DNA of 64,000 nucleotides. Source: an uncultured Oscillospiraceae bacterium. GTDB lineage: Bacteria > Bacillota > Clostridia > Oscillospirales > Oscillospiraceae. The notes beneath the pieces were generated by a model. The model was not told the DNA's origin and searched no databases. It saw only the letters and a list, made by a program, of their open reading frames with translations. The translations under genes and the position numbers were made by a program. Below, piece by piece: positions 1 through 64,000 of the stretch (positions within the stretch are counted from its first letter, which is position 1; each line of letters begins with the position of its first letter). The stretch is taken from the NCBI GenBank assembly GCA_947589745.1, contig CANQCS010000005.1, forward strand, positions 1-64,000. The letters run 5' to 3'.

Positions 1-360
1 TCGTTTTTTCTGGTCCTGCCATACTGCAATACAGCGTGTATGAACATCTTTCTCCAGGAACTCTCCAAGCGGTATCCTGATGATACGATCCTCCTGTGCT
101 GCGACGGAGCCGCCTGGCATAAGTCCGACGCCCTTCGGTTGCCTGACAACATCGAGTTATTTTTCCTTCCGCCATATACTCCGGAGATGAACCCTGTCGA
201 ACAGATCTGGAAAGAGCTGCGCCGGATCGGCTTCCGAAATGAGGTGTTCGCCACGCTGGAGAAAGTCGTGGACCGTCTTTGTGAGTCTATCTGCCGTCTC
301 TCTCCCCAGACCATTCGCAGCATCACTGCTCGTTCTTGGATTTTATCTTGTTTTTATTGA
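1..360 (+). CDS. IS630-family transposase, 3' part (cut by window edge)
   Basis: The reading frame is open from base 1, so the N-terminal part lies outside the window. The visible part has the C-terminal half of a DDE-superfamily transposase of the IS630/Tc1-mariner type: a hydrophobic strand ending in CDGAAWHKS (a catalytic Asp region), then FFLPPYTPEMNPVEQIWKELR, where PPYTPEMNPVE contains the last catalytic Glu in the usual IS630 context. It ends with a TGA at 358-360 just before a coiled-coil fragment. IS630 elements insert at TA; a TA-containing stretch lies just past the stop (TTAGTATG, 363-370), but the left end is not visible, so the terminal repeats cannot be matched. The element probably inserted into an older integrative element. 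Family assignment is confident; activity cannot be judged. Confidence 0.85.
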   Translation, partial: SFFLVLPYCNTACMNIFLQELSKRYPDDTILLCCDGAAWHKSDALRLPDNIELFFLPPYTPEMNPVEQIWKELRRIGFRNEVFATLEKVVDRLCESICRLSPQTIRSITARSWILSCFY

Positions 361-368
361 AGATTAGT

Positions 369-716
369 ATGAACCGCCAGAGGGAAATGCTGCTGAACCT
401 TTTAGGCGAGGTCACGCCCTTCAACGCAAAAAAGAAAAGCACTGAGATCGAGACGCTCCTGGAGAAGTACATCCCAGGTGTGGAACAGATGCGGACCCTG
501 CTTAAAAAATATGACGGAGCCTATAAGCAGCTTAGATACGAGAACGCCAAACTGGAAAAGGCGCTGGACGCCAGCAAGGAGAGCGTGCGCCAGCAGCTGG
601 AGACGGCTCAGAAGCTCCGGGAGCTGGAGGAGCTGCGCCGCACAGTGGAGAATATCCCGCCGGAAATCATGGAGGCATATCAGCCCATGGCTGGAAACAA
701 GGAATTGAGGAGGTGA
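369..716 (+). CDS. Coiled-coil protein fragment of an integrative element
   Basis: The frame encodes a charged, helix-rich protein of about 115 residues beginning MNRQREMLLNLL. It is mostly coiled coil (LRYENAKLEKALDASKES, then EELRRTVENIPPEIM). No enzyme motif is visible. The open frame runs back into the IS630 end (to 336) and no good ribosome site precedes ATG 369 (TTGAAGATTAGT), so it may be a 5'-truncated remnant cut by the IS. Its place before a serine recombinase fits a mobilisation gene of a clostridial integrative element, possibly the C-terminal coiled coil of a relaxase, but this is inferred from context and not from a motif. The downstream gene starts 7 bp after its stop, so the two were probably co-transcribed. 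Confidence 0.45.
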   Translation: MNRQREMLLNLLGEVTPFNAKKKSTEIETLLEKYIPGVEQMRTLLKKYDGAYKQLRYENAKLEKALDASKESVRQQLETAQKLRELEELRRTVENIPPEIMEAYQPMAGNKELRR

Positions 717-723
717 GCAACAA

Positions 724-975
724 GTGGAATTTGACTTTGACTTTGACAGTTACTTTAAGAACTATGTATATGAACCGGTTGATTTGTGCGCGTGCTATTT
801 CCCGGAGGAGAAGCCTCCTGTTTTCCTTTGGGATGAACCGGGGCTTCCGTTCCACACGATGATCGAACGCAAAATCGGGAATACTTGGTACACCATCCAG
901 ACGGAGTGCGGCGGGACCGAGGCACTGACGGACAAGGTCAAGCGGTTGATTTTTTCGGACCGGGAGGCGATTTGA
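724..975 (+). CDS. Small hypothetical protein (83 aa)
   Basis: I do not recognise this protein. It starts at GTG 724, chosen because AGGAGG at 708-713 sits 10 bp upstream. It is acidic at the N-terminus (EFDFDFDSYF), has no transmembrane segment or signal peptide, and contains two Cys residues in DLCACYF and one in TECGG. It lies between the coiled-coil fragment and the serine recombinase pseudogene, so it most likely belongs to the same integrative element as an accessory gene of unknown role. The end of the preceding frame overlaps its ribosome site, which suggests translational coupling. Confidence 0.5.
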   Translation: MEFDFDFDSYFKNYVYEPVDLCACYFPEEKPPVFLWDEPGLPFHTMIERKIGNTWYTIQTECGGTEALTDKVKRLIFSDREAI

Positions 976-1058
976 TGGTGACAAACGAGGGAAGTTATGT
1001 TAAGATGGGGCCATGCACTACGGAACTGTCAGCTGACCAACACGTGAAGGAGGACGTT

Positions 1059-2701
1059 ATGTTGGATCAGCAAAAATCACCATTCTTTATTGCCGCCTCA
1101 GCAACGAGGATTCGATGGATGGGGAGTCCAATTCCATCCAGAATCAAAGGACCATCCTCAGCCGGTACGCCGCTGACCACGGCTTCACAAACACCCGCAT
1201 TCTGGTGGACGATGGCTACACCGGGACGAACTTTGACCGTCCCGGTGTCCAGGAGGGACTTTCTCTGGTAGAGCAGGGGCTGGTGGGCACTTGGATCGTC
1301 AAAGACATGCGCCGGTTTGGCCGGGATTATTTGCAAGTTGGCCACTATACGGAGATCGTTTTCCCAAGCTGCGATGTGCGCTTTATCGCCGTGAATGACG
1401 GTGTGGACAGCGCCAAGGGAATGGACGACTTCACCCCAATCCGCAACGTGTTCAACGATTTCTACGCCAGGGACACCAGCAAAAAGGTCCGCTCCGTCAT
1501 GCGGGCGCGAGGGACCAGCGGCAAGCACCTGGGCAGGCCGCCTTACGGCTACCGCTCTGACCCGCAGGACAAGGACCACTGAATCTTGGATGAGGAAGCC
1601 ACGCCGGTGGTCAAGCGCATCTTCGACCTGACCGTGGCCGGGAAGGGGCCTAACCAGATCGCCCGTATCTTGGAGCAGGACCAAGTGCTCACTACCAAGG
1701 CGCTGTACGCCCAGCGGAAAGGAAAGCCGCTGCCAGACCAGCCTTATCATTGGGGGGAGCAGTCCGTGGTCAGTATCCTGGAGCGGATCGAGTACACCGG
1801 CTGTGTCTGCAACTTCAAGACCTACTCCAAGTCCTACAAGCTGAAGAAGCGCATCCCCAACCGGCAGGAGGATATGTTCATCTTACCGGGTACCCAAGAG
1901 GCCATCATTCCCCAGGCTCAGTGGGAGAGAGTGCAGGAGTTGAGGAAGAACAGGCGACGGCTGACTAAGCGGGAGCGCCAAGGCTTCTTCTCGGGCCTGC
2001 TGGTCTGTTCTGACTGCGGGAGCAAGCTGCATTTCTGCACCTGCAAGAGTTTTAAGGGGACCCAGGACCGCTATGTGTGCGCCAAGTACAAAAGTGGCCG
2101 TGGCACCTGTTCGGCGCACTATATCCGGGAGGAAGTGCTTCGTGATGTGGTGCTGGAGCGTATCCAGGCGGTCAATGAGTTCATCCGTGAGGATGCCGAG
2201 GGATTCCAGGAGGAATGGCTGTGCCGCCGCCGGGAGGACCAGGAAAAGAGCATCCGGGAGGACAAGAAGAGGTTGGAGAAAGCTAAGAAACGGCTTACCG
2301 ACCTGGATGTGCTGATCGCTCGGTGCTATGAGGATTCTGTCCTCGGTGATCTGAGCATGGAGCGGTACAAAAAGCTGTCCCAGGACTACGAGGCGGAGCA
2401 GGATCGGCTGCGGCTGGAGATCGACGTGACCGAGGAATGGGTAGAGCAGCAGGAAGAGCGGACCGACGGGCTGGACCGGTTCATGGCGCTGACGCGAAAA
2501 TATGTGGACGTGCCGGAGTTGACGCCGACGATCGTGAACGAGTACATCAAGAAGATCGTGGTGTACCCACCGAGCAAGGTCAATGGTAAGCGCAGGCAGA
2601 CGGTGAGGATCGTCTTCAACTTCTTGGATGAGGTCGAGATCCCCGCTTTTCAGCAATCTGTTACCCTTGAGCGAACCAGTGGACGCAAAAAGACGGCGTG
2701 A
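1059..2701 (+). pseudogene. Large serine recombinase (TnpX-like), broken by frameshift and nonsense codon
   Basis: The combined product would be about 547 aa with the layout of clostridial TnpX-type recombinases. The resolvase catalytic domain holds ILYCRLSNED with the catalytic Ser and DMRRFGRDYL. It is followed by a recombinase domain, a zinc ribbon with CxxC pairs (VCSDCGSKLHFC), a long coiled coil and a C-terminal DUF4368-like end (YIKKIVVYPP). Two lesions are visible. First, the natural ATG at 1059, after AAGGAGG, is out of frame with the rest. Adding one A to the A5 run at 1072-1076 would restore MLDQQKITILYCRLSN. Second, TGA at 1580-1582 interrupts DKDH-stop-ILDEEA, where a TGG (Trp) codon would restore the frame. 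The pieces 1115-1582 and 1586-2701 are otherwise intact, so decay looks recent. Confidence 0.85.
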
Positions 2702-2749
2702 CCTTTTGGCTACGCCGCCTCTACGGAAAATAGTTCCTTCTTACTATTA

Positions 2750-3115
2750 AGTCTTTTCTTGAGAATCTTTCCTTAATTTTTGTTTCGTTCTGCGCTCCCC
2801 CTTTGGTTGGTTTGGTCTAAACTGTTCTTGTTCTCGTGTATGAGGCGTTGCGTCTACAGTGAGTATGTCCCCAAGGAGAGTGAAGCGCTGGTGCAGGGGC
2901 TCATTGGGTGCGCTGGTCGGTTTGGTGGTTGACGAACTGCGTCCTGCTCCGTTCCACTACGCACAGGACAGATTTCCGTTTACGGCCCGAATAGAACCAC
3001 GCCATCAATTGCGTAGTGGAACGGAGCAACCAGCAGTCAGACTACGGAAAAACAAGGAGGCACCCCCGATGAATGCTTTCCCTGGCCCCTAGTTCCACCA
3101 TCCATCTGCCCCTAA
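2750..3115 (+). repeat. Intergenic repeat family B, copy 1 (direct)
   Basis: This AT/GC-mixed non-coding stretch matches, over roughly 365 bp and in inverted orientation, the segment 5460-5862. It also matches 37977-38070 in direct orientation over its first part. Shared landmarks are TTTGGTTGGTTTGGTCTAAA, GTGTATGAGGCG, GAGTATGTCCCCAAG, ATTGGGTGCGCTGGTCG and GATGAATGCTTTCCCTGG. Inside it lies a long hairpin formed by GCTCCGTTCCACTACGCA (about 2948-2965) and its exact reverse complement (about 3010-3028). No convincing gene is present; short frames across it are not conserved in start or ribosome site between copies. Confidence 0.7.
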
Positions 3116-3290
3116 CAAAAATTGTTAGAGGTCCAGCCCTACGGGCTGGCGGTTTTTCCGGCCACTTTTTGGCGGCAAAAAGTGGCCCCAGGGTGCCGGC
3201 AGGCACTGAAAGATAGTTTAAGAGGTGGTAGGGGCCGGAGGCCCCTACTGATTCGCATTAGGGGGGCTCCGCCCCCCTAGCCCCCTGGGG
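3112..3290. repeat. Cluster of short hairpins
   Basis: There are three perfect small stem-loops in a row: CTAACAAAAATTGTTAG at 3112-3128, CCAGCCC/GGGCTGG at 3133-3149, and GGCCACTTTTT/AAAAAGTGGCC at 3160-3187. They are followed by GC-rich palindromes (GGGGCCGGAGGCCCC, GGGGGGCTCCGCCCCCC). The third resembles the GGTTACTTTT/AAAAGTAACC hairpins at 5377-5410, 5878-5908 and 37912-37940, each flanked by a CCCAGGG or CCCTGGG motif. No gene is visible here. Confidence 0.5.
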
Positions 3291-3304
3291 GACTGGTGGT
3301 AATC

Positions 3305-3610
3305 CGACAAAGAAACGCTCGTCTTCTAAAGATAGAAGACGAGCGTTTCGCCCGTGGTACCACTTCTGTTCACCGCGGCATCCATGCCGCGGCCTCATTT
3401 CGGGTGTCCAGCAACACCCTCCGCTGTAACGGGCAGACCCGTCGCGCCCTGGGCAAAATGCCCTGCCTCGGGTGCGCCGCTCCGGAGCCATGTTCCCCCG
3501 CGTCCGGCCTGTCCCGTTCCAGCATACCGGGACTCTCTGTGAGGCGGACAACAGGGTACTCTCTCCTTCATCGCGCTTGGCAAATTCAAACTGTTGTTAT
3601 CATAGCCGAA
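3305..3610 (-). promoter_or_regulatory. T-box riboswitch leader with no gene downstream
   Basis: Read on the minus strand, the sequence has the T-box layout. The Stem I start is GCGATGAAGGAGAGAGTA and the T-box antiterminator sequence is AGAAGTGGTACCACGGG (3368-3352). A 16-bp intrinsic terminator stem (3350-3313, AGAAGACGAGCGTTTC arm) is followed by TTTG. The specifier loop reads GAACATGGCTCCGGAG. By analogy with the Trp leader in this window (AAATGGACCGCTGAG), the most likely codon is ATG at 3491-3489 (Met). The UGGU of the T-box calls for discriminator base A, which fits tRNA-Met and excludes tRNA-Trp (G) and tRNA-Gly (U). Downstream there is only repeat DNA and an opposite-strand recombinase. 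Confidence 0.85.
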
Positions 3611-3670
3611 AAATAGCGGATTGTCAAGGATTCTTCCTGAAAAATTGGCCGTCCGCCGGTCCGGGATGCG

Positions 3671-4246
3671 TCACCGCTCCAAAAACTCCACGCGCCCGTC
3701 GTCAATGTGGTAGACCGCACCCACCACCTGCAGGCCGTGCTCCTCCTCCTGGCGGATATCCAGGCTCTCCTCGATCACGGAGATGCTGTGCTCCACATTG
3801 AGGACACAGGCCCTGTCGCTGTCCGTCTCGTCGCCGATGGCCAGCCGGATCTCATCCGTGATGAATTTGATATACCCCTCCGGGTCGTGGTTGATGGCGG
3901 CGTCCACCGCGCCGCAGTGGGTGTGGCCCATCACCACGATCAGCTTACAGCCCAGGTGGGAGGCCGCGTACTCGATGCTCCCCAGCTGGTGGTCGTCCAT
4001 GACGTTCCCCGCCACGCGGACCACGAACAGTTCTCCGATCCCCGCCGAAAAAATGCTCTCTGGGATCACCCGGGAATCGGAGCAGGTGATGATCACCGCG
4101 TAGGGCGCCTGGCCCTCCCGGGTGGTCCTGTCCCGGATCTCCGGTGAAATGTCCCCCGCGGGTGACACCGCCTTTAAGTACGCCTCATTCCCCGCCCGCA
4201 GCCGGGCCAGCGCTTGTTTCGCCGTCATGGCAGCTGTTCCGCTCAT
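3671..4246 (-). CDS. Beta-class carbonic anhydrase
   Basis: Cytoplasmic zinc enzyme interconverting CO2 and bicarbonate. The 191-aa product has the beta-class zinc-site motifs: CSDSR (first Cys ligand with the Asp-Arg dyad) and HTHCGA (His and second Cys ligands), with RVAGN between them. I start it at ATG 4246 (MSGTAAMTAKQALARL), which begins where the family fold begins; a longer frame to 4330 would run through its own promoter. Bicarbonate supply would serve carboxylation reactions in an anaerobe, but no neighbour ties it to a pathway. It is divergently transcribed from the SDR gene, and the orphan T-box lies beyond its 3' end on the same strand. The T-box is downstream of the gene, so it does not control it. 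Confidence 0.93.
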   Translation of the reverse strand: MSGTAAMTAKQALARLRAGNEAYLKAVSPAGDISPEIRDRTTREGQAPYAVIITCSDSRVIPESIFSAGIGELFVVRVAGNVMDDHQLGSIEYAASHLGCKLIVVMGHTHCGAVDAAINHDPEGYIKFITDEIRLAIGDETDSDRACVLNVEHSISVIEESLDIRQEEEHGLQVVGAVYHIDDGRVEFLER

Positions 4247-4301
4247 AGTCTGTCCCCCTGAATCATGGATTGGATGGCCGGATATTCCGGCGGTCACCCT
4301 T

Positions 4302-4330
4302 ATTATACTCTTGTGCCGCGTCTTTTTCAA
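4302..4330 (-). promoter_or_regulatory. Promoter of the carbonic anhydrase gene
   Basis: On the minus strand TTGAAA (4330-4325) and TATAAT (4307-4302) are separated by 17 bp, about 55 bp before ATG 4246. Confidence 0.7.
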
Positions 4331-4354
4331 GACGCGATCCGCTCCGCCGCGCCC

Positions 4355-4383
4355 TTGACGCTGGGAGTGAAATGGGGTATAGT
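4355..4383 (+). promoter_or_regulatory. Promoter of the SDR gene
   Basis: TTGACG (4355-4360), 17 bp, TATAGT (4378-4383), about 30 bp before ATG 4414. It is divergent from the carbonic anhydrase promoter. Confidence 0.7.
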
Positions 4384-4413
4384 GGAGAAAAATTGCAGCG
4401 GGAGGGCGCAGAG

Positions 4414-5148
4414 ATGAGGAAAGTGGCGTTTGTGACCGGCGGCAGCCGGGGCATTGGGCGGGCGGTGGTCCGCCGTCTGGCGGCGGAGGGCTACGCCGTG
4501 GGCATCGACTATCTCCAGACGGAGGAACAGGCCCGCGCTCTGGAGGCGGAGCTTCTGGCCCAGGGCCAGAACGCCCTGGCGGTGCAGGCGGACGTAGCGG
4601 ACCGGGAAGCCATCACCGCCGCCATCCGCCGGGTGGAGGCGGCGTTCGGCCCGGTGACGGCCCTGGTGAACAACGCGGGCATCGCGGAGCAGCACCAGTT
4701 CCAGGACATCACCGATGCCTTCTGGCACAGGATCTTCGCGGTGAACGTGGACGGGGCCTTCCACACCATCCAGGCGGTGCTGCCCCGCATGATCCATGAG
4801 AAGGCCGGGGCCATCGTCAACATCTCCTCCATCTGGGGCCAGCGGGGGGCGTCCTGCGAGGCGGCCTACTCCGCCACCAAGTCGGCCGTCATCGGCCTGA
4901 CCCGGTCCCTGGCCATGGAGCTGGCCCCCTCGGGCATCCGGGTCAACTGCGTGGCTCCCGGCGTCATCCGCACGGACATGACGGAGGTACTGGGTGAGGA
5001 CACCCTGTCCTCCCTGGCGGAGGAGACGCCCCTGGGGCGTCTGGGCACCCCGGAGGACGTGGCCGCCGCCGTCGTATTTCTCCTCCGGGAGGAGGCGGGG
5101 TTTCTCACCGGTCAGGTGATCACCGCAGACGGGGGTTTCATTACCTGA
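4414..5148 (+). CDS. Short-chain dehydrogenase/reductase (FabG-like)
   Basis: A 244-aa NAD(P)-dependent oxidoreductase of the classical SDR family. The Rossmann glycine motif TGGSRGIG is at residues 8-15. NNAG follows in the middle, the catalytic Ser is in NISSIWG, and YSATK supplies the catalytic Tyr and Lys. The C-terminal GQVITADGG is typical of FabG-type proteins. Start ATG 4414 follows GGGAGG at 4400-4405. It stands alone with no acyl-carrier-protein, condensing enzyme or other fab gene nearby, so it is not necessarily the 3-ketoacyl-ACP reductase. A stand-alone ketoreductase acting on a small carbonyl compound is equally possible. Confidence 0.88.
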   Translation: MRKVAFVTGGSRGIGRAVVRRLAAEGYAVGIDYLQTEEQARALEAELLAQGQNALAVQADVADREAITAAIRRVEAAFGPVTALVNNAGIAEQHQFQDITDAFWHRIFAVNVDGAFHTIQAVLPRMIHEKAGAIVNISSIWGQRGASCEAAYSATKSAVIGLTRSLAMELAPSGIRVNCVAPGVIRTDMTEVLGEDTLSSLAEETPLGRLGTPEDVAAAVVFLLREEAGFLTGQVITADGGFIT

Positions 5149-5459
5149 ATCCCCCAGGGGGGTGTGGGGGCGCAGCCCCCGTAACAGGTGCGCCACAGGC
5201 GCAACTGTTAAATTTTTGGAGGGGCCTCGACGTTAGGCCGCCATAGGCGGCCCTAGTCCTAGGCTCGCCTATGGCGAGCTGACGGATGGCCCCGACGAAA
5301 ATCTAAGTGCTGTCAAAAGGGGCCTCCGGCCCCTTTCACCTCTTTATCTTCTCGCAGCTTCGCCGCGCACCCTGGGTTACTTTTTGTGCAAACAAAAAGT
5401 AACCAAAAAATTGCTCAAGGGGGCTTTCGCCCCCTTGAGAATCCCCTCCGTGGGGAAGG
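5149..5459. repeat. Gene-free region with many GC-rich hairpins
   Basis: No gene is seen. The stretch holds perfect or near-perfect stem-loops: CCCCCAGGGGGG just after the SDR stop, GGCCGCCATAGGCGGCC, GCTCGCCTATGGCGAGC, AAAGGGGCCTCCGGCCCCTTT, GGTTACTTTTTGTG...AAAAAGTAACC (about 5377-5407) and AAGGGGGC/GCCCCCTT. The first probably ends SDR transcription. The rest look like the hairpins that accompany repeat family B at its other sites. Confidence 0.5.
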
Positions 5460-5862
5460 GCGTTAAGGGCAGATGGATGGTGGGACTAGAGGCCAGGGAA
5501 AGCATTCATCGGTACTGCTGGGTTGTTTTTGCCGTAGTCGATACTACTGGTTGCTCCGTTCCACTACGCAATTGATGAATGTTTCGTATCGAGCCGTATA
5601 CGGAAATCTGTCCTGTGCGTAGTGGAACGGAGCAGGACGCAGTAAGACTAAGGAAAACGACCAGCGCACCCAATGTCCGGTTTCGCCGCCCCAAGCGGCG
5701 AAACTTGCGCCGCAGCAGGATCTTCTTGGGGACATACTCACTGTAGCCGCAAAATCTCATACACGGGACCCGGCCCGGTTTAGACAAAACCGACCACAGG
5801 GCGAGCGCAAAACTAAACAAAAAATAAGGAAAGATTCTCAAGAAAACCATTCCTGGTTTTCT
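5460..5862 (-). repeat. Intergenic repeat family B, copy 2 (inverted)
   Basis: The reverse complement matches 2750-3115 almost end to end: TTGAGAATCTTTCC, GTGTATGAG, GAGTATGTCCCCAAG, ATTGGGTGCGCTGGTCG, the hairpin arms GCTCCGTTCCACTACGCA / TGCGTAGTGGAACGGAGC (about 5550-5632), and GATGAATGCTTTCCCTGG. This copy carries about 35 bp more between GTCCCCAAG and ATTGGGTGCG than copy 1. The two copies bracket the T-box, carbonic anhydrase and SDR genes in opposite orientation. A minus-strand frame at 5506-5871 crosses it but has no conserved counterpart in the other copies. Confidence 0.7.
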
Positions 5863-5931
5863 TGAGTGCACTTTTGGTTACTTTTCCTGCAAGGGAAAAG
5901 TAACCCAGGGGTGCACCCCGTCCGGGGGTGC

Positions 5932-6900
5932 CTACTGCCCCGGTGGGGGCGGAGCCCCCACACCCCCATCTGGCGGTGACGGCGGTGCCTTCCGCTCTCT
6001 CCGCTTTCTGCGGTGCCGCAAGAAAACGAGAACGGCGGCCGCCCCGATGGCGGCCACCATCAGGCCGCCTGCCCAGTTGCGGGCCAGGAACAGGGCAAAG
6101 TTCTCCAGGCCGTCCACGCCCCGCCGGAGGCCGGTGGAAAACGCCGCCGCCAGCCGCTGGCCGAATGTTACCGCCGGTTCCTCGTCGGTGCTCAGCCGGT
6201 ACACCTCCCGGAGGGAGATGGTCACGGTGGAGTAGCCGACGAGACTGTCATAGTGCCGCAGGGAGCCGGTGAGGTACTCGATCTCCAGCTCCGTGTCGCT
6301 GATGGCGCTCTCCAGGGCGATGATGTCCTCCATGCTCTCCGCCTTGGCCAGCAGCTCCTGGAGGCGCTCCAGCTTGGTGCGCTGGGTGGTCAGCCGGGCC
6401 TCGTTGTCGTAGTAGCTCTCACTGACGTCGTCCTGGTACTCCTGCCGGTAGGTCATGTGGGCGGCCTGGCCCGCCTGGTCCAGCAGGGCGGTGAAGTGCT
6501 CCGACGGGACCCGGACAGTGCAGCTGAGGCTGCGGTAGGAGCCGCCCTGGTTCAGCGTCCGGCTCTCAAACCAGCCGCCCAGCCCCTCCACGATGTGGTC
6601 CAGGGCTTGGACCGCGCTGTCGAACTCCTTGGTCTCCAGCTCCATGTCGGCGGAGTAGATAATTTTGGTGTTCTGAGGGCGGGAGGCCCCGCTGTCCACG
6701 CTCTCCTGGGGGACGTCGTAGTCCGCCGCGCTGTCCGTACCGGTCCAGCCGCTCTCGTTCCAGGCATCCCCTGTCGCTGCGCTGTTGAACATACCGGGGG
6801 CGGACTCCACAGTCCCTCCGTTGTCACCGCCGCAGGCGGTCAGCGCCAGGAGCAGCAGCGCCAGGACCAGCGCTGTCACGCTTCTCTTTTTCTTCTTCAT
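5932..6900 (-). CDS. DUF4349-domain membrane lipoprotein
   Basis: A 322-aa protein beginning MKKKKRS, with a signal peptide ending in the lipobox LTAC (Cys about residue 23), so it should be lipid-anchored on the outer face of the membrane. A low-complexity Ser/Asp/Gly linker follows. The DUF4349 region then runs from about residue 78 (KIIYSADMELETKEFDSAV) through a coiled coil (RTKLERLQELLAKAESMEDIIALE). A C-terminal transmembrane helix (GLMVAAIGAAAVLVFL) is followed by a basic cytoplasmic tail rich in Pro and Gly. The start at 6900 follows AGGGAGG. The function of DUF4349 proteins is not known. Stop to next gene on this side is repeat DNA, and the dCMP deaminase is divergent. Confidence 0.85.
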   Translation of the reverse strand: MKKKKRSVTALVLALLLLALTACGGDNGGTVESAPGMFNSAATGDAWNESGWTGTDSAADYDVPQESVDSGASRPQNTKIIYSADMELETKEFDSAVQALDHIVEGLGGWFESRTLNQGGSYRSLSCTVRVPSEHFTALLDQAGQAAHMTYRQEYQDDVSESYYDNEARLTTQRTKLERLQELLAKAESMEDIIALESAISDTELEIEYLTGSLRHYDSLVGYSTVTISLREVYRLSTDEEPAVTFGQRLAAAFSTGLRRGVDGLENFALFLARNWAGGLMVAAIGAAAVLVFLRHRRKRRERKAPPSPPDGGVGAPPPPGQ

Positions 6901-6989
6901 CGCTTTTCCTCCCTGTCGTCGATTTGGTGGTCCTATACCTAAAGAGACGCAAAACGGGAAGAAATGTTCCGAGCCGGACGAAAAAGTCC

Positions 6990-7018
6990 TTGCATTTTTT
7001 GCCGGTTTCAGGCATACT
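6990..7018 (+). promoter_or_regulatory. Promoter of the dCMP deaminase gene
   Basis: TTGCAT (6990-6995), 17 bp, CATACT (7013-7018), about 30 bp before ATG 7048. Confidence 0.55.
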
Positions 7019-7047
7019 GGTGGTAACCACACAAAGGAGGCACCGCC

Positions 7048-7533
7048 ATGGAGCGCGTCAGCAAGGAGAACTACTATCTGGATATCGCCGAGACCGTCAC
7101 CGAGCGGTCCACCTGTATGCGCCGGTGCTACGGCGCCATCATCGTCAAGAACGACGAGATCATCTCCACCGGCTACAACGGCGCGCCCCGGGGCCGCAAG
7201 AACTGCGCCGACCTGGGCCGCTGCACCCGGGAGGCCCTGAAGATCCCCTCCGGGGAGCGGTACGAGCTGTGCCGCAGCGTCCACGCGGAGGCCAACTGCA
7301 TCATCTCCGCCTCCCGCAGCGAGACCCTGGGCTCCACCCTGTACATGGCCTGCCGGGACCCCAAGGCCGGCGGACTGATCCCTGATTCCTCCTCCTGCGC
7401 CATGTGCCGCCGCCTCATCATCAACGCCGGCATCCAGCGGGTGGTCATCCGGGACACCAAGACGGACTACCGCATTGTGGACGTGCAGAAGGAGTGGGTG
7501 GAAGAGGACGACTCCCTGCCTGCGGATATCTGA
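7048..7533 (+). CDS. dCMP deaminase / ComEB-type cytidine deaminase
   Basis: A 161-aa zinc deaminase expected to convert dCMP to dUMP in pyrimidine deoxynucleotide synthesis in the cytosol. Visible motifs are HAEAN (zinc-ligand His and catalytic Glu) and PDSSSCAMCRRLIINAGI with the paired Cys ligands. The N-terminal YYLDIAETVTERSTCMRRCYGAIIVKN segment, including the extra Cys and His typical of dCMP deaminases, matches the family. Start ATG 7048 follows AAGGAGG. It is a single-gene unit followed by a hairpin (7551-7580) and then by a copy of the family A repeat. ComE operon partners are absent. Confidence 0.92.
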   Translation: MERVSKENYYLDIAETVTERSTCMRRCYGAIIVKNDEIISTGYNGAPRGRKNCADLGRCTREALKIPSGERYELCRSVHAEANCIISASRSETLGSTLYMACRDPKAGGLIPDSSSCAMCRRLIINAGIQRVVIRDTKTDYRIVDVQKEWVEEDDSLPADI

Positions 7534-7550
7534 GCGCGCCTATAAATTTC

Positions 7551-7580
7551 AGCCCGCCGTATCAAACGATACGGCGGGCT
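7551..7580 (+). terminator. Hairpin after the dCMP deaminase gene
   Basis: A 13-bp perfect stem (AGCCCGCCGTATC / GATACGGCGGGCT) with loop AAAC. No clear T-run follows, so termination may be weak or rely on other factors. Confidence 0.55.
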
Positions 7581-7602
7581 GTGCTGTTGATGAAAATATA
7601 TC

Positions 7603-7719
7603 ATACTTTTTTTGAAAGAAAAAGTATCAAAAAGAACTTTAATATCGCTACCAAAGCGTTGCAATTCCTACATTTCTCACACGGTGACGATATATGGTTC
7701 TAATTGGAGAATAGTATCA
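7603..7719 (+). repeat. Dispersed element A, copy 1
   Basis: The hairpin is at 7603-7627 (ATACTTTTTTT / GAAAGAAAAAGTAT arms). It is followed by the conserved tail CAAAAAGAACTTTA, then CGCTACCAAAGCGTTGC, CCTACATTTCTCACACGGTG and an end GTATCA. That terminal TCA is the complement of the TGA stop of the GH13 gene. This is one of nine copies in the window. Confidence 0.8.
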
Positions 7720-9021
7720 GACACGCCAAAATGCCGTGCTGTAGGGCGGCATGGGGATGCCGTTCCCGAACTCCTGCTCTCTCCCGGTGACGAGGTCCAC
7801 GCCCCGCCCGGCCCCGATGTTGAAGCGGGCGTCGATCCCCTCGCCAGCAGCGTTGACGGCCACCAGCACCCGCTCCCCGTCCGCGGCCCGCTCAAAGACG
7901 ATCTGCCGGTTGGTCAGGAACAGGTTCCGGTACCCGCCGTACTGCAAGGCCCGGCTCCGCCGCCGGGCGGCGGCCAGGGACGCGATCCAGTCCGTGAGCT
8001 CGTTCCGCTCCGGCTTCTCCAATGCGGGGCGTAGAGGCCCGTCGCCGTTGTGCTTCCGGCCCTCGATGCCCCACTCGCTGCCGTAGTACACCGCCGGGAC
8101 CCCCGGCATCCCGAACAGCAGTCCCCAGGCCGGCACCAGGTGGGCCTTGTCCCTGAGCTTGCTGGCGATGCGCTCCACGTCGTGGTTGTCCAGGAAGCTC
8201 AGCAGCCTCCGCCCCTTGTACAGGGTCCAGGACTCCGGCCCGAACTGCCGGGCCAGGCTGTGGCCAATCTCGAACAGGTTCCCGTCGTTGAAGCTGGACC
8301 ACAGGCCCTTATAGCACTCGTAGTTGGTGACGGAGTGGCAAAGGCCGTCGCCCATCCATCGGTTGTAGTCGCCGTGGAGGGTCTCCCCCACCAGGACAAA
8401 GTCCGGCTTGAGCCCGTCCGTGAAGCTCCGGAGCTGCCGCAGATAGTCCGGGCTCAGGCAGTAGGCCACATCCAGCCGCAGGCCGTCGATGCCGAACCGC
8501 TCCACCCAGGAGCGGATGGCGTCCAGCTGGTGCCCCACCACGACGGGATTTTGCAGATTCAGCTCCACCAGCTCATAGTGGCCCTCCCAGGCCTTGTACC
8601 AGAAGCCGTCGTTGTACCCGGTGTTGCCGCCGAAGTCCACCCGGAACCAGTCCTTATAGGGGCTGTCCCACTTCTTCTCCCGCACGTCCCGGAAGGCCCA
8701 GAACCCCCGGCCCACGTGGTTGAACACCCCGTCGAACAGCACCCGCAGCCCGGCGGCGTGGAACGCGGCGCAGACCGTTTTCAAATCCTCCTCCGTGCCC
8801 AGGCGGCGGTCCACGGTGAAGTAGTCCCGGGTGTCGTAGCCGTGGCGGTCGCTCTCAAAGAGAGGGTTCAGCAGCACCGCCGTACACCCCAGGTCCCGGA
8901 TGTGGTCCACCCAGTCCAGCAGCCGCAGGATGCGGTGGGCCTGGACTCCGTCGTTCTCCTCCGGCGCGCCGCAGAGCCCCAGGGGGTAGATCTGATAAAC
9001 GACCGCCTCATCATACCACAT
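7717..9021 (-). CDS. GH13 family alpha-glucan hydrolase (alpha-amylase / cyclomaltodextrinase-like)
   Basis: A 434-aa cytoplasmic glycoside hydrolase (no signal peptide) acting on alpha-1,4-glucans or maltodextrins. GH13 conserved regions are visible in order: DGVFNHVG (region I), GLRLDVAY with the nucleophile Asp (II), LVGETLHG with the acid/base Glu (III) and FLDNHDVERI (IV). It lacks the N-terminal CBM34 domain of classical neopullulanases and begins directly with MWYDEAVVYQIYPLG. Start 9021 follows GGAGA. Its promoter (9222-9250) is about 200 bp upstream, so the transcript has a long leader containing a full copy of the dispersed element, and a second copy overlaps its stop codon. No sugar transporter is adjacent. 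Confidence 0.9.
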   Translation of the reverse strand: MWYDEAVVYQIYPLGLCGAPEENDGVQAHRILRLLDWVDHIRDLGCTAVLLNPLFESDRHGYDTRDYFTVDRRLGTEEDLKTVCAAFHAAGLRVLFDGVFNHVGRGFWAFRDVREKKWDSPYKDWFRVDFGGNTGYNDGFWYKAWEGHYELVELNLQNPVVVGHQLDAIRSWVERFGIDGLRLDVAYCLSPDYLRQLRSFTDGLKPDFVLVGETLHGDYNRWMGDGLCHSVTNYECYKGLWSSFNDGNLFEIGHSLARQFGPESWTLYKGRRLLSFLDNHDVERIASKLRDKAHLVPAWGLLFGMPGVPAVYYGSEWGIEGRKHNGDGPLRPALEKPERNELTDWIASLAAARRRSRALQYGGYRNLFLTNRQIVFERAADGERVLVAVNAAGEGIDARFNIGAGRGVDLVTGREQEFGNGIPMPPYSTAFWRV

Positions 9022-9070
9022 AGCACTTTCTCCTTCCCGCCGGACACACCGGCATTCCCATAGCGCCGTC

Positions 9071-9187
9071 ATACTTTTTCTTGAAAGAAAAAGTATCAAA
9101 AAGAACTTTACCATCGCCCTCAAAGCGTTGCATTACCTACATTTCCGCACGGTAACGCGGTACACTTCTAGGGGGAGGATCGTATCA
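9071..9187 (+). repeat. Dispersed element A, copy 2 (in the GH13 leader)
   Basis: Perfect hairpin at 9071-9096 (ATACTTTTTC / GAAAAAGTAT), then CAAAAAGAACTTTACC, AAAGCGTTGC, CCTACATTTC, GCACGGTAACGCG and an end GTATCA. It lies between the GH13 promoter and start codon, in reverse orientation to that transcript. Confidence 0.8.
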
Positions 9188-9221
9188 CTTTGGCCCGCCC
9201 CGCGGGCCCAGCGCCACAGAC

Positions 9222-9250
9222 AGTATACAGGAAAAACTTCAGCATGTCAA
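9222..9250 (-). promoter_or_regulatory. Promoter of the GH13 gene
   Basis: On the minus strand TTGACA (9250-9245), 17 bp, TATACT (9227-9222). The -35 box is perfect. Transcription would start near 9215 and cross element copy 2 before ATG 9021. Confidence 0.75.
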
Positions 9251-9259
9251 ACCGCAAAA

Positions 9260-9287
9260 GTGCCCCGGCCCAGAAGAGCCGGGGCAC
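9260..9287 (-). terminator. Intrinsic terminator of the PadR/DUF2812 operon
   Basis: Stem GTGCCCCGGC / GCCGGGGCAC with an 8-nt loop, followed on the minus strand by TTTTGCGG. It lies 8 bp after the DUF2812 stop and overlaps the -35 side of the GH13 promoter. Confidence 0.8.
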
Positions 9288-9294
9288 CGTGGGA

Positions 9295-10713
9295 CTATCC
9301 CCCCAGCTTCTCCCCCACGATCGCCATTTGCTCCGCCGTGGGGGTCCAGTCAAAGTGGATGGACACGATGCGCCTGTCGTAGCACAGCAGGAACCGGTTG
9401 GACGCCCAGTCCGCGTTCTGATAGACCAGCTCATAGGCCTCCGCCGCGCCCCAGGGGGCGGGGTCCACCGGCTGGTAGAGCGCCTTGTACCCCTCCGGGG
9501 CCCTGTCGTCGTTGGTCTCGTCCCGTTCCCGGTATATGGCGTCCCGGCACCAGCCGTAAAGGAACGGCATCTTCACCGACACGACCTCATAATCCAGGGT
9601 GGGGATGTCCTTGAAATCCTCCGCGTCGAACCGGGGGCTCTGCTCCGCCTCGTACCGGCTGAGGAACAGGGAGTCGTCGCCGCCGAAGGTGGTGATGTAG
9701 TCGTCGTAGTCCACCGCCATCATGTCTTCGATCCGCAGGGGGATCTCGTCCCGGTAGAGGTACCAGACCTGCCCCTGGTACTCGTAGCGGTCCACGTCCC
9801 CGTCCCCCTGGTCGGGCAGCAGGCCCCGGCTGGTGGTGGACACCAGGGCAAGGATGATGCCGAACATCAGGGCGTAGCTCAGCACGGAGATACCGCCGAA
9901 GGTGACCACCCGGTTCACGTTTTTGGATACCTTTTTCTTTTTGAGAAAGTTCATCACCAGGCGGGTCCCGAAGAAGATCACCAGGGACCACCCAATCATC
10001 AGCGGGAAGACGATCCTCGTCAGCCGGTCCCCCTGCCAGACGTAGCAGAACAGCCAGTAGGCAAAAGCCAGCACTGCCACCGCCAGACACACGCCCTGGA
10101 ATTTACTGTGGTTGGGGGTGGCCATGAACTCCCCCCGCTCCGCCGCCTGTATGGCCCGGCGGCGCCAACGGAAGTAGCCGCCGACGGTCACCGCGCACAG
10201 CAGAAACGCCACCACCCACATCACGCCGGTGGAGAGCCGGACGGGGCTGGACAGCAGCTGGACCGGGTGAGTGACGATCTCCCCCACGAACATCCAGAGG
10301 TTGAACAGCACAGCGGCCAGCAGGATGCCGTAGGTGGGCAGGAAGGTCCGCTTGGCGGAGCGGTGGAGGGTGTCCACCTCCATCACCGGGTCCGTCTCGA
10401 TGGGCGTGGCGTCCGGGTCCTCGTTGTAGAAAATTTGCAGCTGGGCGTTGGAGGCCGCCAGCTTCCAGCCGGTGCGCTCGCAGTAGGCGTGGAAGTCCAG
10501 CTCCCCCTCCGTGGGCCCCGGGTCGAAGACGGACGCCCGGGGGTAGTAGGTGACGCAGAATTTCAGCTTTCTGGGCTCGCACCGGCGGTAGTGCCACAGG
10601 TAGGGTATCTTCTCCAGCATCCAGCCCTCGGCGGCCATCTTCTCCAGGTGTGCCTCGATGCCCGTGTGGTCGTAAAAGGTGAACCGCTCCAGGCGGCGCT
10701 TGACGTCTTTCAT
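9295..10713 (-). CDS. DUF2812-domain membrane protein
   Basis: A 472-aa protein with an N-terminal DUF2812-type region (residues about 1-110: RRLERFTFYDHTGIEAHLEKMAAEGWMLE and WHYRRCEP). Four to five transmembrane helices follow, roughly residues 125-145, 160-180, 210-230, 240-255 and 272-295, and then a soluble C-terminal domain. It overlaps the PadR gene by 4 bp (ATGA at 10710-10713), so the two are co-translated. In Firmicutes, DUF2812 proteins are usually paired with PadR repressors and are thought to respond to membrane or cell-envelope stress; the biochemical role is unknown. The terminator at 9260-9287 ends the operon. Confidence 0.85.
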   Translation of the reverse strand: MKDVKRRLERFTFYDHTGIEAHLEKMAAEGWMLEKIPYLWHYRRCEPRKLKFCVTYYPRASVFDPGPTEGELDFHAYCERTGWKLAASNAQLQIFYNEDPDATPIETDPVMEVDTLHRSAKRTFLPTYGILLAAVLFNLWMFVGEIVTHPVQLLSSPVRLSTGVMWVVAFLLCAVTVGGYFRWRRRAIQAAERGEFMATPNHSKFQGVCLAVAVLAFAYWLFCYVWQGDRLTRIVFPLMIGWSLVIFFGTRLVMNFLKKKKVSKNVNRVVTFGGISVLSYALMFGIILALVSTTSRGLLPDQGDGDVDRYEYQGQVWYLYRDEIPLRIEDMMAVDYDDYITTFGGDDSLFLSRYEAEQSPRFDAEDFKDIPTLDYEVVSVKMPFLYGWCRDAIYRERDETNDDRAPEGYKALYQPVDPAPWGAAEAYELVYQNADWASNRFLLCYDRRIVSIHFDWTPTAEQMAIVGEKLGG

Positions 10714-11063
10714 TTCCGCTCCCCCTCTCCGAATGTGCGGCGGTAGTCCATGGCCTGGCCGATGATCCGCCGGTAGTCCTCCGCCTGGGCCACGATGCGG
10801 CGGTACTCCTCCTCCAGCCGCCTGGCTCCGGCTTCCGTCAGAATGTAACTACGCTTGCGGCCCTCCACCTTGGTCTCCCGAATCATCCCGGCGTCCAGGA
10901 ATTGCTCCAGAAGGTTATACAGCGTCCCGGACCCCACGCTGACCCGGCCCCCGGTCAGGGCCGGCACCTCGTCCAGGATGTCCAGCCCGCACCGCTCCGA
11001 CTTCAGACACAGCAGCACGTAGAACATCTGCTCCGTCAACGTCTGGAATTTTGCCCTTGGCAT
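10710..11063 (-). CDS. PadR-family transcriptional repressor
   Basis: A 117-aa protein with the PadR winged-helix pattern: LTEQMFYVLLCLKSERCGLDI, then SVGSGTLYNLLEQFLDAGMI (recognition helix), then the wing VEGRKRSYILTEAGARRLEEE, with a C-terminal dimerisation helix. The start follows GGAGGTGAGG. It is the first gene of a two-gene operon with DUF2812. Three identical operator-like palindromes lie directly upstream, one overlapping the ribosome-site region, which indicates autoregulation. PadR proteins of this type typically release DNA on binding an antimicrobial or envelope-active compound; the ligand here is unknown. Confidence 0.92.
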   Translation of the reverse strand: MPRAKFQTLTEQMFYVLLCLKSERCGLDILDEVPALTGGRVSVGSGTLYNLLEQFLDAGMIRETKVEGRKRSYILTEAGARRLEEEYRRIVAQAEDYRRIIGQAMDYRRTFGEGERK

Positions 11064-11079
11064 GGCCTCACCTCCTATT

Positions 11080-11160
11080 CTCGAATATCGAGTTTATCGG
11101 GCAAAAGTTAAATCTCGAATATCGAGATTTGATGGTGTCATTATATTCTCGATATTCGAG
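11080..11160 (-). promoter_or_regulatory. Three PadR operator palindromes
   Basis: The 13-mer CTCGAATATCGAG occurs at 11080-11092 and 11114-11126, and its exact reverse complement CTCGATATTCGAG at 11148-11160. Centres are 34 bp apart each time. The middle copy extends to a longer palindrome (AATCTCGA...TCGAGATT). They cover the promoter and leader of the padR-DUF2812 operon and are not found elsewhere near the genes described here. Confidence 0.8.
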
Positions 11161-11210
11161 TTTGTCAATAGCCTTTTGAAGATTTTTGCAAAATTCGACC
11201 AGAACACAGA

Positions 11211-11246
11211 ACAAGAGGCCGCTCTCCCTCACGCGGAGAGACAGCG
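11211..11246 (-). terminator. Likely terminator of the trp operon
   Basis: The stem pairs AAGAGGCCGCT with AGCGGCCTCTT and also CTCTCC with GGAGAG. It is located about 155 bp after trpA, beyond the dispersed-element copy. On the minus strand it is followed by GTTCTGTGTTCTGG, a modest U-rich tail. Confidence 0.6.
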
Positions 11247-11284
11247 GCCTCTTGCAGCAGCCCCATTTTCCAGCCAGCCCGTTT

Positions 11285-11401
11285 ATACTATTCTTCAATT
11301 AAAGCCATATAACGTTACCGTGTGAAAAATGTAGGAATTGCAACGCTTTGGTAGCGATATTAAAGTTCTTTTTGATACTTTTTCTTTCAAGAAAAAGTAT
11401 C
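11285..11401 (-). repeat. Dispersed element A, copy 3 (after trpA)
   Basis: In reverse orientation the hairpin is at 11375-11400. The tail runs leftward through AAGTTCTTTTTG, GCAACGCTTTGGTAGCG, AATGTAGGAATTGC and CGTTACCGTG. The TGA stop of trpA (11402-11400) overlaps the first base of the hairpin. Confidence 0.8.
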
Positions 11402-12175
11402 AGCACTCCTTGAGAGCGTCGGTCATGGACTTCACATAGGCCCCCACGTGCTCCGGGGCGTCCTTGCCGTACTGGGCCAAAATCTTGATGATAGCGGAGC
11501 CCACGATGGCCCCGTCGGAGAGGGAGGCCATTTTTCTGGCCTGCTCCGGGGTGGAGATGCCGAAGCCCACGGCGCAGGGGATGCCGGGGTTGGCCTGCCG
11601 CACCAGGGCCACCATGGCCCCGATGTCGGTGGTGATCTCGGACCTAACTCCCGTGACGCCCAGGGAGGACACGCAGTAGACGAACCCCTCGGCAGCCCTG
11701 GCGATCTCCGAGATGCGGCCCTCGGAGGTGGGGGCGATGAGGGACACCAGCTCCAGCCCGTACTTGCGGCAGGCCGGGGCGAACTCCTCCTTCTCCTCAA
11801 AGGGCACGTCGGGGAGGATCAGGCCGTTCATCCCCGCCTCCGCCGCCCTGGACAGGAATCGGTCCATGCCGTAGGAGAACACCACGTTGGCGTAGGTCAT
11901 GAACACCATGGGCACGGTCACGTCCCGCCGCAGGTCCCTCACCAGGTCAAAGACCTGGTCGGTGGTGACGCCGCCCAGGAGGGCCCGGAGGTTGGCCCCC
12001 TGGATAACGGGCCCCTCGGCGGTGGGGTCGGAGAAGGGGATGCCCAGCTCGATGAGGCTGGCCCCGTTTTTCACGCACTCCCGCACACAGGCGGCGGTGG
12101 TCTCCAGGTCCGGGTCTCCGCAGGTGATGAAGGGGATGAACGCTTTTCCGTGAGCGAAAGCTTCCTTGATCCTGC

Positions 12176-12179
<4 letters not shown>
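11400..12179 (-). CDS. trpA: Tryptophan synthase alpha chain
   Basis: A 259-aa TIM-barrel subunit that cleaves indole-3-glycerol phosphate to indole, which is channelled to TrpB for the last step of tryptophan synthesis. The signature [15 protein letters not shown] (catalytic Asp) and an upstream GDPDLETT are present, and [12 protein letters not shown] carries the conserved loop. Start ATG 12179 is chosen because it overlaps the trpB stop in an ATGA junction. It is the last gene of the trp operon; its stop codon TGA is directly followed by a dispersed-element hairpin. Confidence 0.97.
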
Positions 12180-13360
<1,181 letters not shown>

Positions 13361-13395
13361 GGTGTAAGGTTCCTCCTTTAGGTAGCTGCGCCGCC

Positions 13396-14070
13396 TCAAC
13401 GGATGGTCAGCAGCAGGTTGTCACCCTTTTGAAATTCGTAGTCGGTTTTAATCAGCTTTACCGTGCGCGTTTTCCTAAAATACGCCATCACGTCCTCAGC
13501 CAAAGCCGTTTTGTTGGCGTCTAAATCGACGACGGGGAAGATGCGCACCTCCCGGCACACGCGAAGCATCTCCGTAATGGCTTCGATGTGGAAGGAGAGG
13601 CCAAGAGAGGGGTAGAGGAGCAGAAAGTGGGAGCTAAGTCCCAAATCGAAGAACCCGTCTCCGTAAGGCAGGCGGTCCGGCAGGGTGTGGGGGACGTAGC
13701 GGTTCTCCGCTCTGCCTGCTTCGTAGTCTGCTAAAAAGGTTTCCATTGCAGACATGCGGACCGATTCCAGCATATCCAAGTCTTTGATTTGGGTCCAGAC
13801 ATAGTTTTCCCGATTCGCCCGCATCTGCTCCATGACCACCTGACGGGTTTCTTCTATGCGGGCGTGAAGTGCGTTCGCAGGGAAAGCGTAAATGGGGTCG
13901 AAGGAGACCACAGAGGCGCCCAATCGGGTGGCCTCGCAGTTGAAGCTGGCGGGGCCGTCGCCAAACCCGGCGATTCGTCCGGACAGGTCCTCGCCCGTCA
14001 GGCGGAACATGGTGCGGTATTCCTCCAGATTGTGGCCCCAGGGGACCACGCTGTTCAGTTGGAATGCCAT
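13396..14070 (-). CDS. Class I SAM-dependent methyltransferase inside the trp operon
   Basis: A 224-aa protein starting [18 protein letters not shown] after GAGGAGG. Motif [17 protein letters not shown], resembles the LDCGGGPASF glycine motif of class I SAM methyltransferases but with Phe-Gly-Asp-Gly. VVSFDPIY supplies the acidic residue after strand 2, and [13 protein letters not shown] matches the post-motif region of a family of uncharacterised bacterial methyltransferases. It lies 29 bp after trpF and 35 bp before trpB on the same strand, so it is almost certainly co-transcribed and under T-box control. Its substrate is unknown. It is not a known step of tryptophan synthesis, and base composition here looks slightly lower in GC than the flanking trp genes. 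Confidence 0.8.
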
Positions 14071-14099
14071 GCCGGCACCTCCTCTCAATGGACGGCGGG

Positions 14100-14708
14100 T
14101 CAGAGCTCCGCTCTCGCGGCGGCCACCGCCGCCAGAATCTTGGTAAAATCCTTCTGTTTGTCCGTCTCCACCCCGCTGGAGATATCCAGCCCCCAGGGGT
14201 GGAGCTTTTGGATCGCCTCGTGGATGTTCTCCGGCGTCAGCCCGCCCGCCAGAATGTAGGGCCGCTGTACGCCTCCGGCCAGGGACCAGTCGAAGGCCGC
14301 GCCGGTGCCGTAGCCGTTGTCCAGCAGGACCATGTCGGCGCTGGAGGCGTTGGCCGCCTCCAGGTCGGCGGGGGTGCGGACCTTGAACGCTTTCCACACG
14401 GTACAGCCGGGGGCGGCGGACCGCAGGGCGGCGATAAACGCCTCGTCCTCGTGTCCGTGGAGCTGGGCCACGCCGATGATCCCGTCGTTCAGCAGGGCCG
14501 CCACGGTCTCCACGGAGCTGTCCACGAACACTCCCACGGGGGTGATCTCCGGAGCCAGACCGGCCCGCAGCGCCCGAACCTGCTCCGGGGTCAGGTTCCG
14601 ATGGCTCCTGGGAAAGTTGATGATGAACCCGCAGTAATCCGGCTTTGCCTCGTTGACGTACTCGATATCCTGGTGGCGGTACAGGCCGCAGATCTTGATC
14701 CTGGTCAT
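14100..14708 (-). CDS. trpF: Phosphoribosylanthranilate isomerase
   Basis: A 202-aa TIM-barrel enzyme isomerising phosphoribosylanthranilate to the carboxyphenylamino-deoxyribulose phosphate used by TrpC. The N-terminal MTRIKICGL carries the catalytic Cys, and QLHGHEDE, VFVDSS and the phosphate-binding ILAGGLTPENI and DISSGVE motifs follow. Start ATG 14708 is in an ATGA overlap with trpC. It is separated from trpC, not fused as in enterics. The next gene downstream is the inserted methyltransferase. Confidence 0.96.
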   Translation of the reverse strand: MTRIKICGLYRHQDIEYVNEAKPDYCGFIINFPRSHRNLTPEQVRALRAGLAPEITPVGVFVDSSVETVAALLNDGIIGVAQLHGHEDEAFIAALRSAAPGCTVWKAFKVRTPADLEAANASSADMVLLDNGYGTGAAFDWSLAGGVQRPYILAGGLTPENIHEAIQKLHPWGLDISSGVETDKQKDFTKILAAVAAARAEL

Positions 14709-15493
14709 CGGGCCGCCTCCCGCATCCGGGCCAGCAGGGCGGCTTTGTCCCCGGCCCGCATGAGCACCTCGCCCATCAGCACCGCGTCCGCGCCGATCTT
14801 CCGCAGCGCCGCCGCGTCCTCTGGCCTTGACACTCCGCTCTCCGCCACGTAGACACACTCGGCCGGGATCAGGTCCCGCAGTCGGACGGCGTTGGAGAAA
14901 TCTACGGAAAAGTCCTTCAGATTCCGGTTATTGACGCCGACGATCTTCGCTCCGGCGCTGACGGCGGAGCGGACCTCCGCCTCGTCGTGGGCCTCCACCA
15001 GGGCGGCCAGCCCCAGGGCGTCGCACAGCTCCATGTACTTTGCCACAGTCTCCGTGTCCAAGATGGCGCAGATCAGCAGCACCGCATTGGCCCCCATGAC
15101 CTTGGCCTGATAGATCTGGTACTCGTCCACGGTGAAATCCTTCCGGATCATCGGAAGGGAGATCTCCCGCCGAATATCGGTGAAAATTCTGTCGGAGCCT
15201 AGGAACCACTTGGGCTCGGTGAGGCAGGACACCGCATCGGCCCCGGCGGCCTCATATTCCTTTGCGATATCCAGATAGGGAAACTCCGGCGCGATGAGCC
15301 CCTTGGAGGGGGAGGCCCGCTTCACCTCGCAGATAAAGGACAGGCCGGGTTTTTTCAGGGCCGCTTCAAAGGCCGCGCCGTTGGCCCTGCCCCCCTGGGC
15401 GGCCAGCTCCCGCAATGCGTCCAGGGAGGTCTCCGCCCTATCCGCCGCCACCCGCTCCCGGGCGTGGGCGGCCAGTTGGTCTAAAATATTCAT
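14705..15493 (-). CDS. trpC: Indole-3-glycerol phosphate synthase
   Basis: A 262-aa TIM-barrel enzyme closing the indole ring. [10 protein letters not shown] (catalytic Lys and substrate loop), [16 protein letters not shown] with the general-acid Lys, [11 protein letters not shown] and VAESGV are all present. It overlaps trpD upstream and trpF downstream by 4 bp each (ATGA), the tight packing seen through most of this operon. Confidence 0.97.
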
Positions 15494-16515
15494 GCCTCAG
15501 GCCGGTTGGAGACCTCGATCAGCTTTTGCAGCGTCTCCGCCGCCTTGCCGCTGTCGATGATCTCCGCCGCCAGGGCCACGCCGTCCTTCCAGCTCTCCGC
15601 CTTGCCGCCGATGTACAGGGCCGCCCCGGCGTTCATCAGCACCGCGTCCCGCTTGGGGCCCTTGGCGCCGGAGAGGATATCCCGGACGATCTGGGCGTTC
15701 TCCGCCGGGGTGCCGCCCACCAGGTCGGACTTCTGGCAGCGGGTGAGGCCGAAGTCCTCGGGGGTGACGGTGTAGGACTTGAACCACCCGTCCTTGAACT
15801 CGCACACGGCGGTGGGGGCGGACATGGAGATCTCGTCCAGCTTATCCCGGCCGTAGACCACCATGCCCCGCTCCACGCCCAGGCAGATCAGCACCTGGGC
15901 CAGGGGCTCCACCAGGTACTCGTCGTACACGCCCAGCAGCTGCATCTTGGGGCTGCCGGGGTTGGTGAGGGGCCCCAGGATGTTGAACACGGTGCGGAAG
16001 CCCAGCTCCTTCCGGATGGCCCCCACATACTTCATGGAGGTGTGGTACTTTTGGGCGAAGAAGAAGCACATACCGACTTCATTGAGCAGCTCGACGCACC
16101 GCTCCGGGCTCTGCTGGATGTTGACCCCCAGGGCCTCCAGGCAGTCGGCGGTGCCGCACTGGGAGGAGGCCGCCCGGTTGCCGTGCTTGGCCACCTTCAT
16201 GCCCCCGGCGGCGGCCACCAGGGCGGAGGTGGTGGAGATGTTGAAGCTGTGGGCCCCGTCGCCGCCGGTGCCCACGATCTCAAAGATAGGCAGATCGGTG
16301 GTCACCTTCATGGCGTGGTCCCGCATGGCGGCGGCGCAGCCGGCGATCTCGTCGCTGGTCTCCGCCTTGGCGCTCTTGGTGGACAGGGCCGCCAGGAACG
16401 CGGCGTTCTGGGTCTGGCTGGTCTCGCCGCTCATGATCTCGTTCATGACGGTATAGGCCTCGTCGTAGGTCAGGTCCTGCTTGTCAACGATCTTCGCAAT
16501 GGCTTCCTTGATCAT
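15490..16515 (-). CDS. trpD: Anthranilate phosphoribosyltransferase
   Basis: A 341-aa enzyme transferring phosphoribose from PRPP to anthranilate. The diagnostic [18 protein letters not shown] motif binds the PRPP pyrophosphate, and [21 protein letters not shown] follows it. The N-terminal helical domain is complete. It is not fused to TrpG, which is a separate gene ending 21 bp upstream. It overlaps trpC by 4 bp. Confidence 0.97.
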
Positions 16516-16536
16516 AGTGATACGCTCCTTTATACA

Positions 16537-17103
16537 TCAGAATTCGATAAAATTTCTCAGCATGGTCTTCCCATCCGGCGTCATAATGGACTCCGGGTGG
16601 AACTGGACGCCGTAGATGGGGTAGTCCCGGTGCCGGACGGCCATGATCTCGCCGTCCAGGGTCCGGGCGGTGACGGCCAGGCAGTCCGGGATGGTAGCCG
16701 GGTCGGCGGCCAGGGAGTGGTACCGGGCCACGGGGGCCGTCTCGGGGCAGCCCCGGAACAGCGGGCAGTCCGGGTCGAACCGCACCACCGACTGCTTGCC
16801 GTGCATCAGCTTCTTCGCGTAGGTGACGGTGGCCCCGAAGGCGGCGCAGATGGCCTGATGCCCCAGGCACACGCCCAGAATGGGGATCTCCGGCCCCAGC
16901 TCTTTGGCGGCGTCCATGATGACCCCCGCGTCCTCCGGCCGGCCGGGGCCGGGAGAGAGGATGATGCGGTCCGGGGCCAGGGCCCTGATCTCCTCCACCG
17001 TCATCTCGTCGTTGCGGATGACTTTGATGTCCGGCTGGATCTCCCCCACCAGCTGGTAGAGGTTGTAGGAAAAGCTGTCGTAGTTGTCGATAAGCAAAAT
17101 CAT
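16537..17103 (-). CDS. trpG: Anthranilate synthase glutamine amidotransferase subunit
   Basis: A 188-aa class I amidotransferase that supplies ammonia to TrpE. The catalytic Cys is in PILGVCLGHQAI and the His-Glu pair in YGVQFHPESI. The oxyanion motif LSPGPGRPEDAG is intact. Start ATG 17103 (MILLIDNYDSFSYNL) overlaps the trpE stop by 4 bp. No pabB or pabC is present in the window, so an additional role in folate synthesis, as in bacilli, cannot be excluded. Confidence 0.96.
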   Translation of the reverse strand: MILLIDNYDSFSYNLYQLVGEIQPDIKVIRNDEMTVEEIRALAPDRIILSPGPGRPEDAGVIMDAAKELGPEIPILGVCLGHQAICAAFGATVTYAKKLMHGKQSVVRFDPDCPLFRGCPETAPVARYHSLAADPATIPDCLAVTARTLDGEIMAVRHRDYPIYGVQFHPESIMTPDGKTMLRNFIEF

Positions 17104-18581
17104 AGGTCCGCCTCCTCCGCCAGCTTCAGGGCGCTCACCACGGCCTGGGCCTTGTTGATGCACTCCTGGTATTCCTTCTCCGGCACCGAGTCCGCCACGA
17201 TGCCAGCGCCGGACCGGACGAACACCTGCCCGTTCTTCTTATACGCGATGCGGATGGCGATGCAGGTGTCCATGTTGCCGGTGAAGTCGATGTACCCGAT
17301 GGCCCCGCCGTAGATGCCCCGCTTGTTGTCCTCCAGCTCCCCGATGAGCTGGCAGGCCCTGATCTTCGGCGCGCCGGACAGGGTCCCCGCCGGCAGCACC
17401 GCGGACACGGCGTCCAGGGCGTCGAACTCCGGGCGGATCTCCCCCCGGACCGTGGAGCCGATGTGCATTACGTGGGAGTAGCGCTCGATGCTGTGAAGCT
17501 TTTCCACTTGTACGGTGCCGAATTTGCTGATCTTTCCCAGGTCGTTGCGGCCCAGGTCCACCAGCATATTGTGCTCCGCCAGCTCCTTCTCGTCGTGGAG
17601 CAGCTCCTCCTCCAGGGCGGCATCCTCCTCGTCGGTCTTTCCCCGGGGCCTCGTGCCCGCCAAGGGGAAGGTGTGGAGCACGCCGTTCTCCAGCTTCACC
17701 AGGGTCTCCGGCGAGGCCCCGGCCACCTCCACGTCGGTGCCGGAGAAGTAGAACATATACGGGGAGGGATTCAATGTCCGCAGAATACGGCAGGTATTCA
17801 GCAGGCTGCCCTCAAAGGGGGCGCTGAGCCGGTTGGACAGGACGATCTGGAAGATGTCCCCCTCCCGGATGTGGTGCTTGGCTCGCTCCACCATGGCGCA
17901 GTAGGTGTCCCGGTCGAAGAGGGGCGTCACCTCGCCGGTGAGATGGCCGCCGGGCTCCCGCAGCTTGTCCCCCCGCCGCAGCAGGCGGCACATCTGCTCC
18001 AACTCCCACGCGGCCTTGTGGTACCCCGTCTCCGGGTCCTCCAGGCTCATGTTGACGATGAGGACGATCTTCTCCCGCACGTTGTCGAAAGCAATGACCT
18101 TGTCGAACAGCATCAGGTCCACGTCCTTGAAGGCCTCGGTGTTCTTGACATTGGTGCGGACGGAGGGCTCGCTGTAGCCCAGGTAGTCGTAGGAGAAGTA
18201 GCCCACCAGTCCGCCGGTAAAGGAGGGCAGGCCCTCCAGCCGGGGGCTCCGATAGGCGGCCAGGATCTTCCGCAGCTCCGCGGAGGGGTCCCGGACCAGG
18301 CGGCAGCTGTCCCCCGGCGCGCCGCCCTTGACCTGCAGGAACCCGTCCTTGCAGGTGATCTCCAGCTTGGGGTCATACCCCAGAAAGGTGTACCGGCCCC
18401 ACTTCTCCTGCTCCACCACGGATTCCAGCAGATAGCAGTGGGTGGAGACCTTTTTCAGCATCTGCATCGCCTCGATGGGGGTACAGATGTCGGAGAGAAT
18501 CTCGCAGCTCACCGGCACCACGTCGTACCGCCCCTGGGCGGCGATGGCCCGGACCTCCTCCAGGCTGGGTCGTAGGTTCAT
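17100..18581 (-). CDS. trpE: Anthranilate synthase component I
   Basis: A 493-aa chorismate-using enzyme and the committed step of tryptophan synthesis. The N-terminal LLESVVEQ contains the LLES feedback-inhibition motif that binds tryptophan. The C-terminal catalytic domain shows DIFQIVLSNRL, AGTRPRGKT, LVDLGRNDLGK, PAGTLSGAPKIRA and GAIGYIDF. Start ATG 18581 follows AAGGAGG; the TTG just before is not needed. It is the first gene of the operon, 30-40 bp downstream of the T-box terminator, so its product is controlled both by attenuation and by allosteric feedback. Confidence 0.97.
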   Translation of the reverse strand: MNLRPSLEEVRAIAAQGRYDVVPVSCEILSDICTPIEAMQMLKKVSTHCYLLESVVEQEKWGRYTFLGYDPKLEITCKDGFLQVKGGAPGDSCRLVRDPSAELRKILAAYRSPRLEGLPSFTGGLVGYFSYDYLGYSEPSVRTNVKNTEAFKDVDLMLFDKVIAFDNVREKIVLIVNMSLEDPETGYHKAAWELEQMCRLLRRGDKLREPGGHLTGEVTPLFDRDTYCAMVERAKHHIREGDIFQIVLSNRLSAPFEGSLLNTCRILRTLNPSPYMFYFSGTDVEVAGASPETLVKLENGVLHTFPLAGTRPRGKTDEEDAALEEELLHDEKELAEHNMLVDLGRNDLGKISKFGTVQVEKLHSIERYSHVMHIGSTVRGEIRPEFDALDAVSAVLPAGTLSGAPKIRACQLIGELEDNKRGIYGGAIGYIDFTGNMDTCIAIRIAYKKNGQVFVRSGAGIVADSVPEKEYQECINKAQAVVSALKLAEEADL

Positions 18582-18615
18582 CAAACAGACCTCCTTGTCG
18601 TTCCTCCGCCGGGAC

Positions 18616-18895
18616 CAAAAAAGCCCCTGACAGAAGGATATCTTCTGTCAGGGGCGAATGTACATCCGCGGTGCCACCCTGATTCACGGCGGTGAGGCCG
18701 TGCGCTCTGCGGGATACCTGCATATCCCCGGCAACTGACGTATGCCTGCACGTCGCAGAATACTCGGCCCCGGGATGCTCCCGCGCCTTTGACTGCGCCC
18801 TCAGCGGTCCATTTGACGGCCTGTTTCCCACCCCTCTCCCAGCAGCGGGGGCTCTCTGTGGAGGCATAGCCGCCTTTATCTCCGCGTCAACGGTT
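18616..18895 (-). promoter_or_regulatory. Trp-specific T-box riboswitch of the trp operon
   Basis: On the minus strand the Stem I region includes CACAGAGAG, and the specifier loop AAATGGACCGCTGAG has codon TGG (Trp) at 18811-18809. The T-box is CAGGGTGGCACCGCGGATG (18681-18663). A 14-bp terminator stem GCCCCTGACAGAAG / CTTCTGTCAGGGGC (18655-18623) is followed by TTTTTT. The UGGC sequence fits the G discriminator base of tRNA-Trp. Uncharged tRNA-Trp should stabilise the antiterminator and switch the operon on. Confidence 0.95.
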
Positions 18896-18897
18896 TC

Positions 18898-18990
18898 ATT
18901 CTTTTTCTTGAAAGAAAAAGAATCAAAAAGAACTCTTACTCTCGCTCCCGGGGCGCTGCTGTTCCCAGCGCGCCGCCCGGTGACGGGGTG
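18898..18990 (+). repeat. Dispersed element A, copy 4 (in the trp leader)
   Basis: Hairpin at 18898-18923 with the T-A version of the covarying pair (ATTCTTTTTC / GAAAAAGAAT). The tail follows: CAAAAAGAACTCTTAC, CGCTCCCGGGGCGCTGC, GCCCGGTGACGGGGTG. It lies between the trp promoter and the T-box, in reverse orientation to the transcript. Confidence 0.8.
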
Positions 18991-19031
18991 AGCCGCTGTC
19001 CAAGGGCAGCCTCACCACTTGAGTTTGCCGC

Positions 19032-19065
19032 ATTATATCACGCGGTGTCCCATTTGTCAAATGGG
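19032..19065 (-). promoter_or_regulatory. trp operon promoter with a palindrome over the -35 box
   Basis: Perfect consensus on the minus strand: TTGACA (19060-19055), 17 bp, TATAAT (19037-19032). The -35 lies inside the perfect 17-bp palindrome CCCATTTGTCAAATGGG (19049-19065), a possible repressor site. The predicted start near 19025 gives a leader of about 440 nt. Confidence 0.85.
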
Positions 19066-19103
19066 AATCTCAGAAATTTTCTCAGGGCAGCTTTTCCGGC
19101 AGA

Positions 19104-20807
19104 TCAGCGCTTGGCCTTCTTGGGGGCCTTGGCGATACGAGCGAAGGTCTGGACGCCCTCGATGACCAGGATCACGGCCAGGACCACCATGGCGGCGGCG
19201 AAGATCAGCTGGAACCAGTCGCCCCAGGCGGCGGTACCGGCGCCGACCATGCCGATCTTGGTCATGACGGTCATGCACAGGCTGGTGATGGTGGCGATCA
19301 GCATGAAGGCCATGGGGATATAGAACATCTTGTTGTTCTTGCCCGCGTTGCCCAGCCAGGCGGCCACGGCCATCAGGGCGATACCGGCCAGGAGCTGGTT
19401 GGCGGCGCCGAAGAGGCCCCAGATCTGGCTTAGGCTCAGGCCGCCCAGCACGCAGCCGATGACCACCATCAGCAGGGTGCCGGTCAGCGGGTAGGCCAGG
19501 AAGCGGCGGATGCCGGTGGCGTCCTTCCAGGTGGCCTCGCCCTCCTTCAGGAACAGCTCGGAGAACATGAACCGGCTCAGACGGGTGCCGGTGTCCAGGC
19601 TGGTCAGGGCGAAGACGGACACGGCCAGGGTCAGCAGGGCATAGATGGTGTTGTAGGCCGGGGAGTCGGTGCCGAACATAGTGGCGATACCGGCGGCGAA
19701 GGCGGCGGCGGGGGAGCCGAAGCCGCCGCTGGTGTAGGTGGTGAACACCATGCCCACAGCGATCAGGGAGATGACGCCCAGGGCGGACTCGATGAGCATG
19801 GAGCCGTAGCCGATGGGCTTGGCGTCGGCCTCGTTGGCCAGCTGCTTGGAGCTGGTGCCGGTGGAGATCAGGCTGTGGAAGCCGGAGCAGGCGCCGCAGG
19901 CCACGGTGATGAACAGGGCCGGGAACATGGTGCCGATGCTGGTCTTCCAGCCGGTGACCATGGGGATCTCAAAGGTGGCGGTGCCGGCGATGGCGGAGAA
20001 AAGGATGCCCACCAGGGCCACGCCCATCATGGCGTACAGCAGGAAGCTGGACAGATAGTCGCGGGGCTGGAGCAGGATCCACACGGGCACCAGGGAGGCG
20101 ATCGTGATGTAGACGCCGATGAGGACGATCCAAGTGTTGCGGCTCAGGCCGAAGCCCACGTTCAGGCCGATGACCAGCATCAGGATGATACCGGCGATGC
20201 CGATGAGGGTGGCGGGCAGGGTCTTCAGGCCCAGGCGGTTGGTCAGCAGGCCGTAGATGATGGCCAGCAGAATGAAGCCCAGGGAGATGATGGCCGTGGT
20301 CTCATTGCCGGTGGGATTGGCGGTGAAGCCCCAGTTCTCGGAGGCGAAGGTGCCCGCCACCACGTTGACGAAGGACGCGATGACCAGGATCAGCACCAGC
20401 AGGGCGAAGACGATAAAGAGCTTCTTGGCCCGGGAGCCCATGGAGTCGGAAATGATCTCACCCACGGACTTGCCGCCGTGGCGGATGGACGCGAACAGGG
20501 AACCGAAGTCCTGCAGTCCGCCGAAGAAGATGCCGCCGATGACGCACCAGAGGAATACGGGCAGCCAGCCGAACACGGAGGCCTGGATGGGCCCGTTGAT
20601 GGGTCCGGCGCCGGCGATGGAAGAAAAGTGGTGTCCCATAAGCACCGCGGGCTTGGCGGCGACGTAGTCCACGCCGTCCTCCAGCTCCACGGCCGGGGTC
20701 TTGCGCTTGGGGTCGATGCCCCACTGTTTGGCCAGCCAGCTGCCGTAGGTCACATAGCCGATGACCAGTAGGACGATGGCGGCCGCGATGATAAGTACTG
20801 CGGTCAT
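19104..20807 (-). CDS. cstA: CstA-family carbon starvation / peptide transporter
   Basis: A 567-aa polytopic membrane protein with about 16 hydrophobic helices. The CstA signatures are HHFSSIAGAGPINGPI near residue 59 and TVACGACSGFHSLISTGTSSKQ in the middle; WGLFGAANQLLAGIAL follows. Family members take up pyruvate or peptides during nutrient limitation. Here the shorter C-terminus is typical of Firmicutes. The start at 20807 follows AGGAGGAG and overlaps the upstream gene by 4 bp (ATGA). It is the last gene of a three-gene operon; no BtsS/BtsR-type two-component pair is present. Confidence 0.93.
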   Translation of the reverse strand: MTAVLIIAAAIVLLVIGYVTYGSWLAKQWGIDPKRKTPAVELEDGVDYVAAKPAVLMGHHFSSIAGAGPINGPIQASVFGWLPVFLWCVIGGIFFGGLQDFGSLFASIRHGGKSVGEIISDSMGSRAKKLFIVFALLVLILVIASFVNVVAGTFASENWGFTANPTGNETTAIISLGFILLAIIYGLLTNRLGLKTLPATLIGIAGIILMLVIGLNVGFGLSRNTWIVLIGVYITIASLVPVWILLQPRDYLSSFLLYAMMGVALVGILFSAIAGTATFEIPMVTGWKTSIGTMFPALFITVACGACSGFHSLISTGTSSKQLANEADAKPIGYGSMLIESALGVISLIAVGMVFTTYTSGGFGSPAAAFAAGIATMFGTDSPAYNTIYALLTLAVSVFALTSLDTGTRLSRFMFSELFLKEGEATWKDATGIRRFLAYPLTGTLLMVVIGCVLGGLSLSQIWGLFGAANQLLAGIALMAVAAWLGNAGKNNKMFYIPMAFMLIATITSLCMTVMTKIGMVGAGTAAWGDWFQLIFAAAMVVLAVILVIEGVQTFARIAKAPKKAKR

Positions 20808-21331
20808 GTCTCTAGTTCTCCTCCTCTTTTGTAGAGAGATTTTTGTATATTGCGAAAGAGCCCGCTCAGGTCCCGGCCCTGCCGGTTGCAGGACAGGGTG
20901 CCTGTGGAGAGCTCCAGGGCAACCGCCTTGAAGTGGCTCCACCCGTGGAGGGTGCAGCGGTAGCTCCGGTACCGCTTGACGCGGCGCAGATGGTCCTTGG
21001 CGCTGTCGCCGATGTGCCGCGCCAGGAGGATGAAGGTGACGTCGGTGCTGCGGTGGTGGCTGCTGGGCTTCGCCCTGGCCACGCCCCGCTCCCAGGCGCA
21101 CTGCTCCAGCCGCCGCATCTCCTCCAGCTCCACATCCTCCCCCAGGGCGAAGAACACATACTCGTGGGACTCCGCCTCCGCCAGCTTGGCGCTCTTCAGC
21201 AGAAAATACTGCTCGTCGTGGGAGTGGAACACCGCCTCCGCGGCGAAGGGCGGCTCCACCTGCTCCGTCCGCACCGTGTAGTACCGGTGGAAAGATGGTA
21301 ACAGGATATCCAGTGCTTCTGATGGGGTCAT
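20804..21331 (-). CDS. Hypothetical protein coupled to cstA (175 aa)
   Basis: I do not recognise a domain. The protein is soluble and mixed-charge, starts MTPSEALDILLPSFHRYYTV, and has DEQYFLLKSAKLAEAESHEYVFFALGEDVEL in the middle. The second half is rich in basic and His residues (ARAKPSSHHRST, RRVKRYRSYRCTLHGWSHFK). It overlaps the gene before it and cstA after it by 4 bp each, so all three are translated as a unit. Such tight coupling suggests a role in transporter activity or in its control, but nothing in the sequence shows which. Confidence 0.7.
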   Translation of the reverse strand: MTPSEALDILLPSFHRYYTVRTEQVEPPFAAEAVFHSHDEQYFLLKSAKLAEAESHEYVFFALGEDVELEEMRRLEQCAWERGVARAKPSSHHRSTDVTFILLARHIGDSAKDHLRRVKRYRSYRCTLHGWSHFKAVALELSTGTLSCNRQGRDLSGLFRNIQKSLYKRGGELET

Positions 21332-21717
21332 AGATTTTCTCCAGATCGTTCGTTTGTCTGCCGCGGCTTCTCCGGGCCCACCGCCGCATCCGGGGCCAGC
21401 TGGGCCATGCGCTCCATGACGATCCTGGCCGCCCGCGTGTCCGGCAGCGGCACCTGGGCCAGCTCGCCGGAGTCCCCGCAGACCACCAGGCTCTCCGAGG
21501 CCATGCTCCCCCGTCCGCAGCAGAGCTTCAGAGGGACGTCCTCCACCCGGCGGAAGTACCGCCGGATGCGTTGATAGGGGATATATCGGACCGCCGTCCC
21601 CATGCGGAGGAACAGATGGGCCGTGCCCAGGCGCAGTTTCCCGATCTCCCGGGCCGCTCGAAACTCCTCCTCCAGGCCGGGTGTCTCCTCCCCCGCCGTT
21701 AAAGGTTCCAGCCGCAT
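21328..21717 (-). CDS. Hypothetical first gene of the cstA operon (129 aa)
   Basis: Not recognised. The product has no membrane helix and is rich in Arg: EEFRAAREIGKLRLGTAHLF, YIPYQRIRRYFRRVED, then CCGRGSMASESLVVCGD. A longer start at 21756 exists, but it would leave only a 5-nt leader after the predicted promoter, so I prefer ATG 21717 (MRLEPLTAGEE), although its ribosome site (GAGAGGCGG) is poorly spaced. It overlaps the next gene by 4 bp. A regulator or chaperone for CstA is possible; this is inferred from the operon only. Confidence 0.6.
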   Translation of the reverse strand: MRLEPLTAGEETPGLEEEFRAAREIGKLRLGTAHLFLRMGTAVRYIPYQRIRRYFRRVEDVPLKLCCGRGSMASESLVVCGDSGELAQVPLPDTRAARIVMERMAQLAPDAAVGPEKPRQTNERSGENL

Positions 21718-21767
21718 CCGTCGCCGCCGCCTCTCTGTTCCATGATGTGGTGTCATGCCAGACTGGG

Positions 21768-21796
21768 ATTCTACCACAAACGCCCCGATGATTCAA
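21768..21796 (-). promoter_or_regulatory. Promoter of the cstA operon
   Basis: On the minus strand TTGAAT (21796-21791), 17 bp, TAGAAT (21773-21768). The rest of the gene-free stretch 21797-21974 is AT-rich and holds no feature I can name. Confidence 0.6.
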
Positions 21797-21974
21797 CAGG
21801 ACTAGCCTCTCAAAACGCCGAAATTTTCCTGCATTTTCGGCGAAAATTTTGTCACATCTGTTTAATCAAGATGAATACATCTCATAAAAATCATCCAGAG
21901 TTGCATGAGTATTTTGAATACTTCGCACGAATCGAACCGTTTCGGCCATGCCGTATTTTTCCAGTCCGCAGCGG

Positions 21975-22003
21975 TGGACATTTCCGGCGGACTGTGCTAT
22001 AGT
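21975..22003 (+). promoter_or_regulatory. Promoter of the phosphodiester glycosidase/SLH gene
   Basis: TGGACA (21975-21980), 17 bp, TATAGT (21998-22003), about 50 bp before ATG 22055. Confidence 0.65.
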
Positions 22004-22054
22004 AGTGCATACCGTCCCTAACGCCCTCTGTGTACGAATCGAAAAGGAGAAACC

Positions 22055-24328
22055 ATGAAACGAGCAAAAACCCTATTCCTGGCGCTGCTGATGGCGCTGA
22101 CACTTGTCCCCACCGCCTCTATGGCGGGTTCCGAGGTCTACGGCAGTGAGATCTGGTTCAAGGATACCCGCCTCCAGGACAGCGTGGTCTACAGCGACAA
22201 CATCTTTTGGAGCAACACCTATCAGGGGCCGCGCCACGAGCGCTACTTTACATACACCCCCGACCCCTTCACCACCGTCCGGCCTGTGGTGTCCTACGGC
22301 AACGCCGTGTGCAGCCGCCTCACCGCCGCCGACGCGGCCCTGTCCTATGAGAGCCTGGGCTACCGGGTGGTAGGCGCGGTCAACGGCGACTTCTACGACG
22401 TGAAGCAGGGGTTCCCCCTGGGCCTGGTGGTGTCGGGCGGCGAGCTCCGCAGCAGCGGGGAGAACTACTACGCCGTGGGCTTCCGGGCCGACGGCTCCGT
22501 GGTGATGGGCGAGCCCAAAATGTCCATCACCGCCACCAACGCCCTGGGCCAGACCCTGCCGGTGGCGGCCCTCAACAAGCCCCGGGTGGACGGCAGCGGC
22601 CCGGTGCTGCTGACCTATGACTTCATCGCCGCCCACACCACCGGCGTCACCACCGACGGCGTCACCGTGGTGGCTGAGATCGTCGGCGACCGGGCCGCCA
22701 TCGGCCGGACCATGATGCTCCAGGTGGTGGGCGTGGTAACGGGGGCCGAGCCCGTGGCCCTCACCGAGACCCAGGCGGCGCTGACCGTCTCCGCCGCCAG
22801 TCCGGAGGAGGCCAAGCTCTTCGTCCAGTCCATGCAGCCCGGCGAGCTGTTCACCGTCTCCTTCGCCGCCCAGAGCGAGGAGTGGAACGACGTCACCGAG
22901 GCCGTGGGCGCGCTGTATCTGCTGGTGTCCGGCGGCGTGGCCCAGACCGGCTTCACCGACAAGAGTACCCGGGCCCGCACCGCCGTGGGCGTCAAGGCCG
23001 ACGGCTCCCTGGTCCTCTACACCATCGACGGCGACCAGAAGGCCGTCAGCGTGGGCACCACCATGGCGGTCCTGGCCCGGCGCATGGAGGAGCTGGGCTG
23101 CGTCACGGCCCTGTGCCTGGACGGCGGCGGCTCCACCACCGCGTCGGCGGCCCTGCCCGGCGACACGGCGGCCCAGGGCCTCAACTCCCCCAGTGACGGC
23201 GCCCAGCGCCGGGTCACCAACCACATCCTGCTGGTGGCCGACGGTATGCCCACCGGCTGGCCCGGCCAGGTGTATCTGACCGCCTCCGCCCCCGCGGCCC
23301 TGACCGGCGGCGCCGTGGACCTCACCGCCCAGCTGGTGGACACCAACTTCTTCCCCATGCCCGACGAGGTGGTCCTGATCCCCAGCGCCGGGTACATTGA
23401 GAACGGCGTCCTCACCATGCCGGAGGAGCCGGGCGTGGTCACCGTCACCGCCTTCTGGGGGGACCTGTCGGCCTCCCTGGATATCCTGGCCCTGGACACC
23501 CCCGACGAGCTCACCGTCCTGCGGAACGGCAGGGGCGTGACAAGCCTGAACGTGGCCCCCGGCGAGAGCGTCCAGCTGGACGCCTCGGCCTATTTCCGCC
23601 ACCAGAAGCTGACCGCCAACAACCTCCTGTGGAGCGTGGACCCCGCCCTGGGCACCATTGACGAGACAGGGCGCTTCACCGCCGCCATCACCCTGGGCGA
23701 GGGGGCCATCACCGTCTCCCGTGGCAGTCTCACCGCCACGATCCCGGTGAAGGTGGAGGCCAACTTCCCCTTCGTGGACATGGAGGGCCACTGGGCCACG
23801 GTCCATGTGGCCAGCATGTACCGGCAGGGCGTCCTCACCGGCGTCCAGGTGGGGGATGAGATGTACGCCTACCCGGACCGGAGCGTCACCCGGGAGGAGT
23901 TCGCCACCCTGCTGGCCCGCTATCTGGGGCTTGACCTGACGGGCTACGCCGGGTACACGCCTCCCTTTGCCGACATGGACCAGGTGAGCGGCTGGGCCAG
24001 GGACGCGGTGTGCGCCATGTATGACCTGGGGATCGTCACCGGCGCGGCCTCCGGCGACACGCTGCGCTTTGACCCCAAGGGCACCCTGACCCGGGCCCAG
24101 GCGGTGACCATGCTGGGGCGCATGATGGCCTATCTGGGCGCCGAGCCCGCCGTGGCGGACCTGAGCCAGTTTGCCGATGCGGCGGACCTGCCGCTCTACT
24201 CTCTGGAGCACTTCCAGACCCTGGTGGCCCTGGGCGTCATCAACGGAAGCAACGGCCTGCTCAGTCCCGGCGGCGACATGAACCGCGCCTCCATCTGCAA
24301 GGTGCTGGATACCATACCGCATCAATAA
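22055..24328 (+). CDS. Secreted phosphodiester glycosidase (NAGPA domain) with SLH repeats
   Basis: A 757-aa exported protein. The signal peptide MKRAKTLFLALLMALTLVPTASMAG is followed by a NAGPA/DUF2233 domain to about residue 400. That domain contains VVGAVNGDFYD, RTAVGVKADGSLVLYTIDGDQ and the hallmark CLDGGGSTT. Next come Ig-like segments (about 410-575) and three S-layer homology repeats to the C-terminus (FVDMEGHWATVHVASMYRQG, FADMDQVSGWARDAV and a third that is less conserved). The SLH repeats should anchor it to cell-wall secondary polymer. NAGPA-type proteins cleave GlcNAc-phosphodiester bonds, so wall teichoic acid or a phosphodiester-linked glycan is a plausible substrate. The start follows AAAAGGAG. 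Confidence 0.9.
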   Translation: MKRAKTLFLALLMALTLVPTASMAGSEVYGSEIWFKDTRLQDSVVYSDNIFWSNTYQGPRHERYFTYTPDPFTTVRPVVSYGNAVCSRLTAADAALSYESLGYRVVGAVNGDFYDVKQGFPLGLVVSGGELRSSGENYYAVGFRADGSVVMGEPKMSITATNALGQTLPVAALNKPRVDGSGPVLLTYDFIAAHTTGVTTDGVTVVAEIVGDRAAIGRTMMLQVVGVVTGAEPVALTETQAALTVSAASPEEAKLFVQSMQPGELFTVSFAAQSEEWNDVTEAVGALYLLVSGGVAQTGFTDKSTRARTAVGVKADGSLVLYTIDGDQKAVSVGTTMAVLARRMEELGCVTALCLDGGGSTTASAALPGDTAAQGLNSPSDGAQRRVTNHILLVADGMPTGWPGQVYLTASAPAALTGGAVDLTAQLVDTNFFPMPDEVVLIPSAGYIENGVLTMPEEPGVVTVTAFWGDLSASLDILALDTPDELTVLRNGRGVTSLNVAPGESVQLDASAYFRHQKLTANNLLWSVDPALGTIDETGRFTAAITLGEGAITVSRGSLTATIPVKVEANFPFVDMEGHWATVHVASMYRQGVLTGVQVGDEMYAYPDRSVTREEFATLLARYLGLDLTGYAGYTPPFADMDQVSGWARDAVCAMYDLGIVTGAASGDTLRFDPKGTLTRAQAVTMLGRMMAYLGAEPAVADLSQFADAADLPLYSLEHFQTLVALGVINGSNGLLSPGGDMNRASICKVLDTIPHQ

Positions 24329-24349
24329 AGTTTTCTGAGCTTCTGAAGG

Positions 24350-24380
24350 GAGCGGGGCTTGCAAGGGCCCCGCTCCCTTT
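24350..24380 (+). terminator. Intrinsic terminator
   Basis: GGAGCGGGGC / GCCCCGCTCC stem with loop TTGCAAGG, followed by CTTTT. It ends the NAGPA/SLH transcript. Confidence 0.8.
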
Positions 24381-24406
24381 TCCGGCAAATTTTGTCCTGT
24401 TTTGTC

Positions 24407-24435
24407 TTGTCTCCCCTGGCCCGTTGTGCTAAACT
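24407..24435 (+). promoter_or_regulatory. Promoter of the secreted InlB-repeat protein
   Basis: TTGTCT (24407-24412), 17 bp, TAAACT (24430-24435), about 65 bp before ATG 24502. Confidence 0.5.
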
Positions 24436-24501
24436 GATTTCGGATCGCACCGCGATCTCCGCGGGCCGCCCCGCGGCACAAAAAATCAAGGAGGCATAAC
24501 G

Positions 24502-25776
24502 ATGAAAAAGAGGTTCCTTCCCGCGCTGATGGCTCTGATCCTGGCGCTGACGCTGCTGCCGGGCACGTCCCGGGCGGCCTCCGCGGCGCTCCCCTACGAG
24601 ATCGACACCGTGGCGTCCGGCCTGTACCGTTTCCACTCCATGGTCATGGACCAGTCCAACCGGCTCTACTACGCCGACGGCGACACGGTCTGTCTGGCCG
24701 GCGGCGCTTCTCTCGACCTCACCGCGGACTTCGCCCATGAGCTCTATAACCCCTACCTGTCCTATGACCCGTACAACGGCATCGTCTATCTGCTGGCCAA
24801 CGACGCGGAGACCAACGGCCTCCGCATCTACGACATCACCGATCCCGCCGCCCCGTCCCCGGTGCTGGACAAGGACAACTGCCCCGCCCTGCTGGAGAAC
24901 GGCTGCACCGGTTCGCTGCTGCTCGCCTCCGCGCCCGCGAAGCCGGTCCCCGTGCTGCCAAACGGCGCGCTGCTGGTCCCCTGCGCGGACAACAACACCT
25001 GGATCGTGAACATCCGGGAGAAGACAGTCCAAAAGGCGGTCCGGATGCACACCCTGGCGGACGGCTACGCGGTCCTGGTGGGCAGCCAGGTGATGACCTT
25101 CCAGGACGAGAGCACCCGTGCGTCCGTCTCCGGCGTGGAGGACGGCGCCCCGTCCGGCAGGGTCGTTTTGGCCCAGCAGGCGCCGTACAACAGCGCCGCC
25201 GCCGTCTTCGGCGGAAGCGGCGGCGCATACTTCTACCAGGACGCCGTGGGTGTGCGGTACTTTACCGCCGACGGGGCGGTCCATACGCTGATCCCCCAGG
25301 AGGAGATCGCCATTCTGGACCAGCAGAGCCTGGACCGCACCAACATCTGGGCGTTCACTATGGGCGATACCGGCCACGCCGCGTTCTATGACTATTCTCT
25401 GGCTGCCATCCGGCTGATCCGGCCCGCGGAGCGCACCGTCACCTTCCTGGACCAGCAGACCGGCGGCGTCATCGGCACCCGCAGCGTCCGGCACGGCGCG
25501 GCGCTGGGCGCGCTGCCCTCTGCCCCCGCCCATGACGGCTATACCTTCCAGGGCTGGTACGACGCCGATGGCGGGGCCGTCACCGCCTCCACCACGGTCA
25601 CCGGCGACATGACGGTCAGCGCCCGCTATGAGAAGGATCCCTCCGGCTCCCTCTTCACCTTCGAGTTTGATTTCGGCGGCCTGGACCCCGGGACCGGCGA
25701 TCTCCTCATCCGTATCCACGTCCTGATGAACGGCATCCTGCTCCTGACCATCCCCCTGTCCCTGAGCCTCCGCTGA
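24502..25776 (+). CDS. Secreted protein with C-terminal InlB/Flg_new repeat
   Basis: A 424-aa exported protein of unknown role. The signal peptide MKKRFLPALMALILALTLLPGTSRA is followed by about 300 residues rich in Tyr/Asp strands (RLYYADGDTVCLAGG, GIVYLLANDAETNGLRIYDI) that read like a beta-propeller-type surface domain; this is inferred. At about residues 313-378 lies one InlB B-repeat / Listeria-Bacteroides repeat (TVTFLDQQTGGVIG ... YTFQGWYDADGGAVT ... VSARYE). The C-terminal tail ends with a hydrophobic stretch (MNGILLLTIPLSLSLR) and no LPXTG or SLH anchor. The signal peptide closely resembles that of the preceding NAGPA/SLH protein. Start ATG 24502 follows AAGGAGG. Confidence 0.8.
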   Translation: MKKRFLPALMALILALTLLPGTSRAASAALPYEIDTVASGLYRFHSMVMDQSNRLYYADGDTVCLAGGASLDLTADFAHELYNPYLSYDPYNGIVYLLANDAETNGLRIYDITDPAAPSPVLDKDNCPALLENGCTGSLLLASAPAKPVPVLPNGALLVPCADNNTWIVNIREKTVQKAVRMHTLADGYAVLVGSQVMTFQDESTRASVSGVEDGAPSGRVVLAQQAPYNSAAAVFGGSGGAYFYQDAVGVRYFTADGAVHTLIPQEEIAILDQQSLDRTNIWAFTMGDTGHAAFYDYSLAAIRLIRPAERTVTFLDQQTGGVIGTRSVRHGAALGALPSAPAHDGYTFQGWYDADGGAVTASTTVTGDMTVSARYEKDPSGSLFTFEFDFGGLDPGTGDLLIRIHVLMNGILLLTIPLSLSLR

Positions 25777-25797
25777 CCTGCGGCGGCCGGTTTGCCC

Positions 25798-25827
25798 TTT
25801 ACAAGGGGCGGCCGGATGTAGTATACT
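25798..25827 (+). promoter_or_regulatory. Promoter of the M3 peptidase gene
   Basis: TTTACA (25798-25803), 18 bp, TATACT (25822-25827), about 85 bp before ATG 25911. Confidence 0.5.
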
Positions 25828-25910
25828 GGGCAAAAGACCCCGCCGCCTTTTCGTCTGCGGCGGCCCCGTCTGATCCGAAGCTTTTGTATTTTGTATGAAG
25901 GAGGAACGAT

Positions 25911-27599
25911 ATGAAGTTCAGCGAGATGCCCTACACCCGCCCGGACCTGGAGCAGGTCCGGACCTATTCCCGGAGCGTACTGGAGCGCATCCAGTCCGCC
26001 GCCTCCGCCCAGGAGCAGATCGACGCCCTCAAGGAGTACGACCAGTGGTCCAAGGGGCTCAACACCGACTGCTCCCTGGCCTACGCCCGCCACACCATCG
26101 ACACCCGGGACCCCTTCTACGCCGCGGAGAACGACTACGTGGACGCCATCTCCCCGGAGCTCCAGGAGCTGAGCCAGCGCATCGACCTGGCGCTGCTGCA
26201 CTCCCCCTTCCGCCCGGAGCTGGAGGAGAGCCTGGGGAAGCTGTTCTTCACCAACCTGGAGATCGGTGTGCGGTGCATGAAGCCGGAGATCATGGACCTG
26301 ATGCAGGAGGAGAACCGGCTCCAGAGCGAGTACCAGAAGCTGTACGCCTCCGCCCTGGTGGAGTGGGAGGGCAAGAGGCTGACCCTGCCCCAGCTGGGCC
26401 CCTACCAGGAGAGCACGGACCGGGCTGTCCGCAAGGCGGCCTGCGAGGCTGCCGGCCGCTGGTTCGACGCCCACCAGGCGGAGCTGGACGACCTCTTTGA
26501 CAAGCTGGTGAAGAACCGCACCGCCCAGGGCCGGGCCATGGGCTATGAGAACTACATCCCCCTGGCCTACGACCGCCTGGGCCGCAACTGCTACGGCCCG
26601 GAGGAGGTGGCCGCCTTCCGGGACCAGATCGCCGCGGACATGGTGCCCGTCGCGGTGCGCATCAAGAGGGACCAGGCCCGCCGCCTGGGCCTGGACAAGC
26701 TGGCCCTCTACGACAACGGCCTGGTGTTCCCCGACGGCAACGCCAAGCCCCAGGGCACGGCGGAGGACATCCTGGCCGCCGGCCGGGAGATGTACCGGGC
26801 CCTCAGCCCGGAGACCGCCGAGTTCGTGGACTTCCTCTACGACAACGAGCTGATGGACGTGCTCAGCAAGGAGGGCAAGGCCCCCGGCGGCTACTGCACC
26901 TACTTCCCCGCCTACAAGGCCCCCTTCATCTTCTCCAACTTCAACGGCACCAGCGGCGACGTGGACGTGCTGACCCATGAGGCGGGCCACGCCTTCGCCG
27001 GGTACCGCACCGCCCGGAAGGGCTACCTCTCCGCCCTGGAAAATCCCACCGCCGAGACCTGCGAGGTCCACTCCATGTCCATGGAGTTCCTCACTGCCCC
27101 CTGGCACGACAAGTTCTTTGGCCCTCTCACCCAGAAGTACGAGGTGGCCCACTGCGCTGACGCCCTGGCCTTCATCCCCTACGGCTGTCTGGTGGACGAG
27201 TTCCAGCACCGTGTGTACGCCGAGCCCGATCTGACCCCGGCCCAGCGCAATGCGGTGTGGATGGAGCTGGAGCACAAGTACCGGCCCTGGATCGACTTCG
27301 AGGACCTGCCCTTCTACGGCAGGGGCGCGGGCTGGCAGCGGCAGCTCCACGTCTACCTCTACCCCTTCTACTACATCGACTACTGCATGGCCCAGACCGT
27401 GGCGCTCCAGTTCTGGCAGGCATCCCTGGCCGACCGCGGGGACACCTGGCAGCGTTATCTGGCCTTCGCCGAGGCCGGCGGCACCAAGACCTTCGTGGAG
27501 CTGGTGGCCGACGCCGGGATGAAGCTGCCCTACGCCCCCGGCTGCATCCGGGAGGTGGGCGAAAAGATCTCCCGCTGGCTGGACGAGAACCCCGCCTAA
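25911..27599 (+). CDS. M3 family oligoendopeptidase (PepF-like)
   Basis: A 562-aa cytoplasmic zinc peptidase degrading short peptides. The catalytic motif HEAGH (in VDVLTHEAGHAFAGY, about residues 356-370) gives the two His ligands and Glu. The downstream ETCEVHSMSMEFL segment supplies the third ligand Glu, as in the family. YCTYFPAYKAPFIFSNFNGT precedes the motif. Length fits the M3 PepF/pz-peptidase type. Start ATG 25911 follows AAGGAGG. It is a single-gene unit. Its TAA stop is only 8 bp before a dispersed-element hairpin. It would complement the oligopeptide uptake system at 56490-64000. Confidence 0.93.
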   Translation: MKFSEMPYTRPDLEQVRTYSRSVLERIQSAASAQEQIDALKEYDQWSKGLNTDCSLAYARHTIDTRDPFYAAENDYVDAISPELQELSQRIDLALLHSPFRPELEESLGKLFFTNLEIGVRCMKPEIMDLMQEENRLQSEYQKLYASALVEWEGKRLTLPQLGPYQESTDRAVRKAACEAAGRWFDAHQAELDDLFDKLVKNRTAQGRAMGYENYIPLAYDRLGRNCYGPEEVAAFRDQIAADMVPVAVRIKRDQARRLGLDKLALYDNGLVFPDGNAKPQGTAEDILAAGREMYRALSPETAEFVDFLYDNELMDVLSKEGKAPGGYCTYFPAYKAPFIFSNFNGTSGDVDVLTHEAGHAFAGYRTARKGYLSALENPTAETCEVHSMSMEFLTAPWHDKFFGPLTQKYEVAHCADALAFIPYGCLVDEFQHRVYAEPDLTPAQRNAVWMELEHKYRPWIDFEDLPFYGRGAGWQRQLHVYLYPFYYIDYCMAQTVALQFWQASLADRGDTWQRYLAFAEAGGTKTFVELVADAGMKLPYAPGCIREVGEKISRWLDENPA

Positions 27600-27607
27600 C
27601 GGCGCTC

Positions 27608-27722
27608 ATCCTTTTTCTTGAAAGAAAAAGGATCAAAAAGAACTTTAACCTCGCTCTCAGGGCGCTGCGATCCCCGCCTGCTCCGCACGGTGACGGTGGC
27701 ATCTTCTTGAATGGGAGGACAA
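27608..27722 (+). repeat. Dispersed element A, copy 5 (after the M3 peptidase)
   Basis: Hairpin at 27608-27633 with the C-G version of the covarying pair (ATCCTTTTTC / GAAAAAGGAT). The tail follows: CAAAAAGAACTTTAACC, CGCTCTCAGGGCGCTGC, GCACGGTGACGG and a terminal GGGAGGACAAG. Confidence 0.8.
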
Positions 27723-27728
27723 GAATCC

Positions 27729-27756
27729 GCCCCGGCTCTATCTGAGCCGGGGCGGA
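27729..27756. terminator. Bidirectional hairpin between converging genes
   Basis: CCGCCCCGGCTC / GAGCCGGGGCGG stem with a 5-nt loop lies between the converging M3 peptidase and fbp genes. A short AATTCTTTTC follows on the plus side. Confidence 0.65.
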
Positions 27757-27807
27757 ACTTAATTCTTTTCAGCTTGCAAGAAAATACCTTTAACTTTTTT
27801 GACCGTC

Positions 27808-29790
27808 TTAGTGGTGGTGGTCCTCCAGCACCGCGCCGGAGCGGTAGGCGTCCAGCAGTCGGCGCAGATCGTCGATCTGGGCCTGGATCTGCACGCCCTC
27901 GTCGGTCTCGGACACCTTCATCCGATGGTCCAGGTTTTCGAACACCGTGGAGGTGGAGGTGATATCGAAATTCTCCTTCACCGCCTTCTCCTTGCCCGCG
28001 AAGGGCTGGTGGGCGATGATCCGCAGGCTGTAGGAGTTGAAGGTCAGGGTGTAGCCCGCGATGCCGCTGGTGGCCTGGTAGGCCTTGCAGAAGCCGCCGT
28101 CGATGACGATGAGCTTGCCGTTGCCCTTGATGGGGCTCTCCCCCTTCTTGGCCTTCACCGGCACATGGCCGTTGATGATGTGGCTCCGCTTGCCCTCCAG
28201 GCCGAACTCCTTCAGGATGGCCTCGCAGACCGCTGGGTCGTTGTAAAGGCTGTAGTAGGGGTTCTTGGGCTCGGTCCAGGCGCTCTCGTCGGCGATGAGA
28301 CGGCGCTCGAAGGTGGTCATCCGGTCCCGGCCGAAGATGGGGCTGTTGCGGCCCGCCCACAGGAACCAGAGGAAGTCCATCCCCAGCTGCCGCTCCTCGG
28401 AGCCCAGGGGCAGGTAGTAGGCCCGGCGGGCGGCGGTGTCGGCGTAGTCCAGAAACTCCTTTCCCTTCCGCTCCCGGCCCCCCAGGGTGAAGGTCAGGAA
28501 AGACCCATCCTCCGCCAGGGGCACGCAGCCGTGGAACAGCAGGTTGCCGTTATAAATTTTGTAGAGGCTGCCCCGGGAGTACAGGAACCGGACGTGGCGC
28601 TGGAGCTTCTCGCTGCGGAGGAAGGAGGCGGTGAGCTGGTTGATGACGGACTCCTCCTCCTCCGTGAGGGCGTAGGGGTCCCTGGGGTCCACGGTGGGGA
28701 AGTCGCAGTCCTCCAGGCGGTACTTCACCCCCCGGATGACAATGGACCGGTCCTCGTAGTCGATCTTGTCCAGCAGCAGCCGGTCCTCCATGCCGTACTC
28801 CGGATGGCGCATGATCTTCTGCCCCTCCAGCTTGAAGAGGATCACGGTGATGGCCTTGTGCATCCGGGCGGAGAGCAGCTTGTCCTTCTCCGTGACCCCG
28901 CTGCCCATCAGCTTCACGGCGAAGCGGGACACGTCGCAGTTCTGGTACACCTCGTTGGCGAACACGGACAGGGGCCGCAAGGAGATGCCGTAGCCCGTCT
29001 CCACCACCTCCAGGTTGTTGTAGTGGATGGAGTTGGAGAGCACCGTGGCCACCATGGTCCGGGAGCCGGAGGCGGCGCCCATCCACAGCACGTCGTGGTT
29101 GCCCCACTGGATATCCACGCTGTGGTGGTTCAGCAGGGAGTCCATGATGATATCCGCCCGGGGGCCCCGGTCGAAGATATCCCCCACCAGGTGGAGCCGG
29201 TCCACGCTGAGGTGCTTGATAACGGTGGAGATGGCGGCGATGAAGCCGGGGGCCTGGCCGGTGTCGATGATGGTGGAGATAAGGGTCTCGAAGTAGTCCT
29301 TCTTGTCCGGGTCCTCCCGGTGGGTGTGGAGCAGTTCCTCGATCATATAGGCGTACTCCGGGGGCAGGGACTTGCGGACCTTGCTCCGGGTGTACCGGGC
29401 GGAGACCATGCGGCAGACCTCCACCAGCCGGTGGAGAGTGATGCCGTACCACTCGTCCATGTCCTCGATGCGGCCCTTCAGGTCCTCCAGCTTCTCCTCC
29501 GGGTAGTAGATGAGGGTGGCCAGCTCCTCCCGCTCGGCCCGGGTCATGCTGGTGCCGTACAGATCGTTCAGCTTCTCCTTCACCACGCCGGAGCAGGAGT
29601 TGAGCACGTGCAGGAACGCCTCATACTCCCCGTGGACGTCTGAGATAAAGTGCTCGCAGCCCTTGGGCAGGTTGGAGATGGCCTGGAGGTGGATGATCTC
29701 CCGGCTGGCGTCCTGGATGGTGGGGTACTGTTTGGCCAGCAGCTTCAGATAGCGCAGCTCCTCCGGGCGGTAATTCTGTTCGGTGGGCAT
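27808..29790 (-). CDS. fbp: Fructose-1,6-bisphosphatase class 3
   Basis: A 660-aa gluconeogenic phosphatase of the Firmicutes-specific class III. The metallophosphoesterase core is visible: SDVHGEYEAF, GDIFDRGPRAD and WGNHDVLWMG supply metal ligands, and INGHVPVK with the downstream VIDGGFCKAYQ complete it. Length matches the family (about 640-670). The protein ends in HHH, which is natural here. Start 29790 follows AAGGAGGGAG and a promoter lies 30 bp upstream. It is a single-gene unit converging on the M3 peptidase and divergent from the GNAT gene. Confidence 0.96.
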   Translation of the reverse strand: MPTEQNYRPEELRYLKLLAKQYPTIQDASREIIHLQAISNLPKGCEHFISDVHGEYEAFLHVLNSCSGVVKEKLNDLYGTSMTRAEREELATLIYYPEEKLEDLKGRIEDMDEWYGITLHRLVEVCRMVSARYTRSKVRKSLPPEYAYMIEELLHTHREDPDKKDYFETLISTIIDTGQAPGFIAAISTVIKHLSVDRLHLVGDIFDRGPRADIIMDSLLNHHSVDIQWGNHDVLWMGAASGSRTMVATVLSNSIHYNNLEVVETGYGISLRPLSVFANEVYQNCDVSRFAVKLMGSGVTEKDKLLSARMHKAITVILFKLEGQKIMRHPEYGMEDRLLLDKIDYEDRSIVIRGVKYRLEDCDFPTVDPRDPYALTEEEESVINQLTASFLRSEKLQRHVRFLYSRGSLYKIYNGNLLFHGCVPLAEDGSFLTFTLGGRERKGKEFLDYADTAARRAYYLPLGSEERQLGMDFLWFLWAGRNSPIFGRDRMTTFERRLIADESAWTEPKNPYYSLYNDPAVCEAILKEFGLEGKRSHIINGHVPVKAKKGESPIKGNGKLIVIDGGFCKAYQATSGIAGYTLTFNSYSLRIIAHQPFAGKEKAVKENFDITSTSTVFENLDHRMKVSETDEGVQIQAQIDDLRRLLDAYRSGAVLEDHHH

Positions 29791-29819
29791 AAATCTCCCT
29801 CCTTGTGTATGTTGGGACT

Positions 29820-29848
29820 ATTGTACACCATCCCGCCCGCCGCCGCAA
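29820..29848 (-). promoter_or_regulatory. Promoter of fbp
   Basis: On the minus strand TTGCGG (29848-29843), 17 bp, TACAAT (29825-29820). Confidence 0.55.
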
Positions 29849-29896
29849 CCGGCAGGCGAAAAAAGTTTGGACTGGCAGCCCGCCCCGTTCCGCGTC

Positions 29897-29925
29897 TTGA
29901 AAGAAACCGGGGGATATGCTATCAT
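29897..29925 (+). promoter_or_regulatory. Promoter of the GNAT gene
   Basis: TTGAAA (29897-29902), 17 bp, TATCAT (29920-29925), about 42 bp before ATG 29968. Confidence 0.65.
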
Positions 29926-29967
29926 ACATCGCGGAGTGCCAACAAAGAGACTGGAGGAAACCGGCAG

Positions 29968-30438
29968 ATGATCGTGACATACCGGCCCACGCTGGAGGAC
30001 CTGTGGTTCAGAGAGAAATTTCTGAGTGACCCGGATACCATGTCCTATAACGCCCCGTGGGGTGGGACCATCCCTTTTCCCCGAGAGAAGTGGCAGGATT
30101 GGTACGCCCGTTGGGTCGCGCACCGGGATGGAAACCAGCGGTACTACCGCTATCTGCTCAATGCAGAAAGCCGCGAATTTGTGGGAGAGATCGCCTATCA
30201 TCTCGATCCCGAACAAGGCATCTATCTGGCGGATGTGATCGTCCATGCAAAATACCGGGGCAAAGGCTACGGAAAAGAGGGCCTGGCTCTGTTATGCCAG
30301 GCGGCTAAGGATAACGGCCTCGTCGAACTTTACGATAATATCGCCGCCGGTAATCCCTCTATCCGCCTGTTCCTTAACATGGGCTTTTCTATTGTTGACG
30401 CGGCGGAAGATCGCGTTATGCTGAAAAAGGTATTGTAA
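29968..30438 (+). CDS. GNAT-family N-acetyltransferase
   Basis: A 156-aa acetyl-CoA-dependent transferase of the RimJ/RimL-like GNAT fold. The acetyl-CoA loop is in KYRGKGYGKEGL (motif A, R/Q-x-x-G-x-G) after the beta-4 strand GIYLADVIVH, and the C-terminal NPSIRLFLNMGF is typical of motif B. Start 29968 follows GGAGG. The substrate cannot be told from sequence: an amino acid, peptide N-terminus or small amine are all possible. It is a single-gene unit divergent from fbp. Codon use looks less GC-rich than that of the neighbouring fbp and cob genes, a mild hint of a different origin. Confidence 0.88.
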   Translation: MIVTYRPTLEDLWFREKFLSDPDTMSYNAPWGGTIPFPREKWQDWYARWVAHRDGNQRYYRYLLNAESREFVGEIAYHLDPEQGIYLADVIVHAKYRGKGYGKEGLALLCQAAKDNGLVELYDNIAAGNPSIRLFLNMGFSIVDAAEDRVMLKKVL

Positions 30439-30520
30439 ACCAGGGCAAAATGCAATCCTGCCAGAGGCCGGACCGCCGTTCCCCATTTTCTCCCCGCCCC
30501 GCCGGGAGATTGTGAAACCC

Positions 30521-30549
30521 TTGACAGGCAGGAACGGCAGCAGTATAAT
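30521..30549 (+). promoter_or_regulatory. Promoter of the cobalamin operon
   Basis: Perfect consensus: TTGACA (30521-30526), 17 bp, TATAAT (30544-30549). The leader then contains a dispersed-element hairpin and no recognisable cobalamin riboswitch. Confidence 0.85.
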
Positions 30550-30579
30550 ATTTCCCGGGCCGCCGGAAGGCGGCCTGGA

Positions 30580-30621
30580 ATAAAAGTTCTTTTTGATTCT
30601 TTTTCTTTCAAGAAAAAGAAT
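30580..30621 (-). repeat. Dispersed element A, copy 6 (short, in the cob leader)
   Basis: Only the hairpin (30596-30621, ATTCTTTTTC / GAAAAAGAAT) and the adjacent AAAAGTTCTTTTTG part are kept; the rest of the tail is missing. It lies between the cob promoter and cobD, in reverse orientation to the transcript. Confidence 0.75.
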
Positions 30622-30646
30622 GTATGCCTTCTGAGGAGAAACCCAC

Positions 30647-31618
30647 ATGAAACTGATCGCGGCGGTGATATGCGGCTTCTGTCTGGACCTGCTGCTGGCG
30701 GACCCGGCCTGGATGCCCCACCCGGTGGTGTATATGGGCAAGGCCATCTCGGCCCTGGAGCGCTTTCTGCGCCCCCTCCTCCCCCGGACGCCCGAGGGCG
30801 AGCTGTGGGGCGGGGCGCTGCTGGCGGCGGCGCTGCCCCTGGGGACCCTGGTCCTGACGGCGGGGGTCTGCGCCCTGGCGGAGCGGGTCCACCCGGCGCT
30901 GGGCTTCGCGGTCCAGGTCCTCTGGTGCTGGCAGGCGCTGGCTCTCCGGGGGCTGGAGATGGAGAGCAAAAACGTCTACCGGGAGCTGCACCGTGGGGAC
31001 CTCCCCGCCGCCCGGAAGGCTGTCAGCCGCATCGTGGGCCGGGACACCCAGAACCTGACGGCGGAGGGCGTCACCAAGGCGGCGGTGGAGACCGTGGCGG
31101 AGAACTTCTCCGACGGCGTGGCGGCCCCGCTGCTCTATATGCTCCTGGGCGGCGCGCCTCTGGCGCTGGTCTACAAATCCGTCAACACCATGGACAGCAT
31201 GGTGGGCTACAAAAACGACCGCTACCTCTACTTCGGCCGCACGGCGGCCAAGCTGGACGACTTGGCCAACTACATCCCCTCCCGGCTGGCGGCTCTCTTC
31301 TGGATCGCGGCGGCTGGCCTCACCGGGGGAAACATCAAGAACGCCTGGCGCATCTGGCGGCGGGACCGCCGGAACCACGCCAGCCCCAACTCCGCCCAGA
31401 CGGAGTCCGCCTGTGCCGGGGCCCTGGGCATCCAGCTGGCGGGTCCCGCCTCCTACTTCGGGAAGGTGTATGACAAGCCCACCATCGGCGACGCCCTGCG
31501 CCCGGTGGAGCCGGAGGATATCCTGCGGGCGGACCGGATGCTGTACGCGGCGGGACTGCTGGCGCTGTTGGTGGGCGCAGGCATCCGAGCCGCCGTTGTG
31601 CTGGGGCTGGGAGCGTAG
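30647..31618 (+). CDS. cobD: Adenosylcobinamide-phosphate synthase (CobD/CbiB)
   Basis: A 323-aa membrane enzyme that attaches aminopropanol (or its phosphate) to adenosylcobyric acid in late cobalamin synthesis. Family features are DLLLADPAWMPHPVVYMGKAI at the N-terminus, AVETVAENFSDGVAAPLLY, VNTMDSMVGYKNDRY with the conserved Asp-Asn residues, and SPNSAQTESACAGALGIQL. About five hydrophobic helices are present. The start follows GAGGAG. It is the first gene of a three-gene operon with the aminotransferase that likely makes the linker and with cobQ. The name cobD follows the Pseudomonas scheme; cbiB is the Salmonella name. Confidence 0.95.
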   Translation: MKLIAAVICGFCLDLLLADPAWMPHPVVYMGKAISALERFLRPLLPRTPEGELWGGALLAAALPLGTLVLTAGVCALAERVHPALGFAVQVLWCWQALALRGLEMESKNVYRELHRGDLPAARKAVSRIVGRDTQNLTAEGVTKAAVETVAENFSDGVAAPLLYMLLGGAPLALVYKSVNTMDSMVGYKNDRYLYFGRTAAKLDDLANYIPSRLAALFWIAAAGLTGGNIKNAWRIWRRDRRNHASPNSAQTESACAGALGIQLAGPASYFGKVYDKPTIGDALRPVEPEDILRADRMLYAAGLLALLVGAGIRAAVVLGLGA

Positions 31619-31626
31619 GAGGCACT

Positions 31627-32712
31627 ATGAGAAACAACGACCGTCCGCCGGAGCTGGTCCACGGCGGCGACTGGGCCGGATACGCGGAGGAATACGGGGC
31701 GCTGCCCCTGGACTTCTCCTCCAACGTCAGCCCCCTGGGCCTGCCGGAGGGCGTGTGCCGGGCCGCAGCGCTGGCCCTGGAGCAGGCGGACCGCTACCCC
31801 GACCCCCTGTGCCGGGACCTGCGGAAAGCCATCGCCGCCGCGGAACACGTGGACCCGGCGTGGTGCCTCTGCGGCGGCGGCGCGGCGGACCTGATCTACC
31901 GGGCGGTGCTGGCCCGGCGGCCCAGGCGGGCGCTGGTCACCGCCCCCACCTTCGCGGAGTACGAGTCGGCGCTGGACCTGGTCCGCTGCCGGACTGTCCT
32001 TTTCCCGCTACGGGAGGACGCCGGTTTTCTGCTGGAGGACCGCTTTCTGGACGCCATCACGCCGGACACAGATATGGTGTTCCTATGCGAGCCCAACAAC
32101 CCCACGGGCCGCACCACCCGGCGGGAGCTGCTCCTGGCAGTGCTGGACCGCTGCCGGGAGGCGGGGGCCCTGCTGGTGGTAGACGAGTGCTTCGGCGATT
32201 TCCTGGACGACCCCGCCGCCCACACCCTGAAGAGCCTGCTGGGCGCGTATCCGAATCTCTTGATCGTCAAGGCGTTCACCAAGCTGTACGCCATGGCCGG
32301 ACTGCGCCTTGGCTACTGCCTGTGCGCCGACGGCGGGCTGCTGGACGCTATGGGCCGCTGTGCCCAGCCCTGGGCGGTGTCGGGACCGGCCCAGGCGGCG
32401 GGCATCGCCGCCCTGGGGGAGGCGGACTACGTCCGGGAGGTCCGACAACTCATCCGAACGGAGCGGCCCTGGCTGGCTGCGGAGCTGACCCGGCTGGGGT
32501 TCCGGGTGATCCCCGGCGAGGCCAATTTCCTGCTCTTCTTCTCCCCCGTCCCCCTGGGGGAGCCTTTGCGAAAGCGGGGCATTCTGCTGCGGAGCTGTGA
32601 GAACTACCATGGACTGGGCGCGGGCTGGTACCGGACCGCCGTGCGCACCCACGAGGACAACCGGCGGCTCATCGCCGCCCTGGAGGATATACGGAGGGAC
32701 AAGACCACATGA
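31627..32712 (+). CDS. PLP aminotransferase, likely threonine-phosphate decarboxylase
   Basis: A 361-aa fold-type I PLP enzyme. It resembles histidinol-phosphate aminotransferase: LDFSSNVSPLGLPEGV at the N-terminus, the substrate-binding FLCEPNNPTGRTTRREL, VVDECFGDF, and VKAFTKLYAMAGLRLGY with the PLP Lys. In Salmonella the homologue CobD decarboxylates L-threonine-O-3-phosphate to aminopropanol phosphate, the cobalamin linker. Its place between cobD/cbiB and cobQ, 8 bp after the former and overlapping the latter by 4 bp, supports that role over histidine biosynthesis. No other his gene is in the window. Confidence 0.88.
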   Translation: MRNNDRPPELVHGGDWAGYAEEYGALPLDFSSNVSPLGLPEGVCRAAALALEQADRYPDPLCRDLRKAIAAAEHVDPAWCLCGGGAADLIYRAVLARRPRRALVTAPTFAEYESALDLVRCRTVLFPLREDAGFLLEDRFLDAITPDTDMVFLCEPNNPTGRTTRRELLLAVLDRCREAGALLVVDECFGDFLDDPAAHTLKSLLGAYPNLLIVKAFTKLYAMAGLRLGYCLCADGGLLDAMGRCAQPWAVSGPAQAAGIAALGEADYVREVRQLIRTERPWLAAELTRLGFRVIPGEANFLLFFSPVPLGEPLRKRGILLRSCENYHGLGAGWYRTAVRTHEDNRRLIAALEDIRRDKTT

Positions 32713-34196
32713 GCAGAGCCAAATGTATCATGGTCCAGGGGACCATGTCCGGGGCCGGAAAGAGCCTTCTCTGCGCCGCGCTGTGCCGCATCTTTGCCCA
32801 GGACGGCCTGCGCTGCGCGCCGTTCAAGAGCCAGAACATGGCCCTCAACAGCTACATCACCCGGGACGGCTGGGAGATCGGCCGGGCCCAGGCGGTCCAG
32901 GCCCAGGCCGCCGGGGTGGAGCCGGACGTGCGGATGAACCCCATCCTGCTGAAACCCAGCAGCGACGTGGGCAGCCAGGTGATCGTCAACGGTGAGGTCC
33001 GCCGCCACATGCCCGCCTCGGAGTATTTCCGCTACAAGAAGCGGCTCATCTCGGAGATCATGGCCGCCTACGACAGCCTCGCCGGCGAGTTCGACGTCAT
33101 CGTCATCGAGGGCGCGGGCAGCCCGGCGGAGATCAACCTGAAGGAAAACGACATCGTGAACATGGGCCTGGCCAAGCTGGTGGACGCGCCGGTGCTGCTG
33201 GCGGGGGACATCGACCGGGGTGGCGTGTTCGCCCAGCTCTACGGCACCGTGGCCCTGCTGGACCCTGACGAACAGGACCGCATTGCGGGCCTCCTCATCA
33301 ACAAGTTCCGGGGCGACCTGGAAATTTTGCGCCCGGGCCTCGCCATGCTGGAGGAGAAGACCGGCAAGCCGGTGCTGGGGGTGATCCCCTATCTGCGGGT
33401 GGACGTGGACGACGAGGACTCCCTGGCCCCCTGCCTGGAGCAGACCAGCGTCCACAAGCCCCTGGACGCGGCGGTGATCCGCCTGCCCCGCATCTCCAAC
33501 TTCACCGACTTCAACCCCTTGGAGGAACACCCCCAGATCGGTGTACGCTATGTGGACGACGTGCGGCGGCTGGGCACTCCCGACCTGGTGGTCCTGCCGG
33601 GCACCAAGAGCACGGTCAGCGACCTGCTCTGGCTGCGGCAGAGCGGCCTGGAGACAGCGGTGCTGAAGCTGGCTGCCGCCGGGACCCCGGTGCTGGGCGT
33701 CTGCGGCGGCTACCAGATGCTAGGCGCCGCTCTCCACGACCCGGAGGGCGTGGAGACCGAAGCCGGGACCCACATCCGCGGCATGGGCCTTCTCCCGGTG
33801 GAGACCACCTTCACCTCCCAAAAATCCCGCCTGCGGAAGACCGCGGTGGTCCAGGCATCCCCCTTCGCCGGTGCCAGGCTGGAGGGATACGAGATCCACA
33901 TGGGCCGGACCGAGGAGACCGGCTCCCCCTTCTGCCTCCTGGAGGACGGCCGCGCCGAGGGCTGCGCCCGGGGGAACGTCTGGGGCACCTATCTCCACGG
34001 CCTGTTCGACAGCGGTGAGCTGACCCAGGCCATGGCCCGCCTGCTCTGCGCCCGGAAGGGCCTCCGGCCCGAGGAGGCGGAGGCGGTATCCCACGCCGCC
34101 TACCAGCAGCGGCAGTTCGACCTGCTGGCCGATGGCGTCCGCAGCGCGCTGGACATGCCCGCCATCTACCGCATACTGGACCATTCTTTTTCTTGA
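32709..34196 (+). CDS. cobQ: Cobyric acid synthase
   Basis: A 495-aa glutamine-dependent amidotransferase that amidates four carboxylates of adenosylcobyrinic diamide. The N-terminal synthetase domain shows MVQGTMSGAGKSLL (P-loop), FKSQNMALNSY and DIDRGGVFAQLYGT. The C-terminal amidotransferase domain has the Cys nucleophile in VLGVCGGYQMLG and a His in GTYLHGLFD. The reading frame ends inside the dispersed-element hairpin: its last residues (HSFS) and TGA stop (34194-34196) are encoded by the repeat. The start overlaps the previous gene (ATGA). Confidence 0.95.
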   Translation: MSRAKCIMVQGTMSGAGKSLLCAALCRIFAQDGLRCAPFKSQNMALNSYITRDGWEIGRAQAVQAQAAGVEPDVRMNPILLKPSSDVGSQVIVNGEVRRHMPASEYFRYKKRLISEIMAAYDSLAGEFDVIVIEGAGSPAEINLKENDIVNMGLAKLVDAPVLLAGDIDRGGVFAQLYGTVALLDPDEQDRIAGLLINKFRGDLEILRPGLAMLEEKTGKPVLGVIPYLRVDVDDEDSLAPCLEQTSVHKPLDAAVIRLPRISNFTDFNPLEEHPQIGVRYVDDVRRLGTPDLVVLPGTKSTVSDLLWLRQSGLETAVLKLAAAGTPVLGVCGGYQMLGAALHDPEGVETEAGTHIRGMGLLPVETTFTSQKSRLRKTAVVQASPFAGARLEGYEIHMGRTEETGSPFCLLEDGRAEGCARGNVWGTYLHGLFDSGELTQAMARLLCARKGLRPEEAEAVSHAAYQQRQFDLLADGVRSALDMPAIYRILDHSFS

Positions 34197-34288
34197 AAGA
34201 AAAAGAATCAAAAAGAACTTTACCCTCGCTCTCAAAGCGCTGCGGCCCCCGGGTCTTCCGCCCGGTGACGATACGCTCTTCTCAGGGA
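34183..34288 (+). repeat. Dispersed element A, copy 7 (overlapping the cobQ 3' end)
   Basis: Hairpin at 34183-34208 (ATTCTTTTTC / GAAAAAGAAT). The tail follows: CAAAAAGAACTTTACC, CGCTCTCAAAGCGCTGC, GCCCGGTGACGATACG and GGGAGAGAACC. The cobQ stop codon lies in the hairpin loop. Confidence 0.8.
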
Positions 34289-34312
34289 GAGAACCGCTTC
34301 ACAGCAGAAACG

Positions 34313-34341
34313 TGGGGCAGACGAAACCTGTCTGCCCCGCG
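34313..34341 (+). terminator. Terminator-like hairpin after cobQ
   Basis: GGGGCAGACG and TGTCTGCCCC pair around loop AAACC. The tail after it is not U-rich. Confidence 0.5.
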
Positions 34342-34365
34342 TTTCCGCATCGACACCTGTATGAA

Positions 34366-34396
34366 AAAAGGACGTGCCTCCCGGCACGTCCTTTTA
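34366..34396. terminator. Bidirectional intrinsic terminator
   Basis: AAAAGGACGTGCC / GGCACGTCCTTTT with loop TCCC, U-rich on both strands, between the converging cobQ and membrane-protein genes. Confidence 0.85.
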
Positions 34397-34405
34397 ATCA
34401 ATTCC

Positions 34406-35197
34406 TTACATCAGCTTCGTGGTGTAGTACACCAGCTCCGCAAAGAGCAGGATACCAGCCACCCACATCACGTAGTAGGTCAGGGTGGGCAGCGCCAGCG
34501 CCGCCAGCACACAGACAAGCCCAGCCCCCAGGGTGGCATAGACAATGCGGTAGTCGCACTCCACGGAGAAGATCCGAATGTCCTTCAGCTTGCCCTCGTT
34601 CTGCTGGACCTTGCGCACCAGCGCGGCCGCGGCGACCAGGAGCACAGCGCCAACCACCGCGCCCACGATCACCGGCACCCCCCAGGTGACGGAGGCAGCC
34701 GAGGCGCCCCGGATCCACACGGTAAAGAGCACACAGGCCAGCGCCGTGGTGCACAGGAAGCACTCATGCTGATACAGCAGGTAGACCAGCGCCAGCACCG
34801 TGACCACGGGGACCAGGATGCACATGGCGGTGACGCCGGTGCCGTCCGTGAACTGGGTCATGACCCAGCCGGACACCGCCAGGAACAGGCCGATGCCGAG
34901 GCACAGGGACCCGGCCATGGACATGGTTCTCGCCTTTTTGCCCGTCTTCTTTTTGGATAGGTAGAGGATCACGCCGCCCACCACAGCGGCGATCAGTCCC
35001 GCCAGGGCGCCCCAGCGGAGGACGTGATACCACGTGAGCATGGTATCCACATAACCGGCCACGTAGCCGCGGTAGACGATCAGCAAATAACACTCTGCGG
35101 CGAGGCCCAGCAGGAATGCGTTAAACACCCGGCGCAGAGTCAGATTTTCCTTCTCTTCCCGCTCCGCCCGCTTCTGACTGATAGGTTTCTTCGACAT
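34406..35197 (-). CDS. Hypothetical polytopic membrane protein (263 aa)
   Basis: I do not recognise the family. A charged cytoplasmic N-terminus (SKKPISQKRAEREEKEN) is followed by about eight hydrophobic helices: roughly residues 25-45, 57-79, 92-112, 121-141, 146-162, 168-191, 218-238 and 242-260. The conserved-looking YQHECFLCTTALAC sits in the middle and carries a CxxC. No enzyme motif is seen. The start at 35197 follows GGAGGG and a clear promoter. It is a single-gene unit on the minus strand, downstream of mreB and with its own promoter, so there is no reason to link it to cell shape. Confidence 0.75.
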   Translation of the reverse strand: MSKKPISQKRAEREEKENLTLRRVFNAFLLGLAAECYLLIVYRGYVAGYVDTMLTWYHVLRWGALAGLIAAVVGGVILYLSKKKTGKKARTMSMAGSLCLGIGLFLAVSGWVMTQFTDGTGVTAMCILVPVVTVLALVYLLYQHECFLCTTALACVLFTVWIRGASAASVTWGVPVIVGAVVGAVLLVAAAALVRKVQQNEGKLKDIRIFSVECDYRIVYATLGAGLVCVLAALALPTLTYYVMWVAGILLFAELVYYTTKLM

Positions 35198-35262
35198 ATA
35201 TGGAACCCTCCAAATGGATTATCGTTACCGTAAAATCATCGCCTTATAGCGAACGCCTGATT

Positions 35263-35291
35263 ATTATATCAGAGCCGTGCATATTTTGCAA
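35263..35291 (-). promoter_or_regulatory. Promoter of the membrane protein gene
   Basis: On the minus strand TTGCAA (35291-35286), 17 bp, TATAAT (35268-35263). The leader contains ACGGTAACGATA, a 12-nt match to the tail of the dispersed element in copy 9, possibly a remnant. Confidence 0.75.
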
Positions 35292-35344
35292 GAGAAAATA
35301 TTTTTTTATCTGAAAAAGAGGATCGTTCCCCGGAGAGGGACTTA

Positions 35345-35460
35345 TCCGTCCCTCCCACGAGAAGCCTCTTTCGTTACCGTGCGGGAAACGCCGGTATCGC
35401 AGCGTCTTGAGAGCGACAGTAAAGTTCTTTTTGATTCTTTTTCTTTCAGGAAAAAGAATC
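35345..35460 (-). repeat. Dispersed element A, copy 8 (after mreB)
   Basis: In reverse orientation the hairpin is at 35434-35459 (ATTCTTTTTC / GAAAAAGAAT, loop TTTCAGG variant). The tail runs through AAGTTCTTTTTG, GCAGCGTCTTGAGAGCG and CGTTACCGTGCG. The mreB stop codon (35461-35459) overlaps the hairpin edge. A small GAGGGAC/GTCCCTC hairpin at about 35335-35355 ends the tail. Confidence 0.8.
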
Positions 35461-36487
35461 AGTTGACCTGACGGCGGCGGGAGAGGTTGATGGTGCCCTC
35501 CTGGAGCTCGCCGATCATATCCAGGCTCTGGCCCGTGCCCTGGGCCACGCAGGCGATGGCGTTCTCCGCCACCATGGTGGCGATGCCGGTACGGGAGGTG
35601 ATGAGCTTGTCGAAGCCGTACACCAGGCTGCCGCCGCCGGTCATGACGATGCCGTTGGTGGACACGTCCGCGATCAGCTCCGGGGGCGTCCGCTCCAGCA
35701 CCGCGTGGATGCTCTCCAGGATGCGCTCGGTGGGCTCCTCAAAGGCCTCCATCATCTCCACGGAGGACACGGTGATGGTCTTGGGCAGGCCGGTCAGCAG
35801 GCAGCGGCCCTTCACGTCCATGAAAGCCTCCTCCTCCCGGGGATAGACGCAGCCAATGGCCATCTTCATCCGCTCCGCCGTGCTCTCGCCCACCAGGATG
35901 TTGTGCTTGCGGCGCATATACTTGACCACGGACTCGTTGAACTGGTCCCCGGCCACCTTGATGGAGGCGGACTCCACCACGCCGCCCAGGGAGATGACCG
36001 CGATATCGGCGGTACCGCCGCCGATATCCACCACCATGTGGCCGTCGGGCTTCTGGATATCGATGCCCGCGCCGATGGCGGCGGCCACGGGCTCCTCGAT
36101 GAGGTACACCCGGCGGCAGCCGGCCTGGATGCCCGCGTCCACCACGGCGCGCTCCTCTACCTCGGTGATGCCGGAGGGCACGCAGATGATGACCCGGGGT
36201 TTGAAGATCATAAACCCGGCCACCTTGCGGATGAACTCCTTCAGCATCCGCTCGGTCATGTCATAGTCGGAGATGACGCCCTCCCGCAGGGGACGGATGG
36301 CGACGATATTCCCCGGGGTACGGCCCAGCATCTGGCGGGCCTCCTCGCCCACCTTCAGCAGCTTGCCGGTGTTCTTGTCCATAGCGACCACGGAGGGCTC
36401 ATTGAGGACGATGCCCTTCCCTTTTACATATACCAAAACGGATGCGGTACCCAGGTCGATACCGATGTCTTTCGCAAATGCGCACAT
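35459..36487 (-). CDS. Rod shape-determining actin homologue MreB/Mbl
   Basis: A 342-aa actin-like ATPase that forms membrane-associated filaments guiding lateral wall synthesis. Actin-fold motifs are IGIDLGTASVLVYVKGKGI (phosphate 1), VDIGGGTADIAVISLGG (phosphate 2), IEEPVAAAIGAGIDI (connect) and IVMTGGGSLVYGFDKL (adenosine). The N-terminal MCAFAKD is short. MreC and MreD are not adjacent; the gene stands alone with its own promoter, which suggests an mbl/mreBH-type paralogue more than the mreBCD-operon copy. The TGA stop overlaps a dispersed-element hairpin. Confidence 0.94.
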   Translation of the reverse strand: MCAFAKDIGIDLGTASVLVYVKGKGIVLNEPSVVAMDKNTGKLLKVGEEARQMLGRTPGNIVAIRPLREGVISDYDMTERMLKEFIRKVAGFMIFKPRVIICVPSGITEVEERAVVDAGIQAGCRRVYLIEEPVAAAIGAGIDIQKPDGHMVVDIGGGTADIAVISLGGVVESASIKVAGDQFNESVVKYMRRKHNILVGESTAERMKMAIGCVYPREEEAFMDVKGRCLLTGLPKTITVSSVEMMEAFEEPTERILESIHAVLERTPPELIADVSTNGIVMTGGGSLVYGFDKLITSRTGIATMVAENAIACVAQGTGQSLDMIGELQEGTINLSRRRQVN

Positions 36488-36553
36488 ATACTTCCACCTC
36501 GTCCGTTGTTTTTCTATTGTGAGCAGAAACCGCTGCGGGTACTCTAAAAAACT

Positions 36554-36582
36554 ATTATACTAAGCCAACCCAATTTTTGCAA
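36554..36582 (-). promoter_or_regulatory. Promoter of the MreB-like gene
   Basis: On the minus strand TTGCAA (36582-36577), 17 bp, TATAAT (36559-36554), about 70 bp before ATG 36487. Confidence 0.75.
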
Positions 36583-36629
36583 GCCGTTGTGACAACTTTC
36601 TTCCTTGAATTTTCCACAAAAAGGTCCGC

Positions 36630-37307
36630 TCAGTCCTCTGTTTCTTTTTCCGGGTGTCCTCCGGCCAGCGACGCGCAGACCACCGAGGCGGCCCCCGCCT
36701 CCATCAGCGCCGCGGCGCAGGCGGAGAGGGTGCTGCCGGTGGTGGCCACGTCGTCGATGAGCAGGAACCGCCTGCCCGCCGCCCGCTCCGGGTGGGGCAC
36801 GGCGTAGACGCCCTTCACGTTTTCCCGCCGCCGGGCCGGGTCGTCCAGAGAGGACTGGGCGGGATTGTTGCGGACCTTCCGGGCGACCCGCTCCGCCTTC
36901 ATGCCCATCTCCCGGGCCGCGGCCTTTGCCAGGAGCTGGGCCTGGTCGAAGCCCCGCTCGCAGCTGCGCCGGAAGCTCACCGGCACATAGGTCACGGCGT
37001 CGAACTGTCCCGCCAGCTGTCCGGCGGCCTGGGCCACATAGCGACCGAAGACCCGGGTGCGCCAGGACTTCTTGCCGAACTTCAGGGCACGGATGCCGTC
37101 CCGCACCGGGCCCTCGTAGTAGAACGCCACGGCGCAGGGAAAGTCCCCCACCTGCCGGAGGATTTTATCTTCCTCAATAAAGGGCAGGGCCGGCCTGCAC
37201 GCTTCGCACACCCCGTCGCCGGAGCGGTCCATCAGCTGGCCGCAGAACGCACAGCGGGGAGGGAATAAAATATCCAGCACGGCGGTGCTGAACATTTTTA
37301 GTGTCAT
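36630..37307 (-). CDS. ComF-family phosphoribosyltransferase-like protein
   Basis: A 225-aa protein with a zinc-finger-like N-terminus (LFPPRCAFCGQLM ... GVCEACRP, four Cys) and a C-terminal PRTase fold with the PRPP loop RFLLIDDVATTGST. Between them lie YVPVSFRRSCERGFDQAQLLAKAAA and NPAQSSLDDPARRREN, both typical of ComFC/GntX proteins. In naturally competent bacteria ComFC acts with the ComFA helicase in DNA uptake; comFA is not adjacent here. It overlaps a ribbon-helix-helix gene by 4 bp at its start, an unusual pairing. Confidence 0.92.
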   Translation of the reverse strand: MTLKMFSTAVLDILFPPRCAFCGQLMDRSGDGVCEACRPALPFIEEDKILRQVGDFPCAVAFYYEGPVRDGIRALKFGKKSWRTRVFGRYVAQAAGQLAGQFDAVTYVPVSFRRSCERGFDQAQLLAKAAAREMGMKAERVARKVRNNPAQSSLDDPARRRENVKGVYAVPHPERAAGRRFLLIDDVATTGSTLSACAAALMEAGAASVVCASLAGGHPEKETED

Positions 37308-37486
37308 AGGTCGTCGCCCCCGATTTCGATTTCGCCGTGGCGATCCTCGAAACCTTCCACGTACTTTTCTAACGCATATTCGATCTCCTTGTTGGCCGAC
37401 CGCTTGTTGCGAACGGCGATCACCTTTATTTTAGCAAGTAGCTCCTCGGATACCCTCAGGGAAAAGGGTGTGTAATAATTGCCCAT
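37304..37486 (-). CDS. Ribbon-helix-helix DNA-binding protein (Arc-like)
   Basis: A 60-aa protein, MGNYYTPFSLRVSEELLAKIKVIAVRNKRSANKEIEYALEKY... in outline: one beta strand (YTPFSLRVS), then two helices with the RSANKEIEYAL pattern of Arc/MetJ-type repressors. I choose ATG 37486, which follows GAGG with 6-bp spacing, over the GTG at 37498. It overlaps comF by 4 bp and so is co-translated with it. Arc-like proteins bind DNA as dimers of dimers. It could be the antitoxin-like or autoregulatory component of an operon, but no toxin is next to it. Confidence 0.8.
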   Translation of the reverse strand: MGNYYTPFSLRVSEELLAKIKVIAVRNKRSANKEIEYALEKYVEGFEDRHGEIEIGGDDL

Positions 37487-37565
37487 AACCAACCTCACAT
37501 TGTTTGTTTTGATATCAGAGGGAGCACAACATCCAACACGGCGTCTCTGTCCATTTTGAGGCCGC

Positions 37566-37787
37566 TCATAATAACCTCCTGGGATACGGGCGCTTCTCGT
37601 CGGTCAGCCCGGCCAGATAATCCATGCTGGTATCCAGCGCCAGCGCGATGCGGCGCAGCTGCTCAAAGGTATAATACCGCTTGCCGTTCTCCAGCTTGGA
37701 ATAATCGCTCTGGTCGATGCCGGTCAGCATTTGCATTTTGATCTGCGTATAGCCCCGCTCTTTGCGGAGTTCCTGTAACCTGGTCAT
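37566..37787 (-). CDS. XRE-family helix-turn-helix regulator
   Basis: A 73-aa protein made of a single HTH_3 domain: MTRLQELRKERGYTQIKMQMLTGIDQSDYSKLENGKRYYTFEQLRRIALALDTSMDYLAG in outline, with helix 2-3 at TQIKMQMLTGIDQSDYSKLE. It is small enough to act as a stand-alone repressor. The palindrome GTCAATTTGAC lies 20 bp upstream of its start, probably an autoregulatory site. It precedes the RHH-comF pair on the same strand with an 80-bp gap, so it may be co-transcribed with them or separately controlled. Confidence 0.88.
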   Translation of the reverse strand: MTRLQELRKERGYTQIKMQMLTGIDQSDYSKLENGKRYYTFEQLRRIALALDTSMDYLAGLTDEKRPYPRRLL

Positions 37788-37807
37788 ATCATCACCAACT
37801 CTATTAT

Positions 37808-37818
37808 GTCAATTTGAC
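37808..37818. promoter_or_regulatory. Palindromic operator-like site upstream of the XRE gene
   Basis: GTCAATTTGAC is a perfect palindrome around its central base, within the AT-rich stretch 37797-37840 where the promoter of the XRE gene must lie. Confidence 0.45.
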
Positions 37819-37905
37819 CTATTCAAATTATGGTGATTCTGACCTATTGCGTGGGGCTCCGCCCCCTCGGAAATGATTTGCACCTTGCAGGTGCAGGCGC
37901 TCCCC

Positions 37906-38070
37906 TGGGTTACTTTTCCCTTGCCGGAAAAGTAACCAAAAGGGCCCTCAAGGGGCTGGCGCCCCCTGAGAACCCCTCATTTCTTTTTTTATTTTGCGCT
38001 CACCCTTTGGTTGGTTGGGTCTAAACTGTTCTTGCTCCCGTGTATGAGGCGAAGCGGCTACTTTAGTATG
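37906..38070 (+). repeat. Intergenic repeat family B, copy 3 (partial), with hairpin
   Basis: The hairpin GGTTACTTTTCC...GGAAAAGTAACC (about 37912-37940) is flanked by CCCTGG. It is followed by the stem CTCAAGGGGCTGGCGCCCCCTGAG. From about 37977 the sequence matches copy 1 in direct orientation: TTTGGTTGG, GTCTAAACTGTTCTTG, GTGTATGAGGCG. It diverges after about 38070. The rest of the gene-free stretch 37819-38219 shows no gene. Confidence 0.6.
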
Positions 38071-38219
38071 TTCACAAGAAATACCAGCAAAAATCCCTCG
38101 GCGCGTCCCACGTTTCGGGGTGCTACTTACCCTTCGTGCGTCCATGCTTACCTCGCAAGATGGAGGGGATTGGCGGAACTGGGTGGGAATGGTGGAGAGA
38201 GTGGAGCGGGGCGGATAGT

Positions 38220-38447
38220 TTAACCTTTCTGTTTCTTCTCACACAGCACCCACAGCCCCAGACACACCAGCGCTCCCGCCGCGAACGGCACGGCGGGCAG
38301 CAGTCCTACCCAGGCCGGTGCGCTGCATCCCCCGTACTTTCCGCAGTAGTACATGGACACGTTGTTCCACGCCCCCACCCCCACCGCCAGATGGGACAGG
38401 ATCAAAGTCACGGTCAGCAGGACCCGTGGCAGCCATTTGCTTTTCAT
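38220..38447 (-). CDS. Small membrane protein (75 aa)
   Basis: Not recognised. Two hydrophobic helices (VLLTVTLILSHLAVGVGAW at about residues 9-27 and LLPAVPFAAGALVCLGLWVL at about 48-68) flank an outside loop NVSMYYCGKYGGCSAP with two Cys that could form a disulfide. It has a basic tail, CEKKQKG. The start follows AAGGAG. It lies 17 bp after an XRE regulator with its own membrane domain on the same strand and is likely co-transcribed; the pair may form a small membrane-sensing unit. Confidence 0.65.
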   Translation of the reverse strand: MKSKWLPRVLLTVTLILSHLAVGVGAWNNVSMYYCGKYGGCSAPAWVGLLPAVPFAAGALVCLGLWVLCEKKQKG

Positions 38448-38464
38448 ATCGCCGTCTCCTTACA

Positions 38465-38920
38465 TTACTTTTTTCGGAGAAGCAGCACGATCCCGCAAAC
38501 CACCGCCGCGGCGCACAGTCCCAGCAGTATCCCGCCGCCGTCGATGGTCACCATCGACGACTCGCTCAAAACCTCCGCCGCCTCGGGCCGGAGCACCATG
38601 GCCAGCGCCCATGCCGCCAGACACACCAACCCGGCGGCGATCAGCCCCAGCCCCAGCGCGTTCCGCCGCCGGTCTGTCCCCTGTGTAGATTCCGGCGGTG
38701 TTTCACGTGAAACATCTGTTCTGATATCCTCCTTCAGCAGCGCGTCCAGGCTCACGCCGAAGTAGGTGCTGATGGCCAGCAGCTTGTCCGTGTCGGGGGT
38801 GGCCTGGCCGCCCTCCCACTTGGAGACGGCCTGCCGGCTGACGCCCAGGGCCTCGGCCAGCTTCTCCTGGCTCAGCCCCCTGGCCTTCCGCAGCTCGTAG
38901 AGTTTTTCGGGAAATCCCAT
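38465..38920 (-). CDS. XRE regulator with C-terminal membrane helices
   Basis: A 151-aa protein. The N-terminal HTH_3 domain (residues about 5-60: LYELRKARGLSQEKLAEALGVSRQAVSKWEGG) is followed by a polar linker and two transmembrane helices (GLGLIAAGLVCLAAWALAMVL and GILLGLCAAAVVCGIVLLLRKK). This HTH-plus-membrane layout is common in Firmicutes and suggests a membrane-tethered repressor responding to an envelope signal. It is followed on the same strand by the 75-aa membrane protein. The upstream segment 38921-39072 holds only its presumed promoter. Confidence 0.88.
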   Translation of the reverse strand: MGFPEKLYELRKARGLSQEKLAEALGVSRQAVSKWEGGQATPDTDKLLAISTYFGVSLDALLKEDIRTDVSRETPPESTQGTDRRRNALGLGLIAAGLVCLAAWALAMVLRPEAAEVLSESSMVTIDGGGILLGLCAAAVVCGIVLLLRKK

Positions 38921-39072
38921 GTTGCTTCACCTGCCTCTAAGGATACCGGAAACGGCGGTGGAATGCGATACACGCGGGCTGACACTTCCGCAACCCACGG
39001 TAGCAGTTGTTATCATACCCGTTTTCCCGCCAAAAAGCAAGGCCGCCGTGGCACCCCCGGCGGCCTTGCGCG

Positions 39073-40014
39073 CTATTTCAGGATAGACAGGCTGGCATAG
39101 GACCCGCACCCCGCGTCGTCCAGGAGCACCACCCCGTGGGAGATATCCTCCTCCCCCAGGTCGTAGGCGGTGTGCTTCCTGCCACCGTTGGCGTAGCTCT
39201 CCTCCACCACCACCCAGGCGGTCCCCGCCGCGCAGCGGAACTCCGGCATCGGATCGGACAGCGCCACATCCTCCGTCCCCAGCAGGGCGCCGTCCCCGCC
39301 GTACTGGTACACCGTCAGTTGTTCCAGCCGCTCCACCTGCCGGACCTCCACGGTGATGGACACGGTGGTCTCCTCCTCCGTCTCCCCGTTCCTGGTGCTC
39401 CGGTAGGTCTGGTCTTCGTTGACGGTCATGCCCCCGGCGCCGCCGTAGCTGTTGCCGCTGCCGTCCATGTAGAACCGGCCGTCCCGGGTCTGGTACACCC
39501 GGTAGAGGGTCCAGATCGTGCCGGTGTCCTGCTCCGACCAGTCCGGCCCCGCGCCAAGGGGCGGGCCCACATAGATTACGCCGCTGGCGGACATGTACGC
39601 CCCCTCGTCGGTGTGTTTGATCTGGGTCCCCTCCTCGCCGGGCCCCATGTCGGACTGGACGGCGCTCACCGGATACCCGTTCTCGTTGTAGGTGTAGAGC
39701 AGCAGCCTATACCCTTTCTTCATCCCCGGGAAGGTCACGTTCCCCGCCTCGTCCGTCACGCCGAAGAGTACCTCCCGGTCGAAGGCCACATTCCCGATAC
39801 CATCCAGCTTCATGCTCTCGGACCCGTAGACCTCCAGGGCCGGGTTGTCGTAGAAATCGCTCCTGATCTGGCCCTCCGTATCCATCTGTTCGGCCACCGC
39901 GTAGAAGCCGCAGAAGACGTCCTCATAGTCCTCCTCCTTCTCCGGCCGCGCCAGGGAACAGCCGGAGAGGCACAGGCTCAGGACCAGCGCCAGGCAGAAA
40001 ATTTTACTTTTCAT
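39073..40014 (-). CDS. Hypothetical lipoprotein (313 aa)
   Basis: Signal peptide MKSKIFCLALVLSLCLSGC with lipobox LSGC, so it is membrane-anchored outside the cell. The mature part is acidic with no family I recognise. It contains GNVTFPGMKKGYRLLLYTYNENG, which has the look of an Ig-like or carboxypeptidase-regulatory beta fold, and a Gly/Ser patch DGSGNSYGGAGG. Start ATG 40014 overlaps the end of the XRE gene upstream by 11 bp, so both are translated together. The operon reads membrane protein, XRE regulator, lipoprotein. Confidence 0.75.
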   Translation of the reverse strand: MKSKIFCLALVLSLCLSGCSLARPEKEEDYEDVFCGFYAVAEQMDTEGQIRSDFYDNPALEVYGSESMKLDGIGNVAFDREVLFGVTDEAGNVTFPGMKKGYRLLLYTYNENGYPVSAVQSDMGPGEEGTQIKHTDEGAYMSASGVIYVGPPLGAGPDWSEQDTGTIWTLYRVYQTRDGRFYMDGSGNSYGGAGGMTVNEDQTYRSTRNGETEEETTVSITVEVRQVERLEQLTVYQYGGDGALLGTEDVALSDPMPEFRCAAGTAWVVVEESYANGGRKHTAYDLGEEDISHGVVLLDDAGCGSYASLSILK

Positions 40015-40234
40015 CGTCCGTTTCCTCCAATCGTCCGTCAAAGCGGAGGATGTCCCCCACCTGACAGTCCAGATAGTAGCAGATTTTATTGATGGTGTGG
40101 AACCGCACGCCGCTGGCCTTCCCGGAGCGGAGAATGGACAGGTTGGCCTCGGTGATGCCCACCTTGGCGCACAGCTCCTTGCTGGTCATCCCCCGCTCCT
40201 TCAGCAGCTCGCTGAGATGCACCGTAATGGCCAT
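40004..40234 (-). CDS. XRE-family regulator (YozG-like)
   Basis: A 76-aa HTH_26-type Cro/CI protein: MAITVHLSELLKERGMTSKELCAKVGITEANLSILRSGKASGVRFHTINKICYYLDCQVGDILRF in outline. Start ATG 40234 is chosen because GAGGTGG lies just before it; the GTG at 40243 is too close to the preceding stop. Such proteins are typically encoded directly after DUF2975-type membrane proteins, as here (10-bp gap). Two 19-bp near-palindromes at the operon promoter are candidate binding sites. Confidence 0.88.
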   Translation of the reverse strand: MAITVHLSELLKERGMTSKELCAKVGITEANLSILRSGKASGVRFHTINKICYYLDCQVGDILRFDGRLEETDDEK

Positions 40235-40244
40235 GGCGTCCACC

Positions 40245-41123
40245 TCATATAATAGACGCGCTGTCGTCCTGGAGCTCCTTGCCCCGCTGGAGACATCGGC
40301 ACAGCAGGTACAGCGCCGTGGACAGCACCAGGGGAAAGATGGGGAAGTCCACCCGGAAGTGGGAGCTGTACAGCGCCCCCAGCGCCGCCAGCTGGAGCAC
40401 GTTGGCCGCCACCGCCAGCACCACCGTGGCCTGGGCGACGCCCTTGCAGCTCCGGGCCGTCTGTCCGCAGAGCGCCAGGGTGTCCTCCCCGAAGTCCAGG
40501 GCCCCCAGCCGTCCGGCCAGCCGCGCGCCCCACACCAGGGTCAATGCCGCCAGCAGGTTCGGCGCCAGCCGCAGCACCGCCACCGCCGCCATCACCGCCA
40601 GGGTGGGCCCCAGGTCCGGGCTGTTCGCCGCGATGGGCAGATCGCCGGTGACGGTGTTCCCGCTCTTCACCGCCTCCCAGTCCCGCAGCAGGCCGGACAC
40701 GCACCCATACACCGCCGCCAGGGCCAGCAGGGCCGCGCACCCCAGCAGCAGGGGCTTCAGCGCCGCCGCCAGCCGGTCCGCCGGGGCGGCCTCCAGTCCC
40801 CGCAGCACGTCCAGGGCGAACCAGGCCACCAGCACGGACACCGCCGCCCCCGCCGACGCCATGGGGAAGAACTGCCCGCTGCCGCTCCCCAGCAGCGTGG
40901 GGTTGGCCCCGAACCAGCAGAACAGGAACAGCAGTCCCGACAGCAGCACCAGCAGACCGTCCCTGGGGTACAGCCGCTTTCGCCGCAGCCACAGCGCCAG
41001 CAGTCCCGCCAGCGGCAGCGCCGTCAGGACCAGCACCACCGCCCAGGCCGCCATATTCCCCGCCCCGCCGGACAGGGACAGCTCCCGGAGCCAGAGTCCG
41101 AATTTTCCAAACATCTCTTGCAC
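40245..41123 (-). CDS. Polytopic membrane protein, DUF2975-like at its C-terminus
   Basis: A 292-aa protein with about seven hydrophobic helices (for example MAAWAVVLVLTALPLAGLLAL, GLLVLLSGLLFLFCWFG, LLLGCAALLALAAVYG, AATVVLAVAANVLQLAALGALY). The C-terminal region, including LYLLCRCLQRGKELQDDSASII, resembles the end of DUF2975 proteins, and the gene is paired with a YozG-like XRE regulator in the way DUF2975 genes are. It is longer than the usual 160-200 residues. Its role is unknown. Start 41123 follows GGAGG and a TTGACA promoter. Confidence 0.7.
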   Translation of the reverse strand: MQEMFGKFGLWLRELSLSGGAGNMAAWAVVLVLTALPLAGLLALWLRRKRLYPRDGLLVLLSGLLFLFCWFGANPTLLGSGSGQFFPMASAGAAVSVLVAWFALDVLRGLEAAPADRLAAALKPLLLGCAALLALAAVYGCVSGLLRDWEAVKSGNTVTGDLPIAANSPDLGPTLAVMAAVAVLRLAPNLLAALTLVWGARLAGRLGALDFGEDTLALCGQTARSCKGVAQATVVLAVAANVLQLAALGALYSSHFRVDFPIFPLVLSTALYLLCRCLQRGKELQDDSASII

Positions 41124-41131
41124 CTCCCAAA

Positions 41132-41194
41132 ATTATCGTTCTACGATAATCTGATGGTCCTATGGTAGCACAGGAATTATCGTTTGTCAATAAT
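41132..41194 (-). promoter_or_regulatory. Promoter and twin operators of the DUF2975-like operon
   Basis: On the minus strand TTGACA (41190-41185), 17 bp, TACCAT (41167-41162). Two related 19-bp sites frame it: ATTATCGTTCTACGATAAT (41132-41150, perfect palindrome) and ATTATCGTTTGTCAATAAT (41176-41194), the latter over the -35. Centres are 44 bp apart. Confidence 0.7.
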
Positions 41195-41259
41195 TTTTAA
41201 AAGGAAATTTGTTCCTTTTTGAGGAAGTGTTAACTAACTGTAAATTTCCATGGAACGTC

Positions 41260-41289
41260 TTGACAAATGACGACTTGTCATTGTATGAT
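41260..41289 (+). promoter_or_regulatory. Promoter and operator of the tetR-ABC exporter operon
   Basis: TTGACA (41260-41265), 18 bp, TATGAT (41284-41289). The spacer is filled by TGACAAATGACGACTTGTCA (41261-41280), an inverted repeat with TGACAA / TTGTCA arms, a good TetR-type autoregulatory site. Confidence 0.75.
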
Positions 41290-41322
41290 GTGTGCCGGAT
41301 TTATACAATGGGAGGGACGATC

Positions 41323-41949
41323 ATGCCCACCAGCACATTTTTCAACCTGCCCGAGGAGAAGCGGCAGCGGCTCATGCGCTCCGCCATGGAGGAGTTCTCC
41401 AAGCGGCCCTACGGCGAGGTGCCCCTCAGCGGCATCATCCAGTCCGCCGGGATCCCCCGTGGCAGCTTTTACCAATATTTTGCCGACAAGACCGACCTGT
41501 TCCAGTACGTCCTGAGCCAGATCAGCCAGCGGATGCGGGGGCTCATCGGCGAGAGCCTGGACCGCTGCGGCGGGGACCTGCTGGACCTGCCGCTGGCCCT
41601 CTTCGACTGGGCGATGGAGTTCCTGCGGGAGGACGAGGAGGAGGCCCGGACCATCCTCTGCATCGTGCAGCACAACGCCGCCCTGGGCTCGGGGCAGATC
41701 TGGGACGTGGAGGCCACGGTGCGGCTGCTGCTGGAGCGGGTGGACCTGACGCCCCTTTGCCTGGACGGCCGGGGCGAGGTCTGCGCCCTGCTGGATCTGC
41801 TGCTGTCCTCCGCCGGACAGGCGGTGGGCGCGGCCTGCTGCCATCCCGCCAAGGCGGAGCTCTGCCGCACCCACTTGCAGTATAAAATTGAAATTATCCG
41901 GGCCGGTGTGCTCAGCCGCCGGTCTGACAAGGAGGCATCCCCGTGCTGA
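41323..41949 (+). CDS. TetR-family repressor
   Basis: A 208-aa regulator. The N-terminal TetR HTH is visible: KRQRLMRSAMEEFSKRPYGEVPLSGIIQSAGIPRGSFYQYFADKTDLFQYVL in outline, with the recognition helix at IPRGSFYQYF. The C-terminal ligand-binding part is variable. Start ATG 41323 follows GGAGGG; a longer frame to 41209 would run through the promoter. It overlaps the ABC exporter gene by 7 bp and is preceded by an operator-bearing promoter, so it most likely represses its own operon until a substrate of the exporter binds. Confidence 0.93.
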   Translation: MPTSTFFNLPEEKRQRLMRSAMEEFSKRPYGEVPLSGIIQSAGIPRGSFYQYFADKTDLFQYVLSQISQRMRGLIGESLDRCGGDLLDLPLALFDWAMEFLREDEEEARTILCIVQHNAALGSGQIWDVEATVRLLLERVDLTPLCLDGRGEVCALLDLLLSSAGQAVGAACCHPAKAELCRTHLQYKIEIIRAGVLSRRSDKEASPC

Positions 41950-44900
41950 AATTACAGGACATTGTCAAGGTCTACGCCACCGCAGGCGAGACCGTCACCG
42001 CTCTCCGTGGCATTAATTTGGCATTCCGCGAGAGCGAATTTGTGGCCATCCTCGGCCACTCCGGCTGCGGCAAGACCACGCTGCTGAACATCATCGGCGG
42101 CCTGGACCAGTACACCAGCGGCGACCTCATCATCAACGGTCGCTCCACCAAGGAGTTCCGGGACAGCGACTGGGACACCTACCGGAACCACTCCATCGGC
42201 TTCGTGTTCCAGAGCTACAACCTGATCCCCCACCAGTCGGTGCTCTCCAACGTGGAGCTGGCCCTGACCCTCTCCGGCGTGGGCAAGTCGGAGCGCCGCC
42301 GCCGGGCCAGAGAGGCCCTGGTGAAGGTGGGGCTGGGGGACCAGATGAAGAAGCGGCCCAACCAGCTCTCCGGCGGCCAGATGCAGCGGGTGGCCATCGC
42401 CCGGGCCCTGGTGAACGACCCGGACATTCTCCTGGCCGACGAGCCTACCGGCGCTCTGGACAGCGAGACCAGCGTCCAGGTCATGGACTTGCTGGCGGAG
42501 ATCGCCAAGGATAAGCTGGTCATCATGGTGACCCACAACCCGGAGCTGGCGGAGAAATACGCCACCAGGACCATCCGCCTGCTGGACGGCCAGGTCACCG
42601 CCGACAGCGCCCCCTTCGACGGGGTCCAGGAGAGGCCCGCCGCCCTGGACGTGCGGCAGAAGAAGCCCTCCATGTCCTTCGCCACCGCCTTCTCCCTGTC
42701 CCTCAACAACCTGATGACCAAGAAGGGCCGCACCATCCTCACCAGCTTTGCCGGGTCCATCGGCATCATCGGCATCGCGCTGATCCTGTCCCTCTCCGCC
42801 GGTATCAACTCCTACATCGAGGAGGTCCAGGAGGAGACGCTGTCCTCCTACCCCATCACCATCCAGGCGGAGACGGTGGATATGTCCTCCATGATGCTGT
42901 CCTTCATGGGGGCCCGGCAGGAGCGGGAGGAGAACGAGGTCCGTGAGGAGGACCGGGTCTATTCCGCCACCGTCATGTACGACATGCTCAACGCCATGGT
43001 CAACGCCGAGACCTCCAAGAACAATTTGAAGGCCTTCAAGTCGTATCTGGACGCGGGGGGCGGCGGGATCGCGGACCTGGCCAACATCCGCTACGGCTAC
43101 AACCTCCGCTTTGATATCTACACCAACGACGAGGACGGCAACGTGGTCAAGAGCGATATCATGACCATGATGCAGGAGGCCATGTCCTCCCTGTACGGCG
43201 GGGACTACTCCTCCTACTTCGGGTCCTCCATGGGCTCCATGTACACCGCCATGGACGTGTGGGAGGAGCTGATGCCCGGTGAGGACGGGCAGCTCATCTC
43301 CGACAGCGTGAAGGACCAGTATGAGCTGCTCTACGGCGCGTGGCCCCAGAACTACGACGAGGTGATCCTCTTTGTGGACGGCCGCAACGAGGTGTCCGAC
43401 CTGATGCTCTACGCCCTGGGCTACATCTCCTCCGACGCCATGACCGACACCCTGAAGGCCATCCAGAACGGGGAGACCGTGGACGTGGAGACCCGTAGCT
43501 GGAGCTACGAGGAGCTGTGCGAGAACAAGTTCAAGCTGATCCTCCCCGCCGAATACTTCCAGCACGACCCGGTCACCGGCGGCTACGTGGACATGACCGA
43601 GACCGACAGCGGCATGGACTACCTCTACAACAGCGACGACGTGGGTGTGCCCCTGAAGATCGTGGGCATTGCCCGGCCCGGCGAGGATGCGAGCGGCAAC
43701 GTCCGGGGCGCCATCGGCTACACCAGCGCCCTCACCACCTACGCCATCCAGGCCACGGCGGAGATGGATATTGTCAAGGAGCAGATGGACGACGAGACCA
43801 CCGACGTCTTCCTGGCCCTGCCCTTCGCCACCGGCGACGAGGAGGAGCCCACCGATGAAGAGAAGGTGGAGGCCATCACCGAGTATCTGCAGGACCTCAC
43901 CGCCCAGGAGAAGGCGGACGCCTATCTGGATGTGATGAGCCAGCCGTCCCAGGAGTATGTGGACGGCGTGGTGGAGCGCCAGATGGAGGGCATGACCCGG
44001 GAGTCCATCGAGGACATGATCATCCAGCAGTACGCCACCGAGATGGGCGTGGATGAGAGCACCATCATGGGCTATATTCGGGACATGGACGACGATACCC
44101 TGTTCTCCCAGGTGGAGGAGGCCATCGCCTCCGGCGTCCGGGAGCAGTACGGACAGATGGTCAGCGCCCAGATGGGCGCCCTCACCGCGGACCAGCTGGC
44201 CGGGATGCTGGACGCCGCCCTGGAGGCCGGGCCCGTGGAGCCCTCTGAGAATGAGCCGGAGGAGGCAGAGACGCCCGATCCCTCCGCCGCGGGCATGGCT
44301 GGCATGACTGGCGCAGATATGTCCGGCATGGCCGGAATGACCGGCGCGGATATGAGCGGTATGGCCGGGATGACCGGCACGGATATGGCCGGGATGACTG
44401 GGGCCGGCATGGGCGGTATGACCGGGATGCCCGGGATGGGCATGGCCGCGGCCCAGCCCAGCGGCCTGGAGGACTGGCAGTTCGTGTACCTCTACGACAA
44501 CTACATGCCCCCCACCCTCTCCGACGCCACCTATGACGAGAACATGGACCGGCTGGGGTATGTGGACCTGGAGAGCCCCGACACCGTCAGCATCTACGCC
44601 GCCACCTTCGCGGACAAGGACGCCATCGCGGACCTCATCACCGAGTACAATGAGAACGTGGAGAACGAGGACGACGAGATTGAGTACACCGACTATGTGG
44701 CCCTGCTGATGAGCTCCGTCACTGATATCATCAGCGGCATCAGCTACCTGCTGATCGCGTTCGTGTCCATCTCCCTGATTGTCTCCTCCATTATGATCGG
44801 CATTATCACCTATATCTCCGTGCTGGAGCGGACCAAGGAGATCGGTATTCTCCGGGCCGTGGGCGCGTCCAAGCGGGATATCAGCCGAGTGTTCAATGCG

Positions 44901-45143
44901 GAGACCTTCATCGTGGGCCTGGGGGCCGGTGTCATCGGCATCGCGGTGACGCTGATCCTGATCGTCCCCATCAACGCCATTCTGTTCCACTTCACCGGCA
45001 TTGAGGGCCTCAAGGCCGCCCTGCCGGTCCAGGGGGCGGTGATCCTGGTGGTCATCAGCGCGCTGCTGACCATCATCGCGGGCCTGATCCCCTCCCGGGT
45101 GGCCGCCAAGAAGGACCCCGTGGTGGCGCTGCGCACCGAGTAA
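41943..45143 (+). CDS. Fused MacB-like ABC exporter with Met/Gly-rich insert
   Basis: A 1066-aa protein with the ATPase and FtsX-like permease in one chain. The NBD (residues 1-235) has GHSGCGKT (38-45), LSGGQMQR and [13 protein letters not shown] transmembrane helix follows near residue 275 ([21 protein letters not shown]). A very large extracytoplasmic domain (about 300-920) precedes the last three helices and ends in FtsX style ([20 protein letters not shown]). At about residues 783-836 a low-complexity run built from [13 protein letters not shown] units carries 15 Met in about 55 residues (44292-44450). MacB-type proteins push envelope substrates outward by mechanotransmission. Linked to and overlapping a TetR gene. 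Confidence 0.9.
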
Positions 45144-45169
45144 CCGCACATTCGGCGGGACAGAAAAAG

Positions 45170-45211
45170 CAAAAAGCTTCGGATATCACAGGTTGATATC
45201 CGAAGCTTTTT
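45170..45211 (+). terminator. Intrinsic terminator after the ABC exporter
   Basis: AAGCTTCGGATATCA / TGATATCCGAAGCTT stem with loop CAGGT region, followed by TTTTTT. It is A-rich on the 5' side, so it can also stop the converging S66 gene. Confidence 0.88.
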
Positions 45212-45231
45212 TATGCAGAATTTTGTGGAGG

Positions 45232-46149
45232 CTATCTGCGGCAGACGAGCGTCCCCACGTCTGCGTCCACGGTGCAGACCGTGCCCAGGGGCAGGGTCAC
45301 CATGGGGTCGCAGTAGTGGGCGGAGCGCACGTTCATCAGTACCGGCTTGGGATAGCCCCGAAAGAACCATTCCACCAGCGCCTCCGGCCCCCACTCCGGC
45401 CTGCGCTCGTTGGGGCAGTCCGCGAAGGTCCCCAGCACCACCCCGGCGGCCTGGTCAAAAATCCCGGCATAGGCCAGCTGGGCCAGCATCCGCTCCAGGG
45501 CGTAGACCTCCTCCCCCACGTCCTCCAGGAAGAGAATTTTGCCCCGGGCGTCGATCTGCCAGGGGGTGCCCACTCCGGCGGCGATCAGGCTCAGGTTCCC
45601 GCCGGTGAGGATTCCCCGGGCTCTCCCAGGCCGCAGGCAGATCACAGACTCCCCCGGCGGGTTCTGGATAGGGAGGCAGTCCCCCATCTCCAGCGCCGCA
45701 CGGAGGCTCCGCCAGGTGAAGTCCCCGGTGCCCTGGAGAAGGGTGGATGCCATGGGACCGTGGAAGGTGACGAAGCCGCAGCGCTGGCCGATGGCGGTGT
45801 GGAGGGTGGTCACGTCGCTGAAGCCGATGAAGGGCTTGGGGTGGGCGGCGATCAGATCCCAGTCCAAGTGGCCCAGAAGCCGCCAGGCGGTCTCGCCGCC
45901 ACGGGTACACCAGACCGCCTTGATCTCCGGGTCCCCGAAGGCCCGGTGGATGTCCCGGACCCGGGCCTCCGTGGGGGCGGCGTAGCCGTCCGGATCCGCC
46001 CCATGGGTGGATTTGCCGGGCCACACCCGGTAGCCCGCCCGCTCCAGGGCGGCGGCAATGGCCTCCACCGGCCGTTCCTCCGTCAGGGATGAGGACGGCG
46101 AAATCAGGGCGATAGTGTCCCCCGGCCGGGGGCAGGGCGGGAAGATCAT
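45232..46149 (-). CDS. LD-carboxypeptidase, peptidase S66 family
   Basis: A 305-aa serine peptidase that cleaves an L-D bond, classically the terminal D-Ala of the murein tetrapeptide. PRPGDTIALISPSS is at the N-terminus. The nucleophile Ser lies in FIGFSDVTTLH, GGNLSLIAAGVGTPWQ is the conserved Gly-Asn-Leu segment, and ILFLEDVGE with the downstream SAHYCDPMVTLPLG carries the Glu and His region. No signal peptide, so it acts on recycled muropeptides or cytosolic peptides. I start it at ATG 46149 (MIFPPCPRPGD) after GGAG; the upstream GTG/ATG choices at 46158-46164 overlap the previous gene. Confidence 0.92.
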   Translation of the reverse strand: MIFPPCPRPGDTIALISPSSSLTEERPVEAIAAALERAGYRVWPGKSTHGADPDGYAAPTEARVRDIHRAFGDPEIKAVWCTRGGETAWRLLGHLDWDLIAAHPKPFIGFSDVTTLHTAIGQRCGFVTFHGPMASTLLQGTGDFTWRSLRAALEMGDCLPIQNPPGESVICLRPGRARGILTGGNLSLIAAGVGTPWQIDARGKILFLEDVGEEVYALERMLAQLAYAGIFDQAAGVVLGTFADCPNERRPEWGPEALVEWFFRGYPKPVLMNVRSAHYCDPMVTLPLGTVCTVDADVGTLVCRR

Positions 46150-46150
46150 A

Positions 46151-47335
46151 TCAGGCATCTCCATTCAGATAGTCCAGCACCGTCTGGACGTGGAGGGCCG
46201 CCGCCAGGGGCAGGGCCTCCGGGTCCACGGCGAAGTGGGGGTTGTGGTTGGGGCAGGTGAAGCCCTTGCTCTCATTCCCCACGCCCACGTAGTAGTAGCA
46301 CCCCGGCGCGGCGTCGGAGAAGTAGCCGAAGTCGTCGGTGCCCAGGCTGGGCTCCGCCAGCTCCAGAACGTGCTCCGGGCCCAGTACCTTGGCCGCCGCC
46401 CGGCGGACCAGGTCCGTCATGGCCGGGTCGTTGCGGCAGCCGGGGTAGCTCTCGAAGATGGTGACCTCCGCCTCCACCCCCATCCCGGCGGCGATGCCGG
46501 TGACGATGGCACGGAAGTCGTCCTTCACCCGCTGCCGGGCCGGGCCGCCCATGGTGCGGAGGATGCCGGTGAACACCGCCTCCTCCGGCAGGACGTTCCC
46601 GGCGGTGCCGGCGTGGAAGCTGCCCACCGTCACCACCACCGGCTCGGTGGGGGAGGTGCGGCGGGAGGAGATGGTCTGGAGGGCGGTGATGATCTGGGCC
46701 CCGGCCACGATCACGTCGGCGCCCAGGTGGGGTTTGGCCCCGTGGGTGCCCCGGCCCTTGATGGTGACAGAGAAGGGGTTGGACGCCGCGCAGATGGGGC
46801 CGGAGCGGACGGAGACGGTGCCCGTGGGGATGCCGCTCTCCACGTGGCAGCAGAGCATGGCGTCCACGTGGGGATTTTCCATGCACCCGGCGGCGATCAT
46901 CCGGGCCGCGCCGCCGTCGCCCTCCTCGTCGGGCTGGAAGAAGAGCTTCACATTGCCCCGCAGCTCCTCCCGGCGCGCCATCAGCAGCTCTGCCGCGCCC
47001 AGGAGGGCGGCGGTGTGGAAGTCGTGGCCGCAGGCGTGCATGACGCCGGGGACCTGGGAGGCGTAGGGCAGGCCCGTGTCCTCCAGGATGGGCAGGGCGT
47101 CGATATCCGCCCGGAAGCCGATGGTCTTTCCCGGCCGGCCGCCCCGGATCACGGCCACGGTGCCGGTGTCCAGCACCGGCGTGTACTCGACGCCCAGCCG
47201 GTCCAGGCGCTGCCGGATAAGGGCGGCGGTGTGGTGCTCCCGGTTGCCCAGCTCCGGGGTGCGGTGGATGGTCTGAAAAACGGTCTCCAGGTCCCCGGCA
47301 ATGGCCCGGGCGCCGCAAAGAATCTGTTCCGTCAT
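46151..47335 (-). CDS. M20 family amidohydrolase (hippurate / N-acyl-amino-acid hydrolase type)
   Basis: A 394-aa dinuclear zinc hydrolase. Metal-site motifs are VMHACGHDFHTAALLG, FQPDEEGDGGA with the catalytic Glu, and a late FTCPNHNPHF with the final His; the dimerisation domain lies between (residues about 180-290). Family members remove N-acyl or N-aminoacyl groups from amino acids or small peptides. Start ATG 47335 follows AAGGAG; the longer frame to 47407 is not supported. Its stop is 1 bp before the S66 start, so the two form an operon. A dispersed-element copy separates it from the upstream AstE/AspA-like gene. Confidence 0.92.
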   Translation of the reverse strand: MTEQILCGARAIAGDLETVFQTIHRTPELGNREHHTAALIRQRLDRLGVEYTPVLDTGTVAVIRGGRPGKTIGFRADIDALPILEDTGLPYASQVPGVMHACGHDFHTAALLGAAELLMARREELRGNVKLFFQPDEEGDGGAARMIAAGCMENPHVDAMLCCHVESGIPTGTVSVRSGPICAASNPFSVTIKGRGTHGAKPHLGADVIVAGAQIITALQTISSRRTSPTEPVVVTVGSFHAGTAGNVLPEEAVFTGILRTMGGPARQRVKDDFRAIVTGIAAGMGVEAEVTIFESYPGCRNDPAMTDLVRRAAAKVLGPEHVLELAEPSLGTDDFGYFSDAAPGCYYYVGVGNESKGFTCPNHNPHFAVDPEALPLAAALHVQTVLDYLNGDA

Positions 47336-47394
47336 CGTGAACGGCTCCTTTTTGCATTGAGTTAGTGGTAAACATATACAGGAAAGATCGGTCA

Positions 47395-47510
47395 CACTAT
47401 TTTCCAATCAGAACAAGGTATCGTTACCGTGCGAGAAATGTAGAGATTGCAACGCTTTGGTAGCGGTATTAAAGTTCTTTTTGATACTTTTTCTTTCAAG
47501 AAAAAGTATC
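47395..47510 (-). repeat. Dispersed element A, copy 9 (after the AstE/AspA-like gene)
   Basis: In reverse orientation the hairpin is at 47484-47509 (ATACTTTTTC / GAAAAAGTAT). The tail follows: AAGTTCTTTTTG, GCAACGCTTTGGTAGCG, AATGTAGAGATTGC and CGTTACCGTGCG. The TGA stop of the gene at 47509-48441 overlaps the hairpin edge. Confidence 0.8.
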
Positions 47511-48441
47511 AGTCCGGCAGGATGCGAAAAGCCGCCTCGTGGCCGTTGATGAGCTGGGCCCGGTGGGCGAAGAAAATTCTGCCGGAGCAGTCCGCCCGGA
47601 GCTGTTCCAGCACCGCGCCGGTGCAGGGCTCCAATATCTCCCCCAGCACGTCCCCCGGCCGGACCCGGTCCCCCGGGCGGCACTCCTGCTGGAGCAGCCC
47701 TCCCGCGGTGGTCAGGAGGCTGTGTAGGGCCTCCTCCCGGAGCAGCGACGGCTCCTCCTGGGGCGCGGGGACCGCCCGGCGGCTGAGGCCCTTGGCAAAC
47801 AGGAACCGCTCCACCGCCTCCACCGCCTGCCGGGCGGCGGACTGGTCGATGCAGTCCGTGGCGCGGGTGTAGAGGGAGTAGGCCTGGGTATCCCAAATTT
47901 GCCAGTTGTAGTTGAGGGTCGTGGTATCGTAGGGGTGGGGCCGCCGGAGAATGACGTAGGGCAGGCCGAAGTCCAGGGCCTCCTCCGCCCGCTCGTAGCC
48001 CGTCTCCGTGATGCGCACGTGGGGCAGCAGGTCTCCTGGCAGGTGGAAGCTGGTGAACTGGACGCCGTAGCTGCAGCCCTGGAGGGCGGAAAAGATGTGG
48101 GCGGCGATGCGCTGGGTGGTCTCGCCCTGGTCGTAGCCCGGGAACATGCGGTTGATATCCGTGTTGTCCGCCGCCCAGAAACGGCGGCCCACGTTCATGG
48201 AGAACTGGTTGGCGCAGGGGACCACCAGGATGCCGCAGTCCTCCGCCAGCTCACCGTTCTCCTCCATGGCCGCCAGGGCCCGGATAAGCTGGGAGCAGAT
48301 ATACATCTGCTGGACCTCGTTGCCCCGCAGCGCACCCAGCACCGCCAGGCTCCGCCGCTCCGGGTTCCCGAAGTACCAGCCCCGCACCGCCAGAGGGCGG
48401 CGGTAGGGGGTCTCCATGGTGAACAGAATCTCTTCTCTCAC
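47509..48441 (-). CDS. Succinylglutamate desuccinylase/aspartoacylase-like protein (second copy)
   Basis: A 310-aa member of the M14-related AstE/AspA superfamily. LAVLGALRGNEVQQM contains the zinc His/Glu position in altered form: GALRGNE here replaces the usual GxHGdE, so the His ligand is missing. NTDINRMFPGYDQG and QFTSFHLPGDLLPHVRI follow, and the C-terminal barrel-like part (LLQQECRPGDRVRPGDVLGEI) resembles the family end domain. It overlaps the upstream paralogue by 4 bp (ATGA). The loss of the first His suggests a changed or inactive metal site, perhaps a partner of its intact neighbour. Confidence 0.82.
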   Translation of the reverse strand: MREEILFTMETPYRRPLAVRGWYFGNPERRSLAVLGALRGNEVQQMYICSQLIRALAAMEENGELAEDCGILVVPCANQFSMNVGRRFWAADNTDINRMFPGYDQGETTQRIAAHIFSALQGCSYGVQFTSFHLPGDLLPHVRITETGYERAEEALDFGLPYVILRRPHPYDTTTLNYNWQIWDTQAYSLYTRATDCIDQSAARQAVEAVERFLFAKGLSRRAVPAPQEEPSLLREEALHSLLTTAGGLLQQECRPGDRVRPGDVLGEILEPCTGAVLEQLRADCSGRIFFAHRAQLINGHEAAFRILPD

Positions 48442-49358
48442 AGCGCACCTCCCAGGATACGGGCGATGAGGGAGCCCTCATACACCACAGGATATTCCCG
48501 CAGAGTGAACAGCAACCCGGAGGCCGGGCATATAAGCGTCTCGCACACGTCACCGGTGAGGGGGTCCACCACCTGCCCCAGCTCCTGCCCCTGCTCCACG
48601 TAGGCGGCATGGGCCACCGAGGGGACGAAGATGCCGGGCCGGGACGCGTTGACGAAGGACACGTGGCCGTCGCTGCTGACGATGGGCGGCGCCACCGGCA
48701 TCACCGGCGCGTCCCACATCCCCAGGTAGTGCATGAGGGACAGGATGCCGGTCAGCAGCTGGTCGCCGTAGGCCCGGGTCAGGCGCATCCCCACGCCCAT
48801 CTCCACCACCAGGGTGGGGGTGTCCAGGGCGTTGAGGCTGTGGGCCAGGGTGGACTCCAGCACCGTGGCGGCGGCGTGGATCCAGATGAAGCCCAGGTTC
48901 ATCCGCTTGGCCAGGGGGACCAGCCGCTCGGCGGTGTTGACGTTGATGCGGACCTGGGGGATCTCCCGGAGGAAGATGTTGCTGGCGTGGATGTCGATGC
49001 ACACGTCCGCTCCCACCATGTCCCGGATGAGGGTGTGGGCCAGAAACTCCGACATGGCCCCGTCCGGGCTGCCAGGGAAGGTGCGGTTCATGTCCAGGTC
49101 GCACAGGGGGTTGCTGCGGGTCATGGTGCTGACCCCCAGGGGGTTGAGGGCCGGGTAGATATCCACCGTGCCCTTCAGGTGCTCCGGGTGGGCCTTCAGC
49201 CACCGGGCCAGCCGCCAGGCCACATACTGGCCCTCCAGCTCATCGCCGTGGGTACCGGTGACCACGCACAGCCGCTTGCCGCCGCTGCCGATCCGGTTCT
49301 TCTGGATCACCAGGTCCTCCCCCACGGCCAGGGGGACCCGTACCACTTGCTCGATCAT
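48438..49358 (-). CDS. Succinylglutamate desuccinylase/aspartoacylase family deacylase
   Basis: A 306-aa zinc hydrolase related to M14 carboxypeptidases. VVTGTHGDELEGQYVAW provides the His and Glu ligands, DLDMNRTFPGSPDGAMSE is the arginine-binding region, VCIDIHASNIFLRE holds the third ligand His, and TLVVEMGVGM carries the general-base Glu. The C-terminal domain (EQGQELGQVVDPLTGDV) is the usual beta barrel. Family members remove an acyl group from the alpha-amine of an amino acid. It lies 28 bp after the transglutaminase-like gene on the same strand and overlaps its paralogue by 4 bp, so all five genes 47509-52123 appear to be one operon. Confidence 0.92.
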   Translation of the reverse strand: MIEQVVRVPLAVGEDLVIQKNRIGSGGKRLCVVTGTHGDELEGQYVAWRLARWLKAHPEHLKGTVDIYPALNPLGVSTMTRSNPLCDLDMNRTFPGSPDGAMSEFLAHTLIRDMVGADVCIDIHASNIFLREIPQVRINVNTAERLVPLAKRMNLGFIWIHAAATVLESTLAHSLNALDTPTLVVEMGVGMRLTRAYGDQLLTGILSLMHYLGMWDAPVMPVAPPIVSSDGHVSFVNASRPGIFVPSVAHAAYVEQGQELGQVVDPLTGDVCETLICPASGLLFTLREYPVVYEGSLIARILGGAL

Positions 49359-49386
49359 GGTTGAAAGTTTTTCCTCGATTCCATCG

Positions 49387-50160
49387 TTATCGTGCCCGGA
49401 CGGACACCGTCACGGTCTGCCGCTGTCCCGTCCTGCCCAGAAAGACGCCCCGCTCGATGGGGCAGTCCCCGAAGTCCCGGCCCACGGCCAGGCGGATCAC
49501 GTCCTCGCCGGTCCAGCAGCCCCGGGTGGGGTCGATGCCGGTCCACACGCCGTCCAGCCACACCTCGCACCAGGCGTGGCTGGCCCCCTCCCCCTCGGGG
49601 AGGCCGCTGGCGTACCGGGCGGCGAGGCCCGCGCGCCGGGCCAGGGCCAGGAAGATGTGGGCGAAATCCTGGCACACGCCGCTGCCGGAGGCGAAGGCCT
49701 GGGCGGCGGTGGTGGACACCCCGGTGGTGCCGGGGCGGTAGTTCATATGCGCATGGACCGCCTGGGCCAGGTCCCAGGCCCGCTCCGCCGGCGCCTCCGG
49801 CAGGGCGAGGCCCGCCAGAAAGTCCTCCATCTCCCCGCTCACCGCCGTGTAGGCGGAGGGGAAACGGTACACCGGGTGGCCCGGCGACTGCCGCCGCCGG
49901 GTCAGGTCCAGGCGGGCAGAGCCACGGACGGTGTAGCGGAACCGGTCGTGGGGCGCCTCGATGCGGCCGATCTGGAGCAGGTTGCCGAAGCCGTCCCGCT
50001 GCCGGGCGTAGGGCGCCTGGGGCTCCAGCGACAGGGACACGTCCAAAATCTCCTGCCCCGGGAAGGAGGGCGGCACGCACCGCAGGGCAAAGGCGTGGCC
50101 GGACACCGGCCCGTCGAAGGTCAGGAGCACGTCATAGAAGAAGGTCAGCTGCCGGCTCAT
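49387..50160 (-). CDS. Bacterial transglutaminase-like protein
   Basis: A 257-aa protein with an N-terminal beta domain and a C-terminal transglutaminase-like core: SGVCQDFAHIFLALARRAGLAARYASG with the Cys, ASHAWCEVWLDGVWTGIDPT with the His and Asp. This matches the family found next to alpha-E and circularly permuted ATP-grasp proteins. No signal peptide, so it works in the cytoplasm, either as a peptidase or as an amide-bond-forming enzyme. Start ATG 50160 is in an ATGA overlap with the alpha-E gene. Confidence 0.9.
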   Translation of the reverse strand: MSRQLTFFYDVLLTFDGPVSGHAFALRCVPPSFPGQEILDVSLSLEPQAPYARQRDGFGNLLQIGRIEAPHDRFRYTVRGSARLDLTRRRQSPGHPVYRFPSAYTAVSGEMEDFLAGLALPEAPAERAWDLAQAVHAHMNYRPGTTGVSTTAAQAFASGSGVCQDFAHIFLALARRAGLAARYASGLPEGEGASHAWCEVWLDGVWTGIDPTRGCWTGEDVIRLAVGRDFGDCPIERGVFLGRTGQRQTVTVSVRAR

Positions 50161-50828
50161 ACCAGGAACAGTCCCTCCACAGCGCCCAGCAGGTCCCGGC
50201 GCTGGATGGCCTCGCCGCCCACGGCGCAGCGCTCCACCAGGTCCAGGGCCGCGGGATTGACGGTGAGCCCGGTCTTGTAGAGGCGGTTCAGCATCTTCTG
50301 CACCTCCCGCTCCAGCCGCTCGGTCTGCCAGTTCAGGCGGAGGATCAGGCTGATGCGCTCCACGCAGATGCCGGACTTGGTGACGTTCCGGGTGGCCTCG
50401 TCCTCTACGGAGTCGTCGAAGCTGCCCCGGAAGGCCATGATATCGTCCAGCACCCACTGGAGGGCCACGGCGGGGCCGTCGCTGCGCTCGGCAATGTCCA
50501 GGGCGTACTGGGCCATCTGGAGGTAGGCCAGGGTGGGGGTGGTGATGGTCTCCCGCAGCACCATGCCGTTGCCCAGCATAGCGTCCAGGCTGGAGCGGAC
50601 GGAGCTGGGGTCGCCGCCGTCAAAGAGGTAGCGGCGGCAGAAGTCCTCGTCGCTGGTGTAGGTGCAGGGGATGCCCATGTTCCGGCAGAACGCCTCCCGG
50701 CCGATATCCTCGCCGTCGATCAGGCGGTCGTACTGCTGGAGCATGTACTGGACCGTGGTGTACACCCGCTCGGCGTACCGCCCCAGCCAGAACAGGTGGT
50801 TCTGCTTGCTCAGTGTGACAATACCCAT
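50157..50828 (-). CDS. Alpha-E domain protein
   Basis: A 223-aa all-helical protein. It shows the alpha-E (DUF403) start, TLSKQNHLFWLGRYAERVYTTVQYMLQQYDRLID, and further conserved helices RSSLDAMLGNGMVLRETITTPTLAYLQMAQYALD. Alpha-E proteins occur with circularly permuted ATP-grasp enzymes and are predicted partners in peptide formation; no catalytic activity is established. Start 50828 follows AGGAGG inside the end of the ATP-grasp gene (19-bp overlap). It overlaps the transglutaminase gene by 4 bp. Confidence 0.92.
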   Translation of the reverse strand: MGIVTLSKQNHLFWLGRYAERVYTTVQYMLQQYDRLIDGEDIGREAFCRNMGIPCTYTSDEDFCRRYLFDGGDPSSVRSSLDAMLGNGMVLRETITTPTLAYLQMAQYALDIAERSDGPAVALQWVLDDIMAFRGSFDDSVEDEATRNVTKSGICVERISLILRLNWQTERLEREVQKMLNRLYKTGLTVNPAALDLVERCAVGGEAIQRRDLLGAVEGLFLV

Positions 50829-52123
50829 GTGTCCTTGAAGCCTCCTCCCTGAGAAGAATTGACGATAAAGCTGTCCGGGTTCCGGGAGAACCGGGTCAGG
50901 CCGCTGGGCCATACCACGGTGTCCTCCGCGCCGGAGAGGACAAACGCCCGCAGGTCCGCTTTCCGCTCCACCTGCCGCCCCTCGTCCATGATGGGCAGGT
51001 CCTGGAAGTCGATGACCTCCTGGGCGATGAACCGCCGGGGCTGGGCCAGGATGGTGGCCTTCAGGTCCTCCAGCTGCTGGCTCGTCAGCTTGCTGCCGAA
51101 CACCACGCCGTAGCCGCCGGCCTCCGCCACGTCCTTCACTACCAGGGAGCCGATGTGCTCCAGCACGTACTTCCGGTCCTCCTCGTAGAAAGGCAGGTAG
51201 GTGGGGGCGTTGGAGAGGATGGGCTCCTCCCCCAGGTAGTAGCGGATCATTTTGGGGACAAAGTAGTAGATGCCCTTGTCGTCGGCCACGCCGTTGCCGA
51301 AGGCGTTCATCACCGCCACGTTCCCCGCCCGGTAGGCGGCCATCAGGTTGGGGATGCCGATGAGGGACGAGGGCTCGAAGGTCAGGGGGTCCATGTACTC
51401 GTCGGACACCCGGCGGTAGACGGCGCCCACCCGCTGGTCCCCGCCGGTGGAGCGGTAGTAGAGGGCGCTGTCCCGGACGTACAGGTCCCCGGCCTCCGCC
51501 AGCACCGAGCCAGACTGCTCCGCCAGATAGGAGTGCTCGAAGTAGGCCGCGTTGTACCGGCCGGGGGTGAAGACCACGTTGATGCCGCCGGTGTTCACAC
51601 TGTCCATGGTATGCCGCAGGAGCTGTCCGTAATTCCGGTTGTCCACCACGCTGTTCTGCCGGAAGGTCTCCGGGGAGCACCGGCGGCACAGGCCCCGGGC
51701 GATGTAGGGGTAGGACGCGCCGGAGGGGATGCGCAGGTTGTCCTCCAGGATGTACCACACGCCGTCCTTGCCCTTCACCAGGTCGATGCCGGAGATGTGG
51801 CTGTATACGCCCTTCACCGGCGCGATGCCCTCACACTGGGGCAGATAGCCGGGGGAGCGGTAGACGAAGTCCTCCGGCACCACGCCCTCCGCGATGATGC
51901 GCTTCTCTCCGTACACGTCCCGCAGGAACAGGTTCAGGGCCCGCACCCGCTGGATCAGCCCCCGCTCCAGCGGGGCCCACTCCTGGGCAGTGATGATGCG
52001 GGGGATCGTGTCAAAGGGGAAGAGCCGCTCATGGAATTCGCCGTTCTTATAAATGCCGAACTTGACGCCGTAGCGCGCCAGCTGCTGGTTGATCTGTCTC
52101 TCATGCTGGATCAATGCGTTCAT
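50810..52123 (-). CDS. Circularly permuted ATP-grasp protein
   Basis: A 437-aa CP_ATPgrasp (DUF404/407) protein, predicted to form amide bonds using ATP. Characteristic segments are RVRALNLFLRDVYGEKRI, SHISGIDLVKGKDGVWYILEDNLRIPSGASY (ATP-grasp metal-binding Glu-Asp-Asn), GAVYRRVSDEYMDPLTF, NAFGNGVADDKGIYYFVP and LKATILAQPRRFIAQEV. I choose ATG 52123 because GGGAGG lies 9 bp upstream; the GTG at 52132 is less well placed. It is the first gene of a five-gene operon with a good promoter at 52201-52229. The natural substrates of this family are not known. Confidence 0.93.
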   Translation of the reverse strand: MNALIQHERQINQQLARYGVKFGIYKNGEFHERLFPFDTIPRIITAQEWAPLERGLIQRVRALNLFLRDVYGEKRIIAEGVVPEDFVYRSPGYLPQCEGIAPVKGVYSHISGIDLVKGKDGVWYILEDNLRIPSGASYPYIARGLCRRCSPETFRQNSVVDNRNYGQLLRHTMDSVNTGGINVVFTPGRYNAAYFEHSYLAEQSGSVLAEAGDLYVRDSALYYRSTGGDQRVGAVYRRVSDEYMDPLTFEPSSLIGIPNLMAAYRAGNVAVMNAFGNGVADDKGIYYFVPKMIRYYLGEEPILSNAPTYLPFYEEDRKYVLEHIGSLVVKDVAEAGGYGVVFGSKLTSQQLEDLKATILAQPRRFIAQEVIDFQDLPIMDEGRQVERKADLRAFVLSGAEDTVVWPSGLTRFSRNPDSFIVNSSQGGGFKDTWVLSH

Positions 52124-52200
52124 GACTTCCACCCTCCCTTGTAAAAAAGCATGGCAACAGCACCTTTTCCGGCGCCGTTGCCCCGCTTTTTGATAAAATT

Positions 52201-52229
52201 ATTATAAGCTTGCCCGGGAAACGCGTCAA
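52201..52229 (-). promoter_or_regulatory. Promoter of the ATP-grasp operon
   Basis: On the minus strand TTGACG (52229-52224), 17 bp, TATAAT (52206-52201). The gene-free stretch continues to 52433 with no recognisable feature. Confidence 0.75.
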
Positions 52230-52433
52230 GAAAAAACGAACCGGACGGGGAAGAATATCTCTAATGACGAACATCCGCAGAATCTGTCCCTCTCTTTTTG
52301 TGCGCTATCACCGGCCTTTTCCCTATATCCGGTATGGTTACATGACAGCGTCTCATAGCATGTTCCGTCTCTCCCGCCCTGCCGCCGAACCGGGCGGGGA
52401 AACAATAAATTGGCAGGAACCCCACAAAAACTG

Positions 52434-52462
52434 TTGCTTTCCTCGCCCGTTTGCAATATAAT
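52434..52462 (+). promoter_or_regulatory. Promoter of the pentose operon
   Basis: TTGCTT (52434-52439), 17 bp, TATAAT (52457-52462), giving a leader of about 110 nt with no clear riboswitch fold. Confidence 0.65.
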
Positions 52463-52581
52463 GAAAGTCAGAGTTTGGAACTGCACCGTGCATCAAGGAT
52501 CGAAACATTCCGGCCCGGACCGTATGGCAGAGACCGGCGGGTCCGTTGCACAGGCGGTCATGGGAGAAGGGAGACGCAAGC

Positions 52582-53283
52582 ATGCTGGAAGAACTGAAGC
52601 AGAAGGTCTACGAGGCGAACATGGAGCTGCCCCGGCGAAACCTGGTGACCTACACCTGGGGCAACGTCAGCGGCATTGACCGGGAGAAAGGGCTCTTCGT
52701 CATCAAGCCCTCCGGGGTGGAGTACGAGGAGCTGAAGCCGGAGGACCTGGTGGTCATGGACCTGGCGGGCAACAAAGTGGAGGGCGACATGAACCCCTCC
52801 TCCGACACAAAGACCCACCTGATCCTCTACAACGCCTTTCCGGCAATCGGCGGCATCGTCCACACCCACAGCCCCTACGCCGTGGCCTGGGCCCAGGGCG
52901 GCCGGGACATCCCCGCTTACGGCACCACCCACGCCGACTACTTCTACGGCCCCGTCCCCTGCGCCCGCAACCTGACGCCGGAGGAGATCGAGGCGGACTA
53001 TGAGACCAACACCGGCCATGTGATCGTGGAGACCTTCCGCGGGCGGGGCATCGACCCCATGCACGTGCCCGCCGTGATTTGCCGGAACCACGGGCCCTTC
53101 ACCTGGGGCAAGGACGCCGCCCAGGCGGTGTACCACTCCGTGGTGCTGGAGGAGGTGGCCAAAATGTCCATCTTCACCGAGCTGGTGAACCCCAAGGCCG
53201 GTCCCGCCCCCCAGTGCATCCAGGACAAGCACTTTATGCGCAAGCACGGTCCCAACGCCTACTACGGCCAAGCAAAAAAATAA
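52582..53283 (+). CDS. Class II aldolase/epimerase, L-ribulose-5-phosphate 4-epimerase (AraD-like)
   Basis: A 233-aa zinc enzyme of the class II aldolase/adducin fold. NLVTYTWGNVSGID and the substrate-phosphate loop KPSGVEYEELKPED are at the N-terminus; zinc ligands are in GIVHTHSPYAVAWA and in the RNHGPFTWG loop, preceded by the catalytic-loop ADYFYGPVPC. These features match L-ribulose-5-phosphate 4-epimerases (AraD/UlaF/SgbE) more than fuculose aldolases. It starts at ATG 52582 after GGGAGA. The following split transketolase suggests that the product D-xylulose-5-phosphate enters the non-oxidative pentose pathway. No kinase or isomerase is next to it. Confidence 0.9.
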   Translation: MLEELKQKVYEANMELPRRNLVTYTWGNVSGIDREKGLFVIKPSGVEYEELKPEDLVVMDLAGNKVEGDMNPSSDTKTHLILYNAFPAIGGIVHTHSPYAVAWAQGGRDIPAYGTTHADYFYGPVPCARNLTPEEIEADYETNTGHVIVETFRGRGIDPMHVPAVICRNHGPFTWGKDAAQAVYHSVVLEEVAKMSIFTELVNPKAGPAPQCIQDKHFMRKHGPNAYYGQAKK

Positions 53284-53295
53284 GGAGGAATCCGG

Positions 53296-54147
53296 ATGAC
53301 TTCTGCGGAAAAGAAACAACTCGCCCTCACCGCCGTCGCCGTGCGGGAAGGTATTCTGACCAGCACCCACGGCGCCAAGGCGGGACACCCCGGCGGCAGC
53401 CTCTCCGCCGCCGACATGTTCACGTACCTGTACTTCAAAGAGATGCGCATTGACCCCAAGAACCCCAAGTGGGAGGACCGGGACCGCTTCGTCCTCTCCA
53501 AGGGGCATACCGCCCCCGGCCTGTACTCCGTGCTGGCCCAGCGGGGCTTCTTCCCCGTGGAGGATCTGCCCACCCTGCGGCACATCGACTCCTATCTCCA
53601 GGGCCACCCCAACATGAACCTGGTCCCCGGCGTGGACATGTCCACCGGCTCCCTGGGCCAGGGCGTGTCCGTGGCCGCCGGCATGGCCAAGGGCGCCAAG
53701 TACCTGGGCAAGGACATCAACGTCTACACCCTGCTGGGCGACGGCGAGCTGGCCGAGGGCCAGGTGTGGGAGGCGGCTATGTTCTCCGCCCACTACAAGC
53801 TGGACAACCTGTGCATGATCATCGACCTCAACGGCCTGCAGATCGACGGCCCCACCAAGGAGGTCATGAACTCCGCCCCGGTGGACGCCAAGTATGAGGC
53901 CTTCAACTGCAACGTCATCCAGATCGACGGCCACGACTTTGACCAGATGGAGGCCGCCTTTGCCCAGTTCCACGCCAACAAGGGCTCCGGCAAGCCCACG
54001 GTGATCATTATGCACACCCTGAAGGGCAAGGGCGTGTCCTACATGGAGGGCCAGGTAGGCTGGCACGGCAAGGCGCCCAACGATGAGGAATACGCCCGGG
54101 GGATGGCTGACCTGGCCGCCATCCGCGCGGCACTGGAGGTGCAATGA
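53296..54147 (+). CDS. Transketolase, N-terminal (TPP-binding) subunit
   Basis: A 283-aa subunit corresponding to the pyrophosphate-binding half of transketolase: HGAKAGHPGGSLSAADMFTYLYF, KGHTAPGLYSVLAQRG, STGSLGQGVSVAAGMA and the TPP/metal motif GDGELAEGQVWEAAMFSAHYKLDNL. It moves two-carbon units between sugar phosphates. The second half is a separate gene overlapping by 4 bp, the split arrangement common in archaea and clostridia. The start follows AAGGAGG, 12 bp after the epimerase gene. Confidence 0.95.
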   Translation: MTSAEKKQLALTAVAVREGILTSTHGAKAGHPGGSLSAADMFTYLYFKEMRIDPKNPKWEDRDRFVLSKGHTAPGLYSVLAQRGFFPVEDLPTLRHIDSYLQGHPNMNLVPGVDMSTGSLGQGVSVAAGMAKGAKYLGKDINVYTLLGDGELAEGQVWEAAMFSAHYKLDNLCMIIDLNGLQIDGPTKEVMNSAPVDAKYEAFNCNVIQIDGHDFDQMEAAFAQFHANKGSGKPTVIIMHTLKGKGVSYMEGQVGWHGKAPNDEEYARGMADLAAIRAALEVQ

Positions 54148-55088
54148 TGAGCGAGATCAAGAAAGTCGCCACCCGCGAGAGCTACGGCAAGGCCCTGGCG
54201 GAACTGGGCGCCCGCGTGGACAACCTGGTGGTCCTGGACGCGGACCTGGCCAACGCCACCAAGACCGATATCTTCAAGAAGGCGTTTCCCGAGCGCCACT
54301 TCGACTGCGGCATCGCCGAGGCCAACATGATGTGCGTGGCCGGGGGCCTGTCCACCATGGGCATCGTGCCCTTCGTGTCCAGCTTCGCCATGTTTGCGGC
54401 GGGGCGGGCCTTTGAGCAGGTGCGGAACACCATCGGCTACCCTCATCTGAACGTGAAGATCGGCGCCACCCACGGCGGTATCTCCGTGGGCGAGGACGGC
54501 GCGTCCCACCAGTGCTGCGAGGACTTCGCCCTGATGCGGAGCATCCCCGGCATGACCATCATGTCACCCGCCGACGGCGTGGAGGCCCGGGCCATGGTGA
54601 TGGCGGCCTATGAGATGCAGGGCCCCGTGTACCTGCGGTTCAGCCGGTTCGCCACCCCGGTGTTCCACAGCGAGGACTTCCAGTTCCAGATCGGCAAGGG
54701 TGAGCTGGTCCAGGACGGCGGCGACGTGGCCATCATCGCCAACGGCATCCTGGTCCCCGAGGCCATCGAGGCCGGGAAGGCCCTGGCGGCGGAGGGCATC
54801 TCCGCCCGGGTCATCAACATGGCCACCATCAAGCCCCTGGACGGGGAGATCGTGCTGAAGGCCGCCAAGGAGTGCGGCAGGATCGTCACCGTGGAAGAGC
54901 ACAGCATCATCGGCGGCCTGGGCGAGGCGGTGTGCAGCTTCCTGGCGGAGAACTGCCCGGTGCCCGTGAAGCGCATCGGCGTCAACGACGAGTTCGGCCA
55001 CTCCGGCCCCGCCGGCGCGCTGCTGAAAGCCTTTGGGCTCTGCGCGGACAATATCGCCGCTCAGGCGAAGGCGCTGCTGAACAAGTGA
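54144..55088 (+). CDS. Transketolase, C-terminal subunit
   Basis: A 314-aa subunit with the pyrimidine-binding and C-terminal transketolase domains. VVLDADLANATKTDIF and FDCGIAEANMMCVAGGLS carry the conserved Glu that activates TPP; IGATHGGISVGEDGASHQ and VTVEEHSIIGGLGEAV follow, as in transketolase and DXS-like proteins. It pairs with the N-terminal subunit just upstream (ATGA overlap) to form the active heterotetramer. A strong terminator follows. Confidence 0.95.
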   Translation: MMSEIKKVATRESYGKALAELGARVDNLVVLDADLANATKTDIFKKAFPERHFDCGIAEANMMCVAGGLSTMGIVPFVSSFAMFAAGRAFEQVRNTIGYPHLNVKIGATHGGISVGEDGASHQCCEDFALMRSIPGMTIMSPADGVEARAMVMAAYEMQGPVYLRFSRFATPVFHSEDFQFQIGKGELVQDGGDVAIIANGILVPEAIEAGKALAAEGISARVINMATIKPLDGEIVLKAAKECGRIVTVEEHSIIGGLGEAVCSFLAENCPVPVKRIGVNDEFGHSGPAGALLKAFGLCADNIAAQAKALLNK

Positions 55089-55111
55089 TTTTGACCGCAT
55101 ATCTGTGCGGA

Positions 55112-55149
55112 CGGAGGAGAGGCGCCTGTGAGGCGTCTCTCCTCTTTTT
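55112..55149 (+). terminator. Terminator of the pentose operon
   Basis: GAGGAGAGGCGCC / GGCGTCTCTCCTC stem, followed by TTTTTG. Confidence 0.85.
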
Positions 55150-55165
55150 GCGCTGAGCGCAACAA

Positions 55166-55209
55166 AAGGACCTGTATCCAAAACCATTCGTTTTCGGATA
55201 CAGGTCCTA
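55166..55209 (-). terminator. Terminator of the oligopeptide transporter operon
   Basis: AGGACCTGTATCC / GGATACAGGTCCT stem; on the minus strand it is followed by TTTTGTTG. It stops the operon that converges on the transketolase genes. Confidence 0.8.
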
Positions 55210-55231
55210 ATTTGCTTTTTGCGGGTTCTCT

Positions 55232-56488
55232 CTATGGTCTGAGCGCTACGGTGTAGCCGCTGGCGACGTCTGTCAGGACCAGCTCCGGGTCCGTGTGGCA
55301 GATCGTACTGCCCTCCGGCCAGACCGCGTAGATCCCGCCGTCCGCCAGAGCGGACAGCGTTTCTGTCTCCAGCGTGTCCGCGATGTAGAGGGGGATCATC
55401 CGCAGCAGCGTCTCAGCGCAGCCCGCCGAATCGGAATAGCACACCAGGCTGTCCGCCGCGCTCCGGCACAGGCCGTCCGCAGTGTCCAGATAGGGGGTGC
55501 GGACCTCGCCGCTGGCGAGCTGGTAGTAGTACCGCCGGTCCTGGCCGCTCAGGGGATAGCTCCGCAGAGAGACGATGCTCCTGGGGCCGCCATACTGCAT
55601 CACCGCGGCGGAGATGGTTCCGCTGTCCGTCCGGCCGTAGAGGTTCAGTCCGTAGGACACCTCCCGGCTGTCCAGGTTTCGGATGAAGCCGTCCACGCTG
55701 GAGAGAGAGCCGCGGGTGTAGCCCTGCTCCGTCAGGACCTCCGCCAGATAGTCCACGATGAAGGCGTTGGTCAGCCAGTAGAAGTCCACGAAGCGGTCGA
55801 ACTCGTTGGCCTCCGCGTAGGCCAGGTACTCCTCCGACACCTTCAGCCGCACCTGCCCCTCCCCCAGCAGCTCCACGTCCACGCTGGCCGGGTCCCGGGC
55901 AAAGGCGGCCACCTCGGCGTGGAACGCCGCCGCCTGGGGGTTCACAAAGGGGTCGAAGTCCTGGGTCTGCCAGTCCTCCTCACAGAGGAACAGGTCGTCG
56001 TAGATCTCGTACACCGGCCCCAGGTACACGGACCGGTCGCCGTAGCGCCCGATCAGCTCGAACGCCTCGTAGAGCGGCTCGTCCACTGTCAGCACCTCAT
56101 TGGGGTGCTGATTCAGCGTCCAGACGTTGGTGACGCCCTCAAAGCCCTCGCTGCTGTTGAACAGCCGGTAGGCGGTCTCCGCGGCCTGGGTGTAGATTGG
56201 CGTCAGGGCCCGGCTCTCCGCCGTGGCGGATGCCTCACCCGCCCCCAGCTCATAGAGGAACTGGAAGTCCCCGGCGCAACTGGGCGTCTGACTGTTGGCC
56301 TGGATGGTCTGCCACCCTGCCTCCTGGCCCAGGAAGGTGGTGAAAGCGTAGGTCAGCGCCGCCGCGCCCACGATCAGAAATACCACAGCCGCAACGATCC
56401 TGAGTTTATAGTTCTCCCAGGACAGCTCGATCCGCTCTACCGGCGGCAGATGGGGCAGGTCGCGGTTGTCTCTCGCAGTCCGGCCCAA
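55232..56488 (-). CDS. Membrane-anchored protein, possibly a divergent ApbE-like domain
   Basis: A 418-aa protein with one transmembrane anchor (IVAAVVFLIVGAAALTYAFTTF, about residues 30-52) and a large outside domain. The order of segments vaguely follows ApbE flavin transferases: an early YRLFNSSEGFEGVTNVWTLNQHPNEVLTVDEPLYEAFELI, a middle AFIVDYLAEVLTEQGYTRGSLSSVDGFIRNL, and a late RTPYLDTADGLCRSAADSLVCYSDSAGCAETLLRM. The ApbE catalytic residues are not clear, so this could be a degenerate relative or a coincidence. The only start near the expected place is TTG 56488, 1 bp after the OppF stop, which indicates translational coupling. It is the last gene of the transporter operon. Confidence 0.6.
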   Translation of the reverse strand: MGRTARDNRDLPHLPPVERIELSWENYKLRIVAAVVFLIVGAAALTYAFTTFLGQEAGWQTIQANSQTPSCAGDFQFLYELGAGEASATAESRALTPIYTQAAETAYRLFNSSEGFEGVTNVWTLNQHPNEVLTVDEPLYEAFELIGRYGDRSVYLGPVYEIYDDLFLCEEDWQTQDFDPFVNPQAAAFHAEVAAFARDPASVDVELLGEGQVRLKVSEEYLAYAEANEFDRFVDFYWLTNAFIVDYLAEVLTEQGYTRGSLSSVDGFIRNLDSREVSYGLNLYGRTDSGTISAAVMQYGGPRSIVSLRSYPLSGQDRRYYYQLASGEVRTPYLDTADGLCRSAADSLVCYSDSAGCAETLLRMIPLYIADTLETETLSALADGGIYAVWPEGSTICHTDPELVLTDVASGYTVALRP

Positions 56489-56489
56489 G

Positions 56490-57776
56490 CTACACCACTG
56501 CCAGTATCAGCAGCAACAGGAAGATGACCAGGATCACGCCGATGGCAATGAATCCGGCGATGGCTCCCTTCTTGCAGGCCTTGTAGTTTCGGTAGTGCAG
56601 GTGCTTCTTGAAGAGCATCGCGGCGATGATGCCGATGATGGGCAGGAAGAAGGACAGCACAGAGTACCAGATGCTGCCGGTGTCGTGGACCGGGGCGGCC
56701 AGGAACTGGGACTCGGCGTTGACATCCTCCGCCGCCTCCGGGGTCTCGGGGATCTCGCCCTGGGTGATGGTGATGGCCTTGACGGGGATGCCCCGCTCGC
56801 GGAGGGCCTTGTACTCCTCAATCTCCTTCTTGTTGCCGTAGACCCAGTGGTCGTGGCCGATGTTGACGAACTCCGGCTTGTCCACGCTGTAGTCGTGGAT
56901 GGAGGGGTCGTAGGTGTACAGGATCTTGTGCTTCTCCAGCTTGGGGTCGGGGATGGGGATGGCGGAAATCAGCGAGTGGGTATAGGGGTGCAGGGGGAAG
57001 TCGAACAGCTCCTGGGAGCTGGCCACCTCCACGATGCGGCCCTTGTAGATGACGCCGATGCGGTCGGAGATGAACCGGACCACGCTCAGGTCGTGGGCGA
57101 TGAAGAGATAGGTCAGGTGCTTCTCCTGCTGGAACTTCTTCATCAGGTTCAGCACCTGGGCGCGGACAGATACGTCCAGAGCGGAGATGGGCTCGTCGGC
57201 CACCACCAACTCCGGCTCCATGACCATGGCCCGGGCGATGCCGATACGCTGGCGCTGGCCGCCGGAGAACTCGTGGGGATAACGGGTCAGGTGCTCCGGC
57301 AGCAGGCCCACGGCGTTGATCATGTTCTCCACCTTCTGGACGCGGTCAGCCTCGTTCTCAAAGAGATGGAAGTTGTACAGGCCCTCGGAGATGATGTAGT
57401 CCACCGTGGCGCGCTCGTTCAGGGAGGCGGCAGGGTCCTGGAAGACCATCTGCACATTGCGGATGACCTCCCGGTCCAGGGCGTGGGAGATCTTGCCGGA
57501 GATGCGTTCGCCCTTGTAGTCGATCTCGCCGGCGGCCAGGGGGTTGACGCGGATGACGGCGCGGCCGATGGTGGTCTTGCCGGAGCCGGACTCACCCACC
57601 AGGGAGAAGGTCTCGCCCCGGTAGATGTCGAAGGACGCGTCGGTGACGGCGCGGACGGCGTTGTCGCCCTTGCCGAAGGTGATGTCGATATGTTTGATGG
57701 ACAGCAGCACTTCCCTGCCGTTCTCATCCACCGGGCACGGCGCGGCGGCCAAGCCCTTCTTCAGATCAATAGCCAT
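56490..57776 (-). CDS. Oligopeptide ABC transporter ATPase OppF-like, with membrane tail
   Basis: A 428-aa ATPase of a dipeptide/oligopeptide importer. [16 protein letters not shown] (Walker A), [15 protein letters not shown] (Q-loop), [18 protein letters not shown] (signature) and [12 protein letters not shown] (Walker B) are intact, and [18 protein letters not shown] is the usual OppF C-terminal motif. After that it continues for about 100 residues not found in ordinary OppF (about 320 aa). The extension ends in two transmembrane helices ([17 protein letters not shown] and [25 protein letters not shown]). It lies 5 bp after oppD. Confidence 0.9.
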
Positions 57777-57781
57777 GCCCT

Positions 57782-59539
57782 TTACACCTCCTCAATATTG
57801 AACGCACGGACCAGCTTCTCATGGATATCGTGGATCCCCTCGGGTTTGTCGATCTTGGGGGCACGGGGGTCCAGCAGCCAGGTCTTGGCGAAGTGGGTCT
57901 CGCTGACCTGGAACATGGGGGGCTCCTCCATGGTGTCGATCTTCAGGCAGAACGGGTTACGGGGGGCAAAGGGATCGCCCACGATCTTGTTGTAGAGGGA
58001 GGGCGGCGTACCGGTGATGGAGTACAGCTTATCGCCCGCCTGGGCCAGCTGGGGCAGAGAGGACAGCAGCGCCCAGGTGTAGGGGTGCCGGGGATCGTAG
58101 AACACGTCCTCCACGGTGCCCAGCTCGATGATCTGGCCGGCGTACAGCACGGCCACGCGGTCGGCGATGTTGGCCACCACGCCCAGGTCGTGGGTGATGA
58201 AGACGATGGTGTAGTTGAACTCCTTCTGCAGGTCCTTGATGAGCTTGAGGATCTGGGCCTGGATGGTCACGTCCAGGGCCGTGGTGGGCTCGTCGCAGAT
58301 CAGGATCTTGGGCTGGCAGCTCAGGGCGATGGCGATGACGATGCGCTGGCGCATACCGCCGGAGTACTGGAACGGGTAGTCGTCGAAGCGCTGCTCCGCC
58401 TTGGGGATGCCCACCTTGTGCATCAGCTCCAGCGCGCGGCGCCGGGCCTCCACCTCGGAGCAGCCCTGGTGCTTGATGATGATGGAGGTGATCTGCTTGC
58501 CGATGGTGATGATGGGGTTCAGGCTCGTCATGGGGTCCTGGAACACGGTGGCGATGCGGCGGCCGCGAATCTTGGTCCAGTCCTTGGGGTCCGTCACCTT
58601 GGTCAGATCCAGGACGCAGGTGCCGTGGAGCTTCTCCGCCGTCTCGTCCAGATAGCGGACGCGGAAGGTCACATCGCCAAACACCAGGTTACGCTGCTGG
58701 TCGTCGTCCAGGTCCACGCCCATCTGCATGGCCTTCTTCAGGGCGGCCAGCAGGCCGCGGGTCAGCTTCTCCTGCTTGCGCGGGCTGTGGCGGCCCACGG
58801 ACAGGCAGATCTCCTTGGCCAGGATCTCGTTGCGGGCCCGGTCCTTGGCGGTGGCCTCGCCGGCGATCTCCTTCTCATAGCGGGACTTGAGGATGGCCAT
58901 CTTCTCGTCCCACTGCTTGTTGTAGGCGGTGTCGGCGGCGGCGGCGGCCTTGCGGGCCTTGGCCTCGGCCTCGTTGCGCTTCTCCAGGTCCTTAATCTGG
59001 GCGTCCAGCTGCTTGATCTGGTCGCCGGCGGCCTTGATCTTGTCCTTCTCCTTCTTGGGGTCGTAGGTCTGCTTGGCGTTGAAGAGGTCGGTGCGCTGGG
59101 CGGTCAGCTCCTTCACCGCCTTCTCGGCCTTCTCCTTCTCCTCCTCGCTGAGGCCGCCCCGCTCCCGCTTCTCGCTCTCCAGCTCCAGCATCTGCCGGTA
59201 GGTGGCGGCGCCGGGGATCAGCTTGGCGGACTCGTCCAGATCCTTCTTGGCCCAGTCCATGATCTTATGGGCCTGGGCGTTGATGGCCACGGTGGTGTCC
59301 GCCAGCTCCTCGTCGTCAAAGACCAGGGAGCCCTCGCTGATGAAGCCGTTGGAATCCAGCATTCCGGCGAAGGTCTTGGTGAATACGGACTTGCCGGAGC
59401 CGGACTCGCCCACGATGGCGATGGACTCGCCCTCATAGATGTCCAGGGAGATGCCCCGGATGGCGGTCAGGATACGTCCGCGGACGCGGAATTTTACGTG
59501 CAGGTCCTTAACGGACAGCAGTACTTTTTTCTCTTCCAT
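57782..59539 (-). CDS. Oligopeptide ABC transporter ATPase OppD-like with large coiled-coil insertion
   Basis: A 585-aa ATPase; ordinary OppD proteins have about 330-350. Walker A GESGSGKS is at residues 44-51, but the Q-loop [11 protein letters not shown] only at 332-342. Between them, residues about 82-322 form an inserted, highly charged helical region ([39 protein letters not shown]) followed by a more structured part ([20 protein letters not shown]). The rest is standard: YSGGMRQR (392-399), [12 protein letters not shown], and the C-terminal [14 protein letters not shown] motif; the zinc/iron-type Cys cluster of OppD is reduced to one NPFCLK. The reading frame is intact, so the insertion is real. 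Confidence 0.93.
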
Positions 59540-59551
59540 GGCTGCCCCTCC

Positions 59552-60523
59552 TTACATATGGGTCCGCGGGTCGGACGCGTCGCCCAGGTTCTGGCCGACC
59601 ACGTACAGCACCACGGTGATGATGGAGGCGATAGCCACGGGACTCCAGAACTCCATCTCCCAGCCGGGGGTGACCATGGCGCCCTCAGCCGCGTAGATCA
59701 GGCGGCCCAGGGACATCTCGCTCATGCCCATGCCGATGTAGCTCAGGAACACCTCGTAGGAGATGTAGCTGGGGATCTCGGTGGCCAGGAGGGTCACGAT
59801 GACGGAGGTCATGAAGGGCAGGATGTTCTTCATGGCGATCTTGAAGGTGGAGGTACCCAGGCACCGGCTGGCCAGGTTGTACTCCCGGTCGCGGATGATG
59901 ACCACCTGCGTTCGGATGAAGTAGGCGATGCCCAGCCAGCCGATGACGGTCATGGCCAGGACCATGGTCCAGAAGGTGGGGGAGAAGAGCATGGCCATGA
60001 CGGAGATGATCAGGATCGTCGGCACGTTGCCGATGATGTTGTAGACCTCCATCATGATGATATCCACCTTCTTGGAGAAGCCCCACACCGCGCCCAGCAG
60101 CACGCCGATGGTCATGTTGATGGCGGCGCAGATGAAGGCCAAGGAGATGGAGATGCGGGAGCCGTTCCAGATGGCGTCAAAGGTGGGCTCGCCGGAGGCG
60201 CCGGCGCCCAGGATCCACTTCAGGTCGACCCCGAAGTACTGCATGGCGGCCGCGGGACTCAGGTGCTTGGAGTTGGCGTCCATCAGGTTGGCGAAGGGAT
60301 CGTAGTGGGTCACGCTGGGATAGATATAGGCGAAAGCGACCACGAACACCAGCAGGGACAGGATCACGATGTTCACCTTGTTCCGGAAAAAGACCCGGAA
60401 CACGCTCTTCCAGTAGGAGTACCGGGGAGCGGTGATCTTCTCGGACTCCAGGTCGTTGTGGTCAATGGGAGCAAAGAGCTCCTCGTCGGTCATCTGATAT
60501 TTCTTGTTGAAATCTTCCATCAC
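59552..60523 (-). CDS. Oligopeptide ABC transporter permease OppC-like
   Basis: A 323-aa inner-membrane permease. After a cytoplasmic N-terminus (residues 1-40, with APRYSYWKSVFRVFFRNK), the first helix NIVILSLLVFVVAFAYIYP is followed by an outside loop. The BPD transport domain shows ISISLAFICAAINMTIGVLLGAVWG and the EAA-type loop YNLASRCLGTSTFKIAMKNILP that contacts the ATPases. Length is normal for OppC, unlike its partner OppB. It is 3 bp downstream of oppB and followed by oppD after 12 bp. Confidence 0.93.
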   Translation of the reverse strand: MMEDFNKKYQMTDEELFAPIDHNDLESEKITAPRYSYWKSVFRVFFRNKVNIVILSLLVFVVAFAYIYPSVTHYDPFANLMDANSKHLSPAAAMQYFGVDLKWILGAGASGEPTFDAIWNGSRISISLAFICAAINMTIGVLLGAVWGFSKKVDIIMMEVYNIIGNVPTILIISVMAMLFSPTFWTMVLAMTVIGWLGIAYFIRTQVVIIRDREYNLASRCLGTSTFKIAMKNILPFMTSVIVTLLATEIPSYISYEVFLSYIGMGMSEMSLGRLIYAAEGAMVTPGWEMEFWSPVAIASIITVVLYVVGQNLGDASDPRTHM

Positions 60524-60526
60524 TGC

Positions 60527-62116
60527 TCACCTCGCTTTGTCGGTAAAGGAGATCCGCGGGTCCACGGTAGCCATCAGCACATCGCCCAGGATGATCGCCA
60601 CCACCGACAGCACCGCGTAGAACAGGGTCACGCCCACGATGACGGCGTTGTCGTAGGTATTGATGGCGTTGGTCAGCAGGTTGCCGGCGCCGGGGACCAC
60701 GTACACACGCTCGGTGATGATGGCGCCCGTCATGGCAAAGATGATGCTGCCGGGGATGCCGTGGGTAATGGGGATGGCGGCGTTCTTCCAGATGTGCTTG
60801 GTGAAGATCTCCGTCTCGCTGAGGCCGCCGCTGCGGGCGAACTTCACGTAGTCGGAGTTCATCTGGTCGATCATGTACCGGCGCATCCACTTCATCAGGT
60901 TGGCGATGGAGGGCAGCGCCAGGGACACGACGGGCAGCACGTACATGAGTGCGCTGCCCTGATCCATGTCGAACAGCGTGGGCAGGCCCAGCTTGCCGCC
61001 CACCGCCTTGAACAGGAAGATGTAGGCCAGGGACGGCACGGCGATGATGAACATGATGTAGAAGGTGCCGATCTTATCCAGGATGCCGCCCTTGTACCGG
61101 CTCATCAGCAGGCCGATGGGCAGGCCCAGCACGTAGGCCATGATGGTGGAGAAGATGCCGATGACGAAAGAGTAGCCCAGGCGGCTCATGCCGCCCTTGT
61201 AGGTGGTCACGTTGGTGTAGTCATCGGTGAAGCGGGCGGCGTTGGCCTCGCTGGCGGCCAGAGACCCGGCCACATAGGTGGCGGTGTGCAGGTCGTCGGC
61301 GCTGTCCTCCTGGAGGCCCGTGGGGAAGGTCATGTTCTTCAGGATGTAGGAGCCCTGACTCAGCACCATGGTGTCGAACACGTCAATGCCGCGGTTGACG
61401 GCGAAAGAGGTGCCCAGGCGGATGCTGGCAAAATTCTGGTGGATAAAGGGGAATTCCCCGTCAAAGTAGAGCAGATACCGGTGCTGCGTGCCGTTGCCCA
61501 TGATGGCCGGGGAAAACACATTCTCCGTCCCCGTGGGGTTATACACCGGGTCGCGGGTGGTAAAGGTCAGTCCCCGCTCTCCGATGTCGTTCTCCTCGGG
61601 CACGTAGTGGATGTTGTCGATGAACAGCATCCCCGTGAAATAGGTCCAGATGCGGTTGAGCAGCGGTTTGTCCCGGGTGGCGTACAGCGCCTGGGCGCCG
61701 CCGTCCTTCAGCTGGCCGCTACGCTTGGTTTCCGCATCCAGGCGGACGATCTCATAGCCCTGGGACTTGTAGTAGTCCGTGAACTTCTGGATGTACTCGG
61801 TGACGACCTCAGAGTCCTTCTCCGCCGTGCGGCCGAAAGCCACGGCGTCGGCACGGGTCTCCTCGTCGATCTCCCCGTTGCGGGCCAGCTCATTGATGTA
61901 GTCCGCATAGGGGACATAGTCCAGATATCCGTAGGACTCCCATCTGGACTGAGCGTAGGTGATCTTGGCGTTGCTCATCAGCTTGCTGTAGTTGCCGTCG
62001 CTGGCGAAGATCTTGTTCCGGTCCATCAGGGAGTAGACCAGGATCATCACCAGAAGCACCACGCAAACCACCGAGAACAAGCCGTGCAGGAGTCGTTTTA
62101 TGACATATTTTCCCAT
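60527..62116 (-). CDS. Oligopeptide ABC transporter permease OppB-like with large outside loop
   Basis: A 529-aa permease; OppB is usually 300-340 aa. The first helix (LLHGLFSVVCVVLLVMILVYSLMD, about residues 9-32) is standard. It is followed by about 280 residues of extracytoplasmic sequence (31-310), including SRWESYGYLDYVPYADYINELARNGEIDEETRADAV in outline and FTTRDPVYNPTGTENVFSPA. The five C-terminal helices and the EAA loop YVKFARSGGLSETEIFTKHIWKNA are then normal. The long loop may dock the binding protein or a peptide. The start at 62116 follows GGGAAT, a weak ribosome site, after a hairpin that may lower expression relative to the binding protein. Confidence 0.92.
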   Translation of the reverse strand: MGKYVIKRLLHGLFSVVCVVLLVMILVYSLMDRNKIFASDGNYSKLMSNAKITYAQSRWESYGYLDYVPYADYINELARNGEIDEETRADAVAFGRTAEKDSEVVTEYIQKFTDYYKSQGYEIVRLDAETKRSGQLKDGGAQALYATRDKPLLNRIWTYFTGMLFIDNIHYVPEENDIGERGLTFTTRDPVYNPTGTENVFSPAIMGNGTQHRYLLYFDGEFPFIHQNFASIRLGTSFAVNRGIDVFDTMVLSQGSYILKNMTFPTGLQEDSADDLHTATYVAGSLAASEANAARFTDDYTNVTTYKGGMSRLGYSFVIGIFSTIMAYVLGLPIGLLMSRYKGGILDKIGTFYIMFIIAVPSLAYIFLFKAVGGKLGLPTLFDMDQGSALMYVLPVVSLALPSIANLMKWMRRYMIDQMNSDYVKFARSGGLSETEIFTKHIWKNAAIPITHGIPGSIIFAMTGAIITERVYVVPGAGNLLTNAINTYDNAVIVGVTLFYAVLSVVAIILGDVLMATVDPRISFTDKAR

Positions 62117-62153
62117 ATTCCCTCACTCACTCTGTCTCGTATTGATGCGCGAA

Positions 62154-62178
62154 GGGGGGTGGGGAACCCCCACCCCCC
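62154..62178 (-). terminator. Intercistronic hairpin between the binding protein and oppB
   Basis: GGGGGGTGGGG / CCCCACCCCCC with a 3-nt loop and TT after it on the minus strand. It probably acts as a partial terminator or mRNA stabiliser, so that the binding protein is made in excess over the permease. Confidence 0.7.
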
Positions 62179-62221
62179 TTTCACATTGGTTGGTTACTGA
62201 TTCAGGATCCGGCTGCGGATA

Positions 62222-64000
62222 TTACCACAGGCCGAGGCACTTGGTCATGTAGGACTCGGGCTGGAGCGTATCCAGGAAGGTCTGGGCGTCGCCGTAGTCG
62301 GGGCCCCAGCCGGAGTTGAGGGCGATGTCGTAGTTGGCCTGGTCGCCGGTGCTCATGTAGTAGGTGGCATAGTTGTAGCCGTTGATGTCGCCGGCGTCGG
62401 TCAGCATGACCTGCACCAGACCATCCAGGTTGGTCTCGATGGACTGCTTATACACGTTGGCCAGGTTCACCGTGACCTCGCTGTCGGAGCGGTAAGGATA
62501 CTCCACAACGATGGGATTCTCGGCGGAGATGTCCACGCCGATCTGGGCCAACTCCTCAATGGCAATCTCCATCTCGGCCTTGGCGGCGTCCACATTGAAC
62601 CAGCCGTCGAAGCCGTCGCTGGAGCCCGCGCCGTCGTTACCGGCGGGATCGAAGCACTGGATGGGGCTGCCGTCGGCCTCCAGCTGGGCCTGGGTGATGG
62701 CGCCGAAAGCGGTACCGGCGGGGAAGGTGGTGGGAGTGCCGTTCATGTCCACGGTCACATCGGTATCCAGGTACTGGAAGTCGCCGGGCACGTAGGAGTT
62801 ACGCACGCTGACGTACTTCAGGTCCTCGCCCACGCTGGGCACGCGGTAAGCGGCGCGGTCCAGGGCGAAGTTGACGGCGTTGCGGAAGTGGACGTTGTTG
62901 ATGGCCTTGCGGTAGCGGTCGATCTGCTCATCGGTCTTGCCGGAGACGGCCTTGGTCTCATCGTTGAAGTTGGCGAACGCGGAGCGGTTCAGGTTCCACC
63001 AGCCGCTGTAGCTGTACACGCCGGCGATGGAGACGTAGCTGTAGGCGTCGAAGTAGGTCTTGCCGGTGACGGGGTCGATGTCCTGCTGGGACTGGACCAG
63101 GGCGTTGGCGTTGAAGCCGCAGCCGGTGATGGTGCCGGCCTTCGCCTCGTTATAGGCGCGCAGGGTATCGGTGCCGTCGTTCCAGGTCACGTTGATATTG
63201 TTGACGCTGACGGCGTCCTTGTTCCAGTAAGTGGGGTTGACGGCATACTTGATCTGGGCCTTCGCGGTGAAGTCGGTGATCAGATAGGGGCCGCAGTAAG
63301 CGATGTTGGCGGGCGTCTTGCCGTAGGTGTAGTCAGCGGCGGCGGCGTCGAACTCAGCGCCGAACTTACCGCCCTGGGACTCGTAGAAGCTGCGGCACAG
63401 AGGCGCGAAGCAACCGTAGCACATCATGGTGAGGAACGGGGTGAAGGGCTGCTCCAGGGTGTACTCCAGGGTGTACTGGTCAACGGCCTTCACGCCGACC
63501 TCGGCGAAGTCGGTGATCTCGCCGGCCAGATAGGCGTCAAAGTTCTTGATGCCGCAGCCGTCGCCGCTCTGGAGCAGGTAGCCCAGGGCGTCGGGGTTAT
63601 CGGCCAGGTGCTGCGCGCCGGCAACCCAGTCGTCGGCCTGGACGTCAGCGATCTCACGGCCCTGCTGGTCCACCCACTTCACACCCTGGCGGATGTGGAA
63701 GGTGTAGGTCAGGCCGTCGTCGGAGACCTCATAGCTCTCGGCCAGAGCGGGCTGCAGCACGTTCTTGGCGTCGTAGGCCAGCAGGCCGTCGGTGGTCAGG
63801 CAGATGTAGTCGGTATCCGTGGCGCTGGAGGTGACAAAGATGTCCCAGGTCTGGATATCCTCAGAGAAAGAGAAGTTGTACGTATCGGTGAGGGTGTAGC
63901 CGTGCTCATCCAGGAACGCCCGGGCGGCGGTGAAGTAATCCTCCGCGGTGGCAGCCTGGTTCCAGAGCTCCACCAGGGCGGTACGGTCCTCAGCCTTGAT
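62222..64000 (-). CDS. Oligopeptide-binding protein (SBP family 5), 5' end outside the window
   Basis: At least 592 residues of a periplasmic-type extracellular solute-binding protein, family 5 (OppA/DppA). The frame is open to base 64000, so the signal peptide and lipobox lie outside; the apparent start at 63973 is only an internal GTG. Family motifs are SYEVSDDGLTYTFHIRQGVKW, AEDWVA-like ADDWVAGAQHL, FRNAVNFALDRAAYR and the late NSGWGPDYGDAQTFLDTL. It delivers peptides to the OppBCDF complex encoded directly downstream. Codon use and GC match the rest of the operon. Confidence 0.93.
   Translation of the reverse strand: MKAEDRTALVELWNQAATAEDYFTAARAFLDEHGYTLTDTYNFSFSEDIQTWDIFVTSSATDTDYICLTTDGLLAYDAKNVLQPALAESYEVSDDGLTYTFHIRQGVKWVDQQGREIADVQADDWVAGAQHLADNPDALGYLLQSGDGCGIKNFDAYLAGEITDFAEVGVKAVDQYTLEYTLEQPFTPFLTMMCYGCFAPLCRSFYESQGGKFGAEFDAAAADYTYGKTPANIAYCGPYLITDFTAKAQIKYAVNPTYWNKDAVSVNNINVTWNDGTDTLRAYNEAKAGTITGCGFNANALVQSQQDIDPVTGKTYFDAYSYVSIAGVYSYSGWWNLNRSAFANFNDETKAVSGKTDEQIDRYRKAINNVHFRNAVNFALDRAAYRVPSVGEDLKYVSVRNSYVPGDFQYLDTDVTVDMNGTPTTFPAGTAFGAITQAQLEADGSPIQCFDPAGNDGAGSSDGFDGWFNVDAAKAEMEIAIEELAQIGVDISAENPIVVEYPYRSDSEVTVNLANVYKQSIETNLDGLVQVMLTDAGDINGYNYATYYMSTGDQANYDIALNSGWGPDYGDAQTFLDTLQPESYMTKCLGLW

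What the first reader, a model, noticed from the sequence alone, without database searches (positions are those of the whole stretch)
7603..47510. Nine-copy dispersed intergenic element with a covarying hairpin
The same element occurs at 7603, 9071, 11285, 18898, 27608, 30580, 34183, 35345 and 47395 (start coordinates, both orientations). Each begins with a 25-26 nt hairpin, then CAAAAAGAACTTTA, a small CGCT...AGCG stem with GCGTTGC or GCGCTGC, and a CACGGTGACG / CACGGTAACG block, about 118 bp in full copies. The third hairpin pair is A-T in four copies (ATACTTTTTC/GAAAAAGTAT), T-A in four (ATTC.../...GAAT) and C-G in one (ATCC.../...GGAT). Such compensatory change is direct evidence that base pairing has been kept by selection or copying. 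All copies are between genes. I know no named family that matches; whether it is new cannot be settled here.
Basis: seen in the sequence. Interest (0 to 1): 0.85.

Follow-up and report, generated by a model that had tools for sequence, protein, structure and literature searches.

The report
Jumping repeat landing on stop codons
The nine hairpin repeats belong to a family of more than 200 short sequences in this bacterial genome, most sampled complete copies of which are flanked by copied three-base target sites; they are likely miniature jumping elements, and about four in ten of the complete copies examined sit exactly on the stop codon of a gene, in one preferred direction, leaving that codon in place.

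Summary
It behaves as a MITE-type transposable element, not as a conserved RNA. Complete copies are about 113 bp, with short inverted ends (TACTTTTTC... / ...GAATAGTA) and a 3-bp TNA target duplication: 86 of 116 TNA/TNA copies agree, permuted mean 34.7. The full element is found in 23 of 24 other genomes of the genus and in 0 of 35 outside it. The hairpin is real; essentially one of its base pairs varies with compensation.

The surprise is its placing. In 59 of 143 copies the hairpin end sits exactly on the stop codon of a gene reading towards it, and only 5 lie 0-39 nt past a stop; the other end gives 10 and 9 of 142. Copies from other genomes repeat this, 24 of 54 against 3 of 54. At mreB, 21 of 21 readable relatives have the stop codon without the element. 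Copies with near-identical sisters show the bias as strongly as the rest, which favours targeting at insertion over later selection. No transposase was found, so the mover and the way stop codons are found remain unknown.

The parts
7601..7719 (+). complete copy; left triplet TCA 7601-7603, right triplet TCA 7717-7719, the latter being the stop codon of the opposing alpha-amylase gene (7717-9123 -)
9069..9187 (+). complete copy; target triplets TCA/TCA
11283..11402 (-). complete copy; left triplet TGA 11402-11400 = stop codon of trpA (11400-12221 -), right triplet TAA
18896..19010 (+). copy with T-A hairpin pair; left triplet TCA; right end not recognised, so the end coordinate is approximate
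27606..27725 (+). copy with C-G hairpin pair; left triplet TCA, 6 nt past the stop of a peptidase M3 gene (25911-27599 +); right end not recognised, end approximate
30578..30627 (-). hairpin module only (hairpin + CAAAAAGAACTTT) with GGCATACATTC flank, the form common in other genera
34181..34300 (+). copy with T-A hairpin pair; the upstream CobQ-like ORF (32709-34196 +) stops at TGA inside the hairpin; right end not recognised, end approximate
35342..35461 (-). complete copy; left triplet TGA 35461-35459 = stop codon of mreB (35459-36487 -), right triplet TAA; 21 of 21 readable relatives lack it
47392..47511 (-). complete copy; target triplets TGA/TGA, the left one (47511-47509) being the stop codon of the ORF 47509-48441 -

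Best explanation
The repeat is a 113-bp element with short inverted ends and 3-bp TNA target duplications, likely a non-autonomous DNA transposon (MITE type) moved by a transposase that was not found, and it is predicted to insert preferentially into TGA/TAA stop codons with its hairpin end towards the gene. Shown: copy number, boundaries, target duplications, genus-limited spread of the full element, the element-free mreB site in relatives, and the one-sided pile-up on stop codons. Inferred: duplicating a stop codon leaves the gene whole, so such insertions cost little; the left hairpin belongs to the end that the transposase or the target-finding step uses, which would explain why it stays paired while one pair is free to change letters; and the preference acts at insertion, because copies with near-identical sisters and intact duplications show it as strongly as the others. 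Speculative: how stop codons are found. TNA plus local flanks does not predict it, so coupling to transcription or translation of the target gene is the candidate left over.
For: 233 left-end matches, 0 in the reversed control. Target triplets: 86 of 116 agree, permuted mean 34.7, largest 55 of 20,000; neighbouring positions show no excess (55 copies). Other genomes: 26 of 39, permuted mean 12.0, largest 22. Full element in own + 23 of 24 other genomes of the genus, 0 of 35 outside. Near-identical copies at different sites: 78 of 148 have a sister of 94% or more. Depleted between divergent genes: 3 of 82 against 87 of 435 intergenic regions. Stop codons: 59 of 143 exact and 5 at 0-39 nt on the hairpin side, 10 and 9 of 142 on the other, with 429 stops and 470 such TNA sites on offer in 506 element-free genes; 62 against 14 by open frame alone, p = 2.3e-8; 24 against 3 of 54 in other genomes; a flank matrix predicts 3.5%. 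mreB: 21 of 21 readable relatives element-free.
Against: No transposase with these ends was found. 62 of 148 complete copies have non-identical triplets, the mreB one included (TGA/TAA), and 49 of 197 left ends have no recognised right end. The inverted ends are short. The sample is not random: 80 of the own-genome stretches were chosen around model matches. Gene calls are home-made. TAA far exceeds TTA (13 to 1) even in copies not on a long frame's stop, which a symmetric TNA target does not explain. No new insertion was observed.
Confidence: 0.72

Rival explanations
1. The element inserts at any TNA site, and selection keeps the copies whose hairpin directly follows a stop codon because the hairpin is useful there, for example as an mRNA 3'-end protector or a termination aid.
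For: The hairpin is stable (whole-copy folding z-scores -3.1 to -5.1 for two copies on both strands) and its pairing is restored repeatedly. The excess is one-sided, with the hairpin next to the stop.
Against: Copies with a sister of 98% or more identity are already on stops in 13 of 30 cases, and 38 of 78 at 94% or more against 25 of 70 below. Terminator-like sites still follow 19 of 63 on-stop copies and a ribosome-binding site with a start codon 17 of 63, no fewer than in control genes (87 and 102 of 517); 3 of 148 elements look like terminators themselves. A benefit limited to zero distance is hard to picture.
Confidence: 0.18
2. The stop-codon pile-up only reflects tolerance: a stop codon is the one TNA site at a gene end that can be duplicated without harm in a compact genome.
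For: Depletion between divergent genes shows that harmful sites are purged; 17 of 63 on-stop copies lie before a close start codon, where few other sites exist.
Against: The right end, facing genes equally often, shows no such excess (10 exact, 9 at 0-39 nt), and sites 0-39 nt past stops are as common as stops (470 against 429) yet hold only 5 left ends.
Confidence: 0.08
3. It is a REP/BIME-like palindromic repeat moved by a Y1 (RAYT or IS200/IS605-type) enzyme.
For: Hairpin with a conserved tail at one end, extragenic, high copy; hairpin modules of other genera occur in inverted pairs (16 pairs listed in all data, two of them under 250 bp apart).
Against: PF01797 has no match in the own genome and matches in 5 of 25 genomes of the genus. 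That class makes no target duplication (recalled), whereas one is present. No strand bias with GC skew: 30 along, 27 against, 32 weak.
Confidence: 0.04

Closest known systems
Bacterial MITEs of about 110 bp, such as MITEAba12 (PMC6382973, passages) and RUP (PMC3049150 and PMC2229807, passages)
   Same: Length (MITEAba12 111-114 bp, RUP 107 bp), no room for a gene, inverted ends, target duplications, high copy, mostly between genes
   Different: Here the duplication is 3-bp TNA (9 bp in MITEAba12), one end is a self-contained hairpin, copies pile up on stop codons in one orientation, and no partner IS is known
BOX repeats of pneumococcus (PMC3049150, passages)
   Same: Small mobile repeat with modules; tail modules repeat here too; 36 genes have their stop codon supplied by BOX
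   Different: BOX supplies the stop codon, whereas here most on-stop copies duplicate the gene's own stop; sequences were not compared
REP/BIME palindromes with RAYT (PMC3733652, search listing only)
   Same: Extragenic hairpin with a conserved neighbour sequence
   Different: No Y1 gene in the genome, a 3-bp target duplication, a defined 113-bp body
IS5-type and related transposons with 3-bp duplications (PMC4482050, passages; the TNA rule of the IS1031 group is recalled)
   Same: 3-bp target duplication; C|TNA|G is reported there for the eukaryotic NuwaII group
   Different: That paper gives ANT for bacterial IS5; PF13586 and PF13359 have no match in the own genome, and no hit elsewhere had these ends

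Membership tests
MITE (non-autonomous DNA transposon) | short, without a transposase gene | tested here: met
   about 113 bp between target triplets
MITE (non-autonomous DNA transposon) | target site duplication of fixed length | tested here: met
   3-bp TNA, 86 of 116 TNA/TNA copies against 34.7 by permutation; 26 of 39 in other genomes
MITE (non-autonomous DNA transposon) | terminal inverted repeats | tested here: met
   TACTTTTTC against TACTATTCTCC in typical copies: short and imperfect
MITE (non-autonomous DNA transposon) | autonomous partner with the same ends | tested here: inconclusive
   six Pfam transposase families searched and the loci returned were scanned, none with these ends; about three quarters of the own genome was not read
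MITE (non-autonomous DNA transposon) | site without the element in relatives | tested here: met
   mreB, 21 of 21 readable relatives; one locus only
REP/BIME with RAYT | Y1 transposase in the genome | tested here: not met
   PF01797: 0 matches in G000
REP/BIME with RAYT | no target duplication (recalled) | tested here: not met
   duplication present
Structured RNA family (Rfam) | match above a gathering score | tested here: not met
   one hit in the window, a T-box at 3332-3580, no element; around two copies only chance-level hits
Intrinsic terminator | G+C-rich stem followed by a T run | tested here: not met
   3 of 148 copies along and 1 of 148 in reverse, by a simple script rule
BOX | boxA/boxB/boxC sequence | not tested
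   no BOX sequence was fetched

The most novel reading that the evidence does not exclude
A miniature transposon whose insertion is directed to the stop codons of genes, in one orientation and by the act of gene expression itself (translation termination or transcription of the gene's end), so that it duplicates the stop codon and spreads through a genome, operon junctions included, without breaking a gene.
Probability: 0.3. Interest if true: 0.9.

Novelty: new variant of a known kind. Interest (0 to 1): 0.62.

Why it matters
Transposons limit harm by choosing safe sites, and the examples I know rely on a single site (Tn7), tRNA gene ends or other repeats (recalled). A preference for stop codons in general, in one orientation and with no motif beyond TNA, has no mechanism that I know of and would tie target choice to the reading of the gene. 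It can be tested in culturable relatives and would explain a large class of unannotated repeats in these genomes.

Tried and rejected
Whole-element RNA structure: RNAalifold on 59 copies keeps only the left hairpin, so the CGCT...AGCG stem is not a conserved structure across subfamilies. Terminator role: not supported as the main one. Replication-strand targeting: no bias seen. Local flank preference as the cause of the stop bias: a matrix from 37 non-stop sites predicts a 1.24-fold orientation ratio (bootstrap 0.58 to 3.36) and 3.5% of insertions at stops. Partner: PF01609 (7 matches in the own genome; ISAs1-like by eye, recalled), PF13586 (0) and PF00665 (1, IS21-like by eye, recalled) in the own genome; PF01797, PF13612 and PF13359 in 25 genomes; none of the loci returned has these ends, and two of the 14 PF13612 rows gave no locus. 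A scan for a left end and a same-triplet right end with an ORF between gave 10 intervals; by eye none of their ORFs is a transposase, one (L078) holds the start of what looks like a serine recombinase. In 1.72 Mb of held sequence (overlaps counted), 11 of 201 tail matches lack a left half, two of them held twice; by eye they are extra or truncated tails. Class II inverted pairs flanking a gene: three intervals read, ordinary or unassigned ORFs by eye. A second element-free site: the ORF 47509-48441 has no close ortholog in the genus. Literature: seven searches listed no paper that I recognised as describing this element or a bacterial MITE that targets stop codons; subscription journals are mostly not held. 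Seen as passages only: PMC3049150, PMC6382973, PMC2229807, PMC10969869, PMC4482050; as a search listing only: PMC3733652.

Full report
Observation. One of them (30580) is only the hairpin module. The pattern CTTTTTCTTGAAAGAAAAAGNATCAAAAAGAACTTT finds 117 + 116 places in the window's own genome (4.05 Mb, 252 contigs) at up to 3 mismatches and 0 for the reversed control.

Boundaries. I read 830,817 nt of the genome including the window and 80 further stretches chosen from the matches of a covariance model, so the later sample leans towards complete copies. Of 197 sampled left ends, 184 have the CACGG block and 148 a recognised right end. The complete element runs TACTTTTTC...GAATAGTA, about 113 bp, with a triplet on each side. 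Of 148 copies 86 have identical triplets; among the 116 with TNA on both sides 86 agree, against a permuted mean of 34.7 (sd 4.8, largest 55 of 20,000). Neighbouring positions show no excess of matches (55 copies), so the duplication is three bases long. Copies from other genomes agree: 26 of 39, permuted mean 12.0, largest 22 (an earlier, smaller set gave 11 of 27 identical triplets, mean 4.0, largest 12). The 49 own copies and, the 90 of 148 left ends without a recognised right end are not in these counts.

Spread. A covariance model of 59 complete copies matches the own genome and 23 of 24 other genomes of the genus, and none of 35 further genomes (12 other genera of the family, 23 other families of the order) (stricter filters, at most 60 candidates scored per genome). 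Many of these have another body and a flank such as GGCATACAT. Plasmids and phages gave no match; one viral contig holds the module.

Placing. With home-made gene calls (588 genes), the 82 copies that overlap no gene and have genes on both sides lie in tandem (51), convergent (28) and divergent (3) intergenic regions, against 263, 85 and 87 of 435 regions. The left triplet is the stop codon of a frame of at least 110 codons in 62 of 143 copies, the right one in 14 of 142 (two-sided p = 2.3e-8). With a codon-usage filter the counts are 59 of 143 and 10 of 142, while 0-39 nt past a stop there are 5 and 9; 506 genes without the element offer 429 TGA/TAA stops and 470 such TNA sites. The right end thus follows what is on offer, and the left end is about 13 times denser on stops than on the TNA sites just past them. 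A flank matrix trained on 37 non-stop insertions predicts 3.5% (bootstrap 2.2 to 5.1%) of insertions at stops in this direction. Other genomes repeat the split, 24 of 54 against 3 of 54. At mreB the own copy sits on the stop codon (triplets TGA left, TAA right); of 24 other loci returned, 21 show the gene end, all without the element and with the stop after the same residue, and 3 do not reach it.

Targeting or selection. On-stop copies are 35 of 86 with identical triplets and 28 of 62 without; 38 of 78 with a sister of at least 94% identity and 25 of 70 below that; 13 of 30 at 98% or more. A preference present in the youngest copies points to insertion, though very strong early selection is not excluded. 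Terminator-like sites follow 19 of 63 on-stop copies within 80 nt, and a ribosome-binding site with a start codon follows 17 of 63 within 48 nt; among 517 control genes the counts are 87 and 102. The element therefore neither replaces terminators nor avoids operon-like junctions. One asymmetry is unexplained: TAA outnumbers TTA 13 to 1 among the 41 identical-triplet copies that are not on the stop of a long frame; some of these may be stops of short genes.

Hairpin. Only the left hairpin is conserved as structure, and essentially its third pair alone varies with compensation. Its states in 197 copies are A-T 141, T-A 26, C-G 10, G-C 2, other 18. Of 18 changed copies with a right end, 12 have an A-T copy as nearest body, and a tree of 140 bodies needs at least 16 changes (short sequences, no shuffle control). 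Pairing is restored repeatedly. As the element is mobile DNA, this may reflect the transposition end or templated palindrome correction as much as RNA.

Mover. None found. Families searched: PF01609, PF13586, PF00665 in the own genome; PF01797, PF13612, PF13359 in 25 genomes. The loci returned were scanned for the ends. About three quarters of the own genome was not read, so a partner there is not excluded.

Judgement. By function a MITE-type element, with each defining feature that was tested met except the partner, which stays open; new as a family and unusual in its oriented stop-codon placing. The closest printed parallel that I saw is BOX, which supplies the stop codon of 36 genes (PMC3049150, passages), a different relation.

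Noticed in passing
window 5375-5404, 5876-5905, 37908-37937: A second palindrome family, GGTTACTTTT...AAAAGTAACC followed by AAAAG, with 86 strand-wise hits (43 sites) in 0.83 Mb of the genome and at least two subtypes. It shares the CTTTTT...AAAAAG plan of the hairpin studied here.
   Followed up: partly
window 2754-2879 and 5721-5846, also 2936-3116 and 5462-5643: Inverted arms, 85-91% complementary, around a T-box (3332-3580 -) and a carbonic anhydrase gene (3671-4330 -), next to a large serine recombinase gene (1586-2701 +, PF07508 and DUF4368).
   Followed up: no
G000 contig C40 (L067) 11421-11750: Three head-to-tail copies of the element at a 111-nt period.
   Followed up: no
L031, L052, L069, L159, L162: Copies with an extra tail module behind the right end, or a tail without a hairpin, recalling the modular plan of BOX.
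   Followed up: partly
L114 4300-4459, L122 2655-2867: In other genera the hairpin module occurs in short inverted pairs with a second stem of the type GCGAAACTNCGTTTCGC.
   Followed up: partly
window 34183-34196: The CobQ-like ORF 32709-34196 ends at a TGA inside the hairpin, so the element seems to supply its stop codon; four copies in 0.83 Mb have this spacing.
   Followed up: no
L078 5308-5820: A copy lies beside what looks by eye like the N-terminal part of a serine recombinase gene.
   Followed up: no
L150: One viral contig of 15,792 bases carries the hairpin module.
   Followed up: no
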